Shown here: one piece after another, positions 1-64,000 of the stretch | Layout: every line of letters begins with the position of its first letter | How positions within the stretch are numbered: position 1 is the first letter of the stretch | IMG/VR virus record: IMGVR_UViG_3300034021_001440 | Coordinates: 48,419 to 112,418 of that record | Reading direction: 5' to 3' (one strand) | Length of the DNA stretch: 64,000 bases | Source of the DNA: a virus | The notes under the pieces: generated by a model | The model's input: only the letters and a program-made list of their open reading frames with translations | What the model was told of the DNA's origin: nothing | Databases searched by the model: none | Made by a program: the position numbers and the translations under genes

Positions 1-1230
1 ATGATTTGTTTGGTTGAGTTTCCCGCACCGGTGCAAGCCCCTCTCGGGCAGGTGCGTGACTATCTGAGGCAGAAAAATAATGTTCAACCAGGAAGTATCC
101 AGGACAAGCGTCTGAACGCGGCCCTGGGCAAACTCTCCAGTGTTCTCAAAGTTGAGGGCCAAGAGGCCCCGTCAAAACGCACGGGTTTGGCAAAGCCAAC
201 GGTTGAGTGGAAACGAGATGAAAAGAGGGCAGAAAGACAAGGCATTCTGTGGAAAGAAGTTCAAGGGTTGAAGAAGCGTCGAAACCTGCTGGGTGAGGCT
301 GAGTTTGAGCGGGAGGCAATGCGTGCCCTTCACAAGGATGCGATGTCACGGGGTCTCCGACTGCCTCGCGCAGAATTGGAAATGATCTTGGATGTTCTTC
401 CAAAAAATGTTCAAACATCTCTCGCAAAGTCTGGAAGAGCAGAAAGTGGTCAGTGGTATAATGGAAAGGATGAAAATGGAAATGTGATCTTCTCTAGAAC
501 CCCAGGCAAGGAAAGAGCTCTCGCTGTGCTCGACATGTGGTTTCGCCAGGGTGGCACAGATGCCTATCAGGGGAGAGGTGGCCGAGTGTGGGCACCACCC
601 GATCTCGACATTGAGCACATGCGCTCACTCTCACAGGGTGGCAGGGACACCCCGTCCAACTGGATCTTGGCACGAGCTGGTGCTCAGCGAGCACGTCAGG
701 CTCAACCTCTTGGCAAGTGGATTGATCGATTGCCGTCTTCCAAAGAGGAATACCAAACATATTTGTCAAACTATGCGAAAGAACGCCGAGCAAAGCAAGC
801 ACGAAAAGCGCGATTGGCTCTGGTTGATCCGAAAAAAATTGGAGACGGGGAACTTTTCAGCAAAGGTGGAAAGACACTGGCAGAAATTTTCCGTGGAGAA
901 AACGGGGGAAGAACCCCTGACACTTTCACAAAAGAGTGGTTGGGGATTGCAAGTTCTGGGGGACGGAAAGGAAACTCCGGGCCTCCCGCACCTTTCGCCA
1001 AAGGACTGGCTCTCATTGCAAAAGCAGAAGGTCTTCCCAAGGCACGGGCAGTTGGAAACACAATGAAGCGAATGTGGAACGATGACTGGAAAGCACAAGG
1101 AAACATAACCAAGCAGCAAGCCTTCAAACAAATGGTGTCCGAAATGGAGAAAAGTTTGACCAGCGAACAATTCAACAACCTTTTCCTGCCCTCAGCGCAA
1201 GCATGGGCCAGAGCCAACGATTTCCTGTAG
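1..1230 (+). CDS. HNH endonuclease-like protein, candidate late effector (5' end cut by window edge)
   Basis: The frame is open from the first base to the stop at 1228-1230, giving 409 visible residues. A helical, basic stretch (about 60-135) precedes an HNH-type core: D203-I-E205-H206, a GG at 213-214 and S219-N220-W221, which fits the DxEH...GG...SNW pattern of HNH nucleases. The third canonical metal ligand is not obvious, so activity is inferred. The first visible residues (MICLVEFP) align with residues 41-48 of the kinase-like protein at 5479-6732 (MVCLVELP). The ATG at base 1 is therefore probably internal, and the real protein probably begins about 40 codons upstream with a cysteine-rich leader. 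The C-terminal third is Lys/Arg-rich and unrecognised. A homing or packaging HNH protein is the main alternative. Confidence 0.6.
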   Translation: MICLVEFPAPVQAPLGQVRDYLRQKNNVQPGSIQDKRLNAALGKLSSVLKVEGQEAPSKRTGLAKPTVEWKRDEKRAERQGILWKEVQGLKKRRNLLGEAEFEREAMRALHKDAMSRGLRLPRAELEMILDVLPKNVQTSLAKSGRAESGQWYNGKDENGNVIFSRTPGKERALAVLDMWFRQGGTDAYQGRGGRVWAPPDLDIEHMRSLSQGGRDTPSNWILARAGAQRARQAQPLGKWIDRLPSSKEEYQTYLSNYAKERRAKQARKARLALVDPKKIGDGELFSKGGKTLAEIFRGENGGRTPDTFTKEWLGIASSGGRKGNSGPPAPFAKGLALIAKAEGLPKARAVGNTMKRMWNDDWKAQGNITKQQAFKQMVSEMEKSLTSEQFNNLFLPSAQAWARANDFL

Positions 1231-1234
1231 GGAC

Positions 1235-1567
1235 ATGAGAAAAGACACGCGTTTTCGTCGCCCTGAGCGGGCAGACATTGAGTCAAAACTTCCCAAGAAA
1301 ATCCTCTCAGACCCTCAAGCACTCGGCGTCTGGAACATGATGCTCCAGTGTGACGACCCTTCAGACGTTTCTCACAAGTATCGATCATACCGAGACAGCG
1401 CACATTGCACTGTGCCTCGAGAGCATTTACGAGCGATGCGAGACACTATGATAACGGCAATGAGGGAAGAAAACAGCAAAGACCCCAAACCAAGAAAAGA
1501 GAGGAAACAAGGAGTTCATTACACTGGTCACAATAACGGTTGGCTACCCCAGAGGAAAGGCGCATGA
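1235..1567 (+). CDS. Hypothetical basic protein, 110 aa
   Basis: It starts 4 bases after the stop of the HNH-like gene and overlaps the next start by ATGA (1564-1567), so it belongs to the same transcript. The product is soluble and basic, with no membrane segment and a Lys/Arg/Pro-rich tail around residues 87-95. I do not recognise a family. Its place directly behind a putative nuclease would suit an accessory or protective partner, but nothing in the sequence supports that beyond position. Confidence 0.6.
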   Translation: MRKDTRFRRPERADIESKLPKKILSDPQALGVWNMMLQCDDPSDVSHKYRSYRDSAHCTVPREHLRAMRDTMITAMREENSKDPKPRKERKQGVHYTGHNNGWLPQRKGA

Positions 1568-1917
1568 ACGTCACCAAAGAAATTGAAAGACACCGCCTTC
1601 CCTGCGGAGCGGCAACCATCGCGATCGACGGAGTTTGCCGTCGTCGTTTGAGGGATCACTTTGACGCACTGCTGGACAAGTTGGCCAATGAGGTCAATCC
1701 AGAGGGGGTCGATAAGGATATCCTTGAAATGGAGGAAGATGTCGAGATTCCTGAACCTCCCGCACCGGAAGAGACTCGCGAAGAGAAGAAAAAGCGTTTG
1801 ATCGCTGAAGGGAAGCTGAGAGCAGAAGTGAACAAAGAGGTTGGCAAGTACAAAGAAAAACTGATGGGCAACAGCAAAATGCTGCAGGATATCTCGGGTA
1901 AAATCAAGAAACGGTAA
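1564..1917 (+). CDS. Hypothetical protein, Glu/Lys-rich, 117 aa
   Basis: I chose ATG 1564 because it overlaps the previous stop as ATGA; an in-frame TTG at 1540 would only add eight residues lying inside the upstream gene. The N-terminal third has two cysteines and the helix-prone stretch CRRRLRDHFDALLDKLANE. The middle is rich in Glu and Pro, and the C-terminus is a Lys-rich probable coiled coil. No family is recognised. It is co-directional with its neighbours in a run of small genes that may encode head or neck accessory proteins (inference). Confidence 0.55.
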   Translation: MNVTKEIERHRLPCGAATIAIDGVCRRRLRDHFDALLDKLANEVNPEGVDKDILEMEEDVEIPEPPAPEETREEKKKRLIAEGKLRAEVNKEVGKYKEKLMGNSKMLQDISGKIKKR

Positions 1918-1926
1918 TCAACCAAC

Positions 1927-2277
1927 ATGACAAATCGTATTGGTGGCGACTTCAATCAAGACGCCATGGAAGCCTTTCGTGCCGCATATGCTCAACAACT
2001 GAGCACTCCCGATGAGGACGGTGTGGCCAATAACTCTGGTCTTCCGACGAATGTAGTGACAAATACTTCACCCTGGATCGAGCACACTGGGCTGTGGAAA
2101 TACCCCAGTGGCAAAGGTCCGGATGAAGATTTGAAAACTCCATTTGACCCGAATCAGTATCTTTCCGACGTTATCTCTGACGATGATGAGGAAGCCGACA
2201 GCTTGAGTGAAGAAGAAGTCGAGCACCTGATCAATGAAATCACTGGATCTGAGGACGAAGAAGAAGAGGCTGAGTAG
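1927..2277 (+). CDS. Hypothetical acidic protein, 116 aa
   Basis: The ATG lies 9 bases after the previous stop. The last third is strongly acidic (runs of D and E from about residue 85 to the end), and the middle carries a PWIEHTGLWKYPSGKGPDEDL stretch interrupted by Trp residues. There is no signal peptide or membrane segment. The final G of its stop codon (TAG, 2275-2277) is the first base of the late element that serves the next gene. I do not recognise a family. An acidic scaffold-like or DNA-mimic role can be imagined but is unsupported. Confidence 0.55.
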   Translation: MTNRIGGDFNQDAMEAFRAAYAQQLSTPDEDGVANNSGLPTNVVTNTSPWIEHTGLWKYPSGKGPDEDLKTPFDPNQYLSDVISDDDEEADSLSEEEVEHLINEITGSEDEEEEAE

Positions 2278-2284
2278 GGTAAAA
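2277..2284 (+). promoter_or_regulatory. Late element GGGTAAAA for the 2310 operon
   Basis: Exact GGGTAAAA ending 25 bases before ATG 2310; it begins on the last base of the preceding stop codon. It is one of fourteen exact copies found just before virion-type genes in this window. Confidence 0.6.
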
Positions 2285-2309
2285 AGCATACATAGCCTGT
2301 GGTCCAATT

Positions 2310-2951
2310 ATGTTCTTCACTGCCCCGAGAGTGATTCCTGAACCTCCCGTTGATGGATTCCCCTCCACCAACCCTCGTCAGGCAGGGTACAACGAGGACA
2401 TCAAACAGCGTCTGGCTGGTAAAGACGAGGAAGGGAAAGAGCGTCTTCTGGATGCCCTGCGCTTTGCGTTTTGGATGAGCCCGAATCTGCCCGGCGTTGA
2501 GCTTCTGGTCAGTTCTGCACCTGTGATTACTCTCCACGACCTGGAGGGTGAGTTTGACATTACCATCAATCACGGAAGCGCCGCCTTTTCCGTTCATGAG
2601 AGTCCCTATGGCGATTCTACTCTGGAGGATCAAAGGGTGGCCCTCGGTCGCAGGTTGCTGAAGAACTGGAACACTTTGATCGCTCATTTGCCCGAAGGTT
2701 TTATTATCTACGGTCCCGACGTTGATCTCAACCACCCCACTTTCCCTGTTCGGGAAAGAGTTTTGCAAGGCTTGGGTTTTGCTCCGGTAGAGGCCAACGG
2801 TGACCGCATGGCGATTGTTCGCGGTGGCCAACTGTCTCCTTTGACTGCTTTTCAGCACCACGAACTGACCGGGGAGGATGGCCCGGCTCATTTGTACAAT
2901 CAGCGTCTCTGCGTCGAAGAGATTGTCTGGGGCAGCAAGGAGGCTGAGTGA
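2310..2951 (+). CDS. Hypothetical virion-associated protein, 213 aa
   Basis: It begins 25 bases after a GGGTAAAA element and heads a run of touching or overlapping genes that reaches 4910. The C-terminal half reads RRLLKNWNTLIAHLPEG, then FIIYGPDVD, then RERVLQGLGF. This layout faintly resembles the end of a GNAT acetyltransferase fold, but I see no acetyl-CoA loop. The stop TGA (2949-2951) shares its last base with the next ATG. The late-type promoter supports a structural or assembly role. Function is not recognised. Confidence 0.6.
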   Translation: MFFTAPRVIPEPPVDGFPSTNPRQAGYNEDIKQRLAGKDEEGKERLLDALRFAFWMSPNLPGVELLVSSAPVITLHDLEGEFDITINHGSAAFSVHESPYGDSTLEDQRVALGRRLLKNWNTLIAHLPEGFIIYGPDVDLNHPTFPVRERVLQGLGFAPVEANGDRMAIVRGGQLSPLTAFQHHELTGEDGPAHLYNQRLCVEEIVWGSKEAE

Positions 2952-3661
2952 TGTACGGTTCCAACTTTGATTTCAGTGGTGTTGTTCTTCCCGGCGCTGG
3001 CGGTCAAATCAACGCCAGCAACGCCATCAGTGGCGATCAACTTGCCAAAATGAATAAGACCGGTAAAAAATGGCGTCCCGACGCAGATGGTTTTATGTCC
3101 AACCACAATGAGAACATCCTGAAGATGAACGCCGAGCACCGCGAAAAGCGTGCTGGGCTTGTCAATCGGGACTATAACGAGAACGCTGACGGCAAAGATG
3201 CGATGAAGGAAATCTTCGATCGCAAAAAAGCTCGAATGTCTTCTTTCAAAGAGATGAAGAAGAATGAGTATGGCTTTGCGGAAGGGGACTCGCAAGACTC
3301 AGAGCTTCTGAGCATGCCCCTGCCAGCATTCAAAGACCACACCTGCAAAGGCCCTGGTTGCCCGATCTGCACCAGCCAGAAGTATGCGGAGATGTCATTC
3401 AGAGAGTGGAGCACCGAAAAGCGCAAGGCGCTCAAAGAGGGCAAAGTCAAGGGCGAATTTGCGGGTCCTGACATGAGCTTTCCGATTGCCAGCCCTGTGG
3501 ATGTTGCCGCAGCATGGTCTTCTGTGGGCCGCGCCGCCAATCCTCGGGCCATCATGAAGCGCATCATCTCGATTGCCAAAAAGCATGGCTGGGAGTCGGG
3601 TCTCCCGGAGTCCGTCAAGAAACGTCTGGCAGCTGGTGAATCTGGTTTGCCAACGGAGTGA
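2951..3661 (+). CDS. Conserved phage protein with CxxxxCxxC motif and SFPI/GRA domain
   Basis: I chose ATG 2951, which overlaps the previous stop by one base, over a GTG at 2948. The product has 236 residues. The middle carries C132-K-G-P-G-C137-P-I-C140, a possible metal site. The C-terminal part (about 177-225) reads FPIASPVDVAAAW, GRA, then IAKKHGW and LPE. Comparable SFPI...D...A...GRA...A...G...LPE blocks occur near the end of many phage head-maturation or structural proteins; I recall DUF6582 as the likely family but cannot check. The N-terminus is low in hydrophobics. A head-associated role is inference. Confidence 0.6.
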   Translation: MYGSNFDFSGVVLPGAGGQINASNAISGDQLAKMNKTGKKWRPDADGFMSNHNENILKMNAEHREKRAGLVNRDYNENADGKDAMKEIFDRKKARMSSFKEMKKNEYGFAEGDSQDSELLSMPLPAFKDHTCKGPGCPICTSQKYAEMSFREWSTEKRKALKEGKVKGEFAGPDMSFPIASPVDVAAAWSSVGRAANPRAIMKRIISIAKKHGWESGLPESVKKRLAAGESGLPTE

Positions 3662-3664
3662 GCC

Positions 3665-3985
3665 ATGGGGCTTGACATTCTTGGCGTAGTTGCCTCAATT
3701 GCGACTATCATATCCGGACTCGGTTGGGTTCTTGACAGAAACTCCAAAAAGTTTGCGTCAATGCAACAAGCGAGTTCCGACATGCTGACAAACTTTGGTG
3801 CCAAAGTTGAAAGACTCGACCAAACTCTCACCGAGGTTCGTCTCACTCTTCCAGAAAAGTATGTGACGAAAGAAGAGTTATTGATGCACATCCGGGGGGA
3901 AGAAACCTGGCACAATTCGATTGATCGCCGCCTTGACGATATCCGTGACGAACTTTCCTCCCTACGTGAATGGAGACACCGATGA
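3665..3985 (+). CDS. Small membrane-anchored coiled-coil protein
   Basis: The 106-residue product has one hydrophobic segment at about residues 4-22 (ILGVVASIATIISGLGWVL) and then a long charged helix with heptad-like spacing to the end. It starts three bases after the previous stop, and its own stop overlaps the next start as ATGA (3982-3985). One N-terminal membrane helix plus a coiled coil fits holin-associated or XhlA-like phage proteins, and also small virion membrane-interacting proteins. I cannot decide between these. No lysin gene is visible next to it. Confidence 0.55.
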   Translation: MGLDILGVVASIATIISGLGWVLDRNSKKFASMQQASSDMLTNFGAKVERLDQTLTEVRLTLPEKYVTKEELLMHIRGEETWHNSIDRRLDDIRDELSSLREWRHR

Positions 3986-4581
3986 ACTTTGATGACTACG
4001 ACTGGGAACGCCTTGAAGGTCTTGGCTTTGCTGAGGATGCTCGTGAAGAGCTGAAGAAAGCATGTTGGAAAGGCTATGAGGCCATTGGTGTAAAACAAAA
4101 GAATGGGCGCACCGTGCCCAACTGTGTGCCTAAGAAGAAAAAGAAAAGTCTGAGTTCTAATCACGGGGAGCAGTTTGACATCAACAAGCCAAACGACATC
4201 AATGACATGGCCATCGGCAATGCCCTGCCGAAAGTGCCTGCCACCGGCCCTGTGAAAAATCCACAGATGGGTGAGCAAAAGATTCGCATGCCTCGCATGG
4301 AAGAGATCAAAAAAGCCAACGCCAATAATGGGCAACTGGCCATGGCTGCTGCTCCCAACTATGCCGAGACTGAAGACTTCAACGATGCGTTTCATTCCGA
4401 CGAGCCAAATGCCCGGATGATCATCACGCAACTGCGAGTGATGCGAGAAAAGATTGACATCATGCTCGGAATGATGTATCCCGATGACAACTTTGAACCC
4501 TGGGTGGCAACCAAAATTGCCAACGCCGGAGTTGGAGTTGCCAGTGTTGCCGACTATCTTCGCTTTGGGGGAGAAACGTGA
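3982..4581 (+). CDS. Conserved phage protein with CWKGYEAIG motif
   Basis: I prefer ATG 3982 (ATGA overlap) to an ATG at 3970; the product has 199 residues. The N-terminus contains CWKGYEAIGVKQKNGRTVPNC, a short motif that I recall from several unrelated phage proteins. It is followed by a Lys-rich linker and a poorly conserved middle. The C-terminus (MMYPDDNFEPWVATKIANAG and a following ADYL) resembles the helical end of other phage proteins in which D/E-W-V-x-x-K-I precedes an ADYL motif. The function is unknown. It is part of the late-promoted run starting at 2310. Confidence 0.55.
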   Translation: MNFDDYDWERLEGLGFAEDAREELKKACWKGYEAIGVKQKNGRTVPNCVPKKKKKSLSSNHGEQFDINKPNDINDMAIGNALPKVPATGPVKNPQMGEQKIRMPRMEEIKKANANNGQLAMAAAPNYAETEDFNDAFHSDEPNARMIITQLRVMREKIDIMLGMMYPDDNFEPWVATKIANAGVGVASVADYLRFGGET

Positions 4582-4910
4582 TGTTTGGATCATTTCCTGA
4601 CGATGTGCTTGAGGATTTCTTTCAGAGCTATGCTGAAAGAATCGACAAAGACAAAATGCCTTGCAACAAACCCAAGGCACAAGCGGTGGGTGACTCACTG
4701 ACTGGAAAGTCACATGTAGTCAAGGCATGCGCAAACGGCAAAGAAAAAGTCATTCGCTTTGGGCAGCGCGGTGTGAAAGGGTCACCAAAGAAAGAGGGTG
4801 AGTCCGCAGCATACGCAAGTCGTCGCAAGCGTTTCAAAACTCGGCACGCAAAAAATATTGCCAAAGGCCCCATGAGTGCGGCCTACTGGGCAAATAAAGT
4901 TAAATGGTAA
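4581..4910 (+). CDS. Small basic phage protein with RFGxRG...RHxxNI...AAYWA motif
   Basis: ATG 4581 shares a base with the previous stop TGA (4579-4581); an upstream GTG at 4578 is less likely. The 109-residue product ends with a very basic domain: CANGKEKVIRFGQRGVKG, then RRKRFKTRH and SAAYWANKVKW. I recall this as a conserved phage/cyanobacterial domain of unknown function. The positive charge suggests nucleic-acid contact, which is inference. It is the last gene of the 2310 run; the next gene has its own late element. Confidence 0.6.
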   Translation: MFGSFPDDVLEDFFQSYAERIDKDKMPCNKPKAQAVGDSLTGKSHVVKACANGKEKVIRFGQRGVKGSPKKEGESAAYASRRKRFKTRHAKNIAKGPMSAAYWANKVKW

Positions 4911-4913
4911 CAA

Positions 4914-4921
4914 GGGTAAAA
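4914..4921 (+). promoter_or_regulatory. Late element GGGTAAAA for the kinase operon
   Basis: Exact GGGTAAAA ending 27 bases before ATG 4949. The downstream genes 4949, 5479 and 6722 follow without another recognisable promoter, so the kinase-like protein is predicted to be expressed late. Confidence 0.6.
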
Positions 4922-4948
4922 CCCTACATATAATGTCTCTGTCCGGCA

Positions 4949-5473
4949 ATGCGAAAGGACTCCATCAACAATGAAGCCCTTGAAAAGGCTTATCTGATTT
5001 ACAAAGAGCACGGTCACGAAATTGTTGACTATGACTTTTCGCACGCGCCGACCGACTATCAGCGGGGCACCGTGCGTGAGCCAGAGCAGGTCTCTGTCGT
5101 CGAAGGTGCTTTCAAAGAGCTGGTGAACCCTGCCAACGTTTCCAACGGTTTCCGCTATGAAGACCTGAAGAGCAAGGCTGATGCCCTGGATGCTCGTATC
5201 GACGAGCAACAGAACAAGCTGCGTGTGTGTCGCCTGCGCGGAAACTTCCAAGAGTTTCACAGGTGTATGCAAGAAATGCAAGATATGATCAAAGAGAAAG
5301 AGCGCCTTGACGCCAAAATGGCTGTCGCCGCTCCGGGTGGAAACGCCGGTCAAAAGCAAATGGATGACTATAATCGCACCTACGATCAAAACGATAACTA
5401 CTCTGAAATAACCAGCATTGCAGATCGCATCGCTGCCCTCGAAGAGCAAATCAAGGCATACATGGAGGGGTGA
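4949..5473 (+). CDS. Coiled-coil protein, first gene of kinase operon
   Basis: The 174-residue product is mostly helical. A segment from about residue 70 to 130 (KSKADALDARIDEQQNKLRV onward) has heptad-like spacing, and a second short coil lies at the C-terminus (IADRIAALEEQIKAYMEG). It has no membrane segment. It is preceded by a late GGGTAAAA element, and its stop codon lies 5 bases before the kinase-like ATG, within that gene's ribosome-binding region. The family is not recognised. Position and late promoter make it a candidate virion or assembly protein that may be needed with the kinase. Confidence 0.6.
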   Translation: MRKDSINNEALEKAYLIYKEHGHEIVDYDFSHAPTDYQRGTVREPEQVSVVEGAFKELVNPANVSNGFRYEDLKSKADALDARIDEQQNKLRVCRLRGNFQEFHRCMQEMQDMIKEKERLDAKMAVAAPGGNAGQKQMDDYNRTYDQNDNYSEITSIADRIAALEEQIKAYMEG

Positions 5474-5478
5474 TCCCC

Positions 5479-6732
5479 ATGCTGTCACGCCAACCTACTG
5501 CTTCCGACATTCGATCTGCCAAAAGCCGTGCCACAGGGGGAGGACGGAAACGTTGCCGCCGTGGAAAGAATTGTTCCGCCGCTTGCATTCAAGCAAGCAT
5601 GGTGTGCCTTGTTGAACTGCCAGAGTCCGCAGGTGTCAATCTTTCGAGGGCTTCGTCGTTCTTGAGCAAACGCGCACCGAGCTTGCCGAGCAGTATGAAG
5701 AGGGAACTTGCCGGGCTCGGTGGTGGTCCCACGGATGTATTGGACGTCAAAGCAAAAACAGTTGAAAGAAAAACAGAAGGCAAGCCGCCGTGGTCAGCCA
5801 CAGGAAATACCAAGTGGGCACGAGAGGATGCCGAAGACTTTGACTCTGCCTTGGTCGCAAAGGGCAAGACAGAGCCGCTGCGAAGAGTGGGAGATAAATC
5901 TTATGACAAGTGGGATGATAGCTATGGGAGCGGTGCTTCAAAGGTTGGGGAAGGATCTTATGGAGCCGTCATTCGCAACAAAGACGGCACATATGTGAAG
6001 AGAGGAGCCATCTCTGACACCGAGGCCGAGTTGATTGAGCGGGTGGGGAGAGCAGATATCGGCCCTCGCCTGAAGGCAGCAGACATTGACGGAAAACACG
6101 ACTGGCACGACGAAAAATTTGTAGACGTGCGTGAAGGCCGCATCGCAATGACTGGTGTTCCCGGCAAGCCAATTGGTGACACTGCCTTTCCGGATACAAA
6201 GCTGGGAGGGAGAAATGCCGCTGATGTGTATTGGGGTGCCCTTGGCAATTTACACCGGCTCGGTATTGCCCATAATGATGCGCACATTGATAACATCCTT
6301 GTGGACGACAAGGGCAAAGGGCGCTGGGTGGACTTGGGACTGGCACAGGCTAATCCAAAAGCAGCCTTTCTAGAAGCCTTTGGAACTTTTACACCGGCAA
6401 ACAAGTCGGGAGGGTCCAACTGGAAAGAAGGAAATTGGCAAACTTCTCGATGGCGAGCAACCGGAGTTGAAGACTATTTCAAACGAAATGACTTTGGAAG
6501 AGGAAAAGAGTTTCTTCAAGACGGAAAGTATAAAGAATTTCGTACAGTCGTTGAGAACCAGCCGAAAGTTCTAAACAAACTGAGAACTATGGGTTTCTCT
6601 GTTTCTGAAATTGACCAACTCATTAGAACTCCCATTCGCTCCACTCCGGAGACTTTTCAACAAGGCCCTTGGGCAAAAATGACAGACACCCAAGCCAAAG
6701 AACTCATCAACATTTTCTACGATGGCATCTAA
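5479..6732 (+). CDS. Protein-kinase-like protein with cysteine-rich N-terminal leader
   Basis: ATG 5479 is chosen because GGAGGGG (5464-5470) lies 8 bases before it; the product has 417 residues. Residues 25-48 hold C26-x5-C32-x3-C36-x6-C43 ending in MVCLVELP, matching the first visible residues of the HNH-like protein at 1-1230. A protein-kinase-like fold follows: Gly-rich loop G157-E-G-S-Y-G-A-V164, candidate ATP-binding Lys174, catalytic loop H265-N-D267-A-H-I-D-N272, and D285-L-G287 in place of DFG. His at 269 instead of Lys resembles APH/RIO/Kdo-kinase-like enzymes. The target is unknown. The late-type promoter points to expression with virion proteins, so packaging and injection is a reasonable hypothesis. 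A small-molecule kinase is the alternative. Confidence 0.7.
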   Translation: MLSRQPTASDIRSAKSRATGGGRKRCRRGKNCSAACIQASMVCLVELPESAGVNLSRASSFLSKRAPSLPSSMKRELAGLGGGPTDVLDVKAKTVERKTEGKPPWSATGNTKWAREDAEDFDSALVAKGKTEPLRRVGDKSYDKWDDSYGSGASKVGEGSYGAVIRNKDGTYVKRGAISDTEAELIERVGRADIGPRLKAADIDGKHDWHDEKFVDVREGRIAMTGVPGKPIGDTAFPDTKLGGRNAADVYWGALGNLHRLGIAHNDAHIDNILVDDKGKGRWVDLGLAQANPKAAFLEAFGTFTPANKSGGSNWKEGNWQTSRWRATGVEDYFKRNDFGRGKEFLQDGKYKEFRTVVENQPKVLNKLRTMGFSVSEIDQLIRTPIRSTPETFQQGPWAKMTDTQAKELINIFYDGI

Positions 6733-6889
6733 AAAAGACGACAAAGACTATGGGATTTTGATGGCTCAGTACAAGAACTTGAGAACCAAAGACCCGGAGA
6801 ACGCAATAAAATACCTTGAAGGCGCAATGAAGTTGCGAGAGCAAGGAAACGTGAGTGAAGATGCTGTGATAGGGTCTGCGTATCTGTAG
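6722..6889 (+). CDS. Small charged protein (55 aa) overlapping the kinase gene
   Basis: An ATG at 6722 opens a 55-residue frame (MASKKDDKDYGILMAQ...) ending with TAG at 6887-6889. It overlaps the kinase stop by 11 bases in another frame, which is typical of translational coupling. The product is helical and charged, with no membrane segment. The family is not recognised. Because it is coupled to the kinase, a regulatory or chaperone-like partner is possible, but only position supports this. Confidence 0.5.
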   Translation: MASKKDDKDYGILMAQYKNLRTKDPENAIKYLEGAMKLREQGNVSEDAVIGSAYL

Positions 6890-6890
6890 C

Positions 6891-6898
6891 GGGTAAAG
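6891..6898 (+). promoter_or_regulatory. Variant late element GGGTAAAG
   Basis: GGGTAAAG lies 48 bases before ATG 6947, one base off the GGGTAAAA element and directly after the 55-residue gene's stop. It probably drives the large structural gene. An inverted repeat (gcgtgtct..cacacgcg) lies between the element and the start. Confidence 0.45.
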
Positions 6899-6946
6899 TT
6901 ATGGAAAGCGTGTCTTCACACGCGCACAACTTTGCTCTTCAGCACG

Positions 6947-9900
6947 ATGGCAGCGACCAAGATTATTCTCAAGCGATCCTCCCTTCCCGGAAAGCGCCCC
7001 AATACCAATAACCTGGAAGCGGGGGAAATCGCCCTCAACACAAACGCGAACGAACCCGGTCTGTTTTTTGAAGTCACAGACGGGCAAATCGTCAAAGCTG
7101 GTCCGACTGCCTATCTGCCTGACGCCCCGACAGTTTCTCCAGCGCGAGGAGAACTGTGGGTTGACACCGACACAAAGTCCCTGAGTATTGGCACTCCCAC
7201 AAACGAGTGGCAAAAAGTTGCTGCCCCGTTTCTGGGTGGCACTGCTGCCCTGACTGTTTTTGTTGCGCCCGATTTTCCGGAAGCCACTGATTCCTTGGCC
7301 AATGACGGTCAGTCCGTGCCGTTCGTGACAATCAACCGTGCCATTCTTGAGGTCACCAAGAAGATCATTCTCGACGCCAACAATGGCTTGAGCAGCGGCA
7401 ACAACCGCTATCTGATTGTTCTGGCTCCCAGTTCGCACTGTGTGGTCAATGGCCCTGGCGCAACTCTGGGTGAGTTCACAGCCAACTTTGATAGCCCTTA
7501 TACAGAAGTCACTCAACAGGCCCTTCAACAGTTCAACGTTCCCACAGTTGGTGGTCTAATTCTGCCTCGTGGTGTGTCCATCATCGGCATGGACCTCAAG
7601 AAAAGCGAGGTTCATCCAGTGTATGTGCCAAAATACACCCACCCTGCTTTCCCGATCAACTATAAGCAAACTTCGACTGGGCCGGTCTACCAGAACCAGC
7701 CCCTGTCCAGCATCTTCCGATGGTCGGGCAACACCTATGTCAGCAACTTCAACTGCTTTGACAAACTCACTGAGCGAGTGGTGAACTCCGTTCGTGTTGA
7801 CGAGACGACGGGCGTGGCCATCTTCAGCAGCCCCCGCCCTCACGGTCTGAACTTCAACGATTTCGTTCAAGTCACATATTCCAACATCGCCGACCAGGCC
7901 GGAGCAACTTTTGCCAACGGCGCATACTATGCCAATCCAGTCAACTCGTTTGAGTTTCAGCTTTCTCTCAATAACTGGGAGACTCTGGGCACCACCGGGG
8001 TATTGGCATCAACCCTGCCAACCTCGTTCACTCTGCCCGTCAGCAACGGCAAGGTGAAACTTCAGGTTGATAACATTTATCCATACTACATTCCCTCGGA
8101 CGGTGTTTCCTACGAGTTGTCGAACTACTCTCACCACCGTCTGAGTGTTTTCAAGAACTGCTCTCTCCAAGATCTCAACGATTTCTACATCAAAGTTCAA
8201 CTTGCTTTCCCAACTCTGTTCGGTGGCTCGGTTGACAAGAATGTGGCAACTGCTCCCGAGTATCAGATTGTTGCCGAGGCGCAAACTCTGTATCCCCAGA
8301 ACATCCTGTCAAACAGCGCCTCAAACTCTTCCCCCTACGAGAACCAAGTCAATCACCGTTCCAACTATGGGATGGCAAACGTTGACGCAGACGGGGAAAT
8401 TGTCAGCGGCTTCAAGTCAATCATCGTCAATTCTTCCACGGCGGTCATACTTCAGAAAGACCCTTGTGCTTATGAAGTCTATGCCGACTCGGATCAGATC
8501 TGGCGCACTCTGACGACGACTGCGCAGTCCCGGATGCCTCTGGATACTCCGATCTGGTCAGTTCCCACAGATTTTCAGCTGGAGATTTTGAACGAAGCGT
8601 CCATTCCCAACATTCGTTATTATTACACAACCCTGCTGGTGACCTCGGGCCAAAGCACCGGCCTGACTGACATCGATAACGATTTCCGTCACTTTGGTTT
8701 CCGAATTCGCGGTGCTGGCGCCTACATGCAGGCACAGTCCACCTACACAATCGGTGCTGCCATTGGTTGCTGGGCAATGGGTGGTGCCTTGATGAACCTC
8801 ACCAGCGCAACTTCAAACTTCGGTTCCATTGCGTTTCAGGCCGAAGGTTTTGCCGGCATCGGCACCCTGGGTGGAGCAACTCAGGTGGGTCAAGGCTTCC
8901 TGCAATCTGGCATTGTTCGCCCTCTCGCTCTGACTGAGCCCCAGGTTGTTTCAGACTTCCAGAAGAAAATTCTTCCTCTCGGAAGCCGAGTGGTTCACAT
9001 TGGCGACGATCCGACGAATGCCGAAGTGACCCTGATTTATCTACGTCAAGCATTTGATCCCGCAAGCATTCTGCCGTTCTCTCTCAAGCCGGGGAGTGCT
9101 GTGTTCCTGGGTGACGCCACATGCACATACGTTGCCTATTTTGTGGACAACGGAGAGCCCACCTGTATTCTATCTGAGTCCAACCCTGCTGTCAACCCAT
9201 ACGCCCCTGGCGGTGCCATTCTGCGCGTCAGAAAGTCTGACTCCAACCTGCCCTCGGGAGGGGTGTCAGAAACTAGCTTCCCATACATTCGCCGTTTCAT
9301 TGACCCTCGCGCAGACACGGAAAAGTGCTACGGATTCTACGTGGAGTCCACCAACCCTGGCTCTCAAGCTCCGCAAACGGGAGCAGTGCTGCGCCTCAAC
9401 CAGGTGGGCAAAGATCTGTCGACGACCATTAAGCGCAACTACCAGTTTGACCCTGGGCAGTTTGGTGGAATTGCACAGACTTTCACCGTTGACCAAGTTG
9501 AGACCGTTCAGTATAACTTCTCCCTCAACTATAACAACAAGGTTTCCGACTCGGCACAGTCCACAGCTTATGCGGTGTATGCGTCGTTGAGTGACAACTC
9601 GGGACCTTGGATTCAGTCGTATCCTGTGAATGGGGTTCAGGTTCCTTTCAACACTCAGGAAGGAAACTACATCACCAACAACTACCGCAACTATTACGCA
9701 GCAGAGAATAACCTCTGGTCTGCTTTGTACTACTCGACAACTTTCAACCCCGAGAACGGGCCGACGAAAGTGTCTCCCAACAAGGCAGACTCACCGTTTG
9801 TGCCTGCGGCCATTCTGGATCGCCAGGAAAACATTCGGGATGCCTGGCAGGGATACGTTCCTGATCCGTACTACTCCTACTACATCAGCGGTGTTCCTGC

Positions 9901-11878
9901 TGAGTACAACGCAGATATGACCTATCTACGTGGCACGGTTATTCCCCTCAAGGAGTTTTTCTCAGAGTACGTTGTTGACCAGGATAACGGCTCCGAAAGT
10001 CTTGGCATCATCTTCCACCGAGTTCCTGTGGAAGGCGCCGATACTGTCACGACCTCGGCTTCAGTTGCGGTTCAAACCGCACAAGTCATGACGACTCCGT
10101 TTGTGACGAATCCAACGTTTGGCCGTCCCGAGATCATTCGTTTCAATGCGTTGAAAGTCTCGCAGCTTGAGAACCCGAAGAACGGTATCTCCGTAATTCA
10201 AGTCACGAACGGACTCATCGGAGGACCGATTGAGTACATGCGAGTGATCGGACTTTCCTCGAACGTTATCACGGCAGTTCGCAACTACTACCCCGAATAC
10301 GCCCAGGGTACTCTCCCTACGACGTGGCCTTCCGGTACAAAAATTACTCCTTGCGTGAGCACCGGGTATCCCGAACCCTCAGTCTATGACCCGGACTGGG
10401 CAACCACCAAGAACACAGTTCTTCGCTACTACGAAGTGATGGGCTTCGCTCGTTCCCTGGTGGCTCCTTTCCTGATTCCCCAGTATGCTGGGGAGCGAGT
10501 CCTGTACAATGCTACACTGCCTCTGGCTCCAATAAACGGGTACGCAAACACAGCAGCTCCGTGGCCTGTGGAGTTCAACAACCCTTCAACCATTCTGGCA
10601 AACAATCACACCTGGACTTTTGTAGGATATTTCGACTATTCGCGTGGTTTGCCCAAGTATCAAACAAACGAACTCTCCCGGAAACTGGCAGCTGATTATC
10701 AGACTTATGGAACGTGGGGTGGCAAAATCACTTGCTTTGGTGCCGGGGAAAGCGGCGCTCTGGTTGTCTCTGGCGACTTCCGCGAGTCTGCCACACTGAA
10801 CTATTTCCAGAACAACACTCCGCTTCAGAACTTCAACGATCGCGTTGTCTACGCTTCGCCGACTCCGATCGACTATCCCGCCCCGGTGCTGGTCTACTCC
10901 GTCGACGATCTCACCCCACAGTTCACTGGTGTCTACAATCCTTCAACAGGTCAAGTCACCGGTCAAACTTCGTTCGAACTCAAGCGCGGCGGATACCGAA
11001 TCCCCGCATCCCAACTCTCCAACTTTGGTGTTTTGGTGTTCCTGGGCGGTGTTGCTCAGCTCCCCGTGACTGCCTACACAATCAACGGTAGTGAAATCAT
11101 CTTCACTGAGCCTCCCCTGGTTGGCACAGCTTGCGACATTCGTGTCATCACGACGGACGACCAAAACAAAACTCTGGAAGTCGTTCCCTTCGCCATCGGC
11201 GCACCTTTCAACGGTTCAAACGTCGATTTCCCCTTGACTCCGGACTTGGAGGGATTGACAAACGGCAACTCCCTGGTGTTCCTTGGTGGCGTTCTTCAGG
11301 ACCCTCTCGGCCCTCCCACACAGACCGACTTTGCCTACACTGTTGTCAATGGCACTGGTGGTGGTTTGTCAATCTCGTTCATTGGTGCTGCCCCGCAAAA
11401 AGGCACAACCATTGACGTTCGCGGTGTTCTTTCCGGCAACATCTATCGTACAGCCGGTGTGCCGATCGTGTTTATGTCGTCCACGGACGAAATCTCCGAC
11501 AAGTTTGACGGAGCTCGGACTGCGTTCCCGCTGGCGATTGATGGCGTTTCTCTAGATGCCTTCAAAGTCAATTCCGAGAACATGCTCGTGAACCTGGGCG
11601 GTGTGATGCAGATTCCCATCGCCAACGCTGCAAGTTCTCAGCTGGGTCTGGCATACAGCGTCGGTGTGAATCCGTCCTCCCAAGTTCTGGAAATCACTTT
11701 CGCCGTTCCCCCAACTTTCGGCACGACTTGCAACATTCGCGTTCTGTCTCAGGATGAGTTCATCACTTGCCCGTTGCCTGAGCTGTTGATCAACCAGAAC
11801 CTGAAAGCAGGTCCTGGCGTTGAAACTTCGATCGACGGAGAGCTGATTGGTCTGGATGAAGGTCTCATTGGCGGGTAA
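6947..11878 (+). CDS. Large virion structural protein with beta-helix and VFLGGV repeats
   Basis: ATG 6947 (MAATKIILKRSS...) is chosen over a TTG at 6932, because the same kind of N-terminus starts the 11927 gene. The product has 1643 residues. Residues 1-75 form a module (KRSSLPGKRPNTNNLEAGEIA) also seen in the 11927 product. Around 110-230 lies a beta-helix-like region with LPRGVSIIGMDLKKSEV. I recall this from the very large structural proteins of T4-like cyanophages. The C-terminal 300 residues contain three repeats of a ~100-residue unit with VFLGGVxQ and GTxxDIRV, related to the 30491 product. It probably sits in the tail or baseplate periphery. Exact location is inference. Confidence 0.75.
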   Translation: MAATKIILKRSSLPGKRPNTNNLEAGEIALNTNANEPGLFFEVTDGQIVKAGPTAYLPDAPTVSPARGELWVDTDTKSLSIGTPTNEWQKVAAPFLGGTAALTVFVAPDFPEATDSLANDGQSVPFVTINRAILEVTKKIILDANNGLSSGNNRYLIVLAPSSHCVVNGPGATLGEFTANFDSPYTEVTQQALQQFNVPTVGGLILPRGVSIIGMDLKKSEVHPVYVPKYTHPAFPINYKQTSTGPVYQNQPLSSIFRWSGNTYVSNFNCFDKLTERVVNSVRVDETTGVAIFSSPRPHGLNFNDFVQVTYSNIADQAGATFANGAYYANPVNSFEFQLSLNNWETLGTTGVLASTLPTSFTLPVSNGKVKLQVDNIYPYYIPSDGVSYELSNYSHHRLSVFKNCSLQDLNDFYIKVQLAFPTLFGGSVDKNVATAPEYQIVAEAQTLYPQNILSNSASNSSPYENQVNHRSNYGMANVDADGEIVSGFKSIIVNSSTAVILQKDPCAYEVYADSDQIWRTLTTTAQSRMPLDTPIWSVPTDFQLEILNEASIPNIRYYYTTLLVTSGQSTGLTDIDNDFRHFGFRIRGAGAYMQAQSTYTIGAAIGCWAMGGALMNLTSATSNFGSIAFQAEGFAGIGTLGGATQVGQGFLQSGIVRPLALTEPQVVSDFQKKILPLGSRVVHIGDDPTNAEVTLIYLRQAFDPASILPFSLKPGSAVFLGDATCTYVAYFVDNGEPTCILSESNPAVNPYAPGGAILRVRKSDSNLPSGGVSETSFPYIRRFIDPRADTEKCYGFYVESTNPGSQAPQTGAVLRLNQVGKDLSTTIKRNYQFDPGQFGGIAQTFTVDQVETVQYNFSLNYNNKVSDSAQSTAYAVYASLSDNSGPWIQSYPVNGVQVPFNTQEGNYITNNYRNYYAAENNLWSALYYSTTFNPENGPTKVSPNKADSPFVPAAILDRQENIRDAWQGYVPDPYYSYYISGVPAEYNADMTYLRGTVIPLKEFFSEYVVDQDNGSESLGIIFHRVPVEGADTVTTSASVAVQTAQVMTTPFVTNPTFGRPEIIRFNALKVSQLENPKNGISVIQVTNGLIGGPIEYMRVIGLSSNVITAVRNYYPEYAQGTLPTTWPSGTKITPCVSTGYPEPSVYDPDWATTKNTVLRYYEVMGFARSLVAPFLIPQYAGERVLYNATLPLAPINGYANTAAPWPVEFNNPSTILANNHTWTFVGYFDYSRGLPKYQTNELSRKLAADYQTYGTWGGKITCFGAGESGALVVSGDFRESATLNYFQNNTPLQNFNDRVVYASPTPIDYPAPVLVYSVDDLTPQFTGVYNPSTGQVTGQTSFELKRGGYRIPASQLSNFGVLVFLGGVAQLPVTAYTINGSEIIFTEPPLVGTACDIRVITTDDQNKTLEVVPFAIGAPFNGSNVDFPLTPDLEGLTNGNSLVFLGGVLQDPLGPPTQTDFAYTVVNGTGGGLSISFIGAAPQKGTTIDVRGVLSGNIYRTAGVPIVFMSSTDEISDKFDGARTAFPLAIDGVSLDAFKVNSENMLVNLGGVMQIPIANAASSQLGLAYSVGVNPSSQVLEITFAVPPTFGTTCNIRVLSQDEFITCPLPELLINQNLKAGPGVETSIDGELIGLDEGLIGG

Positions 11879-11880
11879 AA
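11873..11880 (+). promoter_or_regulatory. Late element GGGTAAAA for 11927
   Basis: Exact GGGTAAAA. Its GGG is the last codon (Gly) of the upstream gene and its TAA is that gene's stop. It ends 46 bases before ATG 11927, a longer gap than the usual 22-28. Confidence 0.5.
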
Positions 11881-11926
11881 AAGTATAGGTCCGAAAAACG
11901 GATATCACTCTGACATCTAGTCACCA

Positions 11927-12415
11927 ATGGCTACCACAAAGGTTACACCGATTCAACTACTGCGGTCGATTGTCCTCAACAAACGTCCTGATCCAACAAA
12001 ACTTCTGCCAGGGCAGCCCGCTGTAAATACAAATATCGCACAGCCTGGACTCTTTTTCGCCGATAACAGCGGGGCCACCCTCTTCAAAGTTGGTCCCTGC
12101 GCTGTCGGAGGCACTGCTCCCAACGCCGGAGCAACCGGTCCTGGCTCAGGAAACACTCTGGGCGAGCTTTGGTTGGACACTGGTTCAACTCCTGCTCACC
12201 CTGGTCCAACCCTCAAGGTTTGGGATGGTCTACAGTGGATCAATTGTCTTCCTTACACTTACGCAAACGCCATCGTCGCTGACACTGCTCCGACCATCAG
12301 CGATCACATTCCCGGAACTCTGTGGTGGAACTCCACAACGGGTCTGATGTACATTCTGTACAATGATGGTAACTCCATTCAGTGGACACAAGTTTCTTCT
12401 AGCACCGTTTCTTAA
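11927..12415 (+). CDS. Small virion/fibre-associated protein, 162 aa
   Basis: The N-terminus (LLRSIVLNKRPDPTKLLPGQ, then NTNIAQPGLFF) matches the start of the 6947 product (KRSSLPGKRP, then NTNANEPGLFF). The rest has beta-rich segments with GELWLDTGSTP and PGTLWWNSTTGLMYILYNDG, a pattern common in phage tail-fibre attachment domains. It lies between a late element and the first IPNxPF fibre gene, with a 9-base gap to the latter. It may link the large structural protein to fibres; that role is inferred. Confidence 0.65.
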   Translation: MATTKVTPIQLLRSIVLNKRPDPTKLLPGQPAVNTNIAQPGLFFADNSGATLFKVGPCAVGGTAPNAGATGPGSGNTLGELWLDTGSTPAHPGPTLKVWDGLQWINCLPYTYANAIVADTAPTISDHIPGTLWWNSTTGLMYILYNDGNSIQWTQVSSSTVS

Positions 12416-12424
12416 TGCAGTAAG

Positions 12425-14731
12425 ATGGCCAATCCAGACAATTTTAATCCTCTTGTTCCTATTCCCAACGGCCCGATTCCTGACATCCCGGAAGTTTGGA
12501 CCTTCAAACCCTCCGGTGGAAACGCTGGTGGGCCCCCTGCGTTCATTATGGGGAATGGATTTACCGTTACCGGAAATCCGTTTCTTGTCACCATTTCTCA
12601 ACTTCCCCCGCCGATTGTCGGCACTGTAACCAGGGTTACTGCTGGCACTGGACTGGTTTCCCTGCCTGTCACAGGTGTCCGAGTCTCGGGCAGCTTTGCC
12701 CTGGCTCCCGCCCCCTCAACACTGACTCCGGGTGCATACAAGTATGCCAACCTAACGGTGGATGAGTTTGGCCACGTTGATGCCGCTTCCACCGGAAACC
12801 AGCCGCTCCTTGGCGGTCTGGGTCTCTTCCCCATTTCGGTCACTGGTGCTCCTCCGACCCTGAACGTTTCTATCGGCGCTGGCTCAACCCTTCAACTGGG
12901 TGCAGTCCAACTGGTTGACGATTTGGTTTCCCCCGACAGCACCAAGGCTCTGACGGCAAATCAAGGATATATTCTCAATAACGACCTCAATAGCATTCCA
13001 ATCGATCCGGTCAACGGTCAGTACTATGCTGGCTCGTTCAACCCGACGAACGGACTGCTTCAAAGCGTTTCCTCCCTCGGCTCAGCAAACGGCTTTGTGC
13101 TCGGTCAGTTTTTGCCCGCGCCTGGTAGCCTCAGTGTTGAAGGTTTCGTAATCGCAACTGGCACTGCTTCGTACAACCCTCCCGGTGGTGGTGGTCCCTA
13201 CAATGTTCAACCCGGCGACGAGTTCTACTGCGGAAACACTTCCTGGCTTTACATTCCCAAGGCATTCCGTTATAATTACGCAACGGACACGACCGCAGGC
13301 ATCGTAAAACTGGCAAAGCAAAGTGACGTTCGTCCTTTCACGAACAACACCCTCGTTTGCACACCGTATTCCCTGGCCAACCTGATTGCCACCAACACAG
13401 AAGTTGGCTGGATTCTGTTGTCCACCGATGCTGAGTGCCGCGCTCTGCTCACTCCGTCCAAGGCTGTCACTCCGGCAAACCTTTCGGCCACGCCCGCAAC
13501 GTTGTTCGATCGCGGTATCGTTCAGCTCAATAACAGCACGACTTCAACCTCAACTACTGAAGCGGCTACAGTCCAAGCCATCAACTCGGTCTACAATGCT
13601 GCGATTCTGAAGTCTCAGATTGTTGCTGTTGGTGACCTCATCTCAGCTTCTGCTGCCGCAACTCCTGTAACTGTGAGCCGTGGCACCAACCGATATGCGC
13701 TCACTGCCGATGATCAAGCCGTCGGCGGAATGTCCTGGGAAGCCATCAGCCCTCCCCAAACCTGCCCGGTTGGCACCATTTTCTGGTTCCCGAGCACCAA
13801 CCTCTCAAAACTGCCAACCGACTGGGCATACTGTGACGGTGCGTCGGCGAACTCCGCTGCTGAAACTTCTCCCGGTGTGGCAAACCCCTACCGCGATCTG
13901 TTCAATGTGATTGGATACACATATGGCGGTAGCGGTGCAACCTTCAACCTCCCCGACCTGCGCGGCAAATTTGTTCGCGGTTGGAGTGGTGCTGGTGGCA
14001 CTGCAGGTGCTATTGACGCCCCTCGCACTTTTGGAAGCACTCAACTTTCAAGTGTAATCTCACACACACACCAGTTTACTGGTCTTGGTCACAGTCACAA
14101 TCCCATCTCAATCGTTGACCCTGGACACAACCACAGTGCAAGAACTGCGACCGTGATTGGACCCAATCGAGGATATTATGGCAACAAGGACACTGGACCG
14201 GACCTGATGAGTGATGGAGTTGACGTGACCGGCGTTACAATGGTTCTTGCCGATTTTGATCCTGCCGTCCTGTCAACTCCTCCAACCGTCTATAAGCAAA
14301 CTCTCACAAACACGGCACCGGTCCCAACCGACGAGACTCGTCCCGTAAACTTCTCTCTGGTCCCCATCATTCGTTATACCTACGGTTCAACTCCTCCGAT
14401 TCCGAATCCAAACCCCTACTTCTACTACGTGTCGGTTTCTCCGACTTCGATGGGAGCAAGTGCCACTGCAACAGTGACGGTTCTCACAGCCAACGTTGCC
14501 CGTGGAACCACGCTCTACTGGGAACTCGGTGGCCCTGGCGTCGATGCCAGCTTGTTCAACCCTGCGACTCTGACTGGCAGTGTGACAATTGGATACAACA
14601 ACGTTGCAAGTTTCGCTGTGACGGCTGCCGCGTCGCTTCCCACTCCGCCCTACAGCGTGGAAATCAAGATTTACAGCGACTCCGCTCGCCTGAATCAAGT
14701 GGGCAACACCGCCTACCTCACTCTTACCTGA
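12425..14731 (+). CDS. Tail fibre 1: collar domain, HxH tip, Ig-like C-terminus
   Basis: The 768-residue product begins MANPDNFNPLVPIPNGPIPD, a divergent version of the NPN..IPN.PF motif shared by five fibres. Beta modules with ELATD/IVQLN-type repeats follow. A phage tail-collar domain starts at about residue 448 (VGTIFWFPSTN, then YCDGAS, then FNLPDLRGKFVRGW). A His-rich segment at about 545-575 (SHTHQF, GHSHN, GHNHS) resembles the metal-binding HxH motifs of T4 gp37-type tips. Residues 660-768 look like an immunoglobulin-like beta domain. It has no late element of its own and follows 11927 closely. It should act at the particle surface in receptor binding. Confidence 0.8.
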   Translation: MANPDNFNPLVPIPNGPIPDIPEVWTFKPSGGNAGGPPAFIMGNGFTVTGNPFLVTISQLPPPIVGTVTRVTAGTGLVSLPVTGVRVSGSFALAPAPSTLTPGAYKYANLTVDEFGHVDAASTGNQPLLGGLGLFPISVTGAPPTLNVSIGAGSTLQLGAVQLVDDLVSPDSTKALTANQGYILNNDLNSIPIDPVNGQYYAGSFNPTNGLLQSVSSLGSANGFVLGQFLPAPGSLSVEGFVIATGTASYNPPGGGGPYNVQPGDEFYCGNTSWLYIPKAFRYNYATDTTAGIVKLAKQSDVRPFTNNTLVCTPYSLANLIATNTEVGWILLSTDAECRALLTPSKAVTPANLSATPATLFDRGIVQLNNSTTSTSTTEAATVQAINSVYNAAILKSQIVAVGDLISASAAATPVTVSRGTNRYALTADDQAVGGMSWEAISPPQTCPVGTIFWFPSTNLSKLPTDWAYCDGASANSAAETSPGVANPYRDLFNVIGYTYGGSGATFNLPDLRGKFVRGWSGAGGTAGAIDAPRTFGSTQLSSVISHTHQFTGLGHSHNPISIVDPGHNHSARTATVIGPNRGYYGNKDTGPDLMSDGVDVTGVTMVLADFDPAVLSTPPTVYKQTLTNTAPVPTDETRPVNFSLVPIIRYTYGSTPPIPNPNPYFYYVSVSPTSMGASATATVTVLTANVARGTTLYWELGGPGVDASLFNPATLTGSVTIGYNNVASFAVTAAASLPTPPYSVEIKIYSDSARLNQVGNTAYLTLT

Positions 14732-14735
14732 TGCC

Positions 14736-14743
14736 GGGTAAAA
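14736..14743 (+). promoter_or_regulatory. Late element GGGTAAAA for fibre 2
   Basis: Exact GGGTAAAA, 34 bases before ATG 14778, just after the stop of fibre 1. Confidence 0.55.
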
Positions 14744-14777
14744 CTCACCAACGACGAACAATCCTTAGCGTGTAGAA

Positions 14778-16739
14778 ATGGCTCCTATCAATCCTTCTCC
14801 CAACATCATTCCCAACCAGCCCATCCCAAACAACCCGTTCTACTCACCCGTTATTTGGCAGTTTTACACTCCGAACGGCACTCTGACTCTGGGCAGCGGT
14901 TTCCTGGTGGATCCCGCCACAATGATCGTCCAGAACGCCCCTGGACCCAACCCTCCTGGCACGGTGACCTCGATCACCGCCACTCCTGGTGGCGGCCTGG
15001 CCACGGTGCCCTCTGGTGGCATCACCTCCACTGGCTCCATCGGTCTGGCCCCCGTGGGCGGCTCCCTGGTGGCAGGTTCCTACACCTACTCCTCGGTGAC
15101 GGTAGACGCCTTTGGCCGAATCACCAACATTGCAGACGGCATCATTCCGGTGCAAAACGTCACCGGTTCTGCCCCGATTGTGGTGACTGGTGCTGCTCCT
15201 TCGGTCACCGTGAGCATTACGGCTGCCACCACGACCGCCCCTGGTGCGGTTCAACTGTGTGACAACCTGGTCACCCCTGCCAGCGATCTGGCTCTGACGG
15301 CGAATCAAGGATATATTCTCAATCTTCAAGTTGCTGGTCTGGCTGCCACTGCCGCCAACCAATTCCTGGCTGGCACCCTGAACACCAGCACCACGCTGAT
15401 GGCTTCGGTGACTGCCGCTGGAACCACTGCCGGTTTCTCCGTTGGCGCTGCTCTGCCCGCTCCCGCTGCTGGCAACGCTGGCGCTGTGGTCTATGTGACC
15501 CAAACTGCCTCCTACACCCCTCCCGGTGGCGGTGGCCCCTATAGCACCGTGCCTGGCGACGAGTTCATCAGCGACGGCACCACCTGGATCTGGATTGCCT
15601 CTGGTTTCCGCCCCACCTATGCCACCACCACGGTTGCTGGTATCGTTGAGCTGGCAACTCCTGCTGAAGTCACTCCTCTGGCCAACAACACCCTGGCCGT
15701 CACTCCGTTCTCGCTCTCGACAACGATTGCGTCGACGACCCAGCTTGGTTTTGCCGAACTGGCAACCGACGCTGAGACTCTGGCCCTGACTTCGACGTCG
15801 GTTGTTGTGACTCCCAGCAACCTGAATGCTCTGCAGTCCACAACCTCCCAGCGTGGTATCGTTCAGCTGAACGACGATTTCACCTCCACTTCGGTGACCC
15901 AAGCTGCGACCCCGAATGCGGTCAAGAAAGTCAACGATCTGATCATTCCGAAGACCATTCTGGCTGCCAAGGGCGACCTGATTGTTGGTGCTGCTCCTGC
16001 CACTCCTGCCATTCTGCCTGTAGGCACGAACGGCTCGATTCTGACGGTTGACGACACCAAACCCCTGGGCGTCGACTGGAACGTGCCTGACGCTGTGGCC
16101 ACGGTTCCCGTGGGTGCGATCACCTGGTTCACTTCGAACGTGGCTGCGAACCTGCCCGTGGGCTGGCTGATTTGCGACGGTGGATCTTATTCCAACGTTA
16201 TTGAAATTGCGCCCGGTATTCCCAACCCCTACTACGATCTCTTTGACCTGATTGGAAACACCTTCGGTGGCACTCTGACCACCTTCCAAGTGCCCGATCT
16301 GCGCGGTCTATTCGTTCGTGGTTTGAATAATGCTGGAGGTACCCCTGCCGCTTACGATCCCGGTCGTGCGTTTGCCTCTGTGCAGACCTCGGCGGTGCAG
16401 ACTCACACTCACACCCTGCCCAGCCTGTCTCACGACCATACGGTGACGGTTACTGACCTTGGCCATAACCACTCTGCGGCTTCTGCGACGGTGGTTGGTG
16501 GAAGTCCTGGCTACTATCCCGGTAACAACAACTTCGGCGACAACACACCCGTGGGAGGTTCAGGTCCTGGACAGCTTGGAAATGGCAAGGCGTTGACGAA
16601 CATTACTGCCTCCTCGGCCACCAGTCTTTCTGGAACCTACACCACCCTGATCAACACAGCTCCGACTCCAACCGACGAATCCCGACCCGTCAATATTGCG
16701 CTCTTGCCGATTATCAAATACTCCTCACTTTACGACTGA
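14778..16739 (+). CDS. Tail fibre 2: collar domain with HxH tip
   Basis: The 653-residue paralogue of fibre 1 has the N-terminus QPIPNNPFYSP and the beta module GTVTSITATPGGGLATVPSGG. The AKGDLIVGAAPATPAILPVG module lies before the collar domain at about residue 444 (VGAITWFTSN, GWLICDGG, VPDLRGLFVRG). A His-rich segment at about 538-575 (THTHTLPSLSHDH, GHNHS) precedes the conserved end NIALLPIIKYS. It lacks the Ig-like domain of fibre 1. Codon use is more GC-rich than in the 23498 fibre. Its transcript is closed by a strong terminator at 16746-16770. Role: receptor-binding fibre. Confidence 0.8.
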   Translation: MAPINPSPNIIPNQPIPNNPFYSPVIWQFYTPNGTLTLGSGFLVDPATMIVQNAPGPNPPGTVTSITATPGGGLATVPSGGITSTGSIGLAPVGGSLVAGSYTYSSVTVDAFGRITNIADGIIPVQNVTGSAPIVVTGAAPSVTVSITAATTTAPGAVQLCDNLVTPASDLALTANQGYILNLQVAGLAATAANQFLAGTLNTSTTLMASVTAAGTTAGFSVGAALPAPAAGNAGAVVYVTQTASYTPPGGGGPYSTVPGDEFISDGTTWIWIASGFRPTYATTTVAGIVELATPAEVTPLANNTLAVTPFSLSTTIASTTQLGFAELATDAETLALTSTSVVVTPSNLNALQSTTSQRGIVQLNDDFTSTSVTQAATPNAVKKVNDLIIPKTILAAKGDLIVGAAPATPAILPVGTNGSILTVDDTKPLGVDWNVPDAVATVPVGAITWFTSNVAANLPVGWLICDGGSYSNVIEIAPGIPNPYYDLFDLIGNTFGGTLTTFQVPDLRGLFVRGLNNAGGTPAAYDPGRAFASVQTSAVQTHTHTLPSLSHDHTVTVTDLGHNHSAASATVVGGSPGYYPGNNNFGDNTPVGGSGPGQLGNGKALTNITASSATSLSGTYTTLINTAPTPTDESRPVNIALLPIIKYSSLYD

Positions 16740-16745
16740 TGACAA

Positions 16746-16770
16746 GGGACCTTCGGGTCCCTTTTCTTTT
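16746..16770 (+). terminator. Rho-independent terminator with TTCG loop
   Basis: GGGACC (16746-16751), loop TTCG, GGTCCC (16756-16761), then TTTTCTTTT. It lies 6 bases after the fibre 2 stop and directly before the next late element. Confidence 0.9.
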
Positions 16771-16772
16771 GC

Positions 16773-16780
16773 GGGTAAAA
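16773..16780 (+). promoter_or_regulatory. Late element GGGTAAAA for fibre 3
   Basis: Exact GGGTAAAA, 25 bases before ATG 16806 and immediately after a terminator, so it must start new transcription for this gene. Confidence 0.65.
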
Positions 16781-16805
16781 CCAGGTATCCCGACAGTTGC
16801 GTTTC

Positions 16806-19800
16806 ATGGCGGTCCCGAATCCCCCATTCAACCCAAACAACCGCATTCCAAACGACCCTTTCAACTCTATTAATGTTCCTACCTTTAATACAAGTTTTGG
16901 CCCCATGATCATTGGGTCTGGACTCAGTATTTCCGGTATCGGGAATCCTCAGACTCTTTCCGCTACTGGTGGCGGTGGTGGAGCGGTCAATCAGGTTCTT
17001 GGCGGTGTGGGCATCTCGACGTCCCCATCAACTGGAACCGTATATGTCAATAACACCGGGGTCACCTCGCTGACGGCTGGCTCCGGTATTGCCATTTCTG
17101 CTAGCACTGGCGCCATCACAATCAGTGCTTCGGGTGTTGGCACTGGCACCGTGACCTCCGTTGCTACAGGCACTGGCCTGACCGGCGGTCCGATTATCGC
17201 CAGTGGCACCATCTCTCTGGCAAATACTGCAGTATCCCCTGGCACATATAACTATTCTACCATCACCGTCGATGCTCAGGGTCGTCTGACTGCTGCTTCC
17301 AGTGGTGCTGCTCCCGTAACAAATATTGCGACTGGAACTGGGCTCACTGGCGGTCCGATCACAACCACTGGGACCATCGCTCTTGCCAACACCTCCGTTA
17401 CGGCGGGCAGCTACACCAATGCCAACATCGTCGTTGACGCGCAGGGTCGTATCACCTCTGCCTCAAACGGAACAGCTTGCACTGGCACCGTCACTTCTGT
17501 GGCAACTGGCACAGGGCTGACCGGTGGGACAATCACCACTGCGGGAACGATTGCCCTGGCAGACACTGCTGTGTCCCCCGGTACTTACAACTTTGCAACT
17601 ATAACCGTCGACCAACAAGGTCGTCTCACTGCTGCTTCGACTGGAACTCCTCCAACTCCCGGAAGCACCACGGTTACTTCCCCGATTACTAATAGCGGTA
17701 CTGCCCTCAACCCGAACATTGGTATTCAAACAGCAACCACAGGTCAGCTCGGTGCGGTTCAAGTCGGCAGCAATATTGATGTTTCCTCTGGCGTCATCAG
17801 TGTTGCCTCTACCGTAGGTGTTGCGACTGCGGTTAGCAACCTCGGTGTGACAACAATCACTGACAACGTAACCTCTACCTCTTGCAACAGTGCCCTGTCT
17901 GCGAACCAGGGACGGGCTCTGCAACAGCAGATTAACTCCCTCCTGGTGACAGGGACGGTCGAACTCGCTGGTACCATTGATGGTAGCACAGGTTTTGTTG
18001 CAACAACAACCTCACTGGGGTCTAGCAAAGGCTACACCGTTGGTGCCGTTCTGCCCGCTGCATCCGCAACCACTGTCAACAGCTACGTCATTGTAACAAC
18101 TCCTGGAACAATGACACCTCCTGGCGGTGTTTCCACTGCCGTAACTCGTGGTGACTGGTGGCTGGTGACCCAGTCTTCCCCTGGCGTCTACGTCTGGAGC
18201 TACCTGAACGTTGGTTTCGACCCTCCGATGGCCAGCACAACGACCGCTGGTCTCGTTGAGCTTGCCACGGATGCCGAGACACAAGCGGGCACGAGTGCCT
18301 CTTTGGCAGTCACCCCGGCTGGCGCCTGCGCAACTTATATTCCTTTCACTCAACTGACTGCCAAAGGCGCTCTGATCTCTGCCAGCGGTGCAAACACTGC
18401 TCTGACTGTGACGGTTGGTTCAGATGGTCAGGTTCTGACTGCTTGTTCTGCCTCCCCGAGCGGACTGTGCTGGACTGCTTCTTCGGTTCCCGCCATTCCT
18501 TGCGCTTGCATCACTGCCAAAGGTGATCTGATAACGGGCACTGCGGCAAACACACCCATTGCCCTCCCTGTGGGAACCAATGGACAGATTCTCTATGCGG
18601 ACTCCGCCTGCAGCACGGGGCTGACGTGGGGAACTGCTCCCATCACTTGCCTCGCGTTTGATGCCAAAGGTGACCTTCTGACTGGTTTTGGCCCTGACTC
18701 TTATGGCATTCTGGGCGTTGGCAGCAACGGCTGCGTGCTCGTTGCGTGCTCAGCTTGTGCCCAAGGAATGTGCTGGGGTCGTGGCGTCAACTCTGCCACC
18801 CCGACTTGCGAAGGTATTGTATACGGTTGCACACTGGCAACCGCAACTGCCCTTGGCTGCAACGCTCTGACCACCGGCACCGGTGCCAATAGCGTGGCCA
18901 TTGGTACTCTGGCACTGACCAACAGTGGCGCGGGTACTGACAACGTTGCTGTTGGTTATGCCTCGCTTTGCTGCAACACGACCGGCTCTTGCAACACCGT
19001 TGTCGGCTCTTGTGCCAACTGCCTTGCTACAGCCACAACCGGAAACACTGCTGTTGGTACCAAAGTTCTGAGCTGCAACAACACCGGAAATAACAACACT
19101 GCCGTTGGCTCTCTTGCGCTTCGCGATAATGCTTCGGGCTCCTACAACACCAGCGTTGGCTGGGCCGCTGGATTCAACCTCACCTCTGGCTGCTATAACC
19201 TGGCCCTTGGCATCAACACCTGTCTTCCCAACCCCGCAGGAAACTGCCAGCTGGCCATTGGTTTTGGCAGCGGCACCAACTGGCTGACCGGTGACAGCAG
19301 CAAGCACATTCAACCTGGTGCTGGCATTCGCGACTGTGCCGGTTGTCTCGGTTGCGCTGGACAGTTCCTGTGCTCCACTGGCACTGCCATTCAGTGGGTG
19401 ACTGGTGTGGGTGACACTCCTGTTGGCACCGTAAACTGGTTCGGTGCTGCGACTGCCCCTGTTGGCTGGCTTGTTGCTGACGGTCGTGCCGTGAGCCGCA
19501 CCGCTTATGCTGCCCTCTACGCTGTGATCGGTACCACCTACGGTACTGGTGATGGCACTTCCACGTTCAACCTGCCCGACCTGCGTGCTGTGTTCATCCG
19601 TGGCGTTGATAACGCTGGCGGCACTGCTCGCGGCGTTGACCCAGGTCGTGCGTTCGGTAGTTTGCAGGCGAACTCCGTTCAGTCTCACTGCCACCAAGTG
19701 CAAGTTATCGCGGGTGGTGCTGGTCGCCCTGAGTGGTTGTTCCCCAACAACGCTTGCCCCATTGGAGCCGGATATCCGGCGCCCACTGGTGGTGCCGTCC

Positions 19801-20999
19801 GATCCGCTGGTTTCACAGACCTCACCGGTGGCACGGAAACACGCCCCCTCAACATGGCGCTGTTGCCTTGCATCAAGTACGAAATCACGGTTGCTCCGAC
19901 CACTCCGTCTGCCTGCGGCATCCCCTGCGCCTGCGTGACGGGCAAAGGTGCCATCATCGTGGGAAGCGCCCCGAACACCCCGACCGCTCTGCCCGTCGGT
20001 TTCAACTGTCAGATTCTGGTTGCAAATAGCAACTGTGCGCAGGGTCTGGCCTGGGCGAACCCGCCTGGTGTGAACTATCAGCAGTGTGCGGCTCCTGCCT
20101 TCACAACACCCGTCAACAGCCTCTGTCAGATCGCTGCCATCTCGATCAACACCTTGGGCAACCCTGTGCAGGTCAATGCCTATGGCGATGCCTATAGCAG
20201 CGGGTCCAACTGGTTTGGTTGCGTCTTCATTCGCCGTTGCGGTTCTCCCAACTCGGACTCCCGTTCGTCTTGGCTGGAAAACAATGCGGGCAACATCAAC
20301 GAAGCCTTTGCCCTCTCCGTTATTGACAACCCTCCCGCTGGCACCTATTGCTACGCCCTCATGATGTGCGTCCCGAGTGGATCCGGGGGCAACATCATCG
20401 CTGGCGAAGCCGGTGGTCCGGTTCTCAACGCTGTGGAACTCGGTTCTGCCTGCTACACCAACGCCATTCCTTGCACCGCCATCACCGCCAAAGGCGACCT
20501 GATTGCCGGTGTGGGTATCAACTCCCCCACCGCTCTGCCCGTTGGCAGCTGTGGTGCGGTTCTTCGCCCCAACCCTGCCTGTGCCACTGGCCTGCAGTGG
20601 TGTGAAGTCGGCAAGACTGCCAGCGGCGTTGTCAGCACTGTCAACGTTGCGAACCAGTGGGTCACGATCGATGACATGCAGTTTGGTTTCTGGAACGGAT
20701 TCAAGAGCTTCGTTATGAGGTTGGCACCGGGCTGCGCTTATAGTCTTGGTGCAACTTGGACCAGCTGCTATATTGGCGACGGTGGTGGATTTGGTTCCAC
20801 ATACTATCGAGATCAGACCCTGGTCGCCGGTACTTGGCGATTCATCTGGTGCGACCTGAACTACAGTCAGCACGGCCCGACTCAAAACGCAACCATCTGC
20901 CTGCTTGGCCCCGCTGGCGCCACTCGCATGTATCAGTTCATGGGCATGGTCAGTTCAGCTTACTGCTGCAACCCCATCTCCGTCACTCGCGTCCTCTGA
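16806..20999 (+). CDS. Tail fibre 3: beta modules, NTAVG repeats, collar domain
   Basis: ATG 16806 (MAVPNPPFNPNNRIPNDPF) is chosen over a TTG at 16797 because it gives the N-terminus shared with other fibres. The product has 1397 residues. About residues 115-283 carry three copies of a ~60-residue unit with TGTGLTGGPITTTGTI and VDAQGRITSAS. AKGDLITGTxxNTP..LPVGTNGQ modules follow. NTAVG repeats of 17 residues occupy about 677-795, then a WLTGDSSKHIQPGAGI module (19245-19397), then a tail-collar domain at about 872-945. A further AKG module and a beta-rich C-terminal domain close the protein. It is unusually rich in Cys for a fibre. Confidence 0.8.
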   Translation: MAVPNPPFNPNNRIPNDPFNSINVPTFNTSFGPMIIGSGLSISGIGNPQTLSATGGGGGAVNQVLGGVGISTSPSTGTVYVNNTGVTSLTAGSGIAISASTGAITISASGVGTGTVTSVATGTGLTGGPIIASGTISLANTAVSPGTYNYSTITVDAQGRLTAASSGAAPVTNIATGTGLTGGPITTTGTIALANTSVTAGSYTNANIVVDAQGRITSASNGTACTGTVTSVATGTGLTGGTITTAGTIALADTAVSPGTYNFATITVDQQGRLTAASTGTPPTPGSTTVTSPITNSGTALNPNIGIQTATTGQLGAVQVGSNIDVSSGVISVASTVGVATAVSNLGVTTITDNVTSTSCNSALSANQGRALQQQINSLLVTGTVELAGTIDGSTGFVATTTSLGSSKGYTVGAVLPAASATTVNSYVIVTTPGTMTPPGGVSTAVTRGDWWLVTQSSPGVYVWSYLNVGFDPPMASTTTAGLVELATDAETQAGTSASLAVTPAGACATYIPFTQLTAKGALISASGANTALTVTVGSDGQVLTACSASPSGLCWTASSVPAIPCACITAKGDLITGTAANTPIALPVGTNGQILYADSACSTGLTWGTAPITCLAFDAKGDLLTGFGPDSYGILGVGSNGCVLVACSACAQGMCWGRGVNSATPTCEGIVYGCTLATATALGCNALTTGTGANSVAIGTLALTNSGAGTDNVAVGYASLCCNTTGSCNTVVGSCANCLATATTGNTAVGTKVLSCNNTGNNNTAVGSLALRDNASGSYNTSVGWAAGFNLTSGCYNLALGINTCLPNPAGNCQLAIGFGSGTNWLTGDSSKHIQPGAGIRDCAGCLGCAGQFLCSTGTAIQWVTGVGDTPVGTVNWFGAATAPVGWLVADGRAVSRTAYAALYAVIGTTYGTGDGTSTFNLPDLRAVFIRGVDNAGGTARGVDPGRAFGSLQANSVQSHCHQVQVIAGGAGRPEWLFPNNACPIGAGYPAPTGGAVRSAGFTDLTGGTETRPLNMALLPCIKYEITVAPTTPSACGIPCACVTGKGAIIVGSAPNTPTALPVGFNCQILVANSNCAQGLAWANPPGVNYQQCAAPAFTTPVNSLCQIAAISINTLGNPVQVNAYGDAYSSGSNWFGCVFIRRCGSPNSDSRSSWLENNAGNINEAFALSVIDNPPAGTYCYALMMCVPSGSGGNIIAGEAGGPVLNAVELGSACYTNAIPCTAITAKGDLIAGVGINSPTALPVGSCGAVLRPNPACATGLQWCEVGKTASGVVSTVNVANQWVTIDDMQFGFWNGFKSFVMRLAPGCAYSLGATWTSCYIGDGGGFGSTYYRDQTLVAGTWRFIWCDLNYSQHGPTQNATICLLGPAGATRMYQFMGMVSSAYCCNPISVTRVL

Positions 21000-21008
21000 C
21001 CTGGCAAC

Positions 21009-21016
21009 GGGTAAAA
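21009..21016 (+). promoter_or_regulatory. Late element GGGTAAAA for fibre 4
   Basis: Exact GGGTAAAA, 27 bases before ATG 21044. Confidence 0.6.
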
Positions 21017-21043
21017 ATAAACACATCACTCTTGTAGAAAGCA

Positions 21044-23410
21044 ATGGGTTTGTCGACTCCCTTTAATCCCAACTCCCCCATTCCAAACAACCCATTTTAC
21101 GCTCCGCAGTTTTCCACTATCAACTCCAGCATCGGTCCGCTGATCCTTGGCACCGGTCTGAACATTTCGGCAGTTGGAAACCCTCCCACTCTGAGCACCA
21201 GCGGGGGAGGGGGCGGCGGATCCGTTTCGCAAATCATCGCTGGCACCGGCATTAGTGTGTCCCCCTCGGGCGGTACCGGCAACGTCATTGTCAATAACAC
21301 CGGCGTTCTCAGCCTCGTGGCTGGCACGGGCATTTCCGTGTCGTCTGTGGGCGGTGTCTACACCGTGAACGCCACAGGTGGCGCTGGTACTGTCACCCTG
21401 ATCAACTCTGGCTCCGGTCTGACCGGTGGCCCGATCACCACAAGCGGCACTCTGGCTCTGAACTACGCCTGTGTGGTTGACCCCACCGACTTTACTGGCA
21501 AAGGTGCTATCCTTGCTGGTACCGGTGTGGGCACATACAGTGCTCTGGCTGTTGGCGCAAACGGTCTGGTTCTGACTGCTTGTTCGACCGCTGCCAACGG
21601 CGTTTGCTGGGCTTCGGCAAGCGCGAACGACATTCCCTGCTCCGCGATTACTGCCAAAGGTGCCCTGATTACTGGCACCGGCCCTTCCACCCTGTTCTCT
21701 CTGGGCGTGGGCACCAACGGCCAAGTCCTGACTGCCTGCTCGGCTTGTGGCCCTGGCATGTACTGGACCAACCCGACCGCAGTTGTTCCTGACGCCACCC
21801 CGTCCGTTGAGGGCATCGTCTACGGCATCACCGACGCTGTCACAACATTCAACGTGGGTCTGGGCTCGGACGTTCTGGCTGCTGGTCCGGCGACTGGGCC
21901 TGGCAACGTTGCCATTGGTACTCAGGCTGGATACAATGTCACTTCGGGTCAGCAAAATAACCTCATCGGTGCTGGTGCTGGTTGCGCCATCACCTCTGGT
22001 AATGCGAACAATTTCCTCGGATTCCTGGCTGGTGGTGCTGTAACGACTGGTTCCCAGAATGTTCTGCTGGGCAACAGTGCAGGCAGCTCTTATACAACCG
22101 AACAGGGCAACGTCATCATCGGTGGCAACGCTGGCGTGGCTGGTGTCTGCAACCAAATCCTTCTGTCGGACGGCATCGGCACCCTGCGTCTTCAACTCAA
22201 CCAGTGCGGCGCTATCTCTCCGGACGGTACCACCTACGGTACTGCCGGTCAGGTCCTGTGCTCGGGTGGTCCAAACACCACCTGGGGTTGGACCTCTAGT
22301 TCCACCTCTGAAGCTACCTCCGTCGCTGCTGGCATCATCAAGGGTTGCACCGACAACACCCTTTGTAACTCCTTCTTCGGTTGCTGTGCTGGTCCTGGTC
22401 CCCTCTCTACAGGTGCTTGCAACACTGCTCTGGGATATCGGGCAGGTGCTGCTATCTCGACTGGTAATGTAAACACCATTGTCGGATTTGGGGCTGGTTG
22501 TACCATTAGCAGCGGTAACTGGAACGTCATCATGGGCCATAGTGCCGGTGACTCCATTACATCGGGTGGTTGCAACATTGCCATCGGTGGTGCTGCTGGT
22601 GCATCCATTACCACCACCTGCGAGAACGTTCTGATTGGTGACCTTGCAGGCACTTCTCTGACCGGTCTTCAAAACGTTGGTGTGGGAACACAAGCACTTT
22701 GTGCCGTTGGTGCTGCAAATGCCAACACTGCTCTGGGTCACAACGCGGGTAGCAGAATCACAATTGGTAACTGCAACGTTGCCGTGGGCTATCTTGCCCT
22801 GGGCTCGCCGATAACGACCATCACCGGCAACAACAACGTGTCTGTTGGCGCTGGTAGTTTCAACAGCTTGACCTCCGGTAGTGCCAACATCTCGATTGGT
22901 AATGGAAACAATAACCCTCTGACAACCGGTGGTTGCAACATCAGCATTGGCTCGACTAATGGCCTGCCAGCTGCAAACACCTGCTACACAACCATCATCG
23001 GAAACGGCATCGTTGCCACGCAAAGTTGCCAGGTGATTATTGGATGGGTGACCGGTGGAACTTGTGCCTCCTTTGTCAACGGCTCGCTCAACTGGACCGT
23101 GAGCTCTGATGCTCGAATGAAGGATAAGGTCGAAGACTTCACCGAGGGTCTTGAACTTATTGAAAAACTTCAACCCCGGAGCTATAACTTCATCGGCGGT
23201 TGCGAAGAGGGTGACGAAGGCGTTCCTGCTTTCGGCCTCATCGCTCAAGAAGTGGCTGAAGCCATTGCCGGAACCAGTGCTGAGGGTCGCGGTCTGATTG
23301 GTGGAACGGAAGAAAACGGATACGGAATTACTTATCCTCAGCTTATCATTCCTCTGATCAACGCTGTCAAGGAATTGTCGGCCCGAGTGAAAGAACTCGA
23401 GTCCAAATGA
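21044..23410 (+). CDS. Tail fibre 4 with S74 intramolecular chaperone domain
   Basis: The 788-residue product starts MGLSTPFNPNSPIPNNPFYA, the shared anchor. Beta modules and AKGALI..GTG modules precede a NTAVG-type repeat region at about 284-662. The last 100 residues are a peptidase_S74 / endosialidase-chaperone domain: S688-D-A-R-M-K693 is the expected Ser/Lys cleavage site, followed by LQPRSYNF, GLIAQEVAEAI and a final coiled coil (AVKELSARVKELE). Such domains drive trimer folding and cut themselves off. Release of the last ~100 residues after Ser-dependent cleavage is expected from family knowledge. A terminator follows at 23435. Confidence 0.85.
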   Translation: MGLSTPFNPNSPIPNNPFYAPQFSTINSSIGPLILGTGLNISAVGNPPTLSTSGGGGGGSVSQIIAGTGISVSPSGGTGNVIVNNTGVLSLVAGTGISVSSVGGVYTVNATGGAGTVTLINSGSGLTGGPITTSGTLALNYACVVDPTDFTGKGAILAGTGVGTYSALAVGANGLVLTACSTAANGVCWASASANDIPCSAITAKGALITGTGPSTLFSLGVGTNGQVLTACSACGPGMYWTNPTAVVPDATPSVEGIVYGITDAVTTFNVGLGSDVLAAGPATGPGNVAIGTQAGYNVTSGQQNNLIGAGAGCAITSGNANNFLGFLAGGAVTTGSQNVLLGNSAGSSYTTEQGNVIIGGNAGVAGVCNQILLSDGIGTLRLQLNQCGAISPDGTTYGTAGQVLCSGGPNTTWGWTSSSTSEATSVAAGIIKGCTDNTLCNSFFGCCAGPGPLSTGACNTALGYRAGAAISTGNVNTIVGFGAGCTISSGNWNVIMGHSAGDSITSGGCNIAIGGAAGASITTTCENVLIGDLAGTSLTGLQNVGVGTQALCAVGAANANTALGHNAGSRITIGNCNVAVGYLALGSPITTITGNNNVSVGAGSFNSLTSGSANISIGNGNNNPLTTGGCNISIGSTNGLPAANTCYTTIIGNGIVATQSCQVIIGWVTGGTCASFVNGSLNWTVSSDARMKDKVEDFTEGLELIEKLQPRSYNFIGGCEEGDEGVPAFGLIAQEVAEAIAGTSAEGRGLIGGTEENGYGITYPQLIIPLINAVKELSARVKELESK

Positions 23411-23434
23411 GTTGAATAAAACTTGAACGCACAC

Positions 23435-23458
23435 GGGGACCTTCGGGTCCCCATTTTT
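23435..23458 (+). terminator. Rho-independent terminator with TTCG loop
   Basis: GGGGACC (23435-23441), loop TTCG, GGTCCCC (23446-23452), then ATTTTT. It has nearly the same stem and loop as the terminator at 16746 and again stands just before a late element. Confidence 0.9.
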
Positions 23459-23464
23459 GTTGCC

Positions 23465-23472
23465 GGGTAAAA
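23465..23472 (+). promoter_or_regulatory. Late element GGGTAAAA for fibre 5
   Basis: Exact GGGTAAAA, 25 bases before ATG 23498, directly after a terminator. Confidence 0.65.
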
Positions 23473-23497
23473 GTGTTTATCTAGACGTTTGCCAGCA

Positions 23498-26400
23498 ATG
23501 GGATTGCCGACGCCCCCCTTTAATCCAAACACCCCAATCCCAAACAATCCCTTCCAGAGCCCTCAAACATACACTGTCAATGGTCTAAGTGGCCCCACGA
23601 TTGTTGGTGATGGTCTATATGTTGACTATGCCAATCTATCAATCAATTCCTCCGGCTCCCTAATCACTGGCATCATTGCCGGTTTGGGCATCAGTGTTTC
23701 AAGCACGGTTGGCAATATCACAGTCAGCAACACTGGTGTTCTCAGCCTGAACGCTGGACCTGGTATCAGCATTTCCGGGTCTACAGGAAACATCACAATT
23801 AGTTCCACAGGTAGCGGCAGCGGCACGGTCACTAGCATCACTGCGAGTACAGGACTTACTGGTGGAACCATTACCACAAGTGGGACTATAGCACTGGCAA
23901 ACACTACGGTGAACGCTGGCAGCTACACTTTTGCTTCGTTTACGGTAGATCCGCAAGGTCGTCTAACCGCAGCAAGCAATGGTTCCGTACCCACTGCAAC
24001 TCCTACGACCTTAGGGTTGACTTTTGCAGGACCTGGTGACCTTATTACAGGTAATAGCTCTACCGGATATTGCGCTCTAAGTTCAATACCATCAGTAACA
24101 ATTTCAGAACGCAACACAGCGTTAGGTGTGCTGGCTCTCAGACTTCTCACCAATGCCGTGGATAACACAGCAGTTGGTTACTCGGCTCTTAACTCGAACC
24201 TCATAGGGAGTTACAACACCGTTATTGGTTCCAATGCTGGTTTTAGCGTAACTGGATCAAAAAACGTTGTTATCGGTGCCTACGTCAATCCTGCGAACGT
24301 CGCAGGGAACTGTCAACTTGCTATTGGACCTTCTGGTGGTTTCTGTTGGCTCACAGGTAACAGCACTCTAGCTATTAAACCAGGCGCCGGAATCATTGAC
24401 TGCGCCGGTTCCTGCGGAACCGCTGGTCAGGTTCTGATGAGCAACGGCTCGAACGCCATTTGCTGGGGGACTGTGGCTGCAGGCAGCGGCATTCCTTGTG
24501 CTTGCATCACAGCCAAAGGCGCTCTTGTCACAGGCACCGCTGCCTCAACTCCGGTTGGTCTTACCGTTGGAACCGACGGTCAAGTTCTGACAGCCTGTGC
24601 AGCTTGCACGACAGGTTTGACTTGGGCTGCCGGTGGTGGCGGTGGAAGTGGCACAGTGACCGACATCACTGCTGGCACCGGACTTACGGGCGGCACAATC
24701 ACAACGTCTGGAACCGTCGCTCTTGACACCGCCTGCGTTATTCCGCCTACGGCTTTCACACAGAAAGGCGAAATGCTAATTGGTACAGGAGCTGGTACGT
24801 ATACTGTGGTGGCCCCGGGAACACCCGGTCAGTACCTTACTTACACCAGTCCAAAAGTCGGTTGCAATGCCATATGGACGGACCCGGTGGGGGTTGCAAC
24901 ACCTGGTGATCTTGGTTTGGGTTACGGTTTCTACGACACCTCCACCTCTCCCAATAGCATGGCCGCAGGGCAAGGTTCCTTAGGCAACCTTATTGGAGGA
25001 GATAGTAATACGGCCCTGGGTTTTCAAGCTCTTGTAAACTTAAGCACCGGGTCTCGAAATATTGGTCTTGGGTTCTGTGCCGGAAGTGGCCTAACTACTG
25101 AGACAGACAACGTCTTAATTGGATCTTCAGCAGGTAACTTTGACACTCTCACTCAAACAGTAGCTATCGGCTCTTATGCGGGAACAAAAGCAACAAATAG
25201 CGTCTTCATCGGTTACTGTGCGATTCAGTTCGGTCTCAGAAGCTGCAATTCCGTCGTAATCGGCGCCAATGCACTAAACGACAACGCATACACAGGTTGT
25301 CAGCTTGTTGCTATCGGACCTAACGTTTCTATACCTGCTTTCAACACCAGCTGCCAACTTGCTATTGGTTTCTCTGCCACTGACAATTGGCTCACCGGTG
25401 ACCCCACCAAAGCCATCAAACCCGGTGCTGGTATTATCGACTGTGCCGGTTCCTGCGGAACCGCTGGTCAGGTTCTCTCTTCAACGGGAACGAACAATAT
25501 CCTGTGGGCTTCTGGCGCTGCTGCTGCTGCTGCAACTCCGAATAGTTTGGGCACTATTTACGGATGTACTACTACCACATCCAACTCTTTTCTCGGGTAC
25601 CGTGCTGGAACCTCTCAAACCGACAACTGCCGAGCTACCTTGGTGGGGAGAGATGCTGGATTCCTTTTAACGACGGGTGACGGTAACACCGGTGTAGGTA
25701 GCACCGCATTGTGTAGCGTAGTGACGGGTTGCTTTAACACCGCCGTCGGTGACAGAGCAATGCAACGTGCCGGATCGGTAGCTCAAGCAAATACCGCGCT
25801 CGGAGTAGTTGCTCTTGAGGATGTTACAGGTGCTTATAACGTAGCTCTGGGTGTTGAGGCTGGTCTCCAGCTCCTTGCTGGAAACTGCAACGTGTTTTTA
25901 GGTGCCGTTGCCGCCCGAGACAATACATCGGGTAACAGAAATGTTGTTATTGGCCCAAATACCACCACCTCTACCTTAACGGTTAGCTGCGAGCTTGTTA
26001 TCGGGTATAACGCAGGTCAAAACTGGTTGACGGGTGATAGCACCAAAGCCATCAAACCCGGTGCTGGTATTATCGACTGTACAGGTTCCTGTGGTACTGC
26101 GGGTCAAGCTTTGCTGAGTGACGGTGCTAACGCAGTTTGCTGGGGATCCGTAAGTGCTGCTAAAGCCTGCCCGACGACACTCGGAACGGTGTATGGATAC
26201 GTGGGCACAAACGTTAAAACCGATGCCAGCATAGGTATCGGCCTATGTTCCATGGTGTCGTCCACTCCAACGAACACCCCAACCAACGCAGCATTGGGTT
26301 TTGGCACTCTTTGTTCTCTGACTACCGGCGGCGGTAACGTCGCAATGGGTTGGCGCGCTCTCGTTACGATGACGACTGGTAGTGGAAACACTGTGGTCGG

Positions 26401-27208
26401 TGCTCAGGCTGGTACCGCAGCGAGCGGGACTGAAAACGCGTTTGTAGGGAGTCAGTCAGGGTGTCAGGTAGCGGGCAACCAAAACTCATTTTTTGGAATA
26501 TGCTCAGGAGCCACTCAAGTCAGCGGCGACAGCAACGTGGCAATCGGTTTTCGCACCGCACTGGCTAGCACCACCGGAAGCTGCCAACTTGCCATCGGTT
26601 TCTCTGACACTGAGAATTGGCTGACTGGTGACAGCACCAAGGCCATTAAACCCGGCGCTGGAATCATTGACAGCACTAACGTGTGTGGCACGGCAAACCA
26701 AGTTCTGGTCTCCACAGGCGCCAACGCAATTCAATGGAAATCAGTCAACTCGGCACTGGCCGTGCCGAACTACGGTTCATTCAACAGTACAACCACGCAG
26801 ACTGTCGGTACCATCAACGTCGGACAACCTATTACACTCAGCACAGTCTCAGCCACTGGCTTCTCAATCGTTGGAGGAAGCCAAATCACAGCAGCCTCAG
26901 CTGGCACATACAACATCCAAATCTCCCTTCAAATAATCTCCACGAGTGGTGGTGGTGGCCTCGTCGAAGTCTGGTTTGTTAAAAATGGCACGGCTATCAC
27001 TAACTCAAACACTCGTTACTCGGTCAAAAACGCCAACGAGGAGGAAGTGGCCGCACTCAACCTCGTCGAGACTCTCACTGCTGGTCAAAACATTCAAGTC
27101 TACTGGGCCAGCGACAACGTCAATATGACCTTGGCAACACTTACAAGCACCATGGGTGGCCCCGCCATTCCGTCAGCCATTGTGACTGTCGTTCCGGTTG
27201 GAGCCTAA
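23498..27208 (+). CDS. Tail fibre 5: four 53-residue modules and C1q-like end
   Basis: ATG 23498 (MGLPTPPFNPNTPIPNNPF) is chosen over a TTG at 23489. The product has 1236 residues. A TGLTGGTITTSGTI unit is followed by alternating stretches of NTAVG-type repeats and four copies of a 53-residue module (C-Q-L-A-I-G ... WLTGDSTKAIKPGAGIID ... GTAGQVL) at 24311-24469, 25352-25510, 25988-26146 and 26582-26740. The last ~150 residues (from GSFNSTTTQT to VTVVPVGA) resemble a C1q/TNF-type jelly roll. It has no S74 domain. Many codons here end in A or T, unlike the GC-ending bias of fibres 2-4, which suggests a different recent origin. Confidence 0.8.
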   Translation: MGLPTPPFNPNTPIPNNPFQSPQTYTVNGLSGPTIVGDGLYVDYANLSINSSGSLITGIIAGLGISVSSTVGNITVSNTGVLSLNAGPGISISGSTGNITISSTGSGSGTVTSITASTGLTGGTITTSGTIALANTTVNAGSYTFASFTVDPQGRLTAASNGSVPTATPTTLGLTFAGPGDLITGNSSTGYCALSSIPSVTISERNTALGVLALRLLTNAVDNTAVGYSALNSNLIGSYNTVIGSNAGFSVTGSKNVVIGAYVNPANVAGNCQLAIGPSGGFCWLTGNSTLAIKPGAGIIDCAGSCGTAGQVLMSNGSNAICWGTVAAGSGIPCACITAKGALVTGTAASTPVGLTVGTDGQVLTACAACTTGLTWAAGGGGGSGTVTDITAGTGLTGGTITTSGTVALDTACVIPPTAFTQKGEMLIGTGAGTYTVVAPGTPGQYLTYTSPKVGCNAIWTDPVGVATPGDLGLGYGFYDTSTSPNSMAAGQGSLGNLIGGDSNTALGFQALVNLSTGSRNIGLGFCAGSGLTTETDNVLIGSSAGNFDTLTQTVAIGSYAGTKATNSVFIGYCAIQFGLRSCNSVVIGANALNDNAYTGCQLVAIGPNVSIPAFNTSCQLAIGFSATDNWLTGDPTKAIKPGAGIIDCAGSCGTAGQVLSSTGTNNILWASGAAAAAATPNSLGTIYGCTTTTSNSFLGYRAGTSQTDNCRATLVGRDAGFLLTTGDGNTGVGSTALCSVVTGCFNTAVGDRAMQRAGSVAQANTALGVVALEDVTGAYNVALGVEAGLQLLAGNCNVFLGAVAARDNTSGNRNVVIGPNTTTSTLTVSCELVIGYNAGQNWLTGDSTKAIKPGAGIIDCTGSCGTAGQALLSDGANAVCWGSVSAAKACPTTLGTVYGYVGTNVKTDASIGIGLCSMVSSTPTNTPTNAALGFGTLCSLTTGGGNVAMGWRALVTMTTGSGNTVVGAQAGTAASGTENAFVGSQSGCQVAGNQNSFFGICSGATQVSGDSNVAIGFRTALASTTGSCQLAIGFSDTENWLTGDSTKAIKPGAGIIDSTNVCGTANQVLVSTGANAIQWKSVNSALAVPNYGSFNSTTTQTVGTINVGQPITLSTVSATGFSIVGGSQITAASAGTYNIQISLQIISTSGGGGLVEVWFVKNGTAITNSNTRYSVKNANEEEVAALNLVETLTAGQNIQVYWASDNVNMTLATLTSTMGGPAIPSAIVTVVPVGA
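24311..26740 (+). repeat. Four dispersed 159-bp modules inside fibre 5
   Basis: Copies at 24311-24469, 25352-25510, 25988-26146 and 26582-26740 each encode 53 residues with the core WLTG(D/N)STKAIKPGAGIID. Copies 1 and 2 share an identical run encoding AGSCGTAGQVL. A related 51-residue version lies at 19245-19397 in fibre 3. They look like material for recombination among fibre genes. Confidence 0.8.
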
Positions 27209-27209
27209 C

Positions 27210-27217
27210 GGGTAAAA
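27210..27217 (+). promoter_or_regulatory. Late element GGGTAAAA for 27244
   Basis: Exact GGGTAAAA, 26 bases before ATG 27244, starting 2 bases after the fibre 5 stop. Confidence 0.6.
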
Positions 27218-27243
27218 CCAACTAACAGAACTTTCCAGTAGCG

Positions 27244-28680
27244 ATGACGGTAACCAGTGTACTTACGGGGGTGGGGCTCACAGGTGGTCCGATTACATCA
27301 ACCGGCACCATCAGTTTGCTTCCCCCTGTTGGAGGAAACATCGGCGGCGTAAAACCAGGCGCAAACGTTATTATCGCCTCAGACGGCACAATCAGCGTTG
27401 CCCCTCCCAACCCTGGCACCATCACTGGCGTCTCGGTTGGCGGGGGCTTGGTTGGCGGGGGCACCACTGGCACCGTGACCGTGGCGGTGAACTTTGCCTC
27501 TCCCGCTGAAGTTGCCGCAGGCATTGTCAACTATAAGGCAATCGCCCCGAGCTCCCTGTCTGCGAAGCAAGGCAGCCTCACCGAGTCAGGCTTCGTCCAG
27601 CTTTCAGACGCTTATGCCTCTGTCGACTCCACTCGGGCGGCAACACCCACCGGCGTCAAGGCAGTCTATGACATTGCCACGGCGGCACTGCCGAAGTCCG
27701 GCGGCACGATGACTGGTGTCATCAACTTTGCTGCTGGGCAAACTTTCCCTGGCACGGCTTTCCCGATTGCCACCCCGTTGTCTCTGGGTGTTATCAAAGT
27801 TGGCTCTGGCTTGAGTGTCAACGGCTCGGGTCTGGTCACCACCGTCAACAATGGCACCGTGACTGCCATCACCCCTGGCCCTGGCCTGGGTGCTCCGGCA
27901 ACCGGCAACGTGATCACCAATACCGGCACCATTCGCCTGCTGCCCCCGACCACTGACGGTCTCACCCTGGGCGGTGTGAAAGCGGGTGACAACATCAACA
28001 TTGCCAACGACGGCACCATCAGCGCAGAAGGGTTCCTTCTCACGAACAACCCGTATGCCTATAACAGCTACATCTTCCCGCCTCCTGCGGTTCCTTCGGC
28101 TGCTCCTGGCCTCAACGGTTCTTTCTTGCGTTTGAAAAATCGCGTCACTGGTGAAGTGGAGTGGGCAACGAACAATGGCATCACTTCGATCACAGCAGGC
28201 ACGGGTCTGACCGGAGGCACAATCACCTCCACAGGGACAATCGGTCTGGCAACCACAACCGTGATTCCTGGCACGTATGGCGCCACCGGGCTGATCTCCA
28301 CTTTCACCGTGGATTCCCTGGGTCGCGTCGTTGATGCTGGTGAGGCCAATCCTTATGCCCCGTTCCAAATTGCGACGCAAAGTGCTCCTCCCAACCTTGT
28401 GCTGGACTTTGCAGACAACAACCTGAACTGGACCTGGACGATGCTTGCCAACACGGTGATGCAAGCTCCGCAAAATGCCCAGAGTGGTCAGCGTGGAAGC
28501 ATTTTGATCATTCAGAATCCCACCGTGCCCAAGGTGCTCACCTGGCAGGCCAACTGGAAATGGGCCAATGCAACTCCCGTGATGATCACTGCGGTGGCAA
28601 GTGCTCGTGATATGTTTGAGTTTGTTGTGATTGACTCAACGAACATTCTTATCACTAACGTCATCAAAAACTACGGCTGA
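27244..28680 (+). CDS. Tail-fibre-like protein without the IPNxPF anchor, 478 aa
   Basis: It starts directly with a beta module (MTVTSVLTGVGLTGGPITST) and repeats the pattern LLPP...GGVK.G.N..I..DGTIS twice (about residues 25-60 and 235-262). It then carries another TGTGLTGGTITSTGTI unit and a compact C-terminal beta domain (VLDFADNNLNWTWTMLANTV to the end). The missing anchor suggests that it joins another fibre rather than the tail itself, for example as a distal segment. It is the last gene before the glycosyltransferase/sulfotransferase pair. Confidence 0.7.
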   Translation: MTVTSVLTGVGLTGGPITSTGTISLLPPVGGNIGGVKPGANVIIASDGTISVAPPNPGTITGVSVGGGLVGGGTTGTVTVAVNFASPAEVAAGIVNYKAIAPSSLSAKQGSLTESGFVQLSDAYASVDSTRAATPTGVKAVYDIATAALPKSGGTMTGVINFAAGQTFPGTAFPIATPLSLGVIKVGSGLSVNGSGLVTTVNNGTVTAITPGPGLGAPATGNVITNTGTIRLLPPTTDGLTLGGVKAGDNINIANDGTISAEGFLLTNNPYAYNSYIFPPPAVPSAAPGLNGSFLRLKNRVTGEVEWATNNGITSITAGTGLTGGTITSTGTIGLATTTVIPGTYGATGLISTFTVDSLGRVVDAGEANPYAPFQIATQSAPPNLVLDFADNNLNWTWTMLANTVMQAPQNAQSGQRGSILIIQNPTVPKVLTWQANWKWANATPVMITAVASARDMFEFVVIDSTNILITNVIKNYG

Positions 28681-28708
28681 TTTACTCTCCCTCCCACTCC
28701 GCTAAACT
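28681..28708 (+). promoter_or_regulatory. Sigma70-like promoter for glycosyltransferase/sulfotransferase
   Basis: TTTAC (28681-28685), 17 bases, TAAACT (28703-28708), 34 bases before ATG 28743. The same arrangement precedes metabolic genes elsewhere in the window. No GGGTAAAA is present here. Confidence 0.55.
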
Positions 28709-28742
28709 GATAGCGGTATACCACCCCAACCTTTACCTACCA

Positions 28743-29675
28743 ATGGCAGATAAAAAATACTGCATCTTCCAAATTCAAGGCGGACTTGGAAAGCACGTTG
28801 CAGCGACGGCAGTCGCCCAAGTCATCAAGAAGGCTCACCCGGATCGCGAACTGATTGTCGTATGCGCCTGGCCTGAACTCTGGACGAGTCTCCCATTTGT
28901 TTATCGCGTATTTCCTCTGGGAAATACTCAGTATTTTTACGAAGAATATGTGGAAGGCAAGGACTCCCTGATCTTTGCCCAGGAGCCATACTTCACCACC
29001 ACCCACATTAACAAGACTCATCGCCTGGTTGAAACCTGGTGCATGATCTATGGTCTGAAGTATGACGGTGAGCAACCGGTTCTGAAAATCAACCCCGAGC
29101 AGCGCAAGACCATTCGCAACTTCTATGAACCGAAGTTCGAAGGCAAGCCGCTGATGCTCATCCATACGAACGGCGGTCTGTTTCAGAACGAGCGTCCCTT
29201 CTGCTGGAGTCGGGATATGCCCATCGAAGTGGCACAAAAAGTCTTCAACCACTTCAAGAAAAGTCACACCGTGATGCAAATCACCCGCCCTGCTTCGCCG
29301 CAGATTGAGGGTGCTTTCATTCGCAACGAGCCTCTCTCCAACACGGAACTGGCTGGTTTGGTGGAGTTTTCTGACAAGCGCCTCCTGATTGACTCTTCGC
29401 TTCAGCACATGGCTGCTGCGTTCGGGCTGCCTTCCACCGTGCTCTGGAATGCCACTTCGTCTGTGATCTTTGGTCACGCGATGCACGACAACATTCAAGC
29501 CAAAGAAAAGCCGCAGAAGTCTCTGCCTGGAAGCTATCTCTTTGACTATCAGTTTGATGCCAACGAGAATGAGTTTCCGTATGAGGACGACGACCTCAAA
29601 AATCTCTACGACCTTGACCGCATCATTGCGTCGCTGGAAAAGCAAACCAATGAGGTGAAGAAGGGTTTCGCATGA
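28743..29675 (+). CDS. Glycosyltransferase, family 9-like
   Basis: The 310-residue product starts with a Rossmann-like strand and a Gly-rich loop (IQGGLGKHVAATAVAQVI, residues 10-27). The C-terminal half has LLIDSSLQHMAAAFGLPSTV and a following VLWNATS, the layout of the nucleotide-sugar site in GT9 heptosyltransferase-type enzymes (liDsgl.H.AaalG.P.v.l.g). It would transfer a sugar in the cytoplasm; substrate unknown. Its stop overlaps the sulfotransferase start by ATGA (29672-29675), so the two are translationally coupled. The promoter is of the sigma70-like type although fibre genes flank it. It could decorate phage fibres or alter host surface glycan. Confidence 0.7.
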   Translation: MADKKYCIFQIQGGLGKHVAATAVAQVIKKAHPDRELIVVCAWPELWTSLPFVYRVFPLGNTQYFYEEYVEGKDSLIFAQEPYFTTTHINKTHRLVETWCMIYGLKYDGEQPVLKINPEQRKTIRNFYEPKFEGKPLMLIHTNGGLFQNERPFCWSRDMPIEVAQKVFNHFKKSHTVMQITRPASPQIEGAFIRNEPLSNTELAGLVEFSDKRLLIDSSLQHMAAAFGLPSTVLWNATSSVIFGHAMHDNIQAKEKPQKSLPGSYLFDYQFDANENEFPYEDDDLKNLYDLDRIIASLEKQTNEVKKGFA

Positions 29676-30466
29676 ACCGCTTCGTGTTTCTTGCTGGGCT
29701 GCCTCGCACAGGTTCCACTGTGCTTGGCGCCCTTTTGAATCAGCACCCGTTTCTGTATCCAACGGAGACGTCGATGGTTCACCGCCACATTCACGAAGTT
29801 TCAAACTTTTTTGTAGGAGAGTATCCTCTCTACGACACGAACGACCCCAACTCACCCCTGTGGGGAATCGTGAGAGGTATTCTGCAAGGGGCGTATGAAC
29901 ACGTCAAGGGGAAAGTAGTCATTGAGAAAAGCAGGGGGTGGTCGTGGGAAATCGACATCCTGAGAAAGGCTTTGGGGGAGCCACCCAAGTTCGTCGCCAC
30001 TGTGCGGTCCATTCCCGAAATTATCTCTTCTTTCATCCTCCTGGCCAATAAAATTGGCGATGACTCAAAGATTCATACACAGTTGAGGGAGACAGGTTAT
30101 CCCATAACCACCTGGAACCTGTCGCACTTCATCTGGGAAAAGTACATCGATGCTGACTGGCAAGGTTTCCGTCAAGCATACGAAACAAACACTGACTTGT
30201 TTCACCTGATTGAGTACGACGACCTTGTGCAAAAACCTGAGGAAGTTCTCAATAATTTTTATTCTTTTATTGAGGTGCCTCCCATTAAAGTTCACACGGA
30301 CTCCCTTGTGCGCGGTGCCGTCGAAAATGACGATGCCTTTGGGTTGCCAGGACTGCACGACATCCGCTCAGACTTGTCTCGCACTTCTCCCCCCGCACTT
30401 GAAGTTCTCGGAGAAGAGTGCTACAACTTTTGGGAGGCTCAGCGCCTGGAATTTTGGCGAGGGTAA
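29672..30466 (+). CDS. PAPS-dependent sulfotransferase family protein
   Basis: The 264-residue product has the 5'-phosphosulfate-binding loop near the N-terminus (F-L-A-G-L-P11-R12-T13-G14-S15-T16), the 3'-phosphate-binding region V108-A-T-V-R112-S-I-P-E-I-I-S-S-F, and a late YDDLVQKPEEVL helix. These are the hallmarks of the sulfotransferase family, which moves sulfate from PAPS to a hydroxyl or amine. Length is normal for the family. It is coupled to the glycosyltransferase by ATGA, suggesting a sugar that is then sulfated. Its final Gly codon and stop form part of the next late element (30461-30468). Confidence 0.8.
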   Translation: MNRFVFLAGLPRTGSTVLGALLNQHPFLYPTETSMVHRHIHEVSNFFVGEYPLYDTNDPNSPLWGIVRGILQGAYEHVKGKVVIEKSRGWSWEIDILRKALGEPPKFVATVRSIPEIISSFILLANKIGDDSKIHTQLRETGYPITTWNLSHFIWEKYIDADWQGFRQAYETNTDLFHLIEYDDLVQKPEEVLNNFYSFIEVPPIKVHTDSLVRGAVENDDAFGLPGLHDIRSDLSRTSPPALEVLGEECYNFWEAQRLEFWRG

Positions 30467-30468
30467 AA
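30461..30468 (+). promoter_or_regulatory. Late element GGGTAAAA for 30491
   Basis: Exact GGGTAAAA; GGG TAA is the last codon plus stop of the sulfotransferase. It ends 22 bases before ATG 30491. Confidence 0.6.
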
Positions 30469-30490
30469 TCTAAAAAAGATTGTCACATCA

Positions 30491-30985
30491 ATGGCTGCGC
30501 TCAATTTCCCAACCTCACCAACACCGGGTCAGCTGTATCCAAGTCCAGCAATCTCTGGTGTGTCGCAATACCAGTGGGACAACACTGCTGGTGTGTGGAA
30601 CACCGTTGCCACTTTCGTGAAGCTCAATAATCAAAGTGCGTACAACAGTTATGTTTGGCCAGTCGCAGACGGTCTGGCTGGGCAGCAACTGGAAACGGAC
30701 GGTTCCGGGAATCTGTACTGGGATGCCGCTTCGAATCCGACCTTCTTCTATCTGCAACTGGACAGTTCAGTTCCGTTCGACGGAATTCAAACAATTTTCA
30801 CCCTCATCGATCCTGCCACACTCAACGCCTACTCCCCGACGCCAAACTCCAACATCGAGGTTTTCCTCGGCGGTGTTCCTCAGCAGTTTGGCACAGCCTA
30901 CACCGTGGCTGGTTCGACAATTACCTTCACCAACCCGCCCATCGCAGGCACTTCGTTCTTTGCGACAACCGTCATTCAAGGGTAA
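30491..30985 (+). CDS. Small fibre-associated protein with GQLYP N-terminus, 164 aa
   Basis: The N-terminus (FPTSPTPGQLYPSP, then QYQWDNTAGVW) matches those of the 35280 and 38021 products, so these three form a second anchor family. A NSYVWPVADGLAGQQLETDG stretch recurs in the 31016 and 38021 products. The C-terminal half carries one VFLGGVPQQF...GT unit like those repeated at the end of the 6947 product. It has its own late element. The likely role is a short fibre or adaptor on the virion surface. Confidence 0.7.
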   Translation: MAALNFPTSPTPGQLYPSPAISGVSQYQWDNTAGVWNTVATFVKLNNQSAYNSYVWPVADGLAGQQLETDGSGNLYWDAASNPTFFYLQLDSSVPFDGIQTIFTLIDPATLNAYSPTPNSNIEVFLGGVPQQFGTAYTVAGSTITFTNPPIAGTSFFATTVIQG

Positions 30986-30987
30986 AA
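30980..30987 (+). promoter_or_regulatory. Late element GGGTAAAA for 31016
   Basis: Exact GGGTAAAA; GGG TAA is the Gly codon and stop of the 30491 gene. It ends 28 bases before ATG 31016. Confidence 0.6.
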
Positions 30988-31015
30988 GCAGTCAAGTGTA
31001 ACTGACGAATTAACT

Positions 31016-34000
31016 ATGGCGTTAACTCGCGCTCAACTACTGATGGGAAATTGCGCACAGGGATGCGTACTTCCTGGTCAGGTTCAAGGCGTAAAACAAG
31101 GCGCTGGTGTTTGTATCGCTAACGACGGTACAATCTCTTTCTTTGCTGGAACTTCCACAGGCGTAGTCAAAACCAATAATCCTACGGCTTTCAATAGCTA
31201 CATCTGGCCCAATGCCGACGGCATCGCTGGCTCTCAGCTGACGACTGACGGCCTGGGCAACCTCGCCTGGGGTCCTGCTCCGGGCGACCTCTTCATCAAA
31301 CTGCAACCGACTTCCACCCAGACTGGCGCGTTTGCGAACATCACCGGTCAGGCTGGCTGCGTGGCGATGACTTTCATCGCGGCGCCGAATCAGTTTGCGA
31401 TTCAAACCTGCGACGGTGACGCAAGCCTCTTCGGTGTGACCGCTGGCCGTGGTTCCGGTTGCGTGGCGACCAACACTGCTTTCGGTGCTTGCAGCCTCTT
31501 TACAAATACGACTGGAAACAGCAACACAGCCATCGGCTACAAAACGCTGTGCTCCAACCAGGTCGGCAACTGCAACACTGCAATCGGCTTCTGCTCCCTT
31601 GTTTCCAACTCGGCAGGATGCCTCAACACTGCGGTCGGCTATCAGAGTCAGACCTTCACTTCGACCGGAAACTGCAACACTTCGATCGGTTTCTGCTCAC
31701 TCTACAATAACACCAACGGCGGTTGCAACACTGCCGTCGGTAATGAAACTCTTTATTGCAACACCAGCGGTCTGTGCAACATCGCCGTCGGCCCTCGTGC
31801 TCTGTACTGCAATGTGAGCGGCTGCTGCAACATTGCTGCTGGCCTGTGCGCTCTGCAAAATAATACCACAGGATGCAGCAACCTGGCGATTGGTGCCTTT
31901 GCTTCCAACTGCAACACGATTGCCTGCTTCAACTTTGCCATCGGCGACTGTGCCCTGTTCAACAACCAAACGGTTGGTTGCAACATGGCGATCGGCTGCA
32001 AGGCGATGTTCTGCACGACCATCGGTACTCGCAACCTGGCCATCGGTACTTGCTCGCAGTATAACACCACAACCGGTTGCTATAACACGACCCTCGGTCA
32101 CTGCTCGATTGGACGCGGTGTGAACGCTGGCTGCTGCAACGTGGCTGTTGGCTTCTGCTCTCTGTTTGAAAACACAGCCGGTCTGTGCAACATTGCCATC
32201 GGTCAAGAGACCATGGCCTGCAACACCTCCGGTTGCTGCAACATTGGCGTGGGTGCCTTTGCCCTCCGCTCGAACTCTTCTGGCTGCTGCAACATCGGTA
32301 TCGGTTCACAGGCTCTGTGCTGCCTGACCACCGGTAGCTGCAACGTCGGCGTGGGAACTTTTGCCCTCTGCGGCAACACCGCTGGTCTGTCCAACACTGC
32401 TGTTGGCGACAGTGCAATGCAGAATAACAACACCGGTTGCTTCAACGCGGCTGTTGGTTCTGACTCCCTGTGCTGCATTGTGAGCGGTTGCTATAACACC
32501 GCTGCTGGCTCTTGCTCGATGGTCAATACCACGGTTGGAGCTTCCAACGTGGGTGTTGGTTTCCGTGCAATGGAGGCCAATCAGGACGGTTCTTGCAACG
32601 TGGCTGTTGGTCAGTGTGCTCTGGGAGCTTCTTCGACAGCTGACTGCAACGTTGTTCTGGGCTTCGAGGCTGCAGCGGATAACTGCGGAAATCGCAACGT
32701 TGTGATTGGCCATCAGTCCGGCTTCAACGGTGGTGGCAATCCTTCGGACAACGTCATCGTCGGTGCTCTTGCTGGCTGCAGCATGACGACTGCCTGCTGT
32801 GTGACCCTCGTCGGTGCGTGCGCTGGACAGACCATTACAAACGGTGACTTCAACACTCACATCGGTGCCCTGGCTGGTTTTGGAACCAACTACACTGGCG
32901 TCTGCAACTCTTCGCTTGGTTTGCGTTCTCTCTGCGCACTGACCACTGGCGCCTGCAACACTGCCGTTGGTGCGGATGCAATGTGCTCGGCAACGAGCGG
33001 TTGCCTCAACGTGGCAGTGGGTAATCAGAGCCTGCAAAGTTTGGTCTCAGCCTGTGGAAACACTGCACTGGGTCAAACGGCAATGCAAAATGCCGTCAGC
33101 GGCTGCTTCAACGTTGCCGTCGGTACTTGCTCGCTGATCAACAATGCTTCCGGTTGCTACAACACCGTTGTTGGTGTGGAAGCTGGCGGTGCTGGCGGTG
33201 CAAGTTTCTCTTGCGCTACATTCGTTGGTTTCAACGCTGGCGTTGCGGCCACCACAGCTCAGCTGGCGACGGCGGTTGGTTGGTGCTCCGCTGCCAACTT
33301 GAGCACTGGAAATTGCAACACTGCTGTTGGTGCTTGCAGCATCTTCAACCTGAGCACCGGTTGCTTTAATACAGCGGTTGGGAACAACGCCGGGGTTAGC
33401 CTTACCACGGGTGGGTGCAACACTGCTATTGGTTTCAACGCTCTTTGCAGTGCTGCGAGCACAGACGCAAACACCGCTGTTGGTTGGTGTTCAGCAGCCT
33501 CTCTGACGACCTGGCCAAACACTGCTGTGGGCTTCAGGTCCCTGACCACAATGGCCACGGGACAATACAACACGGCAATTGGCACCGGGTCTTTGCGTGA
33601 CTTGGCTTCTGGTGTCAACAACACCGCCGTGGGTGATGGGGCTGGTAAGTGTCTTGCCTCTGGTTCGTGCAACACTCTTATTGGCTCAAACACCGGGCAG
33701 CTTGCTGGTTCGAGCTTCAACAATGCCACTCTCGTAGGTAATGGGGCCGGAGCTAATCTTTCGACAGCGCCTCTGGCAACTGCTGTTGGTTTCTGTGCTG
33801 CTCAAGCTCTTAGTACTGGACTCTACAACACTGCCGTGGGTGGTTGTGCCTTGTTCAGTCTCACATCCGGTAATCTCAACACCGCAGTGGGCATGAACGC
33901 CGGTAAAAACATGACCACGGGGTGCTACAACACTGCGTTTGGTCAGGGAGCCCTGAGAGACGTAACAACGGCCAACCAGAACACAGGTTTTGGAACCGGG

Positions 34001-34960
34001 GCTCTTCGTCAACAAACCGGGGGATGCAACACTGCAGTGGGTGCCAGCTCCGGTCAAGGTCAACCGGGATCCACTGGTGCTTGTAACACCACTGTTGGTT
34101 ACTTTGCCGGTTCCTGCATCACGACTGCCACTGGTGTCTCAGCCATGGGATGGTGCGCCGCCTGTTCTGTTTCTACAGGACTGAACGCAACGGTTTTTGG
34201 ATCTGAAGCTGGATGCACTCTCTCAACTGGTATCAACAACACTCTAATTGGCCAACGCGCTGGTTGCGCAATAACCACAGGAGCCAGTAACACTGCGGTT
34301 GGTCAAGCCGCTGGTAAAGAAGGTATAGGAGGAACAAACAACGTTTTGATGGGAGACAACTCCGGTCGTTGTATGACGGGCGGTAACTTCAACTCCGTAC
34401 TTGGGTCTCAAGCCTTTAATGGTGCAACTGGTTCTACGCCTAACAACCTGGGTCAGTTCAACACGGCCCTTGGCTATCAGGCCATGGGTATCTTCACGGG
34501 TGGGAATAACAACATTGCCATCGGTTATGCATCTGGCTATACTTTCTGCAACCTGGCGGGCCTCAACAACCAGATTGTGATGGGTAATGCCTCACATACC
34601 AATGCCTTCATTCAAGTCGCATGGACGGTTGTTTCCGACGAGCGCAAGAAAAAGATCAAAGGACCCGTGGCTCTCGGCCTGGACTTTGTCAAAAACCTTG
34701 AACCCATCGAATACCAGTTTATCGACGAAGAGACTCAAGAGATCAAAGACGAGACATACCGTTATGGTTTCTCAGCTCAAAAGGTTCGTGCCCAGGAAGT
34801 TGACCCTGAGCATCCGGTGATTGTGGGTGGCTCGGATGAAAAAGGTTGGAATCTTACCACCGACTACATGTTGCCGCCTCTGGTCAATGCCATTCAAGAG
34901 CTCTCTGCTCAAGTTGAAGAATTGAAAGCAAAACTTGCTGCCCTCGAGGGTAAAAATTAG
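31016..34960 (+). CDS. Giant NTAVG-repeat fibre with Cys-rich repeats and S74 chaperone
   Basis: The product has 1314 residues. After a short head (MALTRAQLLMGNCAQGC..., then NSYIWPNADGIAGSQLTTDG) a tandem array fills about residues 150-1195. Much of it has a strict 17-residue period beginning N-T-A-(I/V)-G, as in NTAIGFCSLVSNSAGCL. This is the YadA-head-like left-handed beta-roll repeat. Most units carry one or two Cys at fixed places (position 7 or 10 and the residues before the next N), which is unusual. The C-terminus is an S74 chaperone with S1207-D-E-R-K1211 and a terminal coiled coil. It is expected to form a long trimeric fibre matured by self-cleavage. Confidence 0.85.
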   Translation: MALTRAQLLMGNCAQGCVLPGQVQGVKQGAGVCIANDGTISFFAGTSTGVVKTNNPTAFNSYIWPNADGIAGSQLTTDGLGNLAWGPAPGDLFIKLQPTSTQTGAFANITGQAGCVAMTFIAAPNQFAIQTCDGDASLFGVTAGRGSGCVATNTAFGACSLFTNTTGNSNTAIGYKTLCSNQVGNCNTAIGFCSLVSNSAGCLNTAVGYQSQTFTSTGNCNTSIGFCSLYNNTNGGCNTAVGNETLYCNTSGLCNIAVGPRALYCNVSGCCNIAAGLCALQNNTTGCSNLAIGAFASNCNTIACFNFAIGDCALFNNQTVGCNMAIGCKAMFCTTIGTRNLAIGTCSQYNTTTGCYNTTLGHCSIGRGVNAGCCNVAVGFCSLFENTAGLCNIAIGQETMACNTSGCCNIGVGAFALRSNSSGCCNIGIGSQALCCLTTGSCNVGVGTFALCGNTAGLSNTAVGDSAMQNNNTGCFNAAVGSDSLCCIVSGCYNTAAGSCSMVNTTVGASNVGVGFRAMEANQDGSCNVAVGQCALGASSTADCNVVLGFEAAADNCGNRNVVIGHQSGFNGGGNPSDNVIVGALAGCSMTTACCVTLVGACAGQTITNGDFNTHIGALAGFGTNYTGVCNSSLGLRSLCALTTGACNTAVGADAMCSATSGCLNVAVGNQSLQSLVSACGNTALGQTAMQNAVSGCFNVAVGTCSLINNASGCYNTVVGVEAGGAGGASFSCATFVGFNAGVAATTAQLATAVGWCSAANLSTGNCNTAVGACSIFNLSTGCFNTAVGNNAGVSLTTGGCNTAIGFNALCSAASTDANTAVGWCSAASLTTWPNTAVGFRSLTTMATGQYNTAIGTGSLRDLASGVNNTAVGDGAGKCLASGSCNTLIGSNTGQLAGSSFNNATLVGNGAGANLSTAPLATAVGFCAAQALSTGLYNTAVGGCALFSLTSGNLNTAVGMNAGKNMTTGCYNTAFGQGALRDVTTANQNTGFGTGALRQQTGGCNTAVGASSGQGQPGSTGACNTTVGYFAGSCITTATGVSAMGWCAACSVSTGLNATVFGSEAGCTLSTGINNTLIGQRAGCAITTGASNTAVGQAAGKEGIGGTNNVLMGDNSGRCMTGGNFNSVLGSQAFNGATGSTPNNLGQFNTALGYQAMGIFTGGNNNIAIGYASGYTFCNLAGLNNQIVMGNASHTNAFIQVAWTVVSDERKKKIKGPVALGLDFVKNLEPIEYQFIDEETQEIKDETYRYGFSAQKVRAQEVDPEHPVIVGGSDEKGWNLTTDYMLPPLVNAIQELSAQVEELKAKLAALEGKN
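31500..34600 (+). repeat. Tandem 51-bp (17-residue) NTAVG repeat array
   Basis: The coding array inside the 31016 fibre repeats every 51 bases over long stretches, for example units beginning NTAIGYKTL, NTAIGFCSL, NTAVGYQSQ, NTSIGFCSL, NTAVGNETL and NIAVGPRAL in direct succession. The boundaries given are approximate. Longer linker units (for example around 32700-32850) interrupt it. Confidence 0.8.
34948..34955 (+). promoter_or_regulatory. Late element GGGTAAAA inside the end of the 31016 gene
   Basis: Exact GGGTAAAA within the last codons (EGKN) of the fibre, ending 23 bases before ATG 34979. This spacing favours ATG 34979 over ATG 34970 for the next gene. Confidence 0.55.
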
Positions 34961-34978
34961 CCATAAAGGATGCACACA

Positions 34979-35257
34979 ATGACACAAGCTCAATTTGATC
35001 CCTGGTCTCCCGAAAATCGCCAAAAAGCTGCCGATCGTGTTCTTGACTCAATTCAAGTTTTAGAAGATCTGCAAAAAGGTTGGAGCCCTGACCTTTCTAG
35101 TTCGCCCGAGGATCAGGCAGAAATGAAAAAGCAAGTCTATGACGCAAACCTCCAGTTCCTCAAAAACACCCTCAAAGAACCCTACTACGAAGGTTTCCTG
35201 GATACGAAGCGCGTTGAGGACGCTATTGCTGCTGCTGAAGCTGCCGAGATTTCTTGA
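34979..35257 (+). CDS. Hypothetical helical protein, 92 aa
   Basis: ATG 34979 (MTQAQFDPWSPENRQKAADR) is preferred to ATG 34970 because of the distance to the late element. The product is helical and acidic, with no Cys and no membrane segment. It lies between two fibre genes and is followed after 22 bases by the beta-helix protein with no separate element, so both are probably on one message. Small proteins in this position can be fibre-assembly chaperones; that is inference. Confidence 0.6.
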   Translation: MTQAQFDPWSPENRQKAADRVLDSIQVLEDLQKGWSPDLSSSPEDQAEMKKQVYDANLQFLKNTLKEPYYEGFLDTKRVEDAIAAAEAAEIS

Positions 35258-35279
35258 GTTTCTCCAAAACATAATCAAA

Positions 35280-37982
35280 ATGGCAACGCCCACCACCCCA
35301 ACCGACGGGACCATTTATCCTCCCAAACCCATTCCTGGCCAGAATCAGTATCGCTATGATGCTGCCACGGCCACCTGGGTTCCCATCGTCCCCAGTCAGA
35401 CGGTCACTCCTGGCACTTATGGTTCTTCCACAAGTGTCGGGAGATTCACTGTTGACACATCGGGGGCGATTTATTTTGCTGAGGATTTGCCCATTCCCAT
35501 TTCCTCCACGCAAACACAGGGTTTGGTTCAGCTCGTTGACAATACCTCAACGAACGATAGCACCAAAGCCCTGACAGCGGCAGCTGGTTATCAGCTTCAG
35601 CAGGAGCTGGATGCAAAAGCCGATGGCACTGTCAAACGGGTGAATACCGGCCTCGGTCTCACCGGCGGGCCAATCACGGTGACTGGCACCGTCAGTATGA
35701 CAGAAACAGGGGTCACCCCTGGGTCATACACTCTGGCAAGCATCACTGTGGATTCCACAGGGCGAATCACCACGGCATCAAGTGGCACCCCTGGAATCAC
35801 AGGAATCGTCGCTGGAACAGGGCTCTCGGGTGGAGGCACCTCGGGAACAATCACTCTGAACAACACCGGAGTTCTGTCTCTGACGGCAGGGTCTGGAATC
35901 AGTCTTGACGCAAGCACGGGCAACATCACAATCGCCACCACGGGTGCCGGCACTGGCACAGTGACCCAGGTGAATACTGGAACTGGCCTGACAGGTGGTC
36001 CAATCACCACGTCGGGAACTATTTCTCTGGCGGCAACGGGGGCAACCGCAGGAAGTTATACAAACGCAAACATCACGATTGACGCTTTCGGTCGCATCTC
36101 GAGTGCCTCGAATGGAACCAATGGCACCGTGACTTCAGTCGGCACCGGCCCTGGTTTGACAGGTGGGCCGATCACCACAATTGGCACAGTCCAGTTGGCA
36201 ACTTCTGGTGTTTCCGCAGGCAACTACACCAGCGCCAACATCACAGTTGACACCTTTGGCAGAATCACTGCGGCAGCCAATGGCCCCGGTGGCACCATCA
36301 CGCAAGTTATCGCTGGCACAGGTCTTTCCGGTGGCGGTTCATCCGGCGCTGTGACTCTCAATAACACTGGCGTGCTTTCACTGGCTGCCAGCACAGGAAT
36401 CAGTGTGTCTGGAAGCACAGGCAACATCACCATCGGCAACACGGGGGTGACTTCTGCTGTGGCTGGCACAGGAATTTCTGTCAACGCAGCAACGGGTGCA
36501 GTCACTTTCACCAACACTGGCGTGACTTCTCTGACTGCTGGCACGGGGGTGACGCTCTCGGGATCAACCGGTGGTATCACAATCTCCTCGACTGGACTCG
36601 GTGGCACGGTGACCTCGGTCACTGCGGGGTCTGGTTTGGCCACGACTCCTGCCGCAGGCATCACCACAAGTGGCTCAGTCTCGATTGCCACCGGGGGCAT
36701 CGTCAACTCGATGGTTTCCAACACCGCTGCAATTGCTGCCACGAAACTATCGTTCACACAAACTGGCACCGGTGCAGTCACAGAAACTGTTCAAGCAAAG
36801 CTCGAAGAAATGATTTCTGTGTATGACTTTGGCGCAACGGGCGACGGCGTCACCAACGACACAACTGCGGTTCAGAACGCGATCAACGAGGCTTCGGCCC
36901 GTGGCGGTGGCACGGTGGTGTTTCCTTCGGGCACCTTTGCCTGCACCCAACTGAACGTTCCTTCTGATGTGACACTGTTTGGGTTGGGGGGAGTTATCAA
37001 AACTTTCGGCACAATTGGATACCAGATTCGACTCGCAGCCAATGCAACGAACGTCGGTGTTCTGAACATAGAATTCTCAAGCCCTGGTCTCGACCCAGCC
37101 GCCGGAGGGGGCAACTCTGCCGTCATTAACTCAAACGGAATAAACACAAATTGCCGTTTCGAAAACAATTCTTTCCTGAACATTCCTACGAATCTTGGGC
37201 AAAGAATGAGCGCGATTCTTGGAGACTGGGATGCCTGCCGTGTGGCTTTCAACTATTGTGCGCAGTGTGGTGGAGACATTTACAACTTCAACTCGGGCTA
37301 TAATGTTGTTGTCGGAAACATTGCCTTGAATGGTGGCGACGGTGGCATCGCGTTCAACAACGGAGCGTATGGTGAAATCGTTGGAAACAGAATCTATAAG
37401 TGTAGCCTGGGAATTGGGTCAGGTCCACAAGGAACAACCGCCAATAACTTCAACTTCTTCACAATTTCAGGAAACACGATCGACTCTTGCGACTACGGAA
37501 TCAACATGGGGTGGTTTGCCTTTGCTGGTCGTGAAGGCCCAACGAATGTTTCCATCACCGGCAACACGATCACACGTTGCAAAAACTTTGCGATTTCTTA
37601 CAACGGAAATAGCACCGTGGCAGGCGTGGCCAAATACATTGACATTGTTGGAAATGTTTTCGGATTCATGGGAACTGCTGACTACGATGGGACAACAAAC
37701 CCGAACGCTGACGGTGTAGTTTTGGACTATTGCAGCGAAGCAAACTGCAGCGATAACATTTTTCACGACATTCCAAATCGGGGCATTCGCTCTGTGGGTT
37801 CTGAAGGAGTCACTGTCACTTCAAACACTTTCCGCAACATAACCGGCACTGCGGTTTTCTTTGACCCTGGAAGCACACGTTTCATCATCTCCCTGAACCA
37901 AATCAAGGCAGCTGGCACAGGCATCAACACAGGTGCGGGTTCTACCAACTTCATCAACCTCAATAACCTCGTGACACCCTAA
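35280..37982 (+). CDS. Tail fibre/spike with pectate-lyase-like beta-helix
   Basis: ATG 35280 gives MATPTTPTDGTIYPPKPIPG, then QNQYRYDAATATW, matching the GQLYP anchor family; the product has 900 residues. About residues 115-480 hold three TGLTGGPIT-type units and two TGLSGGG(T/S)SG units. From about residue 514 the sequence VYDFGATGDGVTNDTTAVQ, then GGGTVVFPSGTF opens a right-handed parallel beta-helix of the pectate-lyase-3 superfamily. It continues with G-N-T-I and G-N-V-F turns to the C-terminus. Such domains bind or cut polysaccharide. A catalytic centre cannot be identified by eye, so enzymatic activity is uncertain. Confidence 0.8.
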   Translation: MATPTTPTDGTIYPPKPIPGQNQYRYDAATATWVPIVPSQTVTPGTYGSSTSVGRFTVDTSGAIYFAEDLPIPISSTQTQGLVQLVDNTSTNDSTKALTAAAGYQLQQELDAKADGTVKRVNTGLGLTGGPITVTGTVSMTETGVTPGSYTLASITVDSTGRITTASSGTPGITGIVAGTGLSGGGTSGTITLNNTGVLSLTAGSGISLDASTGNITIATTGAGTGTVTQVNTGTGLTGGPITTSGTISLAATGATAGSYTNANITIDAFGRISSASNGTNGTVTSVGTGPGLTGGPITTIGTVQLATSGVSAGNYTSANITVDTFGRITAAANGPGGTITQVIAGTGLSGGGSSGAVTLNNTGVLSLAASTGISVSGSTGNITIGNTGVTSAVAGTGISVNAATGAVTFTNTGVTSLTAGTGVTLSGSTGGITISSTGLGGTVTSVTAGSGLATTPAAGITTSGSVSIATGGIVNSMVSNTAAIAATKLSFTQTGTGAVTETVQAKLEEMISVYDFGATGDGVTNDTTAVQNAINEASARGGGTVVFPSGTFACTQLNVPSDVTLFGLGGVIKTFGTIGYQIRLAANATNVGVLNIEFSSPGLDPAAGGGNSAVINSNGINTNCRFENNSFLNIPTNLGQRMSAILGDWDACRVAFNYCAQCGGDIYNFNSGYNVVVGNIALNGGDGGIAFNNGAYGEIVGNRIYKCSLGIGSGPQGTTANNFNFFTISGNTIDSCDYGINMGWFAFAGREGPTNVSITGNTITRCKNFAISYNGNSTVAGVAKYIDIVGNVFGFMGTADYDGTTNPNADGVVLDYCSEANCSDNIFHDIPNRGIRSVGSEGVTVTSNTFRNITGTAVFFDPGSTRFIISLNQIKAAGTGINTGAGSTNFINLNNLVTP

Positions 37983-37984
37983 CC

Positions 37985-37992
37985 GGGTAAAA
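37985..37992 (+). promoter_or_regulatory. Late element GGGTAAAA for 38021
   Basis: Exact GGGTAAAA, 28 bases before the GTG start at 38021. A TATAAT-like string (37997-38002) also lies downstream of it. Confidence 0.6.
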
Positions 37993-38020
37993 CCTATTAT
38001 AATCGATAAACGAAAGCGCA

Positions 38021-40297
38021 GTGGCACTGTTATCTTTTCCATCACCTGCTGTCAACGGTCAACTGTACCCTGCGACGCCTGTTGCTGGGCAAAATCAATA
38101 TCAGTGGGAGACGGCAACCAACACATGGAGACTGCTCGGGGCAGCAACCGGTGTGATTCCGGGAGTGTATGGTGACGTCAATAACATTCCGCAGATTACT
38201 GTTGATGCCACGGGGCGCATCACAGTTGCCACAAATATTGCCATCGGTGCCAACTATGTAAAGACAAACAATACAAGCGCGTACAATAATTACGTTTGGC
38301 CCAATGCCGATGGCGGTGCCTCTGATATTCTGACAACGGACGGTTCGGGCAACCTGGCCTGGCAAAGTTTCCCGTTCACCAACTATTGGCAACTGATCGG
38401 TTCGACTCTGCTGCCTGCCACGCCTGGGCAAACCCTGGCCATCACAGACTCTGGCTCCAACTTCACATTTGTCACAGACCCAGCCACAAAAGAAACAGAG
38501 TTTCTTGACGGCACGACTGCCGTTGTTGTGACTCCGAATGCGGCGGGAGTTTCCACGATTGCCGTGTCTGGGGCAGGTTCCCTTGCTCAACCGCTTGGTC
38601 TTTTGGGCTCTGACTTCAGCGTCTCTGCCTATGGAAACTCATATCTCAACACTCCGTCCAATCTCACTTTCACACAGTCACTCTTCAGTGTCAGCACTCC
38701 GATCTCAACCGACGCTGCCCTGACGGTCAACGCTGGCACAGCCAATAGCTTCTCCACTCCGCCCTCACGCGGAACCAGCGGTCAAATCCTGGTCACCAAC
38801 GGTGACGGAACCACATCGTGGGTCACCAACCCTGAGCAAGGATGGTGGGCTCGCTCTGGCAGCAACCTCTATCCCGAGAACAACGGTGACAACGTACAGA
38901 TTCGAAGCCTGGCAAATATTCCTGTCATTGAGCTCAACTCGGACGGCACTGCCTCTTTCATCAAAGGCAATCAAAGTCTTTTCATCACACCTCAGGACAT
39001 CACCGGCAACGTTGAACTGAAAGTTATCAACCTGCCGGGAGCGGGAAGTCTCAACGTTGACGCCAACTCTGTAAACCTGCGTGCTTTTGGTGGAGCCTAC
39101 ACCAACCCGCCAACGCAGTTCCTTCTCAATCACACACAAGGCATCACATTTGACGCCGACATCTCTGGCACCCGTCGCAATCTTTTGACGGCAAACCTGG
39201 ACGGGGACTTTGAAGTTGGATACAATATTGACTTCGGCGCTCCTGCTTTGTCGGTTGATGGCTTGCTCGGAAACACTCGCGTCGGTGGTATTCTGACGGT
39301 CAACAACGGTGTTGGCCCTGGACCCACCCCTGGTCCGAACTCATACGCCTTCCCCAACAACCGTGGCATCGCTGGCTACGTGCTGATGACAAACGCAGAC
39401 GGCTCCACAAAGTGGGAGAACGTGGCACTGTTGAGTGGTTACTGGACGCAATCGCTTTCTGGTCTGGACTTGTATCCGACACAGGCTGGACAGAACGTGT
39501 TCATTCGTGACTCTGCAAGCAACAATGCGATTGAGCTTTTTGCTGCTGGTTACATTGTTGCCTACGGCGGTGACGTCAATGATCCAACTTATGCGGTGGC
39601 CAACAACGGCACCGGCATGTACGGCACGAACAGTGAGCTGGACTTTGCCGTCAATGGTCTGCAAGTTGCGAAGATCGACCAGAATTATTTCTACAGCTAC
39701 GGTGAAATCCAGATGGAAGGGGTGGCAACCAACCCCGGCACCACAGCTGTGTTTGAAAATGACAACGCTGCCCTGCGTTTCGTTGCCAGCTCTGACCCCC
39801 TCGTTCTCAAGAACATCGAGTTTGAAATCGGTGAGAACATTCAGGCGGGTTTCTTCAACAACACCGGAGACTTTGCCGTTGTTCAGGGCAACGCCTCGGT
39901 CGGTTCGGCAAACATTGTCACATACATTGACTCAACCACTCTGGCAGTCGGCAGCGCCAGTGCCAACCAAGGCGGCCTCTTCAAATACGTCTCGGCGTTC
40001 AATGGTGGCGACGGCGTTGAAACATACCAGGACGAAGCCACTGGCGACTGGAACCTGAGAATGGATCACACGGCAACTCCGGTTGTCACAGTCAATGCCA
40101 CTGACATCAACCTGGACACAAACCTGGATGTTGCCGGAGACACCACTCTCAATGGCAATCTGTTCTATCCTGCACCGACTGTTCCTCCTGCCTCTGCTTC
40201 ACCTGGCACACCGGGACAGATTGCGTGGGATGCCAACTATATTTATGTTTGCGTTGCTCTGAATACTTGGAAGCGTTCGCCGCTGGCCACCTGGTAA
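38021..40297 (+). CDS. Tail-fibre-like protein with GTG start, 758 aa
   Basis: The GTG at 38021 is supported in two ways: it lies 28 bases after a late element, and it yields MALLSFPSPAVNGQLYPATP, which aligns with the starts of the 30491 and 35280 products. The body repeats units ending in LTTDGSGNLAW..., LVTNGDGTTSWV... and LMTNADGSTKWE... followed by WARSGSNLYPENNGDNVQIR or similar, at least three times. This is a beta-rich fibre pattern. The C-terminus (APTVPPASASPGTPGQIAWD to the end) resembles small phage fibre tips. No S74 or collar domain is seen. The stop touches the end of the convergent minus-strand gene. Confidence 0.75.
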   Translation: MALLSFPSPAVNGQLYPATPVAGQNQYQWETATNTWRLLGAATGVIPGVYGDVNNIPQITVDATGRITVATNIAIGANYVKTNNTSAYNNYVWPNADGGASDILTTDGSGNLAWQSFPFTNYWQLIGSTLLPATPGQTLAITDSGSNFTFVTDPATKETEFLDGTTAVVVTPNAAGVSTIAVSGAGSLAQPLGLLGSDFSVSAYGNSYLNTPSNLTFTQSLFSVSTPISTDAALTVNAGTANSFSTPPSRGTSGQILVTNGDGTTSWVTNPEQGWWARSGSNLYPENNGDNVQIRSLANIPVIELNSDGTASFIKGNQSLFITPQDITGNVELKVINLPGAGSLNVDANSVNLRAFGGAYTNPPTQFLLNHTQGITFDADISGTRRNLLTANLDGDFEVGYNIDFGAPALSVDGLLGNTRVGGILTVNNGVGPGPTPGPNSYAFPNNRGIAGYVLMTNADGSTKWENVALLSGYWTQSLSGLDLYPTQAGQNVFIRDSASNNAIELFAAGYIVAYGGDVNDPTYAVANNGTGMYGTNSELDFAVNGLQVAKIDQNYFYSYGEIQMEGVATNPGTTAVFENDNAALRFVASSDPLVLKNIEFEIGENIQAGFFNNTGDFAVVQGNASVGSANIVTYIDSTTLAVGSASANQGGLFKYVSAFNGGDGVETYQDEATGDWNLRMDHTATPVVTVNATDINLDTNLDVAGDTTLNGNLFYPAPTVPPASASPGTPGQIAWDANYIYVCVALNTWKRSPLATW

Positions 40298-41050
40298 TCA
40301 GAAGTCCAGCGACAAGTCTTCGGGGTCTTCGGCAGCGAATGACCCAATCAACTCTAGGGGAGTGACATAACCGTCGCTCCCTTTTGATCTATTTGCCGTG
40401 GCACACACCATCGCGTACCGTGCGTGATCTCTGTGAAAATCTTGCCATTCTTCCCAGAGTTCGCTGTCTTTGAATCTTTTCTTTGTGGGCGGACCACACA
40501 GTGTCAGATCTGTGTATTGCAACTCCAACGAACTGATAAACCGGTCGGCAATTTCTGAAAAAGTCATACCAACGTGGTCAATGTCCGTGCGCATACCTTT
40601 GCGAATCTTGAGTCCCGACAAAGGACAGAGAATCGGCAACTCCACGCCTTTGCGATACTCCTGAAGCTGTTCCAGAATGCCACCCCTCATCGCTGCCTTG
40701 ACGGCATTGTAATGTTTCTCTTCTGGCGTGGCCGAGGTTACGATTCGCTTGACGGGATATAATTCATCAATAAGTTTTGCTTTGCCAATCGGTTGCCGTG
40801 TGCTCCCGCGCTCCAACGAAAGCATCTTCACTCGGCGCCCAGCAGCAGTGTCCAGATATCTCAACCTCACCTGCACTTCAGAGTCAGAAGCCATCTTGCC
40901 CCAACGCTCCGTCAGTCGACAGGATCTCAGTACAAACTCTGCCGGCTCTCCAATTATCAAGCTGTTTGCACGGTGGTTGTTGATGATGCGGGAAAGTTTC
41001 GAAGAATAGTCAGTCTTCGTCAGTCCAAAAGTTTCGCGGCCAAGTGTCAT
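40298..41050 (-). CDS. HNH-like protein with DUF3223-like N-terminus; only minus-strand gene
   Basis: Read leftward from ATG 41050 (MTLGRETFGLTKTDYSSKLS) it has 250 residues. ATGs at 41122 and 41146 are possible, but they would cover the plus-strand promoter at 41084-41110. The N-terminal half (SRIINNHR..., EFVLRSCRLTERWG, VQVRLRYLD, STRQPIGKAKLIDELYP) resembles DUF3223/DCL-type domains. The C-terminal half has CPLSGLKIRKGMRTDIDHVG followed by FSEIADRF, an HNH-type zinc/nuclease motif. It ends AEDPEDLSLDF, almost the same tail as the putative ssDNA-binding protein. The opposite strand and HNH motif suggest a homing-type insertion. Confidence 0.65.
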   Translation of the reverse strand: MTLGRETFGLTKTDYSSKLSRIINNHRANSLIIGEPAEFVLRSCRLTERWGKMASDSEVQVRLRYLDTAAGRRVKMLSLERGSTRQPIGKAKLIDELYPVKRIVTSATPEEKHYNAVKAAMRGGILEQLQEYRKGVELPILCPLSGLKIRKGMRTDIDHVGMTFSEIADRFISSLELQYTDLTLCGPPTKKRFKDSELWEEWQDFHRDHARYAMVCATANRSKGSDGYVTPLELIGSFAAEDPEDLSLDF

Positions 41051-41083
41051 GGGTGCCGTGTTGTGTCTATGAAAATTTACCCG

Positions 41084-41110
41084 TTTACCGACGGCGGCGG
41101 GAGCTATACT
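41084..41110 (+). promoter_or_regulatory. Sigma70-like promoter before 41137
   Basis: TTTAC (41084-41088), 16 bases, TATACT (41105-41110), 26 bases before GTG 41137. Confidence 0.6.
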
Positions 41111-41136
41111 GCAAAGAGACATGAGGTGTCCACGAT

Positions 41137-41490
41137 GTGACCACAATCATTCGCAGGCGCGAAGACTTGCGTTTGCTTCAAGGAACAGAGGTGCTCGTGT
41201 CTGGGCGCTTGAAAGAGTATCGCCGCCACGAAAAGCGACGGGACCTTGATACGCTGCTCCTTGTAAACCTAATCGTTACTCCGATCCCACTCGGTGAGTC
41301 GATCTTTTTGAGTCATCTGTGGTTCTTGCGACGACAGTTTCGAAAGATTGGAAAAGTGCCAGAGCAAAGCCAAAGGATACAGTTTATTGGAGAAGTGTAC
41401 TCTTATCGACGTCTCGGAGGTAAGAGCATCGACCGAGGGCTTTTCAACACCACCGACTTCGGTATCAAACCTCTACGCTATGAAGATTAA
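41137..41490 (+). CDS. Hypothetical protein, 117 aa, GTG start
   Basis: The GTG start lies 26 bases after a TATACT box. The product is basic. Residues 15-60 (GTEVLVSGRLKEYRRHE, then LLLVNLIVTPIPLG) have strand spacing that could be an OB-like fold, but this is a weak impression. The gene overlaps the next by 11 bases. It starts a short operon leading to the DEDDh exonuclease, so a nucleic-acid role is plausible. I recognise no family. Confidence 0.6.
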   Translation: MTTIIRRREDLRLLQGTEVLVSGRLKEYRRHEKRRDLDTLLLVNLIVTPIPLGESIFLSHLWFLRRQFRKIGKVPEQSQRIQFIGEVYSYRRLGGKSIDRGLFNTTDFGIKPLRYED

Positions 41491-41686
41491 CATAACCAAC
41501 CGGTTCACCGCCCAAGGCACCGAGTTCTATGAGTGGGATCTCTGGGACGGTCCAGCCGACAGCTCCGACCATGCTCACGGTTATGCCACCGACCTTGTGC
41601 ATGCTTTTTCAAAAATTCTTGAGTGGCGCGAACGAATTGCAAACGACTATGCCGACCTCTTCACTGACACAGAACAAGCTGGCTGA
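41480..41686 (+). CDS. Hypothetical protein, 68 aa
   Basis: ATG 41480 overlaps the preceding gene by 11 bases and its end overlaps the exonuclease start by 38 bases, so it sits in a tightly coupled operon. The sequence begins MKINITNRFTAQGTEFYEWD and continues with an acidic helix (ATDLVHAFSKILEWRERI). There are no Cys and no membrane segment. The function is unknown. Confidence 0.5.
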   Translation: MKINITNRFTAQGTEFYEWDLWDGPADSSDHAHGYATDLVHAFSKILEWRERIANDYADLFTDTEQAG

Positions 41687-42278
41687 ATACAAAACCAATG
41701 CAAAGCAGTGGGCTCAGGAGCGACTTGCCGATGAGAACACCGTCATTATTGACATTGAAAGCACGGGCTTGCTTCACCAGGACCCGGACACGGAGATCGT
41801 TCAAATTTGTATTCTGAACGTTCACTCTCGTCCTCTTTTCAGCATGATGCTGAAACCTTCGCAACCAATGAAGGAGGAAGTGATTGCCATTCACAAAATC
41901 AGCAATGAGCAAATCTTTAATCAGCCTCTGTTCCCGCAAGTTGCAAAGATTATTGCTTTCACTCTGAAGGACAAACACGTCGTGTCCTGGAATATGGACT
42001 TTGACTGGAAGCTCCTGATGCACATGTTCAAAAAGTATGAGCAGGAAACTCCAAAGATTGCCGGGGCCTCCTGCGCGATGGATCGTTATTCCGAGTGGTC
42101 GGGTGAGTGGTCGTCGAAAAAAGATGGCTTCAAATGGCAACGCCTCCCCAACTTTCTCGGCGAAGAGTCGCACGACGCCATCAACGATTGCCGCAATGCT
42201 TTGAAAGCAATGCAAAAAATGGCAGGGTTGTTCAACGAAGAGCAACTCACTGCATCAGACATTGACTTGGATTTCTGA
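41649..42278 (+). CDS. DEDDh 3'-5' exonuclease (DnaQ-like)
   Basis: ATG 41649 (MPTSSLTQNKLAEYKTNAKQ) is chosen as the closest start that keeps the whole domain; the product has 209 residues. It has exo motif I V-I-I-D-I-E-S-T-G, a motif II region HVVSWNMDFDWKLL and motif III SHDAINDCRNAL, the HxxxxD of the DEDDh class. Free-standing DnaQ-like enzymes trim 3' ends of DNA or RNA in proofreading, repair or turnover. It ends TASDIDLDF, an acidic tail like that of the 53531 and 40298 products. It is the last gene of the operon that starts at 41137. Confidence 0.85.
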   Translation: MPTSSLTQNKLAEYKTNAKQWAQERLADENTVIIDIESTGLLHQDPDTEIVQICILNVHSRPLFSMMLKPSQPMKEEVIAIHKISNEQIFNQPLFPQVAKIIAFTLKDKHVVSWNMDFDWKLLMHMFKKYEQETPKIAGASCAMDRYSEWSGEWSSKKDGFKWQRLPNFLGEESHDAINDCRNALKAMQKMAGLFNEEQLTASDIDLDF

Positions 42279-42281
42279 TGT

Positions 42282-42289
42282 GGGTATAA
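42282..42289 (+). promoter_or_regulatory. GGGTATAA, variant promoter element
   Basis: GGGTATAA lies 21 bases before ATG 42311. It mixes the late GGGTAAAA element with a TATAA box; a similar hybrid precedes the 53531 gene. Confidence 0.4.
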
Positions 42290-42310
42290 CTTTGTAAATG
42301 CTGACGGTCG

Positions 42311-42919
42311 ATGAAAAAACACTTCTATGTTTATTATTCCTATGAGGAGTGGGGTAGAGGATACATCGGCCGCCGCGAATGTATTTGTTTGCCCGAGGAG
42401 GACACCAAATACTTTGGGTCTTTCAGGGACAAATCTTTTCAACCCACGAGCAAAATAATCCTCGCCACTTTCAACACACGAGAAGAAATGTGTCAGGCAG
42501 AAGTTGATTTGCATCTACTATTTCGAGTTGATGAAAATCCTCACTTTGCAAACAAAGCACGACAAACCTCCAACAAATTCTGTATGGATATGCAAGGAGA
42601 AAAAAATCCCAACTTTGGGAATAGGTGGAAGTGGACGGAGGAACAAAGGAGAGCGAGAAGCCAACTCTGTAAAGGAAGAAAAGGCACACCTCACTCCGAA
42701 AATACAAAAGAAAAAATTCGACAAACTCGAAAAGCAAAAAATTGTGGCATTGGAAATCAAAACGCACGGGGGAATTCATTCTCTCTCACCGATGAACAAA
42801 AAGAAAATAGGCGAAGAGCAGCCCTGGCACGGCCCATCCTTGAGTGCCCCGTGTGCGGAAGGGAGTGCAAAGGCACTGCCGGCGTCGCCAACCATTTGAG
42901 AAGCCACGGAGACTTTTGA
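42311..42919 (+). CDS. GIY-YIG homing endonuclease with NUMOD3 and zinc finger
   Basis: The 202-residue product opens with a GIY-YIG core: FYVYYSYEEWGRGYIGRR (residues 5-22), with GSF and ILATFNTREEM later. A NUMOD3-type DNA-binding segment follows (GEKNPNFGNRWKWTEEQRRA and a second copy with HSENTKEKIRQTRKAKN). The protein ends in a C2H2-like finger, CPVCGRECKGTAGVANHLRSH. This is the layout of free-standing phage homing endonucleases. It lies between intact genes and I see no intron around it. A lower GC content than its neighbours fits recent mobility. Confidence 0.85.
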   Translation: MKKHFYVYYSYEEWGRGYIGRRECICLPEEDTKYFGSFRDKSFQPTSKIILATFNTREEMCQAEVDLHLLFRVDENPHFANKARQTSNKFCMDMQGEKNPNFGNRWKWTEEQRRARSQLCKGRKGTPHSENTKEKIRQTRKAKNCGIGNQNARGNSFSLTDEQKENRRRAALARPILECPVCGRECKGTAGVANHLRSHGDF

Positions 42920-42920
42920 G

Positions 42921-42948
42921 TTTACTTCTCTGGCAAAAACACTAAACT
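42921..42948 (+). promoter_or_regulatory. Sigma70-like promoter for the ThyX operon
   Basis: TTTAC (42921-42925), 17 bases, TAAACT (42943-42948), 22 bases before ATG 42971. Confidence 0.6.
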
Positions 42949-42970
42949 GTTATTGAATCTACCTAGACCG

Positions 42971-43357
42971 ATGATCACTTTTGGCACGTATCGCCTGACC
43001 TACACTCCCCCCGAAGAGACTTTTGGCTCTGTGGAGTCGACAGTTGATATGTCAATCTCCTCCGAAGCAGACCTGAACGATATGCTCGGCTTCTTCGAGG
43101 ATTTTCTCCGGGCCACCGGATACCAACTTGGCAACTCTATTCTGCAACTGGAAGAGCCGCCTGCTCTCAACAATTCGAACCAAGATTTCTGGGAAGACGA
43201 CGGGGTCTCGCTCGTTGGCAATCCTTGGACCGCAACCCTTGGAAACTACGGCAAGAGTGACCAGGGTATTGTCTTCACTGGCACACGTCTTCCCGGTGGT
43301 GATGATCACCTGTCGTTCCGCTCCTGCTTTGGCTCTGACGTTGTCACCTTCAGCTGA
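42971..43357 (+). CDS. Hypothetical protein, 128 aa, first gene of ThyX operon
   Basis: ATG 42971 (MITFGTYRLTYTPPEETFGS) lies 22 bases after the TAAACT box; a TTG at 42953 would sit almost at the predicted transcription start and is rejected. The product is acidic and beta-rich with a helical stretch (SSEADLNDMLGFFEDFLRAT). Its last base is the A of the ThyX start codon (TGATG). The function is unknown, but it is coupled to thymidylate synthesis. Confidence 0.65.
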   Translation: MITFGTYRLTYTPPEETFGSVESTVDMSISSEADLNDMLGFFEDFLRATGYQLGNSILQLEEPPALNNSNQDFWEDDGVSLVGNPWTATLGNYGKSDQGIVFTGTRLPGGDDHLSFRSCFGSDVVTFS

Positions 43358-44142
43358 TGAAAAATACCTCTCCCTGGTTTATTGAAGGGTCGTCCAAAGC
43401 TCGGATGGTCTGGGTCACCCCAGACGCCGAAGAGCACATTGCCTACATTGCTCGCGTCAGCAATCCGAAAAACCAAGAGAACGAAAAGTTTGAAGGACTG
43501 CTGAAGTATTGCATCAAGCACGGCCACGTTTCCGTCTTCGAGCAAGCAGCAATGTGCGTGGAGATTGTCACTCCGCTTGCGATTGCCACCCAGTTGCTGA
43601 GGCACCGTTCCTTCTGCTTTCAGCAGTTTTCGATGCGATACAGCAGCAACGAAGAACTGAAAGAGTTGCTCGGTGACTTTGGGAATCTGTATTACGTTCC
43701 TGAGGAAGCTCGTCTCCAAGACACAAAGAATCGTCAGAATAGCATCTTCGCAGAGGACGCCCAGCTCGACGACGCAATGCAGAACACAATGCTTTCTGCC
43801 TACAACATCGCAGACCTTTGTTACAATGATCTCCTTGAACGTGGCATCGCAAAAGAAATCGCAAGGTTCGTACTTCCGCAGGGTGGTTTTACTCGCTTGT
43901 ACGTTACAGGTAGCTGTCGCAGCTGGATGCATTATCTTGGGGTCCGTGATGACGAAGGTGTTGTTCAGTGGGAACACGTCGAACTCGCCCGTGCCATCCG
44001 GCCAATCTTCGCCACGCAGTTCCCAACCGTGAACCGTGCCTTCTTCAATCGCGATCGAAACCCGCTGGAGGTGGAGAATGAAGAGTTGAAGGCTGAGGTT
44101 GCTTTTCTGAGAGCACTTCAAAGGGAAAAGAACAATGGATAA
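43357..44142 (+). CDS. thyX: Flavin-dependent thymidylate synthase
   Basis: ThyX makes dTMP from dUMP using FAD, NADPH and methylene-tetrahydrofolate. The diagnostic RHRx7S motif is complete: R82-H83-R84 ... S92, followed by M-R-Y95. Further family blocks are HGHVSVFEQAAMCVEI upstream and YVTGSCRSWMHYLGVR downstream. The length (261) is normal. The start overlaps the preceding stop by one base. The stop lies 8 bases into the next gene. With NrdAB, dCMP deaminase and MazG in this window it supports phage dNTP supply. Confidence 0.95.
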   Translation: MKNTSPWFIEGSSKARMVWVTPDAEEHIAYIARVSNPKNQENEKFEGLLKYCIKHGHVSVFEQAAMCVEIVTPLAIATQLLRHRSFCFQQFSMRYSSNEELKELLGDFGNLYYVPEEARLQDTKNRQNSIFAEDAQLDDAMQNTMLSAYNIADLCYNDLLERGIAKEIARFVLPQGGFTRLYVTGSCRSWMHYLGVRDDEGVVQWEHVELARAIRPIFATQFPTVNRAFFNRDRNPLEVENEELKAEVAFLRALQREKNNG

Positions 44143-44758
44143 AGTTCGAGGTTTCGACCAGTTTCTCTACACTTTTGACGTTCCGTTTCGCATTCTGAAT
44201 ACTGCTCAACAGATTGCTTTTTCTCTTGACTATCACGAAAATCACTACAACCTCACTTCGAAAGTTGAAGACTCAATTGGTTTGCCAGAGATGGCAATCG
44301 TGCGAGAGTGGATCGACGAACAGCTGGAGGAACTGCGTCAGGAAGAACGGTTCGAGTGTGACTCAGTCAAGACTTGCATCGAGTGGTTCAACAAGTCTTT
44401 TCCAGGAATGTGGCATCACGCACACACTCACGACAACTCTTTCCTGAGTGGCCTGATCTACCTGACTGAGTCCAACGCAGAGACCTGGTTCAGTATTCCC
44501 AGCATCTGGAGCAAAGAGTACACGATGCTGAATCTGAGTCCTGCAAATAAAGGTCTCACGTTTCTAAAGTATCCTACAACTGTGGGGAAGATGATTGTCT
44601 TTCCTTCGAGTTTACTTCACAGTGTATCTGAACATAATAATCCAGAGCCCCGTTTCTCATTGGCATTCAATGCCTTTCCGTCGGGACTCGTCGGAAGCAG
44701 GTCGGAAACGCACCATCGCCGTTTCATGCACGTTACCGTTAATCAGACTACCCTTTAA
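44135..44758 (+). CDS. 2OG-Fe(II) oxygenase family protein
   Basis: The 207-residue product matches the putative 2OG-Fe(II) oxygenase type common in cyanophages: W93-H-H-A-H97-T-H99-D-N-S-F-L-S-G-L-I-Y-L, a later G-K-M-I-V-F-P-S-S-L-L-H162, and R173 in RFSLAFNAFP. These supply the iron ligands and the 2-oxoglutarate Arg. The substrate is unknown; DNA, protein or small molecules are all possible. Its start overlaps the ThyX end by 8 bases, and its stop overlaps the next start by one base. Confidence 0.8.
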   Translation: MDKVRGFDQFLYTFDVPFRILNTAQQIAFSLDYHENHYNLTSKVEDSIGLPEMAIVREWIDEQLEELRQEERFECDSVKTCIEWFNKSFPGMWHHAHTHDNSFLSGLIYLTESNAETWFSIPSIWSKEYTMLNLSPANKGLTFLKYPTTVGKMIVFPSSLLHSVSEHNNPEPRFSLAFNAFPSGLVGSRSETHHRRFMHVTVNQTTL

Positions 44759-44982
44759 TGACTTCCACTCTTACAAAGCAGCTCGTCCACGCCTACTGGC
44801 ACATTCTCGAGGACTTCCCTTCGAAAGACGGTGAATACGTTGTTGTGTTTGCGACTGACGAGGGCACCTTTGGCTACCCAGATGTCTGGGAGTTTACTGC
44901 CCGCGATGGGTGGCAACCGCTCTTCGGACTGAGTCACGAGGACCAACCCACTCACTGGTGTAACTTGCCAATGCCCAAATGA
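44758..44982 (+). CDS. Small DUF551-like protein, 74 aa
   Basis: It is rich in Trp, with EDFPSKDGEYVVVFATDEGT and the C-terminal PTHWCNLPMPK. The W...F...D..VVV...THW..LP.P pattern resembles DUF551, a small domain frequent in phages whose role is unknown. It overlaps the previous gene by one base and the following nuclease by ATGA (44979-44982). Confidence 0.65.
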   Translation: MTSTLTKQLVHAYWHILEDFPSKDGEYVVVFATDEGTFGYPDVWEFTARDGWQPLFGLSHEDQPTHWCNLPMPK

Positions 44983-45950
44983 CTGATAGACCGAAACTAG
45001 AGAGCGCCTTTACTCTCGACCACAATCCATCGCCCTTAGTGGTAGTTGACTTTCACGTTTACCTTCACGACGTCAAGCGATGGTTTGAGGATAAGATTGA
45101 AGGCTCCTTTAGTGAAGAGGTCGAAGATAAACTCATCAAGGGGGCGTGGGCACTGAAGGTCAATCGCGGACCTGACATGCTCCCTCGTCATTCCCACCGC
45201 ATTCTTGTCGTTGCCGACTCTCGTTTCCAGGACACAGGAAACTACTGGCGCGACAAGTTCATGAAAGAATCACAAGAAGTTCAAGAGGCTTGGAGCAACT
45301 ATGCTGAGAAAGAGGGCAAAGACCTTGCTGAGTTACCTACGCATTACAAGGGAACGCGAACTGAAAAGGATGCCACCTTTTGGCGAGTATTTGACATTGG
45401 GTGGGAGTATGTCAACGCCTACTTCCCGGTTTTCTCTCAGGAAGGTTACGAGGCAGACGACATTGCGGGCGCTATCTATCGCATCAGTCGGGATAACCTT
45501 GGCGACGGCATTGCTCATAAAAGGCAAATCCTCCTCTCGACGCTAGACCGCGACTGGTCTCAACTTGTAGATGAAGAGCACCGTGTCTATTTCGCCAACT
45601 CCAGAGTACCGTTCCCTTCGGAAAAAATACAAGAGAGACTTGTGGGTAACCAGGGCGTCATCGAGCATACTGCTCATCGCATGGGTTTTGAACTCGATCA
45701 CCCTAAGAACCTCGCTGACTGGAAAGTCAAGCACGGGGACATGGGGGATAATCTTCCTCCAGGTAGTCCTAAGTGTTTGTTTGATCTTTGCGAGGCAAAC
45801 CCTCATTACACTATTGAAAAAGCGGCACCGTGGTACGTGGAGTTGGTAGAGTGTATGAATGATCCCGCGTCGAACATTCGTGACGACCACTTTGAGCAGA
45901 CTCTTAGACAGTTTGCCAAGATTTGCCTAGAGGCCCCAGTCAAACTCTAG
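44979..45950 (+). CDS. rnh: 5'-3' nuclease, T4 RNase H / FEN-1 family
   Basis: The 323-residue product has the acidic centres of the family in order: D24 in VVVDFH, D-S-R-F with YWRDKF, YKGTRTEKDATFW, E158-A-D160-D161, L189-D190-R-D192-W, and the helix-hairpin region H252-G-D254-M-G-D257-N. T4 RNase H removes RNA primers and flaps from lagging strands, and the same replication role is expected here. It closes the operon that starts at 42971. A late element follows at 45952. The gene symbol is by analogy with T4. Confidence 0.85.
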   Translation: MTDRPKLESAFTLDHNPSPLVVVDFHVYLHDVKRWFEDKIEGSFSEEVEDKLIKGAWALKVNRGPDMLPRHSHRILVVADSRFQDTGNYWRDKFMKESQEVQEAWSNYAEKEGKDLAELPTHYKGTRTEKDATFWRVFDIGWEYVNAYFPVFSQEGYEADDIAGAIYRISRDNLGDGIAHKRQILLSTLDRDWSQLVDEEHRVYFANSRVPFPSEKIQERLVGNQGVIEHTAHRMGFELDHPKNLADWKVKHGDMGDNLPPGSPKCLFDLCEANPHYTIEKAAPWYVELVECMNDPASNIRDDHFEQTLRQFAKICLEAPVKL

Positions 45951-45951
45951 C

Positions 45952-45959
45952 GGGTAAAA
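45952..45959 (+). promoter_or_regulatory. Late element GGGTAAAA for the tail module
   Basis: Exact GGGTAAAA, 23 bases before ATG 45983, starting 2 bases after the nuclease stop. Confidence 0.65.
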
Positions 45960-45982
45960 CCATTTAGATTGACCGAGAAAGA

Positions 45983-46630
45983 ATGGCTGATGCAGCCTAT
46001 CAAGCAAAATACCTGGCGACTGCAAGGCTTCTTTGGGACGCTTCTCACGGCGTTCCGGAGGATATTCCTTCGGACTATTGTGAGTATCTTGAGCATGAGT
46101 ATGTTGATGGGGATATCTCTTTGGTTCCTCTTCTCCCTAAACTTGACTATACGGAGCACCTAGAAGACTGGGAAGTTGACGAAGCCATCGAGATGCTTGG
46201 CAAAGTCAAACCCGAAGACTGGCCCGACATTGCGGACATTGAGAGTATCTCCGCCGAGGCGCTGTTGCAAGATGAAGGCGAATATGACTTCGTTGAAGAC
46301 AACCTGAGCACTGCTGAGAAGACAGAGAGAGTTCTTGCGTCGGCAATCTCTTCCGTCTTCGGTGCTCCCGTCTCTGAAGTTCGCAGCGAAAAAGGATATT
46401 TCCCCAATCCCAAAAACCATTTCCTTCTGGAAGATGACGGTACGTTTGCTGGAACGTTTTCCCACGAAGGCAAAAAGTACTTGTTTGAAATCTTTCCTGA
46501 CGAGCAGGGTTGGACAGTGACATACCGAATGCACTGGAAAGACCTCAACGATTTGCCCGCCGTGGCAGACCAAGACAACGAGAAGAAAAATGACTACACA
46601 CGGCACGTTCGTAATCGTGGTTGGAGGTAG
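45983..46630 (+). CDS. Hypothetical tail-module protein, 215 aa
   Basis: It is very acidic (EHEYVDGD, DWEVDEAIEMLG, EDWPDIADIESIS) with a C-terminal beta region (FPNPKNHFLLEDDGTFAGTF, FEIFPDEQGWTVTYRMHW). It is led by a late element and its end lies just before the baseplate gene, whose ribosome-binding site GGAGG (46623-46627) falls inside this gene's last codons. I do not recognise a family. The position suggests a tail-assembly chaperone or a minor tail protein. Confidence 0.6.
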   Translation: MADAAYQAKYLATARLLWDASHGVPEDIPSDYCEYLEHEYVDGDISLVPLLPKLDYTEHLEDWEVDEAIEMLGKVKPEDWPDIADIESISAEALLQDEGEYDFVEDNLSTAEKTERVLASAISSVFGAPVSEVRSEKGYFPNPKNHFLLEDDGTFAGTFSHEGKKYLFEIFPDEQGWTVTYRMHWKDLNDLPAVADQDNEKKNDYTRHVRNRGWR

Positions 46631-46632
46631 AG

Positions 46633-48129
46633 ATGGCAGCTTTCTTTGAAGGAGGTCCGATTCCTCTTCTTGGCGTCACACCTCAGGTCTTGTCAAATGT
46701 TGTTGGTCAAGGGCTGACTCAAATTGCTGCGGATCAAGTCAGCACTCTGGTTGGAGAGGTTTTTCAAGGTTCGGGTCAGTCTTTTCTGGCTGGACCCGGT
46801 CAGACGCTCCTCAGCAATGCCGCAAACAATATTCTCAACATCGGATTGAGTTCTGCTCTAGGTCAAGAGATCAGTGGTGTCTCTGGCCTCGATCTGACCA
46901 ACGGCCAACAGTTTTTGGCAAGTGTAATCACTCCGGACATTACTTCTACAATATCAGCTAACATTAATGACTCAATCGCTACAGCGTTAGAGAGTGCAGG
47001 GCCCTTTGGACCGGTGCTTTCAAGCGTACTGTCAAACGTCGGAGATGAAGTCGGCGGTGCAATAAATGGTTTTTTTGGCATAGGTGGTGGTGGTGGTGAC
47101 GGTGGTGAAGCAGCCGGTGAGGCACCGGGAACCAATCGACGTTTTCCGGGAGCCACCTCAGACGATCCTCCGGCAAATTATGGAGGAAACGCATACACAC
47201 TTGGCCCCTCAGGCGGCGACGTCACCTTCTCGTTGCAACCTGCCAATCAAGGACCTCAGCTGCAAGGGTTGGGCGAACTATCCAACCCCAAAACTCAAAC
47301 AGCGTTCAGCAATCTTAGTTACACTGGGACTCCGCCAAGCTTCGCCGGAGTGACATATGACGCAGAGAATCTGGCCAAGATCAGCAGCATGGGATCTCTA
47401 ACGTCAAGCAACAGTGTGGATCTCAGCTCATACTGGACAAACCCAACCACTGACGGCAGTTTCTCCAAAGAGACCTTCAGTGCTCAGCAAGCCCAAGGTT
47501 GGTCATTCATTTGCGCTCCTGAAGACATTAGCTGGGACCTGGCCAATGCGTCCAGCCGCGTCGATATCTTCGGAACCAACAACCCTCCGATTGTGGCGGG
47601 GACCAAGGGAATGAGAGATCTTTCGATCGGAAATGCTCTGGTGGAGGGCTTCACCAGGGGAGTGCAAATTGAAGACAAGGTTCGAGCACTCGAAGAGTTG
47701 TTGAAATACAACGCCAACACCTCCGACGGTTTCGTCAGCGTGCCCGTGTATGAGTTTCGAGCAAATGACAAGGCCTATGGATCTTCCTCGACTGAGCAAG
47801 GATACTTCATTATCAAGGACATCAAAGTAAAAGAAGACATGCGCGATTTGTCGGGTAATGCTACTCGCGCCCATGTTGACATTTCCTTGACACAGGTCCC
47901 TGCTTATCAGGTCAATAGTGGTCGAGACCAAGCAAGCAAGGTGACTACGGGAGCGAAGTCTGCTTTCATTACCTTGAACAAAAATGCAGTCAATGCCCAA
48001 GCAAACGGCAAAGGAGAAAGAAGCGGTCCGGCTGTTCCTAAAAACCAGAAGGCTGCTACCGGTAATCCTGGTCGCGGTGCTGGTGGTGGCTTAGACGCCC
48101 AAGCCATACCTAGTTTGACGAGACCATAG
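46633..48129 (+). CDS. Baseplate/tail protein upstream of tape measure
   Basis: ATG 46633 has GGAGG six bases upstream; an in-frame TTG at 46621 is less likely. The product has 498 residues. The N-terminal part is Ala/Gly/Val-rich, with a Gly-rich linker near 155-170. From about residue 290 it reads FICAPEDISWDLANASSRVD, PIVAGTKGMRDLSIGNALVE, then YFIIKDIKVKEDMRDLSGNA and VDISLTQVPAYQV. This layout resembles LysM-adaptor-like inner baseplate proteins of contractile tails (XkdP/gp53-type). The exact homologue is uncertain, but its place before the tape measure and hub supports a baseplate role. Confidence 0.65.
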   Translation: MAAFFEGGPIPLLGVTPQVLSNVVGQGLTQIAADQVSTLVGEVFQGSGQSFLAGPGQTLLSNAANNILNIGLSSALGQEISGVSGLDLTNGQQFLASVITPDITSTISANINDSIATALESAGPFGPVLSSVLSNVGDEVGGAINGFFGIGGGGGDGGEAAGEAPGTNRRFPGATSDDPPANYGGNAYTLGPSGGDVTFSLQPANQGPQLQGLGELSNPKTQTAFSNLSYTGTPPSFAGVTYDAENLAKISSMGSLTSSNSVDLSSYWTNPTTDGSFSKETFSAQQAQGWSFICAPEDISWDLANASSRVDIFGTNNPPIVAGTKGMRDLSIGNALVEGFTRGVQIEDKVRALEELLKYNANTSDGFVSVPVYEFRANDKAYGSSSTEQGYFIIKDIKVKEDMRDLSGNATRAHVDISLTQVPAYQVNSGRDQASKVTTGAKSAFITLNKNAVNAQANGKGERSGPAVPKNQKAATGNPGRGAGGGLDAQAIPSLTRP

Positions 48130-48132
48130 GGC

Positions 48133-48140
48133 GGGTAAAA
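48133..48140 (+). promoter_or_regulatory. Late element GGGTAAAA for the tape measure operon
   Basis: Exact GGGTAAAA, 27 bases before ATG 48168. Confidence 0.65.
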
Positions 48141-48167
48141 CCTGAATAGAAGAGAACAGACATCCGG

Positions 48168-51100
48168 ATGGCTGACCCTAGAACTTTTACACTGATTGGC
48201 GAGTTCCAGGACGGGATTACTCCGGCTCTTGAAGGCATAAATAGTACGCTGAATCGGTTACAGTCCAACATGCGAATGATGTCCTCTCGACAGGGGGGCC
48301 TCAAAGACGTAACACTGTCAATTGGAAAATTAATATCTGCACATAGACATCTCAAAAATTCTGTCAAAGAGTTGAGAGAAGAGATGGAAGAGTCTCTCTC
48401 AACGTTGAGAATGTACAGAAATGAGATGGGCAAAGCCAATCGTGCCCATCACGCGATTGCTCGCACGGGATCTCGTGCGGCACAAAGCGAAGCAAAACAC
48501 TGGCAGTCAACTCGCAAAGACTTAGACGGGTACGTGTCCGGACTAAGGGAGCTTGGACGCGGGACTCGTCAAATTCGAGTTGCTAGCGGCATGGGCCGCA
48601 TGAGTGGAGTAATAGGTGAAAGTCGCCGTGGCCCTGGCCGTCCTCCTGGAGGAGGTCCTCCTCGAGGTCCTGGACCCGGTCCCGTCATGGGGGGAGGAGA
48701 AAACTTTCACATGGGTGCCTTTGCCTTTGGGATGACGTTAGGACAAGGTATCTCTCAACCGGTTACCACAGCCATCATGACCGGTTTTCAACTGGGGGTT
48801 GGCTTAATGGTAAAGCCTTTTCAGTACTTTGCGGAGAATCTTCAAGAAAGAATTCAAGACGAGATGTCCGACCTGAAGGCAGCGGGGGGTTTCTTCTCCT
48901 TGTCTCGGGATCAGAAGCCGGAAGATAGGCTGGTAAAAAACTTTGACGAAGCAGTTGAATTCACAAAGTCAAACAATCGTTTGTTAGACAGATTTGCGGC
49001 GTCCCTGCCCGGATCGACACAAGACTATATTGAGGTTTCAAAGCGAATTAGCGACAGCATCGCTAGAACTGTGGTACGAGATCGGGCCGGAACCTTCAAA
49101 CTAGCTCAGCAAATCTACGAGTCAGACAGCACATTCCAGAAAGCTGGACTAAAGGGTCCGATGACCCAGCAAAAAGCTGTTCAAATTCTCTTGGCTGACT
49201 TGACGAAGTCAACTGTGCTGGCGGGACAGGGCGGACGGGCCGGAACAGGCGGTCCAATGGGGGCCTATGGGTTGCCTCAACTGACGGAGAGGATGCTTGG
49301 AGAAGATCAGGTATCAATGGGCAAGTTCCAAAGGTACTCTGCTATCTTCAGTGACCCGATGATTATGGATGCCCTGGCAAGGGAAATTCCAAAAATCAAC
49401 GCTACAGCTGCAAACTCTGCTGATCGTATTGAAGCGATTCGCAAGATGTATGAGCGCGTTTTGCCAAAAGAATTGGTGGAACGTTATCGCCGTACTATGG
49501 CCGGACTGATTGAAACATTCAATACGGCCATTTTTGGAAAGGAGTCCGGCATCTTTGGTCTGGGTAGGCCCCTCAAAGGAATTTCCAAAAAGATGAACGA
49601 GTTCGGGCAGTACGTGTCGCGAACCGGGAAGGCAGTCTCTGACGCCTCGTTGGCAATGGAAGTTGATCTGCCTTTGTACGATATTTTCAAAGACGCCGTT
49701 ACCAACCTTGGTCAAGTACTTGCCCCGATTGTCGAAAATCTAAGCATCCTCTATGACCCATTCCAGTCAATAGCTGAGGTGCTTGAGAAAGCACGTAGAG
49801 TTACTGGGGAAGTGTTACGCACGTTCAACTACTATTTGAAAGGTTTTGAAGAGTTTGCCAAAAACACCTTCTCGCCTTTACAGATGGTTCAGTTCAATGA
49901 AACTGGCGGAGCAAGACTTCGAGCGACTGTTCTGGCAATCGGAAACTTGTTCCGAGCATTAGGGGTTCTGTCTAACACTGACTTCAAAGGTCTAGTTACA
50001 CAACTGAAAGATCCAAAAGCAAATGTAGGAAATATTATAACCGACCAGATTACAAAGTTCTTTGACTCCGAAGCAGCTACAAAGTTGGGTGAGTTTGTTG
50101 GAAAACTCCTGGGAACTGTGCTAACCGAAGTTGCAAAGGTAACCGGCTTCATTTCCAAGAGAATCGGTCCCGGTAGATTGGGGGCAGGCATCGCTACCGG
50201 GTTCAACGCAGCAGGTGGACCTCTTGCCTTCAAAAACATTTTCAAAGACGTGTTCGAACTTTTGTTCAAGGCGATTGGCGCATTTTTGAAAGTCCTCCCG
50301 ACGCAGGCATACCTGCTGGCTGGGGCTGCGATCCTCATTCCAGCGGCAATTGCTGGCCTGGCCATGAGTTTTTCTCAGTTTATATCTAAGATGATACGCG
50401 GGGTGGCAACGCGGTGTTTTAGCGGTAGAGCCGCTGCTGCAGCTGCGCAACAGGCTTCTTGTGGGGCCATGGGAGCAGGGTTTGGGGGAGCAGGTGGTGC
50501 TGGCCGCCGCCGAGGTCGTGGTGGCAATATGTTCATCACGGAGAGGGGACAACGTATAGCTAGAAGAAAAAGTCAAACGCCATACGCCGGCCCAATTGGC
50601 CCCGTACCCGGACACACTTTTTATAGAGGGAAAAGAACAGCCTACATGCAACCTGGTTTGACGGCTACGGGAGGGGCCCAAAGGATGGGACTTCAGGCGA
50701 GAAATCTTCTTGGTCTCGCTCAGGGAAGAAGTCTTATTCGACAACGTGGACGGGTTGGTGACTTGGCGCGAACCGGTGCAAGAGCAGGACGGTTCGTTCC
50801 TGGCGGTGCTTTGGCTTTCGGAGCTATTGATGCAGGTCTAAGGATGGCGAGTGGCCAAGACGCAGGACGAGCAATCGGCGGTGCGGCTGCTTCCACAATT
50901 GGGGCCACTCTCGGGGGCATACTGGGACAAGCTCTCATTCCTGTTCCTGGGTTGGGCGCTGCTTTAGGAACTATAGCGGGTGGATTCCTGGGAGACAAAG
51001 TCTTCTCCACGTTAATGCCTGCTTCCACCGCACAAGAGCAAGCCGCCAAATTGCAAATGGAAGCGGCAAATGCCCAGTTGCGTGCAGCCGAGCAAGGTCA

Positions 51101-52007
51101 ACTGGCGGCTGCCTACGGTCTTGACTTAGGCTATAGTTACGGTGAAATTGCAGAAATCACCAAACGATTCCAGTATATGGGGTACGGGCAAAACCCACAG
51201 GTCCAGGCCTTAATCAAAGAGTACGCACAAAGAAATGTTGCTCAAGAAAAACTCAAACAAGCCGACGCTGCAATTGCTGCAAAAATCGCGGAGCTCAACC
51301 GTTACAACATTACGGATCCTGCAGAACGAGCTAAAGAGTTAGCTCCCCTTGAGGCAAACGCAAGGCGGCTAGCAACCGTCCTCGCCAAAGAACAAGCGGA
51401 CTTGGACGCTGCCTTCAAGAAGTTGCCCGAAAAAATTGAGCTCGCGTTGAGAAAAAATGCCGAAAAAGTCTCGTTTCAAAAAGTCGTAGACGTTTTAGCC
51501 GAACAAGCTCGCCGAGCCGGTGAGATCATGGCATACAATGCTCGAATAGGGGCAGCCATGGGCGGTGGTAGAGGTGGTAACAATGCTCCCGTGTCAGACC
51601 AAGAAGCGGCATCGACAAAGTCTTACGGAAAATACTATAGCGGTAATAACAGCTGGAGGGGAAGTCTATCCAAGGCCCTTTCTTCAGAAGCGAAGCATAA
51701 ACCACCAGGGTCAGACATCGTCATTGCCAACTCCTCAGAAACAGTCATCCCCGCCGCAGGTGGATACGGTATGAAGGAGTTCATACGAACAATGCGCACG
51801 GGGTTTGCAAACTTGGGTGCATATGATGTGTCTGTCGCATCCTTGAGAGCATCAAATCGTCCCTCAAGCAGCACTCCAGTCACACTCAATAACAGCATCA
51901 CCATCACTCAACAACCCGGCCAAGACAGTGAAGAATTGGCTGCGGTCGTGCTACAGTATCTTGGCAACTGGGTGTCCGACGCCCGAGCTGCTAGCATCTT
52001 CGTATAA
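48168..52007 (+). CDS. Tail tape measure protein
   Basis: The 1279-residue product starts MADPRTFTLIGEFQDGITPA, typical of tape measures. A coiled coil follows (about 45-90). There are long helical regions, a strongly hydrophobic segment near 705-735 (LLAGAAILIPAAIAGLAMSF), Ala/Gly-rich membrane-like stretches near 880-950, and another coiled coil at about 1015-1110. The end (TLNNSITITQQPGQDSEELA) is a common tape-measure C-terminus. It fixes tail length, and its hydrophobic parts may help DNA enter the cell. It stands 3 bases before the hub gene. Confidence 0.85.
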   Translation: MADPRTFTLIGEFQDGITPALEGINSTLNRLQSNMRMMSSRQGGLKDVTLSIGKLISAHRHLKNSVKELREEMEESLSTLRMYRNEMGKANRAHHAIARTGSRAAQSEAKHWQSTRKDLDGYVSGLRELGRGTRQIRVASGMGRMSGVIGESRRGPGRPPGGGPPRGPGPGPVMGGGENFHMGAFAFGMTLGQGISQPVTTAIMTGFQLGVGLMVKPFQYFAENLQERIQDEMSDLKAAGGFFSLSRDQKPEDRLVKNFDEAVEFTKSNNRLLDRFAASLPGSTQDYIEVSKRISDSIARTVVRDRAGTFKLAQQIYESDSTFQKAGLKGPMTQQKAVQILLADLTKSTVLAGQGGRAGTGGPMGAYGLPQLTERMLGEDQVSMGKFQRYSAIFSDPMIMDALAREIPKINATAANSADRIEAIRKMYERVLPKELVERYRRTMAGLIETFNTAIFGKESGIFGLGRPLKGISKKMNEFGQYVSRTGKAVSDASLAMEVDLPLYDIFKDAVTNLGQVLAPIVENLSILYDPFQSIAEVLEKARRVTGEVLRTFNYYLKGFEEFAKNTFSPLQMVQFNETGGARLRATVLAIGNLFRALGVLSNTDFKGLVTQLKDPKANVGNIITDQITKFFDSEAATKLGEFVGKLLGTVLTEVAKVTGFISKRIGPGRLGAGIATGFNAAGGPLAFKNIFKDVFELLFKAIGAFLKVLPTQAYLLAGAAILIPAAIAGLAMSFSQFISKMIRGVATRCFSGRAAAAAAQQASCGAMGAGFGGAGGAGRRRGRGGNMFITERGQRIARRKSQTPYAGPIGPVPGHTFYRGKRTAYMQPGLTATGGAQRMGLQARNLLGLAQGRSLIRQRGRVGDLARTGARAGRFVPGGALAFGAIDAGLRMASGQDAGRAIGGAAASTIGATLGGILGQALIPVPGLGAALGTIAGGFLGDKVFSTLMPASTAQEQAAKLQMEAANAQLRAAEQGQLAAAYGLDLGYSYGEIAEITKRFQYMGYGQNPQVQALIKEYAQRNVAQEKLKQADAAIAAKIAELNRYNITDPAERAKELAPLEANARRLATVLAKEQADLDAAFKKLPEKIELALRKNAEKVSFQKVVDVLAEQARRAGEIMAYNARIGAAMGGGRGGNNAPVSDQEAASTKSYGKYYSGNNSWRGSLSKALSSEAKHKPPGSDIVIANSSETVIPAAGGYGMKEFIRTMRTGFANLGAYDVSVASLRASNRPSSSTPVTLNNSITITQQPGQDSEELAAVVLQYLGNWVSDARAASIFV

Positions 52008-52010
52008 ACC

Positions 52011-53432
52011 ATGGCAAATCTCATTCAAGCGCGAGTCCGCGTTGCTTGGGGCAAAATCAATCTTACAAGCTACGATGGAGATCTCGACTTTCCACAAGGT
52101 GCCCCCCTCGTCTACGATGTGGAAGTCAGCCTGCAGGCAGAGACGGAAGGCCCCACTGCGACAATGAAGTGGGATCCAACCGGAAAAGGTATGGCAGTGT
52201 ATGAGAGTTTTCTCAATAACCCTGACCTAATGGCAACGCAAATTGTCATTGAATACTTTTATCCTGATGGCAAACGGTTGCCTCTATTTTTTGTGTGGAC
52301 TGGTCAGCAGATTATGTACGGAAATGACATGACAGTCACCGTAAAGATGCAGTCTGAGCTAGCAGGTTTAATCAACGCTAACTTGCGCAACATTGCGAAA
52401 GCAGACACCTCCCCCAAAGGCGTTAGTGCCATTCAGTTATTGGAAAACTCCCAAAAACAGTTTGGCTTGGAGAGTATACAAGGACTCATACGATTCAATG
52501 AGTCTGCCGAAGCCGACATGGCCAGAGCTAAAATATCTACAAACTACTCCATTGACACCACACTTGGTGCACAAATTTCTCAGATTGCTCAACAAACTGG
52601 AAACATGGCATACGCCAATAGCATCGGGTCAGCGAACATTGTTATATTTCCTCCGTTTAGTTATGACAAAAAAGTCACGGTACTAAACGGTGTCACTGAC
52701 ATTCCAAAGAAAGGTGTCCCAGACCCCACAAAGCGTTATGGCTACCTTTTAGGACCAGGTCTCATAACCTCTCTAACTCGTAGCACGGAGTGGAAACCAC
52801 CACAACAAACTAATCAAAATACACCAAGCTCTCAAAAGAAAGCACAACCTTCCCGTGATCAGTATGGCCGCTATACTAGAAGAGCCCCATCCCAACCTCA
52901 AAACGCAACCGCTCGTACTCTGACTCCAACAGGTGCTCCCGTCGGTGTGGCAAATGGTCGTTCTACCCCAGGCATTGGTAATAAGGACAATCCAGATCAA
53001 GTGCCAAAACAAAACGCCTTGAATGAGGAAAAATCGGCAACTCTATCGATGACTACCTTCTTAGTTCCAGCACTAATGGGAATTAAACCCCACGACATCT
53101 TGTACATTCCCTCCTTCAAGGGTGACTATGTCGAGGACTGGATTGTTCAGAGTGTGGACTACAATCAAAGCGACGGTAAAGTTGAAATTGGAATTCAAGC
53201 GAGTCGAGTGTATGGTTCAGGTGCTGCGATGAATGAGAAAGAAGCAGCAAAGTTTCTCAAGTTTGCGAAGACCAACGGTCTTGTTGGAGCAAACTGGTCA
53301 CTGGAAGCATGGGATCGCTATGCCTGGATGTCAGAGAGCCCCATCGCTTCCCCAACGTCCGCACCAACTGCGGCAGAAAGAGCGTTCTTCAACCCGACGT
53401 TGCCCCAGGCCAGCCCAAACTTGGCCTTCTAA
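52011..53432 (+). CDS. Baseplate hub-like protein
   Basis: The 473-residue product begins MANLIQARVRVAWGKINLTS with beta-rich segments (VYDVEVSLQAETEG, FFVWTGQQIMYGNDMTVTVK), then SAIQLLENSQKQFGLESIQG and IAQQTGNMAYAN. These match the gpD/gp27-like hub proteins that precede the central spike. A Gln/Pro/Arg-rich linker at about 262-330 separates a C-terminal beta domain with HDILYIPSFKGDYVEDWIVQ followed by QSVDYNQ. It lies directly behind the tape measure, as hub genes often do. The identity is by layout and weak motif recall. Confidence 0.65.
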   Translation: MANLIQARVRVAWGKINLTSYDGDLDFPQGAPLVYDVEVSLQAETEGPTATMKWDPTGKGMAVYESFLNNPDLMATQIVIEYFYPDGKRLPLFFVWTGQQIMYGNDMTVTVKMQSELAGLINANLRNIAKADTSPKGVSAIQLLENSQKQFGLESIQGLIRFNESAEADMARAKISTNYSIDTTLGAQISQIAQQTGNMAYANSIGSANIVIFPPFSYDKKVTVLNGVTDIPKKGVPDPTKRYGYLLGPGLITSLTRSTEWKPPQQTNQNTPSSQKKAQPSRDQYGRYTRRAPSQPQNATARTLTPTGAPVGVANGRSTPGIGNKDNPDQVPKQNALNEEKSATLSMTTFLVPALMGIKPHDILYIPSFKGDYVEDWIVQSVDYNQSDGKVEIGIQASRVYGSGAAMNEKEAAKFLKFAKTNGLVGANWSLEAWDRYAWMSESPIASPTSAPTAAERAFFNPTLPQASPNLAF

Positions 53433-53436
53433 GCAG

Positions 53437-53463
53437 TTTACTCTAGTTCGAACCGGGTATAAT
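53437..53463 (+). promoter_or_regulatory. Hybrid promoter of the putative ssDNA-binding protein gene
   Basis: TTTAC (53437-53441), 16 bases, TATAAT (53458-53463). The -10 box is preceded by GGG, giving GGGTATAAT, so the site may respond to both early-type and late-type transcription. The leader to ATG 53531 is about 60 bases, longer than at the other promoters. Confidence 0.6.
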
Positions 53464-53477
53464 ACTTGTGTCAGGCG

Positions 53478-53495
53478 CCCTGGAATAGGCCAGGG
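53478..53495 (+). other. Leader hairpin before the ssDNA-binding protein gene
   Basis: CCCTGG (53478-53483), six-base loop, CCAGGG (53490-53495). A second small inverted repeat ACTTT-CCC-AAAGT follows at about 53507-53519. There is no T run, so it is not a terminator. It may be a translational control structure. Confidence 0.45.
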
Positions 53496-53530
53496 AGTCG
53501 CGCTTGACTTTCCCAAAGTTCTAACTTATC

Positions 53531-54505
53531 ATGGCTGTATCAACTTACAAGATTTCACCTGCTCTCGATGATCGTAATCGTGCCAGGTTGGAGTCAAAAA
53601 CCTACACTCGCGCTTACACTGACATTCCCAACCGTGCCCTCCCTGAGACTTATCAGAAGGGTCTTGGCGCTATCTTCACCGCTCTGACGGGCGAAGACTT
53701 CGAAGGTGAGGGTTCGACCTTTACCGTCCGCGCTGATGCCAACGGTATCTTCAAGCGTCTCTATTCCCCGACTGTGTTCTCCACTGAGGAGAAAGGTCTG
53801 GTGATTCGCTGGGGTGATCGCGATATCCCCCTGCAAATGAGCCCTGGCAAAATCACTGTTGCCGGTGCTGGAAAGGGAACCAAATTTGCTTTCAAAGAGG
53901 AAACCATCGGTAAATACACCGAGCCTGTGCTGTCCGTGTCGGTAACGGCTGACGGCACCCTCTACACCCTGCCTATTCCGATTCGGTCGGCAGACTACGA
54001 AGACAAGGTGTCGGCTGACCTCCTTGATCTTCTTCTGGACGAGAACCCCGAAGCTATTGCCGAAAAAGTGCAAGTCGCTTCCGATCTCTCCAAGCGTGGT
54101 GAAAGTGCCAACACTGGTGAGCGTCTGCAAGGACCCTTCGTCAAGGTTGCCCATCTGCCGATTGGTGACTACACTGTGACCACCTATCGTGTCAAGGAAG
54201 GGGGCCAATACGGCACCGACTACTTCCTGCAAGTCAAGGTGACCGAGGCTTTCACTGCTCCCGTTCGTCAACAAGTAGATGGCGAATGGCTGGACGTTGA
54301 GACTGAAGTTTCTGACTGGGCTATCGTCAAGCCCAACAACGCGCTCAAAAAGACCCTGGCTGCCGAGCCGGTGATTGATCGCGATAACCCCGCTACACTT
54401 CGTGTCATCGAACACGGGGAGTACAACGGGTTCCCAACTGCGAAGGTCGCACTGAAGTGCACCGCCTTCGCTGAAGATCCGGAGTCATTCGCACTGGATT
54501 TCTAA
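53531..54505 (+). CDS. Putative single-stranded DNA-binding protein
   Basis: The 324-residue, beta-rich acidic protein has two regions of OB-like strand spacing (about 120-160 and 200-310). It ends in the acidic hydrophobic-tipped tail AEDPESFALDF, as SSB-type proteins do (DxxF ends). It has its own promoter, structured leader and strong terminator, fitting a single highly expressed gene like T4 gene 32. I see no zinc motif of the T4 gp32 type, so identity rests on tail, context and fold impression. Codon use is strongly biased to preferred GC-ending codons, consistent with high expression. Another abundant late protein is the alternative. Confidence 0.5.
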   Translation: MAVSTYKISPALDDRNRARLESKTYTRAYTDIPNRALPETYQKGLGAIFTALTGEDFEGEGSTFTVRADANGIFKRLYSPTVFSTEEKGLVIRWGDRDIPLQMSPGKITVAGAGKGTKFAFKEETIGKYTEPVLSVSVTADGTLYTLPIPIRSADYEDKVSADLLDLLLDENPEAIAEKVQVASDLSKRGESANTGERLQGPFVKVAHLPIGDYTVTTYRVKEGGQYGTDYFLQVKVTEAFTAPVRQQVDGEWLDVETEVSDWAIVKPNNALKKTLAAEPVIDRDNPATLRVIEHGEYNGFPTAKVALKCTAFAEDPESFALDF

Positions 54506-54529
54506 TTCGTCTGTTACACACTTTCGTCG

Positions 54530-54559
54530 GGGGCTGGGCTTTACGCTCGGCCCCTTTTT
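54530..54559 (+). terminator. Rho-independent terminator overlapping a promoter
   Basis: A ten-pair stem GGGGCTGGGC (54530-54539) / GCTCGGCCCC (54545-54554) with two G-U pairs, loop TTTAC, then TTTTT. It ends the 53531 transcript. The loop is also the -35 core of the next promoter. Confidence 0.85.
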
Positions 54560-54567
54560 GCTATAAT
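54540..54567 (+). promoter_or_regulatory. Sigma70-like promoter for the helicase operon
   Basis: TTTAC (54540-54544, within the terminator loop), 17 bases that include the terminator's 3' arm and T run, then TATAAT (54562-54567). ATG 54596 follows after 28 bases. Confidence 0.6.
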
Positions 54568-54595
54568 TCAACGGAAACCACTGCCTAAACCACCT

Positions 54596-56581
54596 ATGCC
54601 CGATCCTTTTTCCGGTAGCACTGGAACCACCAAGCAAGAGGTGGATATCCTTGGAAAAGTCAACGATCGAAAGAAAGCACGCACGTTCAAATCGTCAAAG
54701 AAAGAAAAAGAAGACTCCAAAACTCCGGTTCTCGTTACAGAACTCTACAAAGCTGGTGTAGCCCTTCTCGAACAACGGGGGTTCACAATCGAGCTGGACG
54801 AGACTGGGGACCACGTCAATCATCGCATTCTCCGTCCTGCGGAGCCGCCAATGGTGAAGGGGATTCGTTATCCTCACACCTTCAATCCTCTACAAGATAT
54901 ATCCTCTGACCTCGACTTTGAAATGATCGAGGCAGCTTTTCACCCAGACATTTGTGAAGAAAAAGTCCGAGAGTTCTGGACTCCGCTGTTTCGACCCAAA
55001 GCTGGCGACAGTGATCTTCAAAGTTTCACGGAACGTCTTCTCAAGATGAAGAAGATCAACCAAAGTAAAACAATTCACCAAACACTAAACTATGGACACA
55101 CGTTTGATCCGGCTGGCCGCTGGGGTGGCGAGGTTGTGCTTAACCCTCGCATCTGGGTTCCTGACCGGGATTGGTTTGACCCTGCGCTTCGTGAGGTTGA
55201 GTTTAGCGATGTTTTCACCATCTTCCCTGAAGCCGAGCAAGAAATGCTCCGACTCATTCTCGGAAGAGTTGGGGTTGGCAGAAGCAACCACTTACCCCCA
55301 GGCAGAACAGAACCAGTCGATCACACTGCTCGAATGGCCGGTGTCATCGTGGGGAAAGACGCTGGTCTCGGAAAGTCAACTCTGTTCAACGGACTCACCG
55401 CAGCTTTGCAACGATGCGGGTTTATCACCCACACCTTCAAGTCTACGGAGGATCGTTTCGGACTTAAAGCAGCAGCCCTCAGCGACATCGCCTACAAAGA
55501 CGACACGAGCCTCGCGAGCCTCAAAAAGTTCCTCGCAGCCGAGGAAACCAAAATCCTCATCACCAATGGACTTTTCCAAGTAGAGGAGAAGTTTCAAAAT
55601 GCCGAACAGATTTGGCCGAAAACCGTTATCCTGGTAAACTCCAATGACTGGAACAGCAAATTCGCCTACGACCTTGACCCCGGAATCATCGACCGAATCA
55701 AAATCATCTCAACCTACCGGGAATATGAGGTTGCGAAGAACCGAGACTGTCTGGAGGGAAGCGTGTCGGAGGGTTCTCCTGATCTTCGTCCGAGAGCGCA
55801 CATCCCGTATCTCGCGAATAAGCTCGGGGTCAGTCAAGAGGCACTGTATCTTTGGTGTCTCCGACTCGCGACAGACCGCTTCTGGCACATCATTACGGAC
55901 ACTCGCGATCCATCAATTAACCGGCTCCAGGTCGAGGTCCGGTACTGGACTACACGCCAGCGCATTCGCTTCAAGGCTGATGTCACGCAGGCGCTTGTCA
56001 ATGGTATGGCATTCGCATGGATGTTGCGGACAGGCGACTCGGAGATCCCGGAGCTCACGCCGGAAATGCTCCAAGAGTGTTTAGATCACTTCTACTTCCT
56101 TGGCGTGGATCCTTCTGGGCTTCAGCTAATGAACAAAATGAAGCGTCAGTGGGAGATTGCGGGGAGACCGTCTACGCATTACTACCAAGGCTTTCGGGAA
56201 ATTCGCTGGGAGTCTATCAAGAAAGCTGTCACATACTTTGAACAGTTCGGTCGCAACCCTGGCAATAACACCACCAGTGAGGTCATCAAAGACATCATGG
56301 AAAAACTCGTGATGCGCGATGGTTTCAAGATCGGTGGCAGTGCCAACTATGTGATTGAAAACTGGGAGAACATGCGACACGCCAGCGAAGAGTTGAAGGA
56401 GGAGGGGAGTGCTTTGGTTGAGGGTCTGGACCAAAGAGATCTGGATCGACTGCTGGATGTCAACGTGAGGTGCTACGACAAGTGGATCGAAAACAAACAG
56501 TATTCTCCCGACCGTGCTGAGAAGTTTCGGAGCACGGCCCGTGAGAAACTCTTCAAGCTCAACGAAAAGGAAGGGGTATAA
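54596..56581 (+). CDS. Primase-helicase/SF3-like replicative NTPase
   Basis: The 661-residue protein has a Walker A loop G253-K-D-A-G-L-G-K260-S-T262, an acidic I-A-Y-K-D-D segment in the Walker B region and a sensor-like L-V-N-S-N-D at about 346-351. The compact spacing and V-G-x-x-G-x-G-K-S-T layout resemble the helicase part of phage/plasmid D5- or P4-type primase-helicases (SF3 / DUF5906). The first 60 residues are charged and probably disordered. Its place after the putative ssDNA-binding protein supports a replication role. No zinc or primase catalytic motifs are apparent to me. The other option is a VirE-type NTPase. Confidence 0.65.
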   Translation: MPDPFSGSTGTTKQEVDILGKVNDRKKARTFKSSKKEKEDSKTPVLVTELYKAGVALLEQRGFTIELDETGDHVNHRILRPAEPPMVKGIRYPHTFNPLQDISSDLDFEMIEAAFHPDICEEKVREFWTPLFRPKAGDSDLQSFTERLLKMKKINQSKTIHQTLNYGHTFDPAGRWGGEVVLNPRIWVPDRDWFDPALREVEFSDVFTIFPEAEQEMLRLILGRVGVGRSNHLPPGRTEPVDHTARMAGVIVGKDAGLGKSTLFNGLTAALQRCGFITHTFKSTEDRFGLKAAALSDIAYKDDTSLASLKKFLAAEETKILITNGLFQVEEKFQNAEQIWPKTVILVNSNDWNSKFAYDLDPGIIDRIKIISTYREYEVAKNRDCLEGSVSEGSPDLRPRAHIPYLANKLGVSQEALYLWCLRLATDRFWHIITDTRDPSINRLQVEVRYWTTRQRIRFKADVTQALVNGMAFAWMLRTGDSEIPELTPEMLQECLDHFYFLGVDPSGLQLMNKMKRQWEIAGRPSTHYYQGFREIRWESIKKAVTYFEQFGRNPGNNTTSEVIKDIMEKLVMRDGFKIGGSANYVIENWENMRHASEELKEEGSALVEGLDQRDLDRLLDVNVRCYDKWIENKQYSPDRAEKFRSTAREKLFKLNEKEGV

Positions 56582-56586
56582 GTACG

Positions 56587-56964
56587 ATGCAGACTACTAT
56601 GCCCGACGAAACTGTGGACGCATTCGCATACGAGTGCCAGAAACAAACTCGATTGAAAGAGCAGCTTGAAGCTGAAGGATTCACATGCATTGATGATCCG
56701 GCAGGCATCTACGACAAGATCGGCACTGTTCAAGAGATTGAAACTTTCTGTCAACTCTATACTCCCCGCTTGCTTTGCAAGCTCTACGCCAAAGGAACCG
56801 AAGATCTGGAACACTCGTTCTATCTCGTTCCCCTCTGGCAAATCATTAAGTTCAACTACGTGATTCCAACACCGGGGGAATACTTTACATCGAAATACGT
56901 TGTGGGTATTCGCCGCGTGGGAGAAAATGCGTTTGTGCCCAGCCTTCGTCTGCCTTTGACATAA
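56587..56964 (+). CDS. Hypothetical protein, 125 aa
   Basis: It starts 5 bases after the helicase stop. The N-terminus is helical (DETVDAFAYECQKQTRLKEQ) and the rest is beta-rich with many aromatic residues (SFYLVPLWQIIKFNYVIPTP). It has four Cys without a clear metal pattern. It is co-transcribed with the helicase and could be a replication accessory protein. The family is not recognised. Confidence 0.6.
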   Translation: MQTTMPDETVDAFAYECQKQTRLKEQLEAEGFTCIDDPAGIYDKIGTVQEIETFCQLYTPRLLCKLYAKGTEDLEHSFYLVPLWQIIKFNYVIPTPGEYFTSKYVVGIRRVGENAFVPSLRLPLT

Positions 56965-56965
56965 A

Positions 56966-57460
56966 ATGGACGAGTTCCTCAGCAGCAGCCACGGTGTTCC
57001 GGATGCCCCTACGCCGATCAGCAGCGCGGGTACACCCACTCAAAGCTATCGCAACGCTGCTGGGGACTTTGACCTGAAAAATAAATACGGTTCTCGCAAG
57101 GTGAAGTCAAGGAAAGACTCTGACCAACCAAAAGAAGGCGACGAGCCGATGCGTGATGGAACCCTCCCCAAATACAATGAGGGTCCGTTGGCAACTGGTG
57201 GCACAGAAAAAGATGATGCCACAAAGCGTTATTTCGGGGACTTTTCCATCGAAGCAAAGCGCAATGTGATGGATCTTCTGAAGACCCACCCCATGTTCGA
57301 CCAAAAAGGCAACATGCGGATGGGCCGAGTGCAAAATAACACTCGCGAAGTTATGCCTCACGACCAAACGAAAACCGTCGAGAATGGCGGTTATCTGATT
57401 CGCCAAGACCAACCACAGGCATCTCAAAAAAGCTATGGCACCAAAAATCACGGATCCTAA
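56966..57460 (+). CDS. Hypothetical disordered protein, 164 aa
   Basis: The product is dominated by Ser, Pro, Gly, Lys and Asp, with few hydrophobic residues; only the stretch around 95-115 (FSIEAKRNVMDLLKTHPMFD) looks helical. This suggests a mostly unstructured protein. It starts 1 base after the previous stop and overlaps the next gene by 26 bases. The function is unknown. Confidence 0.6.
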   Translation: MDEFLSSSHGVPDAPTPISSAGTPTQSYRNAAGDFDLKNKYGSRKVKSRKDSDQPKEGDEPMRDGTLPKYNEGPLATGGTEKDDATKRYFGDFSIEAKRNVMDLLKTHPMFDQKGNMRMGRVQNNTREVMPHDQTKTVENGGYLIRQDQPQASQKSYGTKNHGS

Positions 57461-57947
57461 CACTTTCCTACAAAACCTTGTTTCCAAGCGCGGCAAAAGC
57501 GATCTCTATGGCGTCTATCTGACGGGTGTCAATGTCATCGCAGAAGCCACCGAAGACTATGGATACCCTGTCTCTACTGACACTGCAGAGCGGGAACTTT
57601 CCTGTTTGATCTCCCGAGAAGAGCAAGACTGGAACCGCCTCCTTGTCGAGACTCGCAGAGACGAAGACCAGCTCATCTTCCCCATTTCATTTATTCGTGG
57701 GCACGAACCCTACACTGTGTTTTTCGCAAACGAAGGGCACGAAATGTCGTGTATGGTGTTCATTCCCACACTTGTTGTTTCAGAATTCGTAACAGAGGTT
57801 ACGTTTTTTCAGCACCTGCTTCGGTTTGTGGCCCGGTTCGCGGGTAAAACACCCACAACCATCCGCTTCACCTTGGGCGCCGTGTCCATTGAGTGGGAGG
57901 ATATGGTGAACCACGGGTACGCCGAAGAGGTGGAGGTGGGCTGGTAG
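57435..57947 (+). CDS. Hypothetical protein, 170 aa
   Basis: It starts inside the previous gene. The C-terminal part (FVTEVTFFQHLLRFVARFAG, then TPTTIRFTLGAVSIEWEDM) has a helix-strand layout that faintly recalls the substrate-binding end of thymidylate synthase ThyA, but the catalytic Cys region and the usual length are missing, and ThyX already supplies the activity. I treat it as unknown. A GGGTAAAA string at 57842 lies inside its coding sequence and is probably chance. Confidence 0.6.
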   Translation: MAPKITDPNTFLQNLVSKRGKSDLYGVYLTGVNVIAEATEDYGYPVSTDTAERELSCLISREEQDWNRLLVETRRDEDQLIFPISFIRGHEPYTVFFANEGHEMSCMVFIPTLVVSEFVTEVTFFQHLLRFVARFAGKTPTTIRFTLGAVSIEWEDMVNHGYAEEVEVGW

Positions 57948-57975
57948 TTTACGCAGCCCCCCGAGCTCCTATACT
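57948..57975 (+). promoter_or_regulatory. Sigma70-like promoter for the MazG operon
   Basis: TTTAC (57948-57952), 17 bases, TATACT (57970-57975), 21 bases before ATG 57997. Confidence 0.65.
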
Positions 57976-57996
57976 ACTCGTGGTCTAAAACACACA

Positions 57997-58326
57997 ATGA
58001 ACCTAAACGACTATCAAAAAGCAGCCCTGGACACCGCAATGTATCCAAACAAGGGGTGCAATTTCACCTATCCCGCTCTGGGACTGGCAGGTGAAGCCGG
58101 TGAAGTTGCTGACAAACTGAAGAAGGTTATTCGTGACAACAACGGTGACCTGACACAGGGCGTTCGCGATGCCGTGGCAAAAGAGATCGGTGATGTGCTT
58201 TGGTACGTTGCGGTTCTTGCCTACGAGATGGGTTACGATCTCAGTGACATCGCTCAAATGAACGTTGACAAACTCGCCTCTCGCAAAGCGCGTGGTGTCA
58301 TCACGGGTTCAGGAGACAACCGATGA
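57997..58326 (+). CDS. mazG: MazG-type nucleotide pyrophosphohydrolase
   Basis: The 109-residue single-domain protein carries the MazG signature: G-L-A-G-E33-A-G-E36-V-A-D-K-L-K-K and, later, A-K-E-I-G-D-V-L-W-Y, which together give the ExxE...ExxD metal-binding set. These enzymes cut (d)NTPs to monophosphates. Cyanophage MazG has been linked to nucleotide pools and stress-alarmone signalling, although the true substrate is debated. Its stop overlaps the next gene by ATGA (58323-58326). Confidence 0.9.
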   Translation: MNLNDYQKAALDTAMYPNKGCNFTYPALGLAGEAGEVADKLKKVIRDNNGDLTQGVRDAVAKEIGDVLWYVAVLAYEMGYDLSDIAQMNVDKLASRKARGVITGSGDNR

Positions 58327-58583
58327 TTGCGTCTGAAGTTACTTTTGACAAGATGCGCATCGTCGCTCGAAACAATCCCGAGCTTGGTATTCCCGTCAGC
58401 TACATGCAAGTTGAGTACGGACTCAAAGAACTAGAAGCATGCTGGGACGGTTTTGTGGATACCTCCGACACTTACGGCCAAGAGTTCACCTCTCGTAAAC
58501 AAGTTTGCCTTGAATTCTCAAATGCACTCAACGACTACCTCGAGTTCCTCGGCGAATCTGTTTCTGTCAAAGTGGGATCGTAG
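58323..58583 (+). CDS. Hypothetical protein, 86 aa
   Basis: A small soluble helical protein (SYMQVEYGLKELEACWDGFV and SRKQVCLEFSNALNDYLEFL). It is translationally coupled to MazG and overlaps the start of the dCMP deaminase gene by about 60 bases in another frame. No family is recognised. Confidence 0.6.
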   Translation: MIASEVTFDKMRIVARNNPELGIPVSYMQVEYGLKELEACWDGFVDTSDTYGQEFTSRKQVCLEFSNALNDYLEFLGESVSVKVGS

Positions 58584-59151
58584 GTTTATTCGCATTGCCG
58601 AGGAGGTTCGCCTCTGGAGCAAAGACCCTGGTACAAAAGTCGGATGTGTTCTTGTGAACGACCGTCGCATTCTTTCAACGGGATACAACGGTTTTCCACA
58701 CTTGGTCGAAGACAGTATTGAGAGGTATATTGACAGGGAATACAAACTCAGCGTAACGGTTCATGCTGAGAAAAACGCTATCCTTAATGCAGCGAAAAAC
58801 GGTACAAAGGTAGAGGGTTCTACCCTGTACGTGACATTTCCACCGTGTTCACAATGCGCTTCGGCAGTCATTCAAGCGGGTGTTGCAAAAGTGGTTTGCC
58901 CCAATCCGACACTGGCGCCGGAAAGATGGAGAGAAAACTTCCTTGCAGCAAACGAACTTTTTTATGAGGCAGGCGTTAAGGTTCTTTATTATTCGAGCTT
59001 TGACTTATGTCTAACAGAAACTGCCCCGTCTGCGGAGCCCACTGGGTTGACGGACAGCTCTACTGGAGCACAGGGAAACCCGGAAAGGACGTTGACCTCA
59101 ACGCTCTCGTATGCCGGAGACTACCTCCCGAAAAGGCTGACCGATGCGTGA
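58522..59151 (+). CDS. Deoxycytidylate (dCMP) deaminase
   Basis: The domain begins SKWDRRFIRIAEEVRLWSKD and has the zinc site V-H-A-E-K-N-A-I (HAE) and P-P-C-S-Q-C (PCxxC). It converts dCMP to dUMP, the ThyX substrate. ATG 58522 adds 15 poorly conserved residues before the domain; a CTG closer to SKWD is possible, so the start is uncertain. After GVKVLYYSSFD the frame runs on for about 47 low-complexity residues to 59151. This overlaps the zinc-ribbon gene starting at 59007 and looks like a read-on extension after loss of the original stop. Confidence 0.85.
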   Translation: MHSTTTSSSSANLFLSKWDRRFIRIAEEVRLWSKDPGTKVGCVLVNDRRILSTGYNGFPHLVEDSIERYIDREYKLSVTVHAEKNAILNAAKNGTKVEGSTLYVTFPPCSQCASAVIQAGVAKVVCPNPTLAPERWRENFLAANELFYEAGVKVLYYSSFDLCLTETAPSAEPTGLTDSSTGAQGNPERTLTSTLSYAGDYLPKRLTDA

Positions 59152-59231
59152 ATCCAGCGAAAGGGTCAGAAGGTGGCATCGGGTGGGAAGAGAGAATTAA
59201 AATCTTAGAGCAGGGACTTGACGGACTTTAG
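59007..59231 (+). CDS. Small zinc-ribbon-like protein, 74 aa
   Basis: It starts MSNRNCPVCGAHWVDGQLYW with C6-P-V-C9 and has further Cys in LVCRRLPPEKADRCVNP, so a Cys4 zinc site is plausible. The STGKPG and GIGWEERIKILEQGL segments look conserved-protein-like. It overlaps the end of dCMP deaminase by 145 bases in another frame. I recall similar small proteins in cyanophages, function unknown. Confidence 0.6.
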   Translation: MSNRNCPVCGAHWVDGQLYWSTGKPGKDVDLNALVCRRLPPEKADRCVNPAKGSEGGIGWEERIKILEQGLDGL

Positions 59232-59246
59232 TTCGGTTTTCCGAAC
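59231..59246 (+). other. Inverted repeat between 59231 and the sigma factor promoter
   Basis: GTTCGG (59231-59236), loop TTTT, CCGAAC (59241-59246). There is no convincing T run, so it is at best a weak terminator or an operator next to the promoter at 59247. Confidence 0.4.
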
Positions 59247-59275
59247 TTGCCGTGACCCCCATTTCATTGTATAAT
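59247..59275 (+). promoter_or_regulatory. Sigma70-like promoter for the phage sigma factor
   Basis: TTGCCG (59247-59252), 17 bases, TATAAT (59270-59275), 21 bases before ATG 59297. Its -35 is closer to the host consensus than the TTTAC type. Confidence 0.6.
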
Positions 59276-59296
59276 ATGGAGAGTTACAGAGGATCT

Positions 59297-59887
59297 ATGC
59301 CCACTCCAGACCTGCTTCAGAAAGCGATCAAGGGGGATGCCCGGAGCATCTCGGCGATCGTGCAAAAATACACACCACTTGTTCACAAGATCGTAAACAA
59401 ATATGCCTGGATGTCTCCGGCTCACAGCCGTGATGACCTGGTTCAAGAAGGACTTCTTGGCGTCATCAAAGCCATTGAAACCTTTGAGCCCGAGCGAGGT
59501 ACTCGCTTTATGACCTGGGCGTATCCAAAAATCCGTGGTGCCGTCGCGGGCGTTGCTCGCAAAGAAAAGAAGCACCCCAAATACGCCATCTCTCTTGAGA
59601 TGTCTGACTGGGCAAAAAACCTGGAAGACCCCAATCAATATGAAGTTCGAGACGAGATTCTGGCCAAGATGGTGAAGGATTTGGTCATCGACGGGTGTGG
59701 CTCAACTGACTCCAAGCGTGCGCAGATTGTTTGTGATCGGTTTGGTTTGCTCGGGCACAAAGCCCTCCGTCAAGGGGAAGTGGCAAAGAAGCACGGACTC
59801 ACCAAACAGGCTGTGCAATCCCACCTCGCTCGCTTTCACAAAATCATTCGACAAAAGCACCCTGAACTGGAAATGCTGATCAAATGA
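59297..59887 (+). CDS. Sigma-70-like RNA polymerase sigma factor (T4 gp55-like role)
   Basis: ATG 59297 is chosen because AGAGGA (59288-59293) precedes it and the -10 box at 59270 rules out the upstream GTG at 59252. The product has 196 residues. Region 2 is clear at about 45-85: SRDDLVQEGLLGVIKAIETF then RFMTWAYPKIRGAV, the core-binding and -10-contact part. A helix-turn-helix at about 152-180 (GEVAKKHGLTKQAVQSHLAR) looks like region 4. It probably directs host RNA polymerase to phage late promoters; the GGGTAAAA element is the best candidate target. The stop overlaps the next start by ATGA. Confidence 0.85.
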   Translation: MPTPDLLQKAIKGDARSISAIVQKYTPLVHKIVNKYAWMSPAHSRDDLVQEGLLGVIKAIETFEPERGTRFMTWAYPKIRGAVAGVARKEKKHPKYAISLEMSDWAKNLEDPNQYEVRDEILAKMVKDLVIDGCGSTDSKRAQIVCDRFGLLGHKALRQGEVAKKHGLTKQAVQSHLARFHKIIRQKHPELEMLIK

Positions 59888-60231
59888 AAACCACGGGTAA
59901 AAATTTTATCGCGACGAAAGTTTTTGACAAGGACTGCGACATCTGCAAACACATGAGTAAGCATGATCGCATCACCTTCGAAGAATTTAATGACATCGCA
60001 TACCAGGAGGTTCTCCTGGATGACGTCATCAACCACGGCAATAACCTAACCAAACTACGAATCTACCAGATTCTAGAAAGGCACGCACTCAACCCAGATT
60101 ACACCATTGATCTGCCAGTCTATGTGCTTCTGACTAAGCAAGGTCAGTACAAAGGGCACCACGTCGGTGCCGCAACCCTCGTAGAACTTCGCGACAAAAT
60201 CAAAGAATGTCTCGAAGACACCCCTGAATAA
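59884..60231 (+). CDS. Thioredoxin-fold protein
   Basis: The 115-residue product has an N-terminal strand, then C18-D-I-C21 at a helix start, and a later I-D-L-P-V-Y-V-L-L segment with the cis-Pro expected in thioredoxins. QGQYKGHHVGAATLVELRDK follows as the final strand-helix. It may feed electrons to the phage ribonucleotide reductase, as phage glutaredoxins and thioredoxins do (inference). It is coupled to the sigma factor by ATGA. A GGGTAAAA string at 59895 lies inside its first codons. Confidence 0.75.
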   Translation: MKTTGKNFIATKVFDKDCDICKHMSKHDRITFEEFNDIAYQEVLLDDVINHGNNLTKLRIYQILERHALNPDYTIDLPVYVLLTKQGQYKGHHVGAATLVELRDKIKECLEDTPE

Positions 60232-60234
60232 AAC

Positions 60235-60273
60235 GGAGGATTTATGTTCAATTGGGCCATCACATTCTTGTAA
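60235..60273 (+). other. SpeD leader: strong ribosome site and 9-codon ATG frame
   Basis: GGAGGA (60235-60240) is followed by ATG 60244, which opens a frame of nine codons ending at TAA 60271-60273. The SpeD frame starts at TTG 60252 in another phase, so the two overlap. The short frame could be a leader peptide or the remnant of a shifted start. Confidence 0.45.
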
Positions 60274-60578
60274 GTCTTTACGGCATCACCTTCAATTTAC
60301 TTGATGATCTTGCCGCAATCAAAGACGCATTCGAACGTGCCGTAGAAGCCTGCGGTGCGACAGTTCTGAATCGTTTCTCACATCAGTTTCACCCCCAAGG
60401 CGTCACCATAGTTTACGCTTTGGCAGAGTCACACATCTCCATTCACACGTTTCCGGAAAAAGGATCGTGTGCTGTGGATGTCTACACTTGCGGTGACATG
60501 GACTCAATGAAGGCCATGAAAACCTTAATCGAACATTTCAAACCTATTGAGGTGTCTATTCAGGAGTTTAATCGATGA
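60252..60578 (+). CDS. speD: S-adenosylmethionine decarboxylase proenzyme
   Basis: SpeD makes decarboxylated SAM for spermidine synthesis and is a known cyanophage auxiliary gene. The self-cleavage motif is intact: A-E59-S60-H-I-S-I-H, where Ser60 becomes the pyruvoyl group. It is followed by A-V-D-V-Y-T-C-G-D with the catalytic Cys. The domain opens G-H-H-I-L-V-S-L-Y-G directly at a TTG codon (60252), so TTG is taken as the start, 11 bases after GGAGGA. An ATG at 60244 is out of frame. At 108 residues it is slightly short for bacterial SpeD. The stop overlaps the next start by ATGA. Confidence 0.9.
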   Translation: MGHHILVSLYGITFNLLDDLAAIKDAFERAVEACGATVLNRFSHQFHPQGVTIVYALAESHISIHTFPEKGSCAVDVYTCGDMDSMKAMKTLIEHFKPIEVSIQEFNR

Positions 60579-60736
60579 AAGCGAAAAAACTGGTAAAGAA
60601 AGCTCTGTCAACACCAGAGCTCTACTCGCCTGACGAATTGCTATACTTTCAAATGTGGCTTCGTCAGAAAGAGGCAAAGAAAGTAAGGAAACAGGAACTG
60701 ATTCGGCTCAAACTCGAACAAGCCTACCTCCAGTAG
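60575..60736 (+). CDS. Small basic helical protein, 53 aa
   Basis: ATG 60575 overlaps the SpeD stop (ATGA). The sequence begins MKAKKLVKKALSTPELYSPD and continues as a long basic helix (LRQKEAKKVRKQELIRLKLE). It ends at TAG 60734-60736, where the next promoter's TTTAC core begins one base later. The function is unknown; the charge suggests RNA or DNA contact. Confidence 0.6.
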   Translation: MKAKKLVKKALSTPELYSPDELLYFQMWLRQKEAKKVRKQELIRLKLEQAYLQ

Positions 60737-60764
60737 TTTACAAATTGTTACGGAATTCTATACT
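60737..60764 (+). promoter_or_regulatory. Sigma70-like promoter for hli
   Basis: TTTAC (60737-60741), 17 bases, TATACT (60759-60764), 23 bases before ATG 60788. Confidence 0.65.
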
Positions 60765-60787
60765 AGGTCCGTCTACCCTCTATAATA

Positions 60788-60988
60788 ATGACAGTTACCA
60801 CCAACGAAAAAGGCCAACAAAACATGTGGGCCAAAGAGCCCCAGATGTACACTGATCCTAACAAGGACTACTCCGTGACCCATAACGAAAAAGCTGAAAT
60901 GCTAAATGGCCGCCTGGCTATGCTGGGTGTAATCGCAGCTATGGGCTCTTATGCCGTGACGGGTCAACTGATCCCCGGCATCTGGTGA
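60788..60988 (+). CDS. hli: High-light-inducible protein (Hli)
   Basis: The 66-residue product has the single chlorophyll-binding helix E37-x-x-N40-G41-R42-L-A-M-L-G followed by a hydrophobic stretch ending in GQLIPGIW. Hli proteins bind chlorophyll and carotenoids in thylakoids and protect photosystem II. Phage copies help keep host photosynthesis going during infection. It has its own promoter. Its stop TGA (60986-60988) overlaps a GTG start (60985) of a small membrane protein. Confidence 0.95.
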   Translation: MTVTTNEKGQQNMWAKEPQMYTDPNKDYSVTHNEKAEMLNGRLAMLGVIAAMGSYAVTGQLIPGIW

Positions 60989-61077
60989 CTTCCCTTATCT
61001 TCACGGTCACTTCTGTGACCTTCTTTGTGCTTCTCGCACACGCAACCAATGAACTCGGAAAAACCTACTTCGATTGA
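60985..61077 (+). CDS. Tiny single-pass membrane protein (30 aa) coupled to hli
   Basis: GTG 60985 overlaps the hli stop as GTGA and opens a 30-codon frame (MTSLIFTVTSVTFFVLLAHA...). It has one hydrophobic helix and a charged end, and stops at TGA 61075-61077. Size and shape are like the small subunits of photosynthetic complexes, but I match no named one. The absence of a visible ribosome-binding site suggests translation coupled to hli. The frame is short, so chance cannot be excluded. Confidence 0.45.
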   Translation: MTSLIFTVTSVTFFVLLAHATNELGKTYFD

Positions 61078-61360
61078 AATGTGGTGGCCTTCCCCAGAGG
61101 CCTTTAATGATTTGACCGTCGATGAAGCAGAGTACGGTTTCGATCTCTCTGCTCCCGATGGCACCGAGTGTGCCGAATGGCTCTCGTACTGGGCTCAGAA
61201 CGAAGAACACCACAAAGTGTTTCAAGACGAGTTCATCAAAGTCATCATTGACTACGCAAACCAAACACTAGACAAACATGGCGAAAATCAAGACCAGCCT
61301 GACGGGCAAGACGGTAATCGAGTCGAAGCCGAAGAAGAGTGCCCAGGGGTGCTCCCGTAA
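61049..61360 (+). CDS. Hypothetical acidic protein, 103 aa
   Basis: ATG 61049 (MNSEKPTSIEMWWPSPEAFN) is preferred to an in-frame ATG at 61025. The first 75 residues look like a folded, Trp-rich acidic domain (TVDEAEYGFDLSAPDGTECA, AEWLSYWAQNEEHHKVFQDE). The last 25 residues are low-complexity and lie in the region where the next small gene (61278) is encoded in another frame. The function is unknown. Confidence 0.55.
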   Translation: MNSEKPTSIEMWWPSPEAFNDLTVDEAEYGFDLSAPDGTECAEWLSYWAQNEEHHKVFQDEFIKVIIDYANQTLDKHGENQDQPDGQDGNRVEAEEECPGVLP

Positions 61361-61424
61361 CACCAATCGGGCTGCCACTCCCACCCGTGCTCGTCAAAAA
61401 CGGTATCGCGGTCAAGGCAAATGA
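61278..61424 (+). CDS. Small basic protein, 48 aa
   Basis: ATG 61278 opens MAKIKTSLTGKTVIESKPKK... and ends at TGA 61422-61424, overlapping the next start by ATGA. The product is very basic with a final RARQKRYRGQGK, which suggests nucleic-acid binding. It overlaps the previous gene's end by 83 bases. It is too short to classify. Confidence 0.5.
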   Translation: MAKIKTSLTGKTVIESKPKKSAQGCSRNTNRAATPTRARQKRYRGQGK

Positions 61425-61747
61425 TAGTTCAGCTGGACCCACCTCTGCCCCTTGACACGTCAAAAGGACGGGGGTGGGCTCATGCTCTCATTGACTACTC
61501 GCAGGAACATGACCTACTGTGGGTGGTCTTTCTGAATGAAAACGGGGAGTGCTGGACACTGCCCAATTCGGAAGTTCGCATGGTCAGCAACATCTCTCTC
61601 GGACGCTATGGGATTAATCCTCGGAATTGGAATAGCTTCGGCAGTGGGAACGCTGGTGGGCAATCTGATTCTCTTCTCCATTATCGGAGTGATGGCACAA
61701 CGCCAACAGAAGAAACAAGAAAAGGAATTGTTGAAGCTCCAGAATGA
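61421..61747 (+). CDS. Conserved cyanophage protein (PPLPL...GECWT type), 108 aa
   Basis: It begins MIVQLDPPLPLDTSKGRGWA and continues HALIDYSQEHDLLWVVFLNE, then GECWTLPNSEVRMVSNISLG. I recall this as a conserved short cyanophage protein of unknown function (Q-L-D-P-P-L-P-L ... A-H-x-L-I-D-Y ... G-E-C-W-T). The last 45 residues are Ser/Gly/Thr-rich and overlap the next gene (61608) in another frame, so the conserved part ends around residue 65. Confidence 0.7.
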   Translation: MIVQLDPPLPLDTSKGRGWAHALIDYSQEHDLLWVVFLNENGECWTLPNSEVRMVSNISLGRYGINPRNWNSFGSGNAGGQSDSLLHYRSDGTTPTEETRKGIVEAPE

Positions 61748-61811
61748 CTTTCTGGAAATGAGACAAAAAGAAACCGAACGCATGCGCCGTTACGCCAAGA
61801 TGGAGGGGTGA
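61608..61811 (+). CDS. Small membrane-anchored coiled-coil protein, 67 aa
   Basis: ATG 61608 gives MGLILGIGIASAVGTLVGNL and a further hydrophobic run to about residue 29. A charged helix (QRQQKKQEKELLKLQNDFLE) continues to the end. One membrane helix plus coiled coil is typical of small phage membrane proteins. It overlaps the previous gene by 140 bases. The function is unknown. Confidence 0.55.
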   Translation: MGLILGIGIASAVGTLVGNLILFSIIGVMAQRQQKKQEKELLKLQNDFLEMRQKETERMRRYAKMEG

Positions 61812-61819
61812 CCTACGGG

Positions 61820-61847
61820 TTTACTCCTCCTTTTTGGCGCCTATACT
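61820..61847 (+). promoter_or_regulatory. Sigma70-like promoter for the 61871-nrdBA operon
   Basis: TTTAC (61820-61824), 17 bases, TATACT (61842-61847), 23 bases before GTG 61871. Confidence 0.65.
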
Positions 61848-61870
61848 ATTTTCACCTGTTCCAAACCACC

Positions 61871-62473
61871 GTGAACATCTTCGCTGTAAGCAACAACCCA
61901 GTTATTGCCGCCTGTCAACTCCCCGACAAACTCGTAGTAAAAATGCCTACGGAAAGCATTCAGTTGCTAACTCCGTGGGCTTTTAACACGCATGGGGCCT
62001 ACATCCAGAAACCAGACGGGACCAATTACGGCACCAAGGGGTTCGCACATCACCCCTGTGCAAAATGGCTCTACGAAAGTCCCTCAAATGTTGTCTGGTT
62101 GCTCGAACATGCGCAAGCAATGTCAGAAGAATACACCGCTCGCTATCACAAACAGCACGGTGTGGACTATGCTTTGTTCCAACTAGAGGACCTCATTAAG
62201 TGTCACTATCCTGAAACTGAATCGTTCGACCACACAGAGTTCGTTCAAGCAATGCCGGAAGAGTTCAAAGTTCCTGGTGACGCCGTTACTGCTTACCGCA
62301 ACTACCTCAATGGTTACAAAGGTTATGCTGAGTGGCGTTACAGCGAAAAACCTGGGTGGTGGGATGAAACAAAGCACGAACCAGTGCGTAAACAATACCT
62401 CGCTGAGCGAGAAGCCAAACGTATGAAGAAAAAGAATGTCAATCCGAGAGTACCGGCAACCCTACAAAGTTAA
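61871..62473 (+). CDS. Conserved phage protein (NIFAVSNNPVIAACQLPDKL type), GTG start
   Basis: GTG 61871 lies 23 bases after the TATACT box; the longer frame from 61808 would start before the promoter. The product has 200 residues. It opens MNIFAVSNNPVIAACQLPDK and continues LVVKMPTESIQLLTPWAF, later HHPCAKWLYESPSNVVWLLE and EEYTARYHKQHG. I recall this pattern (I-F..D/N-x-x-P..AA...D-K-x-V-V-K-M..E..Q-L-L ... H-P-C ... W) in many cyanophages as an uncharacterised protein. It shares a message with NrdB, overlapping it by 38 bases, so a nucleotide or DNA role is likely. Confidence 0.7.
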   Translation: MNIFAVSNNPVIAACQLPDKLVVKMPTESIQLLTPWAFNTHGAYIQKPDGTNYGTKGFAHHPCAKWLYESPSNVVWLLEHAQAMSEEYTARYHKQHGVDYALFQLEDLIKCHYPETESFDHTEFVQAMPEEFKVPGDAVTAYRNYLNGYKGYAEWRYSEKPGWWDETKHEPVRKQYLAEREAKRMKKKNVNPRVPATLQS

Positions 62474-63410
62474 CGGGAAGTTTGAGTTCCCACAATTTTT
62501 CGAGTCTTATCAAAAGGCTCTGTCGTCAATCTGGCGTCCGCAGGAGGTAAGCTTTGAGTCGGATATCCGAGACTGGCAAAATTCTTCTTCGGACGAGAAG
62601 GAGATTATTGGGGGTATTCTTAGAGGATTCACCCAACTTGAGTGCCATGTTTCTGATCATTGGGCTACCATCCCTACTTGGTTTCCTAAGCACGAGATTG
62701 CTGCTGTGGCTCGCGCATTTAGCCTGAGTGAGATCGTTCACGCGGAAGCGTATAACCTTCTCTCTGACACTCTTGGACTTGACGAGTTTGAGGCATTTCT
62801 CGGTGACCCTGTTGCTCAGCAAAAAATCGGATACTTCCTCGAGAATAGGGGCACTAAGGAATCTCTGGCTGTGTTCAGTGGCGCTGGTGAGGGTGTTTCT
62901 CTTTTCAGTTCTTTCGCTGTTTTACTTAGTCTTAATCTCACCGGTCGTTTCAAGGGTATCGCCCAAATCATCTCTTGGTCAGCACTCGACGAGCAGCAAC
63001 ACTCCGACACCGGAATCGCCCTCTTCCGAGAGTTAATTGCAGAAGATGCGCTTACTTTGGAAGAAACCAGAGGCATCGTTCAAGGATTTGACGTTGTGAT
63101 CGAGAACGAGTTTGCGTTCCTTGAGAAAATCTTTGAGGGTCGTACCCTGAGCACCATTCGCAAGGATGATGTTCGAGAATACATTCTCTATCGGGCTAAC
63201 GACCGATTGGCGCGTCTGGGTGTGCAGAAAGTTTTCAAATACGATGAACCTTCTGCCAACCGCATCAAAGAGTGGTTTCACCCTCTCATGGCTGGTGCCA
63301 CCAGCACTGACTTCTTCGCTCAAAAGGCAGACGGAGCCAACTACATTTCGAAACCGACCCAAGACTTCATGGGCGTCAACCTGCAAACCCTCGACCTCGT
63401 CCTTGTATGA
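62436..63410 (+). CDS. nrdB: Ribonucleotide reductase beta subunit, class I
   Basis: NrdB holds the metal centre and radical used by NrdA to reduce ribonucleotides. The expected ligands can be read: E69, E99-I-V-H102, E152 and E186-Q-Q-H189. Tyr106 lies four residues after the first ligand His, the place of the radical Tyr in E. coli NrdB. The length (324) is normal. The first ligand is Glu rather than Asp. ATG 62436 overlaps the upstream gene by 38 bases, and the stop overlaps the NrdA start by ATGA. Confidence 0.93.
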   Translation: MSIREYRQPYKVNGKFEFPQFFESYQKALSSIWRPQEVSFESDIRDWQNSSSDEKEIIGGILRGFTQLECHVSDHWATIPTWFPKHEIAAVARAFSLSEIVHAEAYNLLSDTLGLDEFEAFLGDPVAQQKIGYFLENRGTKESLAVFSGAGEGVSLFSSFAVLLSLNLTGRFKGIAQIISWSALDEQQHSDTGIALFRELIAEDALTLEETRGIVQGFDVVIENEFAFLEKIFEGRTLSTIRKDDVREYILYRANDRLARLGVQKVFKYDEPSANRIKEWFHPLMAGATSTDFFAQKADGANYISKPTQDFMGVNLQTLDLVLV

Positions 63411-64000
63411 TCGCTCCGGAATGGCTCTCAGAAGAGGGCATGCACACACTATCAGCAGGTTATCTGCTACCTGAAGAAACTCCTCGGGCAATGTTTGAGC
63501 GAGTAGCTAAAGCTGCGGCAACAATCAATGAAGACCCTTCACTCTTTGACGATCTCTTTACTTGCCTTTGGAATGGGTGGATTGGTCTCGCTAGTCCCGT
63601 TGCTGCTAACTTCGGGACTTCACGGGCACTTCCTATTTCTTGCTACAGCGTTCACCTCAGCGATAGTGTTAGCAGCATTTATTCGCACCTTAAAGAAGTT
63701 GCACAGCTGAGTAAGAACGGTGGTGGAGTCGGCGTTTATTTTGGTGACGTGCGCCCTGCCGGTGCTCCTATTAGTGGAGGCGGAAAGTCGACTGGGGTCG
63801 TTCCGTGGGCGCAACAATACGATCTCGCCGCGAGAGTTGTCTCACAAGGCGGGGTTCGTCGGGGATCCTTTGCCATCTACCTACCGATCGACCACCCGGA
63901 TGTCCCGGAGTTGCTACGTGCTAAAGATCATAGCAAGGGGGATCCGCGCAAGTTCGTTGACAGCAATGTTGCTCTTTCTATCTCTGATGAGTGGATCGAG
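63407..64000 (+). CDS. nrdA: Ribonucleotide reductase alpha subunit, class I (cut by window edge)
   Basis: ATG 63407 overlaps the NrdB stop (ATGA). The first 198 residues are visible: MIAPEWLSEEGMHTLSAGYL, a LPISCYSV segment with the redox-active Cys, and SKNGGGVGVYFGDVRPAGAP. These belong to the 10-stranded barrel of class I NrdA. No N-terminal ATP-cone is present, as the catalytic domain starts almost at once. The gene continues past base 64000. Confidence 0.93.
   Translation, partial: MIAPEWLSEEGMHTLSAGYLLPEETPRAMFERVAKAAATINEDPSLFDDLFTCLWNGWIGLASPVAANFGTSRALPISCYSVHLSDSVSSIYSHLKEVAQLSKNGGGVGVYFGDVRPAGAPISGGGKSTGVVPWAQQYDLAARVVSQGGVRRGSFAIYLPIDHPDVPELLRAKDHSKGDPRKFVDSNVALSISDEWIE

Follow-up and report, generated by a model that had tools for sequence, protein, structure and literature searches.

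A 64,000-nt stretch of a viral genome (positions 48419-112418 of a virus record of 112,418 bases; hereafter the window) repeatedly carries the octamer GGGTAAAA in front of its genes, which raises the question of whether this sequence is the promoter core of late transcription units and, if so, which factor reads it. This uncultured virus is related to the Synechococcus phage S-CBWM1 (54% identity in TerL and 56% in the primase), and the S-TIM5-type cyanophages are more distant relatives; Synechococcus is the host of the close isolate S-CBWM1. Matches to PHROG families were found for portal, major head protein, terminase, baseplate wedge and tail fibre, and also for DNA polymerase, primase, thymidylate synthase and nucleotide-reductase genes. 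A full-text search of openly licensed cyanophage papers found none that names the octamer.

Occurrence of the octamer in the virus record

We counted 17 copies of GGGTAAAA in the window, all on the plus strand and none on the reverse strand, against 1.73 expected by chance (mean of 100 shuffles; sd 1.40, maximum 6). The parent record holds 31 forward and no reverse copies, all of them on the coding strand, and the octamer is its commonest 8-mer. The preliminary description had listed 14 exact sites before named start codons and all 14 were recovered, exact and in place. With distances counted from the end of the octamer, they are located at 2277-2284 (25 nt to ATG 2310), 4914-4921 (27 nt to ATG 4949), 11873-11880 (46 nt to ATG 11927 of a tail protein gene, the TAA being here the stop codon of the upstream ORF), 14736-14743 (34 nt to ATG 14778, tail collar/fibre), 16773-16780 (25 nt to ATG 16806, tail fibre), 21009-21016 (27 nt to ATG 21044, tail spike/virion protein), 23465-23472 (25 nt to ATG 23498, virion protein), 27210-27217 (26 nt to ATG 27244, tail fibre), 30461-30468 (22 nt to ATG 30491, virion protein), 30980-30987 (28 nt to ATG 31016, virion protein/tail spike), 34948-34955 (23 nt to ATG 34979), 37985-37992 (28 nt to GTG 38021, tail protein), 45952-45959 (23 nt to ATG 45983) and 48133-48140 (27 nt to ATG 48168, tail-associated lysin). 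Twelve of them show the 22-28 nt spacing described for most sites, and the other two lie at 34 and 46 nt.

That list was correct but incomplete, as three more exact sites are present in the window. The one at 1896-1903 lies 23 nt from ATG 1927 and is exact in 24 of 33 aligned sequences. The other two are ambiguous: 57842-57849 is within an ORF, with no ATG at the usual distance, and 59895-59902 lies 7 nt past the stop codon of a sigma factor gene and within the next ORF; both recur at matching positions in contigs L109 and L110. The looser copies held up only in part. The one-mismatch form GGGTAAAG does precede 6947, but at 48 nt from the start, and of the hybrids reported before 42311 and 53531, the former is a one-mismatch form, GGGTATAA, at about the usual distance, while the latter start has no recognisable copy. 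The gene behind GGGTATAA (42311-42919) is homing-endonuclease-like.

Genes preceded by the octamer

The proposal that all sites serve virion-type genes was mostly borne out, since the matched downstream genes belong to tail, fibre, spike, collar or virion families; the genes at 1927, 2310, 4949 and 45983 have no PHROG match. As read by eye from tables, no site of the window lies directly before the primase, exonuclease, thymidylate synthase, deaminase, sigma or nrdB genes. As had been noticed, the octamer twice follows directly after a terminator: plus-strand intrinsic terminators at 16744-16763 and 23435-23452 lie immediately 5' of the 16773 and 23465 sites, respectively, and two further post-terminator sites were identified by eye outside the window (25600 and 42438 of the record).

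We then assigned sites to genes in S-CBWM1 by position against its annotation, read by eye from tables. They precede tail fibre, tape measure, sheath region, portal, peptidase, baseplate and major capsid region genes, together with a few others, namely an HNH nuclease, an NMN adenylyltransferase, a PhoH-like gene and two tRNAs (sites at 19573 and 24755). None was found directly before gyrase, DNA polymerase, primase, thyX, dUTPase, nrdAB, psbA or either sigma gene. From the type of gene that the octamer precedes, we infer that these genes are expressed late. Two observations support the earlier reading of the octamer as a mark of late units: no site directly precedes a replication or nucleotide-metabolism gene, and some sites are placed right after terminators. 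Site clustering in S-CBWM1 was also considered as proof of lateness and dropped; its 20.8 kb gap without sites could well arise by chance (P about 0.15), so clustering was left out of the evidence.

Conservation across the clade

The S-CBWM1 genome contains 33 forward copies of GGGTAAAA and one reverse copy, and the octamer is again the commonest 8-mer. It was present in all 49 related IMG/VR records searched, nearly always on a single strand of the record, and 79 TerL loci (708 kb, oriented by TerL) gave 271 copies on one strand versus 1 on the other. When this record, S-CBWM1 and 90 locus stretches were pooled, the scan of genome and relatives that had been suggested earlier yielded 400 forward and 2 reverse copies, with 249 of the 400 located 18-40 nt before the ATG of an ORF (opened by ATG, at least 60 codons) versus 11.8% of random positions. 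For about 16% of the pooled sites, no ORF opened by ATG begins in the next 150 nt. Since closely related contigs contributed many of the loci, the pool contains redundancy, and a flank-similarity filter reduced it to 179 non-redundant sites. One-mismatch forms showed far lower start-proximal fractions in the pool, many at background; only GGGTACAA, GGGTATAA, GGGTAAGA and GCGTAAAA were modestly enriched near starts, with few sites, and loose variants were not retained.

At seven orthologous sites the octamer is conserved at least as well as its 30-base upstream flank, and strikingly better at five; at six of the seven it is 85-100% conserved, compared with 51-74% for the 30 upstream bases. Conservation of the exact sequence differs from site to site, from 8 of 10 aligned sequences at 4914-4921 to 7 of 25 (24 relatives and this record) at 2277-2284, and the site at 44523 of the record is exact in only 1 of 50, which indicates that sites come and go.

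Anatomy of the octamer and its upstream region

Across the 179 non-redundant sites, the octamer provides the sole strong columns. Counting its first G as column 0, a C or A is usually found just 5' of it, C or T at column 9, and T13, A14 and A/T15 are weakly favoured. The last three are where the start point would fall if the octamer spans about -15 to -8, a placement that follows the register of the SigB -10 element GGGWAW (PMC11156646). No positional signal was detected upstream of the octamer in these sites. The search for a -35 element covered fixed-offset 4- to 6-mers, TTGAC, TAGGC and GTTT, and returned only weak purine or terminator-like k-mers; neither GTTT nor GTTTAA is enriched at any fixed upstream distance, and TAGGC occurs as 5 scattered copies among the 179 upstream regions, at no fixed distance.

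Could the octamer be something other than a promoter? An artefact of composition, or of a repeated protein motif, would fit the two window sites that lie within ORFs (57842 and 59895), and we give it practically no credence: as an account of the whole set it is already contradicted by the 17 copies against 1.7 expected, by the 400 to 2 strand count and by the location of most sites between genes or at gene ends with diverged flanks. A role in RNA, as a translation enhancer or a leader processing site, would explain the fixed distance to the start codon and the restriction to the coding strand. We nevertheless regard it as very improbable, since sites directly after terminators would be uncoupled from upstream transcripts, two S-CBWM1 sites precede tRNA genes, the octamer is absent before replication genes and a start point would account for the weak signal downstream. 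On the other hand, the strand bias, the placement at 18-40 nt and the conservation above the flanks all support the earlier interpretation of the octamer as a -10 element. We therefore consider it very likely that GGGTAAAA acts as the core of a clade-wide late promoter. The comparisons below refine this reading in that the letters of the octamer come closest to a SigB/SigF-type -10 element whose -35 half is missing, and not to the T4 box TATAAATA.

Candidate sigma factors

The clade encodes two sigma factors, of the gp142 and gp152 types, and both genes occur together in contigs L099-L110, with the exception of G045, in which gp142 was not found. The window codes for the gp142 type alone (59252-59887, plus strand); the record breaks off within nrdA, shortly before the place where gp152 is expected. 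The gp152 gene is present in L109 and L110, the two contigs that come closest in gp142 identity. The gp142-type protein of the window matches Sigma70_r2 with 60.1 bits (curated cut-off 24) and carries a C-terminal HTH, with no region 3 detected. The S-CBWM1 counterpart is located at 101633-102247; in this type region 2 is RpoS/ECF-like and the C-terminal HTH is intact, and it may serve a middle promoter class. In L132 (G040) and L138 (G039) the gp142 region reads through one TAG, probably located upstream of the start or due to a sequencing or assembly difference. A SpeD-type S-adenosylmethionine decarboxylase gene lies near the sigma gene (60252-60578), and S-TIM5 also has SpeD.

The gp152 gene of S-CBWM1 lies downstream of nrdB-nrdA. 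Its best NCBIfam models are those of SigB/SigF/SigG (53.4 bits, below cut-off), and in a profile search against the PDB the best true sigma factor was 8x6g_H, the SigB of a Staphylococcus aureus open complex; the top row was an unrelated repeat protein that matched through a short helix alone. In S. aureus SigB, R110, R100 and R97 contact -15G, -14G and -13G (PMC11156646). With residues counted along the profile alignment, these correspond to R103, R93 and H90 of gp152, so that two of the three GGG-reading arginines would be kept and the third is replaced by His; neither R93 nor R103 varies among eight sequences, one of which is the SigF of S-TIM5. No Pfam match to region 4 exceeded the cut-off, and a weak 17-bit piece falls in the region 3 area. 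The AlphaFold model (pLDDT 64, pTM 0.41; low confidence) shows three C-terminal helices; with Foldseek TM-scores of about 0.3, it contributes little more than a sigma2-sigma3 helix order. Taken from these comparisons, gp152 appears to consist of SigB-like regions 2-3 with no recognisable region 4. A copy of GGGTAAAA was also seen about 125-180 nt past the gp152 stop in six of seven contigs examined (L099 at 10850; L101, L103 and L105 at 10854; L109 at 17489; L110 at 17288), and is absent in L100.

The same promoter could be read by the gp142 type instead, or by gp142 and gp152 jointly. The gp142 type is the sole sigma factor seen in the record, its region 2 is strong and it is kept alongside the octamer across the clade. 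However, its HTH matches Pfam region 4 weakly, with extra helices in the model, and its region 2 is closer to RpoS, SigK and ECF factors than to SigB; moreover, a sigma factor with an HTH and no region 3 is expected to use a -35 element, and none was seen at the 179 sites. We consider this reading unlikely. Still less probable is that the phage borrows the group 3 sigma factor SigF of its host. In Synechocystis, SigF requires TAGGC at -32 and GGTAA at -12 (PMC2758279), and GGGTAAAA does contain the GGTAA found at -12 in the host pilA1 promoter, but TAGGC is missing at any fixed distance, the clade has its own SigB/F-like sigma factor, and the S-TIM5 lineage, which likewise infects Synechococcus, uses different letters. 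The gp152 type is the likely better candidate as reader of the octamer. We hold it probable that GGGTAAAA is a -10 late promoter core and that a gp152-type sigma reads it, with less confidence than for the promoter itself, because the gp152 assignment, though likely, is one that we infer.

The sister lineage S-TIM5

In S-TIM5 (JQ245707.2, L095-L098) we found 36 copies of GTTTAAAG where 12 were expected, 22 of them 18-40 nt before an ATG versus 5% of random positions, and 12 copies of GGGTAAAA, none of which is at that distance. The smaller stretch of S-TIM54 (L140) agrees, with GTTTAAAG in the same position. The two octamers have 5 of 8 letters in common, and GTTTAAAG is likely the late promoter element of this lineage, as judged from its placement. 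The T4 box TATAAATA showed no positional enrichment before S-TIM5 starts. At 18-40 nt before many virion genes, GTTTAAAG is often followed by an AT-rich stretch (TAGATAT-like); alternatively, GTTTAAAG could be a SigB-like -35 element (GTTTWW) with an AT-rich -10 behind it.

A proposed late switch and its relation to known systems

In the mechanism that we propose, a phage sigma factor of the S-CBWM1 gp152 type would bring host core RNA polymerase to the octamer and read it with its sigma2 and sigma3 domains, contacting G at about -15 to -13 and flipping the A at -11, as SigB does at GGGWAW. RNA would start about 6-8 bases downstream of the octamer, so that the leaders of virion genes would measure about 15-20 nt. 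A -35 contact would apparently not be needed, given that no signal was seen upstream of the sites and that no -35-reading domain can be recognised in the C-terminal third of gp152. As the gp152 gene lies downstream of nrdB-nrdA with no octamer immediately before it, the protein could be made earlier and then turn on the virion genes.

Late promoters of the T4 type consist of a TATAAATA box and have a -10-only architecture. The proposed system resembles them in its virion genes, its phage-encoded sigma and an 8-base element that, as far as can be seen, is -10-only, with no -35 element at the 179 sites; it differs, as noted previously, in the letters, GGGTAAAA not being TATAAATA-like. T4 gp55 resembles sigma70 in domain 2 only (PMC2988020), whereas the candidate gp152 has a SigB-like region 3 besides region 2. 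Group 3 promoters of the SigB/SigF type combine a GTTTWW -35 with a GGGWAW -10 (PMC11156646). Every exact GGGTAAAA site contains GGGTAA, which fits the latter, but GTTT is lacking about 14 bp upstream and the octamer exceeds this -10 element in length and in rigidity. The cyanobacterial SigF promoter has the GGTAA core in common with it; TAGGC is missing here and the sigma candidate is phage-encoded. The freshwater Microcystis phage Ma-LMM01 is likewise a cyanophage with a late gene class; its late promoters are similar to the SigA sites of the host, and gp55 is absent from this phage (PMC5780444).

Neither phage sigma factors nor -10-only late promoters are new in kind; what appears to be new is the combination seen here. 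Its origin could be that the phage lineage took up a SigB/SigF-type sigma factor, lost the -35-reading domain and settled on a rigid late promoter of 8 bases that is -10-only, while in S-TIM5 sigma and box drifted together to GTTTAAAG; we regard this history as possible, at somewhat less than even odds. If true, the T4-style late promoter architecture would have arisen a second time, independently. The octamer offers a testable late switch of eight letters for the widespread and little-studied S-CBWM1-like cyanophages, of which S-TIM5 is distant kin, and it would allow late transcription units to be called from sequence alone. Finally, GGGTAAAA and GTTTAAAG would make up a natural pair of sigma-box variants in which the evolution of promoter specificity may be followed without a -35 contact.

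Follow-up and report, generated by a model that had tools for sequence, protein, structure and literature searches.

Phage protein kinases aimed at host proteins are exemplified by gp0.7 of T7, which is expressed early and is not packaged. In T4, the internal proteins and Alt are packaged and injected as unrelated cargo bearing a short N-terminal address (PMC3012670, PMC9026906), and the T4 capsid-targeting sequence (CTS) alone packages and injects foreign proteins (PMC9026906). MuF polymorphic toxins combine a constant virion-linked N-terminus with a variable enzymatic C-terminus (Jamet et al. 2017, PMC5576092), and polyvalent proteins are effectors, including kinases and zeta-toxin kinases, that travel with phage DNA (Iyer et al. 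2017, PMC5512222). Among cyanophages, virion-associated kinases have been reported for S-CRM01, S-TIM5, S-CBWM1 and S-CREM2 in PMC10665884, which cites Xu et al. 2018 for the detection of APH-, ChoK- and RIO-like kinases in S-CBWM1 virions. Mass spectrometry of S-CREM2 virions recovered 21 peptides of kinase gp14, 28 of the HNH protein gp12 and one of the partner protein gp13, with the authors noting that abundant proteins may co-purify with CsCl-purified virions (PMC10665884).

The kinase gene described here (protein P0001) lies in a 64,000-nucleotide stretch of DNA, referred to throughout as the window, which lies at the end of an IMG/VR record of 112,418 bases, and the phage is known here from this metagenomic record only. 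Its closest isolate is Synechococcus phage S-CBWM1 (66% identity in MCP and 54% in TerL), followed by S-TIM5. S-CBWM1 has the same order of TerL, PhoH, Cys4-tagged HNH, small ORFs, Cys4-tagged kinase and tail/baseplate genes, its counterparts in that order being gp103, gp105, gp106, gp107-112, gp113 and gp116. By tblastn the window kinase is homologous to S-CREM2 gp14, S-CRM01 g130 and S-CBWM1 gp161; these proteins, along with S-CBWM1 gp113 and gp162, share with it a homologous kinase domain and a 3' partner gene (gp13, gp114), although identity to the window kinase is only 20-30%. The S-CBWM1 kinases additionally share its Cys4 tag and the TerL-PhoH-tagged HNH synteny, whereas in the T4-like virion kinases a CTS-type N-terminus and a long linker replace the tag. 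Given the virion-associated kinases already reported in these four phages, the original prediction that such an enzyme is unusual in a cyanophage does not hold.

Kinase gene and fold

The reading frame opens with the ATG at 5479 and runs for 417 codons, containing the complete set of kinase landmarks, i.e. glycine-rich loop, beta-3 lysine, alpha-C glutamate, catalytic aspartate, asparagine and metal-binding aspartate (Table 1). In an alignment of 17-18 homologues G157, G159, K174, E182, H265, D267, N272 and D285 were all invariant and G162 nearly so; the original prediction of a kinase-like enzyme had singled out K174, D267, N272 and D285 for comparison and would have been refuted by homologues without D267 or D285, both of which are kept throughout. 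Pfam recognises the Pkinase family weakly, in the correct position (E 9e-5, residues 253-295), and APH with an E of 0.02. An AlphaFold2 model built with 21 homologues as input has a bilobal protein-kinase fold with pLDDT >90 over most of residues 140-417, and the Foldseek and VIA-align matches listed for its kinase domain are all protein kinases (VIA-align Z 9.9 for AAK1, the best, 9.4 for YabT, 9.3 for PAK4 and 8.6 for PknB; Foldseek E 2e-6). Cyanophage kinases are the best matches to the model in the viral structure library BFVD, and the family profile matches CK2alpha with an E of 7e-10. From the invariant residues, the modelled fold and these matches, positions 5479-6732 encode a protein-kinase-fold enzyme, as originally predicted, and its intact residues predict catalytic competence.

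Table 1. Features of the kinase locus and related elements, in window coordinates
Feature	Position	Strand	Basis
HNH-like protein with the same Cys4 module, 472 aa in full	1..1230	+	N-terminal match, Pfam, alignment
GGGTAAAA element, candidate late promoter of kinase operon	4914..4921	+	35 nt before ORF 4949
ORF 4949, 174 aa, same operon, upstream	4949..5473	+	5 nt before kinase ATG
Kinase CDS, P0001, 417 aa	5479..6732	+	Open frame with all kinase landmarks; homologues; AlphaFold2 model
N-terminal extension, residues 1-22, MLSRQPTASDIRSAKSRATGGG	5479..5544	+	Similar in tagged HNH proteins, PTA.E(I/V)..AK..AVGG
Cys4 module, residues 23-48, RKRC-x5-C-x3-CI-x5-C..LP, candidate virion-cargo address	5545..5622	+	Alignment, pattern, HMM
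Glycine-rich loop VGEGSYGAV, G157/G159/G162	5947..5964	+	Alignment
K174, beta-3 ATP lysine	5998..6000	+	Invariant, 17-18 homologues
E182, alpha-C glutamate	6022..6024	+	Invariant, 17-18 homologues
Catalytic loop HNDAHIDN, H265-N272	6271..6294	+	H265, D267, N272 invariant
Metal-binding DLG, D285-G287	6331..6339	+	D285 invariant
55-aa partner protein	6722..6889	+	ATG within kinase 3' end, 11-nt overlap; conserved neighbour
GGGTAAA element before tail gene 6932-11878	6891..6897	+	Position
Phage sigma-70-like factor	59252..59887	+	Pfam Sigma70_r2 E 2e-16

The enzyme had been placed nearer to APH/RIO/Kdo types than to T7 gp0.7, a placement that stands in part. T7 gp0.7, an early and unpackaged protein, scores very weakly (about 16 bits) against the profile of the window kinase family and gives no significant match by BLASTP, and weaker Pfam scores for APH, ABC1, Kdo and choline kinases recur across the family; however, most matches by profile and by fold are to Ser/Thr protein kinases (CK2alpha, AAK1, PAK4, PknB, YabT), and the combination of these matches with the weaker APH/ABC1/Kdo scores means that no specific kinase subfamily can be assigned. 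In the polyvalent-protein kinase group the C-lobe is lost and an insert separates the catalytic His and Asp (PMC5512222), whereas the window kinase keeps the C-lobe, as modelled helices, and a contiguous HND. A small-molecule kinase of APH or ChoK type, modifying a host metabolite or a cell-envelope component after injection, would be in keeping with the resemblance of the HND.H..N loop to APH/ABC1/Kdo kinases, the recurring weak matches and the naming of isolate genes as APH-like and ChoK-like, but we consider it improbable with Ser/Thr protein kinases as the best matches by both profile and fold.

The Cys4 module and its carriers

Residues 1-115 of the kinase are 41% identical (E 2e-20) to the N-terminus of the HNH-like protein encoded upstream, the gene for which starts outside the window (G000:C1:48230, window -188). 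The core of this shared tag is [KR]-[KR]-C-x2-GK-x-C-x3-C-I-x(5-6)-C, preceded by basic residues, and its four cysteines and GK pair were invariant in 24 diverse tags; residues 26-43 of the window kinase fit C-x5-C-x3-C-x5/6-C with GK preceding the second Cys, and the tag HMM finds the kinase in its own genome with an E of 2.2e-18. Two DNA patterns for the tag core were run against IMG/VR, the first returning 45 stretches and the second 67 that overlap with the first, and the resulting loci are not independent, several being from near-identical contigs. Nearly all pattern matches (87/90) were in frame within an ORF, and all 87 of these lay within the first 100 residues. The first pattern matched only two stretches when run against bacterial and archaeal genomes totalling 257 Gb, and among 50,697 phage records the tag was found in S-CBWM1 only (two accessions). 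A profile search of 29 records gave between one and eight tagged open frames per record. A search of viral contigs with P0001 as the single protein returned no match, the peptide patterns being over-specific. The tag had no consistent match in Pfam or the PDB, zinc-finger families included, has pLDDT <50 in both AlphaFold2 models, and goes without mention in the available parts of the cited literature on cyanophage virion kinases.

The C-terminal parts that follow the tag are diverse, comprising kinases (33 ORFs) and HNH-like proteins (39 ORFs; both counts include overlapping loci), HExxH metallopeptidase-like proteins, for which the label rests on the motif and weak matches, a zeta-toxin-type P-loop kinase (Pfam E 8e-22) and proteins without a known domain. 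The HNH label is a weak one, drawn from weak Pfam (E 0.005 for the window protein) and PHROG matches and from an invariant E-H...N (E268/H269/N283) in the alignment of HNH proteins. One 913-aa ORF (locus L174) carries two tags, and a 1460-aa ORF (L065 2953-7335, minus strand) has a single Cys4 tag followed by three tandem kinase domains. Two adjacent tagged ORFs at L043 (4539-5870 and 5895-7115, both on the minus strand) have no significant Pfam match; by eye the first is ADP-ribosyltransferase-like, with an ASWSTS motif, and the second HipA-like.

S-CBWM1 has exactly five tagged genes: gp106, gp113 (RIO-like), gp161 (ChoK-like), gp162 (APH-like) and gp174 (annotated 'virion structural protein'). 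The PknB-like kinase gp173 of the same phage has no tag, and is not among the S-CBWM1 kinases listed from virions in PMC10665884. The annotated start of gp161 (MG450654.1, 117887) is too far downstream, the frame opening earlier, with the tag MGKNCSKGKSCGSACVNRTMACRV. 'CLVE' within the tag was also considered as a protease site of the T4 (L/I)-x-E type; the S-CBWM1 tags do not keep CLVE, and this reading was dropped.

Two further short cysteine motifs were observed near kinase genes. One of them, ACWKGYEAIGVKQKNGRTVPNCVPKK, a third such motif beside the Cys4 tag and the RPDG motif described below, lies in the window at about residues 30-60 of the frame at 3970-4581. It has matches in many unrelated PHROG families, always over the same short segment, is seen again near kinase genes at L104 and L121, and is perhaps another cargo-type module. 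The virion-detected S-CREM2 gp15, which corresponds to L004 3367-3855 just upstream of a T4-like kinase, and its orthologues have the short module TP.CPEGY.W....GKC.P.

Other fronts on the same kinase family

A viral collection was searched by kinase-domain alignment alone, so that the tag was not selected for, and 73 kinase ORFs were found. The Cys4 module was present on 37 and the motif DF.RC.RPDGs.YGT.G.CRKG (RPDG) on 16, whereas at the same loci 35 of the 546 other ORFs with at least 100 aa carried either (Fisher p 2e-36, a value that overstates independence because the rows are related). Of the remaining kinases, most have PF04233, the head domain Phage_Mu_F (E 1e-12 to 2e-17; homologues L158, L161, L162, L166 and L167), or are embedded in a tape-measure protein (TMP_3, E 1e-10). 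An example of the latter is L177 1603-12417 (plus strand), a TMP_3 tape-measure protein of at least 3605 aa with the kinase domain at residues about 1459-1605, while the 951-aa product of L158 2304-5159 (plus strand) unites a MuF head domain, a zeta-toxin kinase and a kinase of the window family in one chain. On the kinase-domain tree, a quick tree with several long branches, the address labels need 14 changes overall, and for Cys4 at least four are forced by well-supported branches.

The RPDG module (DFTRC.RPDGsaYGTgGkCRKG) is found on many of the family kinases and, within the same group of phages, on further proteins (L003 15121, L010 26753, L047 7904 and 9418, L108, L110, L113 and others), and was not found in the window. 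It is also present on S-CBWM1 gp165 and on the S-CBWM1 NMNAT gp39, which is reported as a virion protein in PMC10665884. Kinases of T4-like cluster C begin with MKRFDAFLTE, MKRLGRLLAE, MISFDQFLSE and similar peptides, and T4 internal proteins II and III, read directly from their sequences, with MKTYQEFIAE. The N-termini of S-CREM2 kinase gp14, HNH protein gp12 and partner gp13 match this T4 peptide. Across S-CREM2 gp1-gp83 the heptad [FYLI]..F[LIM].E lay near the N-terminus in 4 of the 6 proteins that mass spectrometry detected in virions, compared with 1 of 77 others (p 4e-5). The window kinase N-terminus, MLSRQPTASDIRSAK, has no CTS peptide of the form MK.[FYL]..F[IL].E; its Cys4 address differs from the T4 CTS in being longer, containing cysteines and lacking MK.[FY]..F[IL].E. 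Similarly, relatives of the window kinase are fused to MuF, as in the MuF polymorphic toxins, but a Pfam search found no PF04233 in P0001 itself, and no MuF protein was found in eight tag-carrying records tested, for which reason the idea that MuF might serve tagged cargo as head partner was discarded.

Virion entry is the best explanation for what the Cys4, RPDG, CTS, MuF and tape-measure fronts have in common: MuF and tape-measure proteins are virion components, the packaging role of the CTS is proven, and RPDG sits on gp39, a reported virion protein. From these sequence comparisons we lean towards Cys4 being a previously undescribed cargo address of S-CBWM1-like cyanophages, functionally equivalent to the CTS and unrelated to it, that would serve up to eight or more interchangeable injected enzymes (kinases, HNH nucleases, metallopeptidases, zeta-toxin kinases and others), with effectors crossing between at least five delivery addresses, i.e. 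Cys4, the RPDG tag, CTS, MuF and tape measure. The four invariant cysteines, the strongly basic character (RKRC.KGK) and the occurrence of the module on nuclease-like HNH proteins could instead indicate a metal-binding, nucleic-acid-binding element by which the enzymes ride the genome into the capsid or act on host nucleoprotein. This appears unlikely, given that zinc-finger families in neither Pfam nor the PDB match it consistently and that the module swaps with CTS, MuF and tape-measure fronts, which points to delivery and not target recognition, though it would merge with the cargo-address reading if DNA binding were the packaging mechanism. The module could also be a Cys4 element that binds a partner.

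The 55-aa protein encoded directly 3' of the kinase is a recurrent neighbour, with homologues in this position behind many Cys4, RPDG and MuF kinases and all five T4-like kinases examined, and with counterparts in S-CREM2 gp13 and S-CBWM1 gp114. The T4-like partners have a CTS of their own (MKDLHSFLTE, MKELSKFLRE, MKKLDQFLTE), whereas those in Cys4 phages are shorter and have no tag. The protein is probably the binding partner of the kinase, and may ride into the particle on it or keep it inactive until delivery.

Timing of expression and delivery

No T4-type late box TATAAATA was found in the window (0.13 expected). The element GGGTAAAA, in fuller form (C/A)GGGTAAAA(C), occurs 17 times in the window, exclusively on the plus strand, where 1.7 copies are expected and none of 100 shuffles reached 17. 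Sites include 4914-4921, 14736, 16773, 27210, 37985 and 48133, and most copies lie 24-54 nt 5' of gene starts; the genes concerned include tail genes and the tape measure as well as portal and PhoH, both of which lie upstream of the window. A sulfotransferase gene (29672-30466; Pfam Sulfotransfer_3 E 5e-13) sits amid the tail-fibre genes of the window. In S-CBWM1 the element is present 34 times on the plus strand and once on the minus strand, GGGTAAA preceding portal, peptidase, tape measure, PhoH, the tagged HNH gp106 and NMNAT, and being found before none of the DNA polymerase, primase, exonuclease and thyX genes checked; no copy was found immediately ahead of gp113, gp161 and gp162, and gp162 has the variant GAGGTAAAATC. 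These distributions make GGGTAAAA a candidate late promoter element of these phages, possibly read by the phage's own sigma-70-like factor. As one copy precedes ORF 4949, the first gene of the kinase operon, by 35 nt, the operon has the element of the virion genes, which lends sequence-level support to the late class originally assigned to the kinase.

It was also originally suggested that the kinase may modify virion proteins or injected targets, of which the latter is better supported. Action late in the producing cell on virion or lysis proteins, with Cys4 binding an assembly factor and virion association incidental, would fit the late-class motif, the site beside tail genes and the carry-over allowed by the S-CREM2 authors (PMC10665884), but is very unlikely for a kinase family joined to particle-entry modules (MuF and tape-measure fusions, CTS-type peptides in T4-like phages) and a tag found also on HNH, HExxH and zeta-toxin-like domains, implausible as assembly modifiers.

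The kinase is instead probably made late, packed into the virion and injected into the next cyanobacterium. Transcription would proceed from the GGGTAAAA element late in infection, and the overlap of the genes suggests that ORF 4949, kinase and partner may be co-translated; the Cys4 module would then place the kinase in the particle, from which, by precedent, it may be ejected with the DNA to phosphorylate host proteins as soon as infection begins, as the fold and intact active site would allow. Late expression presents no paradox for a kinase acting at the start of the next infection, like T4 Alt (PMC5512222). We regard as rather likely the combined reading of a late, competent kinase that is packaged through Cys4, delivered with the DNA and phosphorylates host proteins, with Cys4 as an interchangeable address that in non-T4 cyanomyoviruses would do the job done elsewhere by CTS, MuF or tape-measure fusion. 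Cyanophage virion kinases are known from mass spectrometry and their route into the particle has so far been unexplained; a shared short address, if true, would explain how they enter the virion. It would further allow the injected proteins of a phage to be listed from sequence alone, and many genes whose annotation now reads 'hypothetical' or 'virion structural' would turn into candidates for injected enzymes that modify the host.
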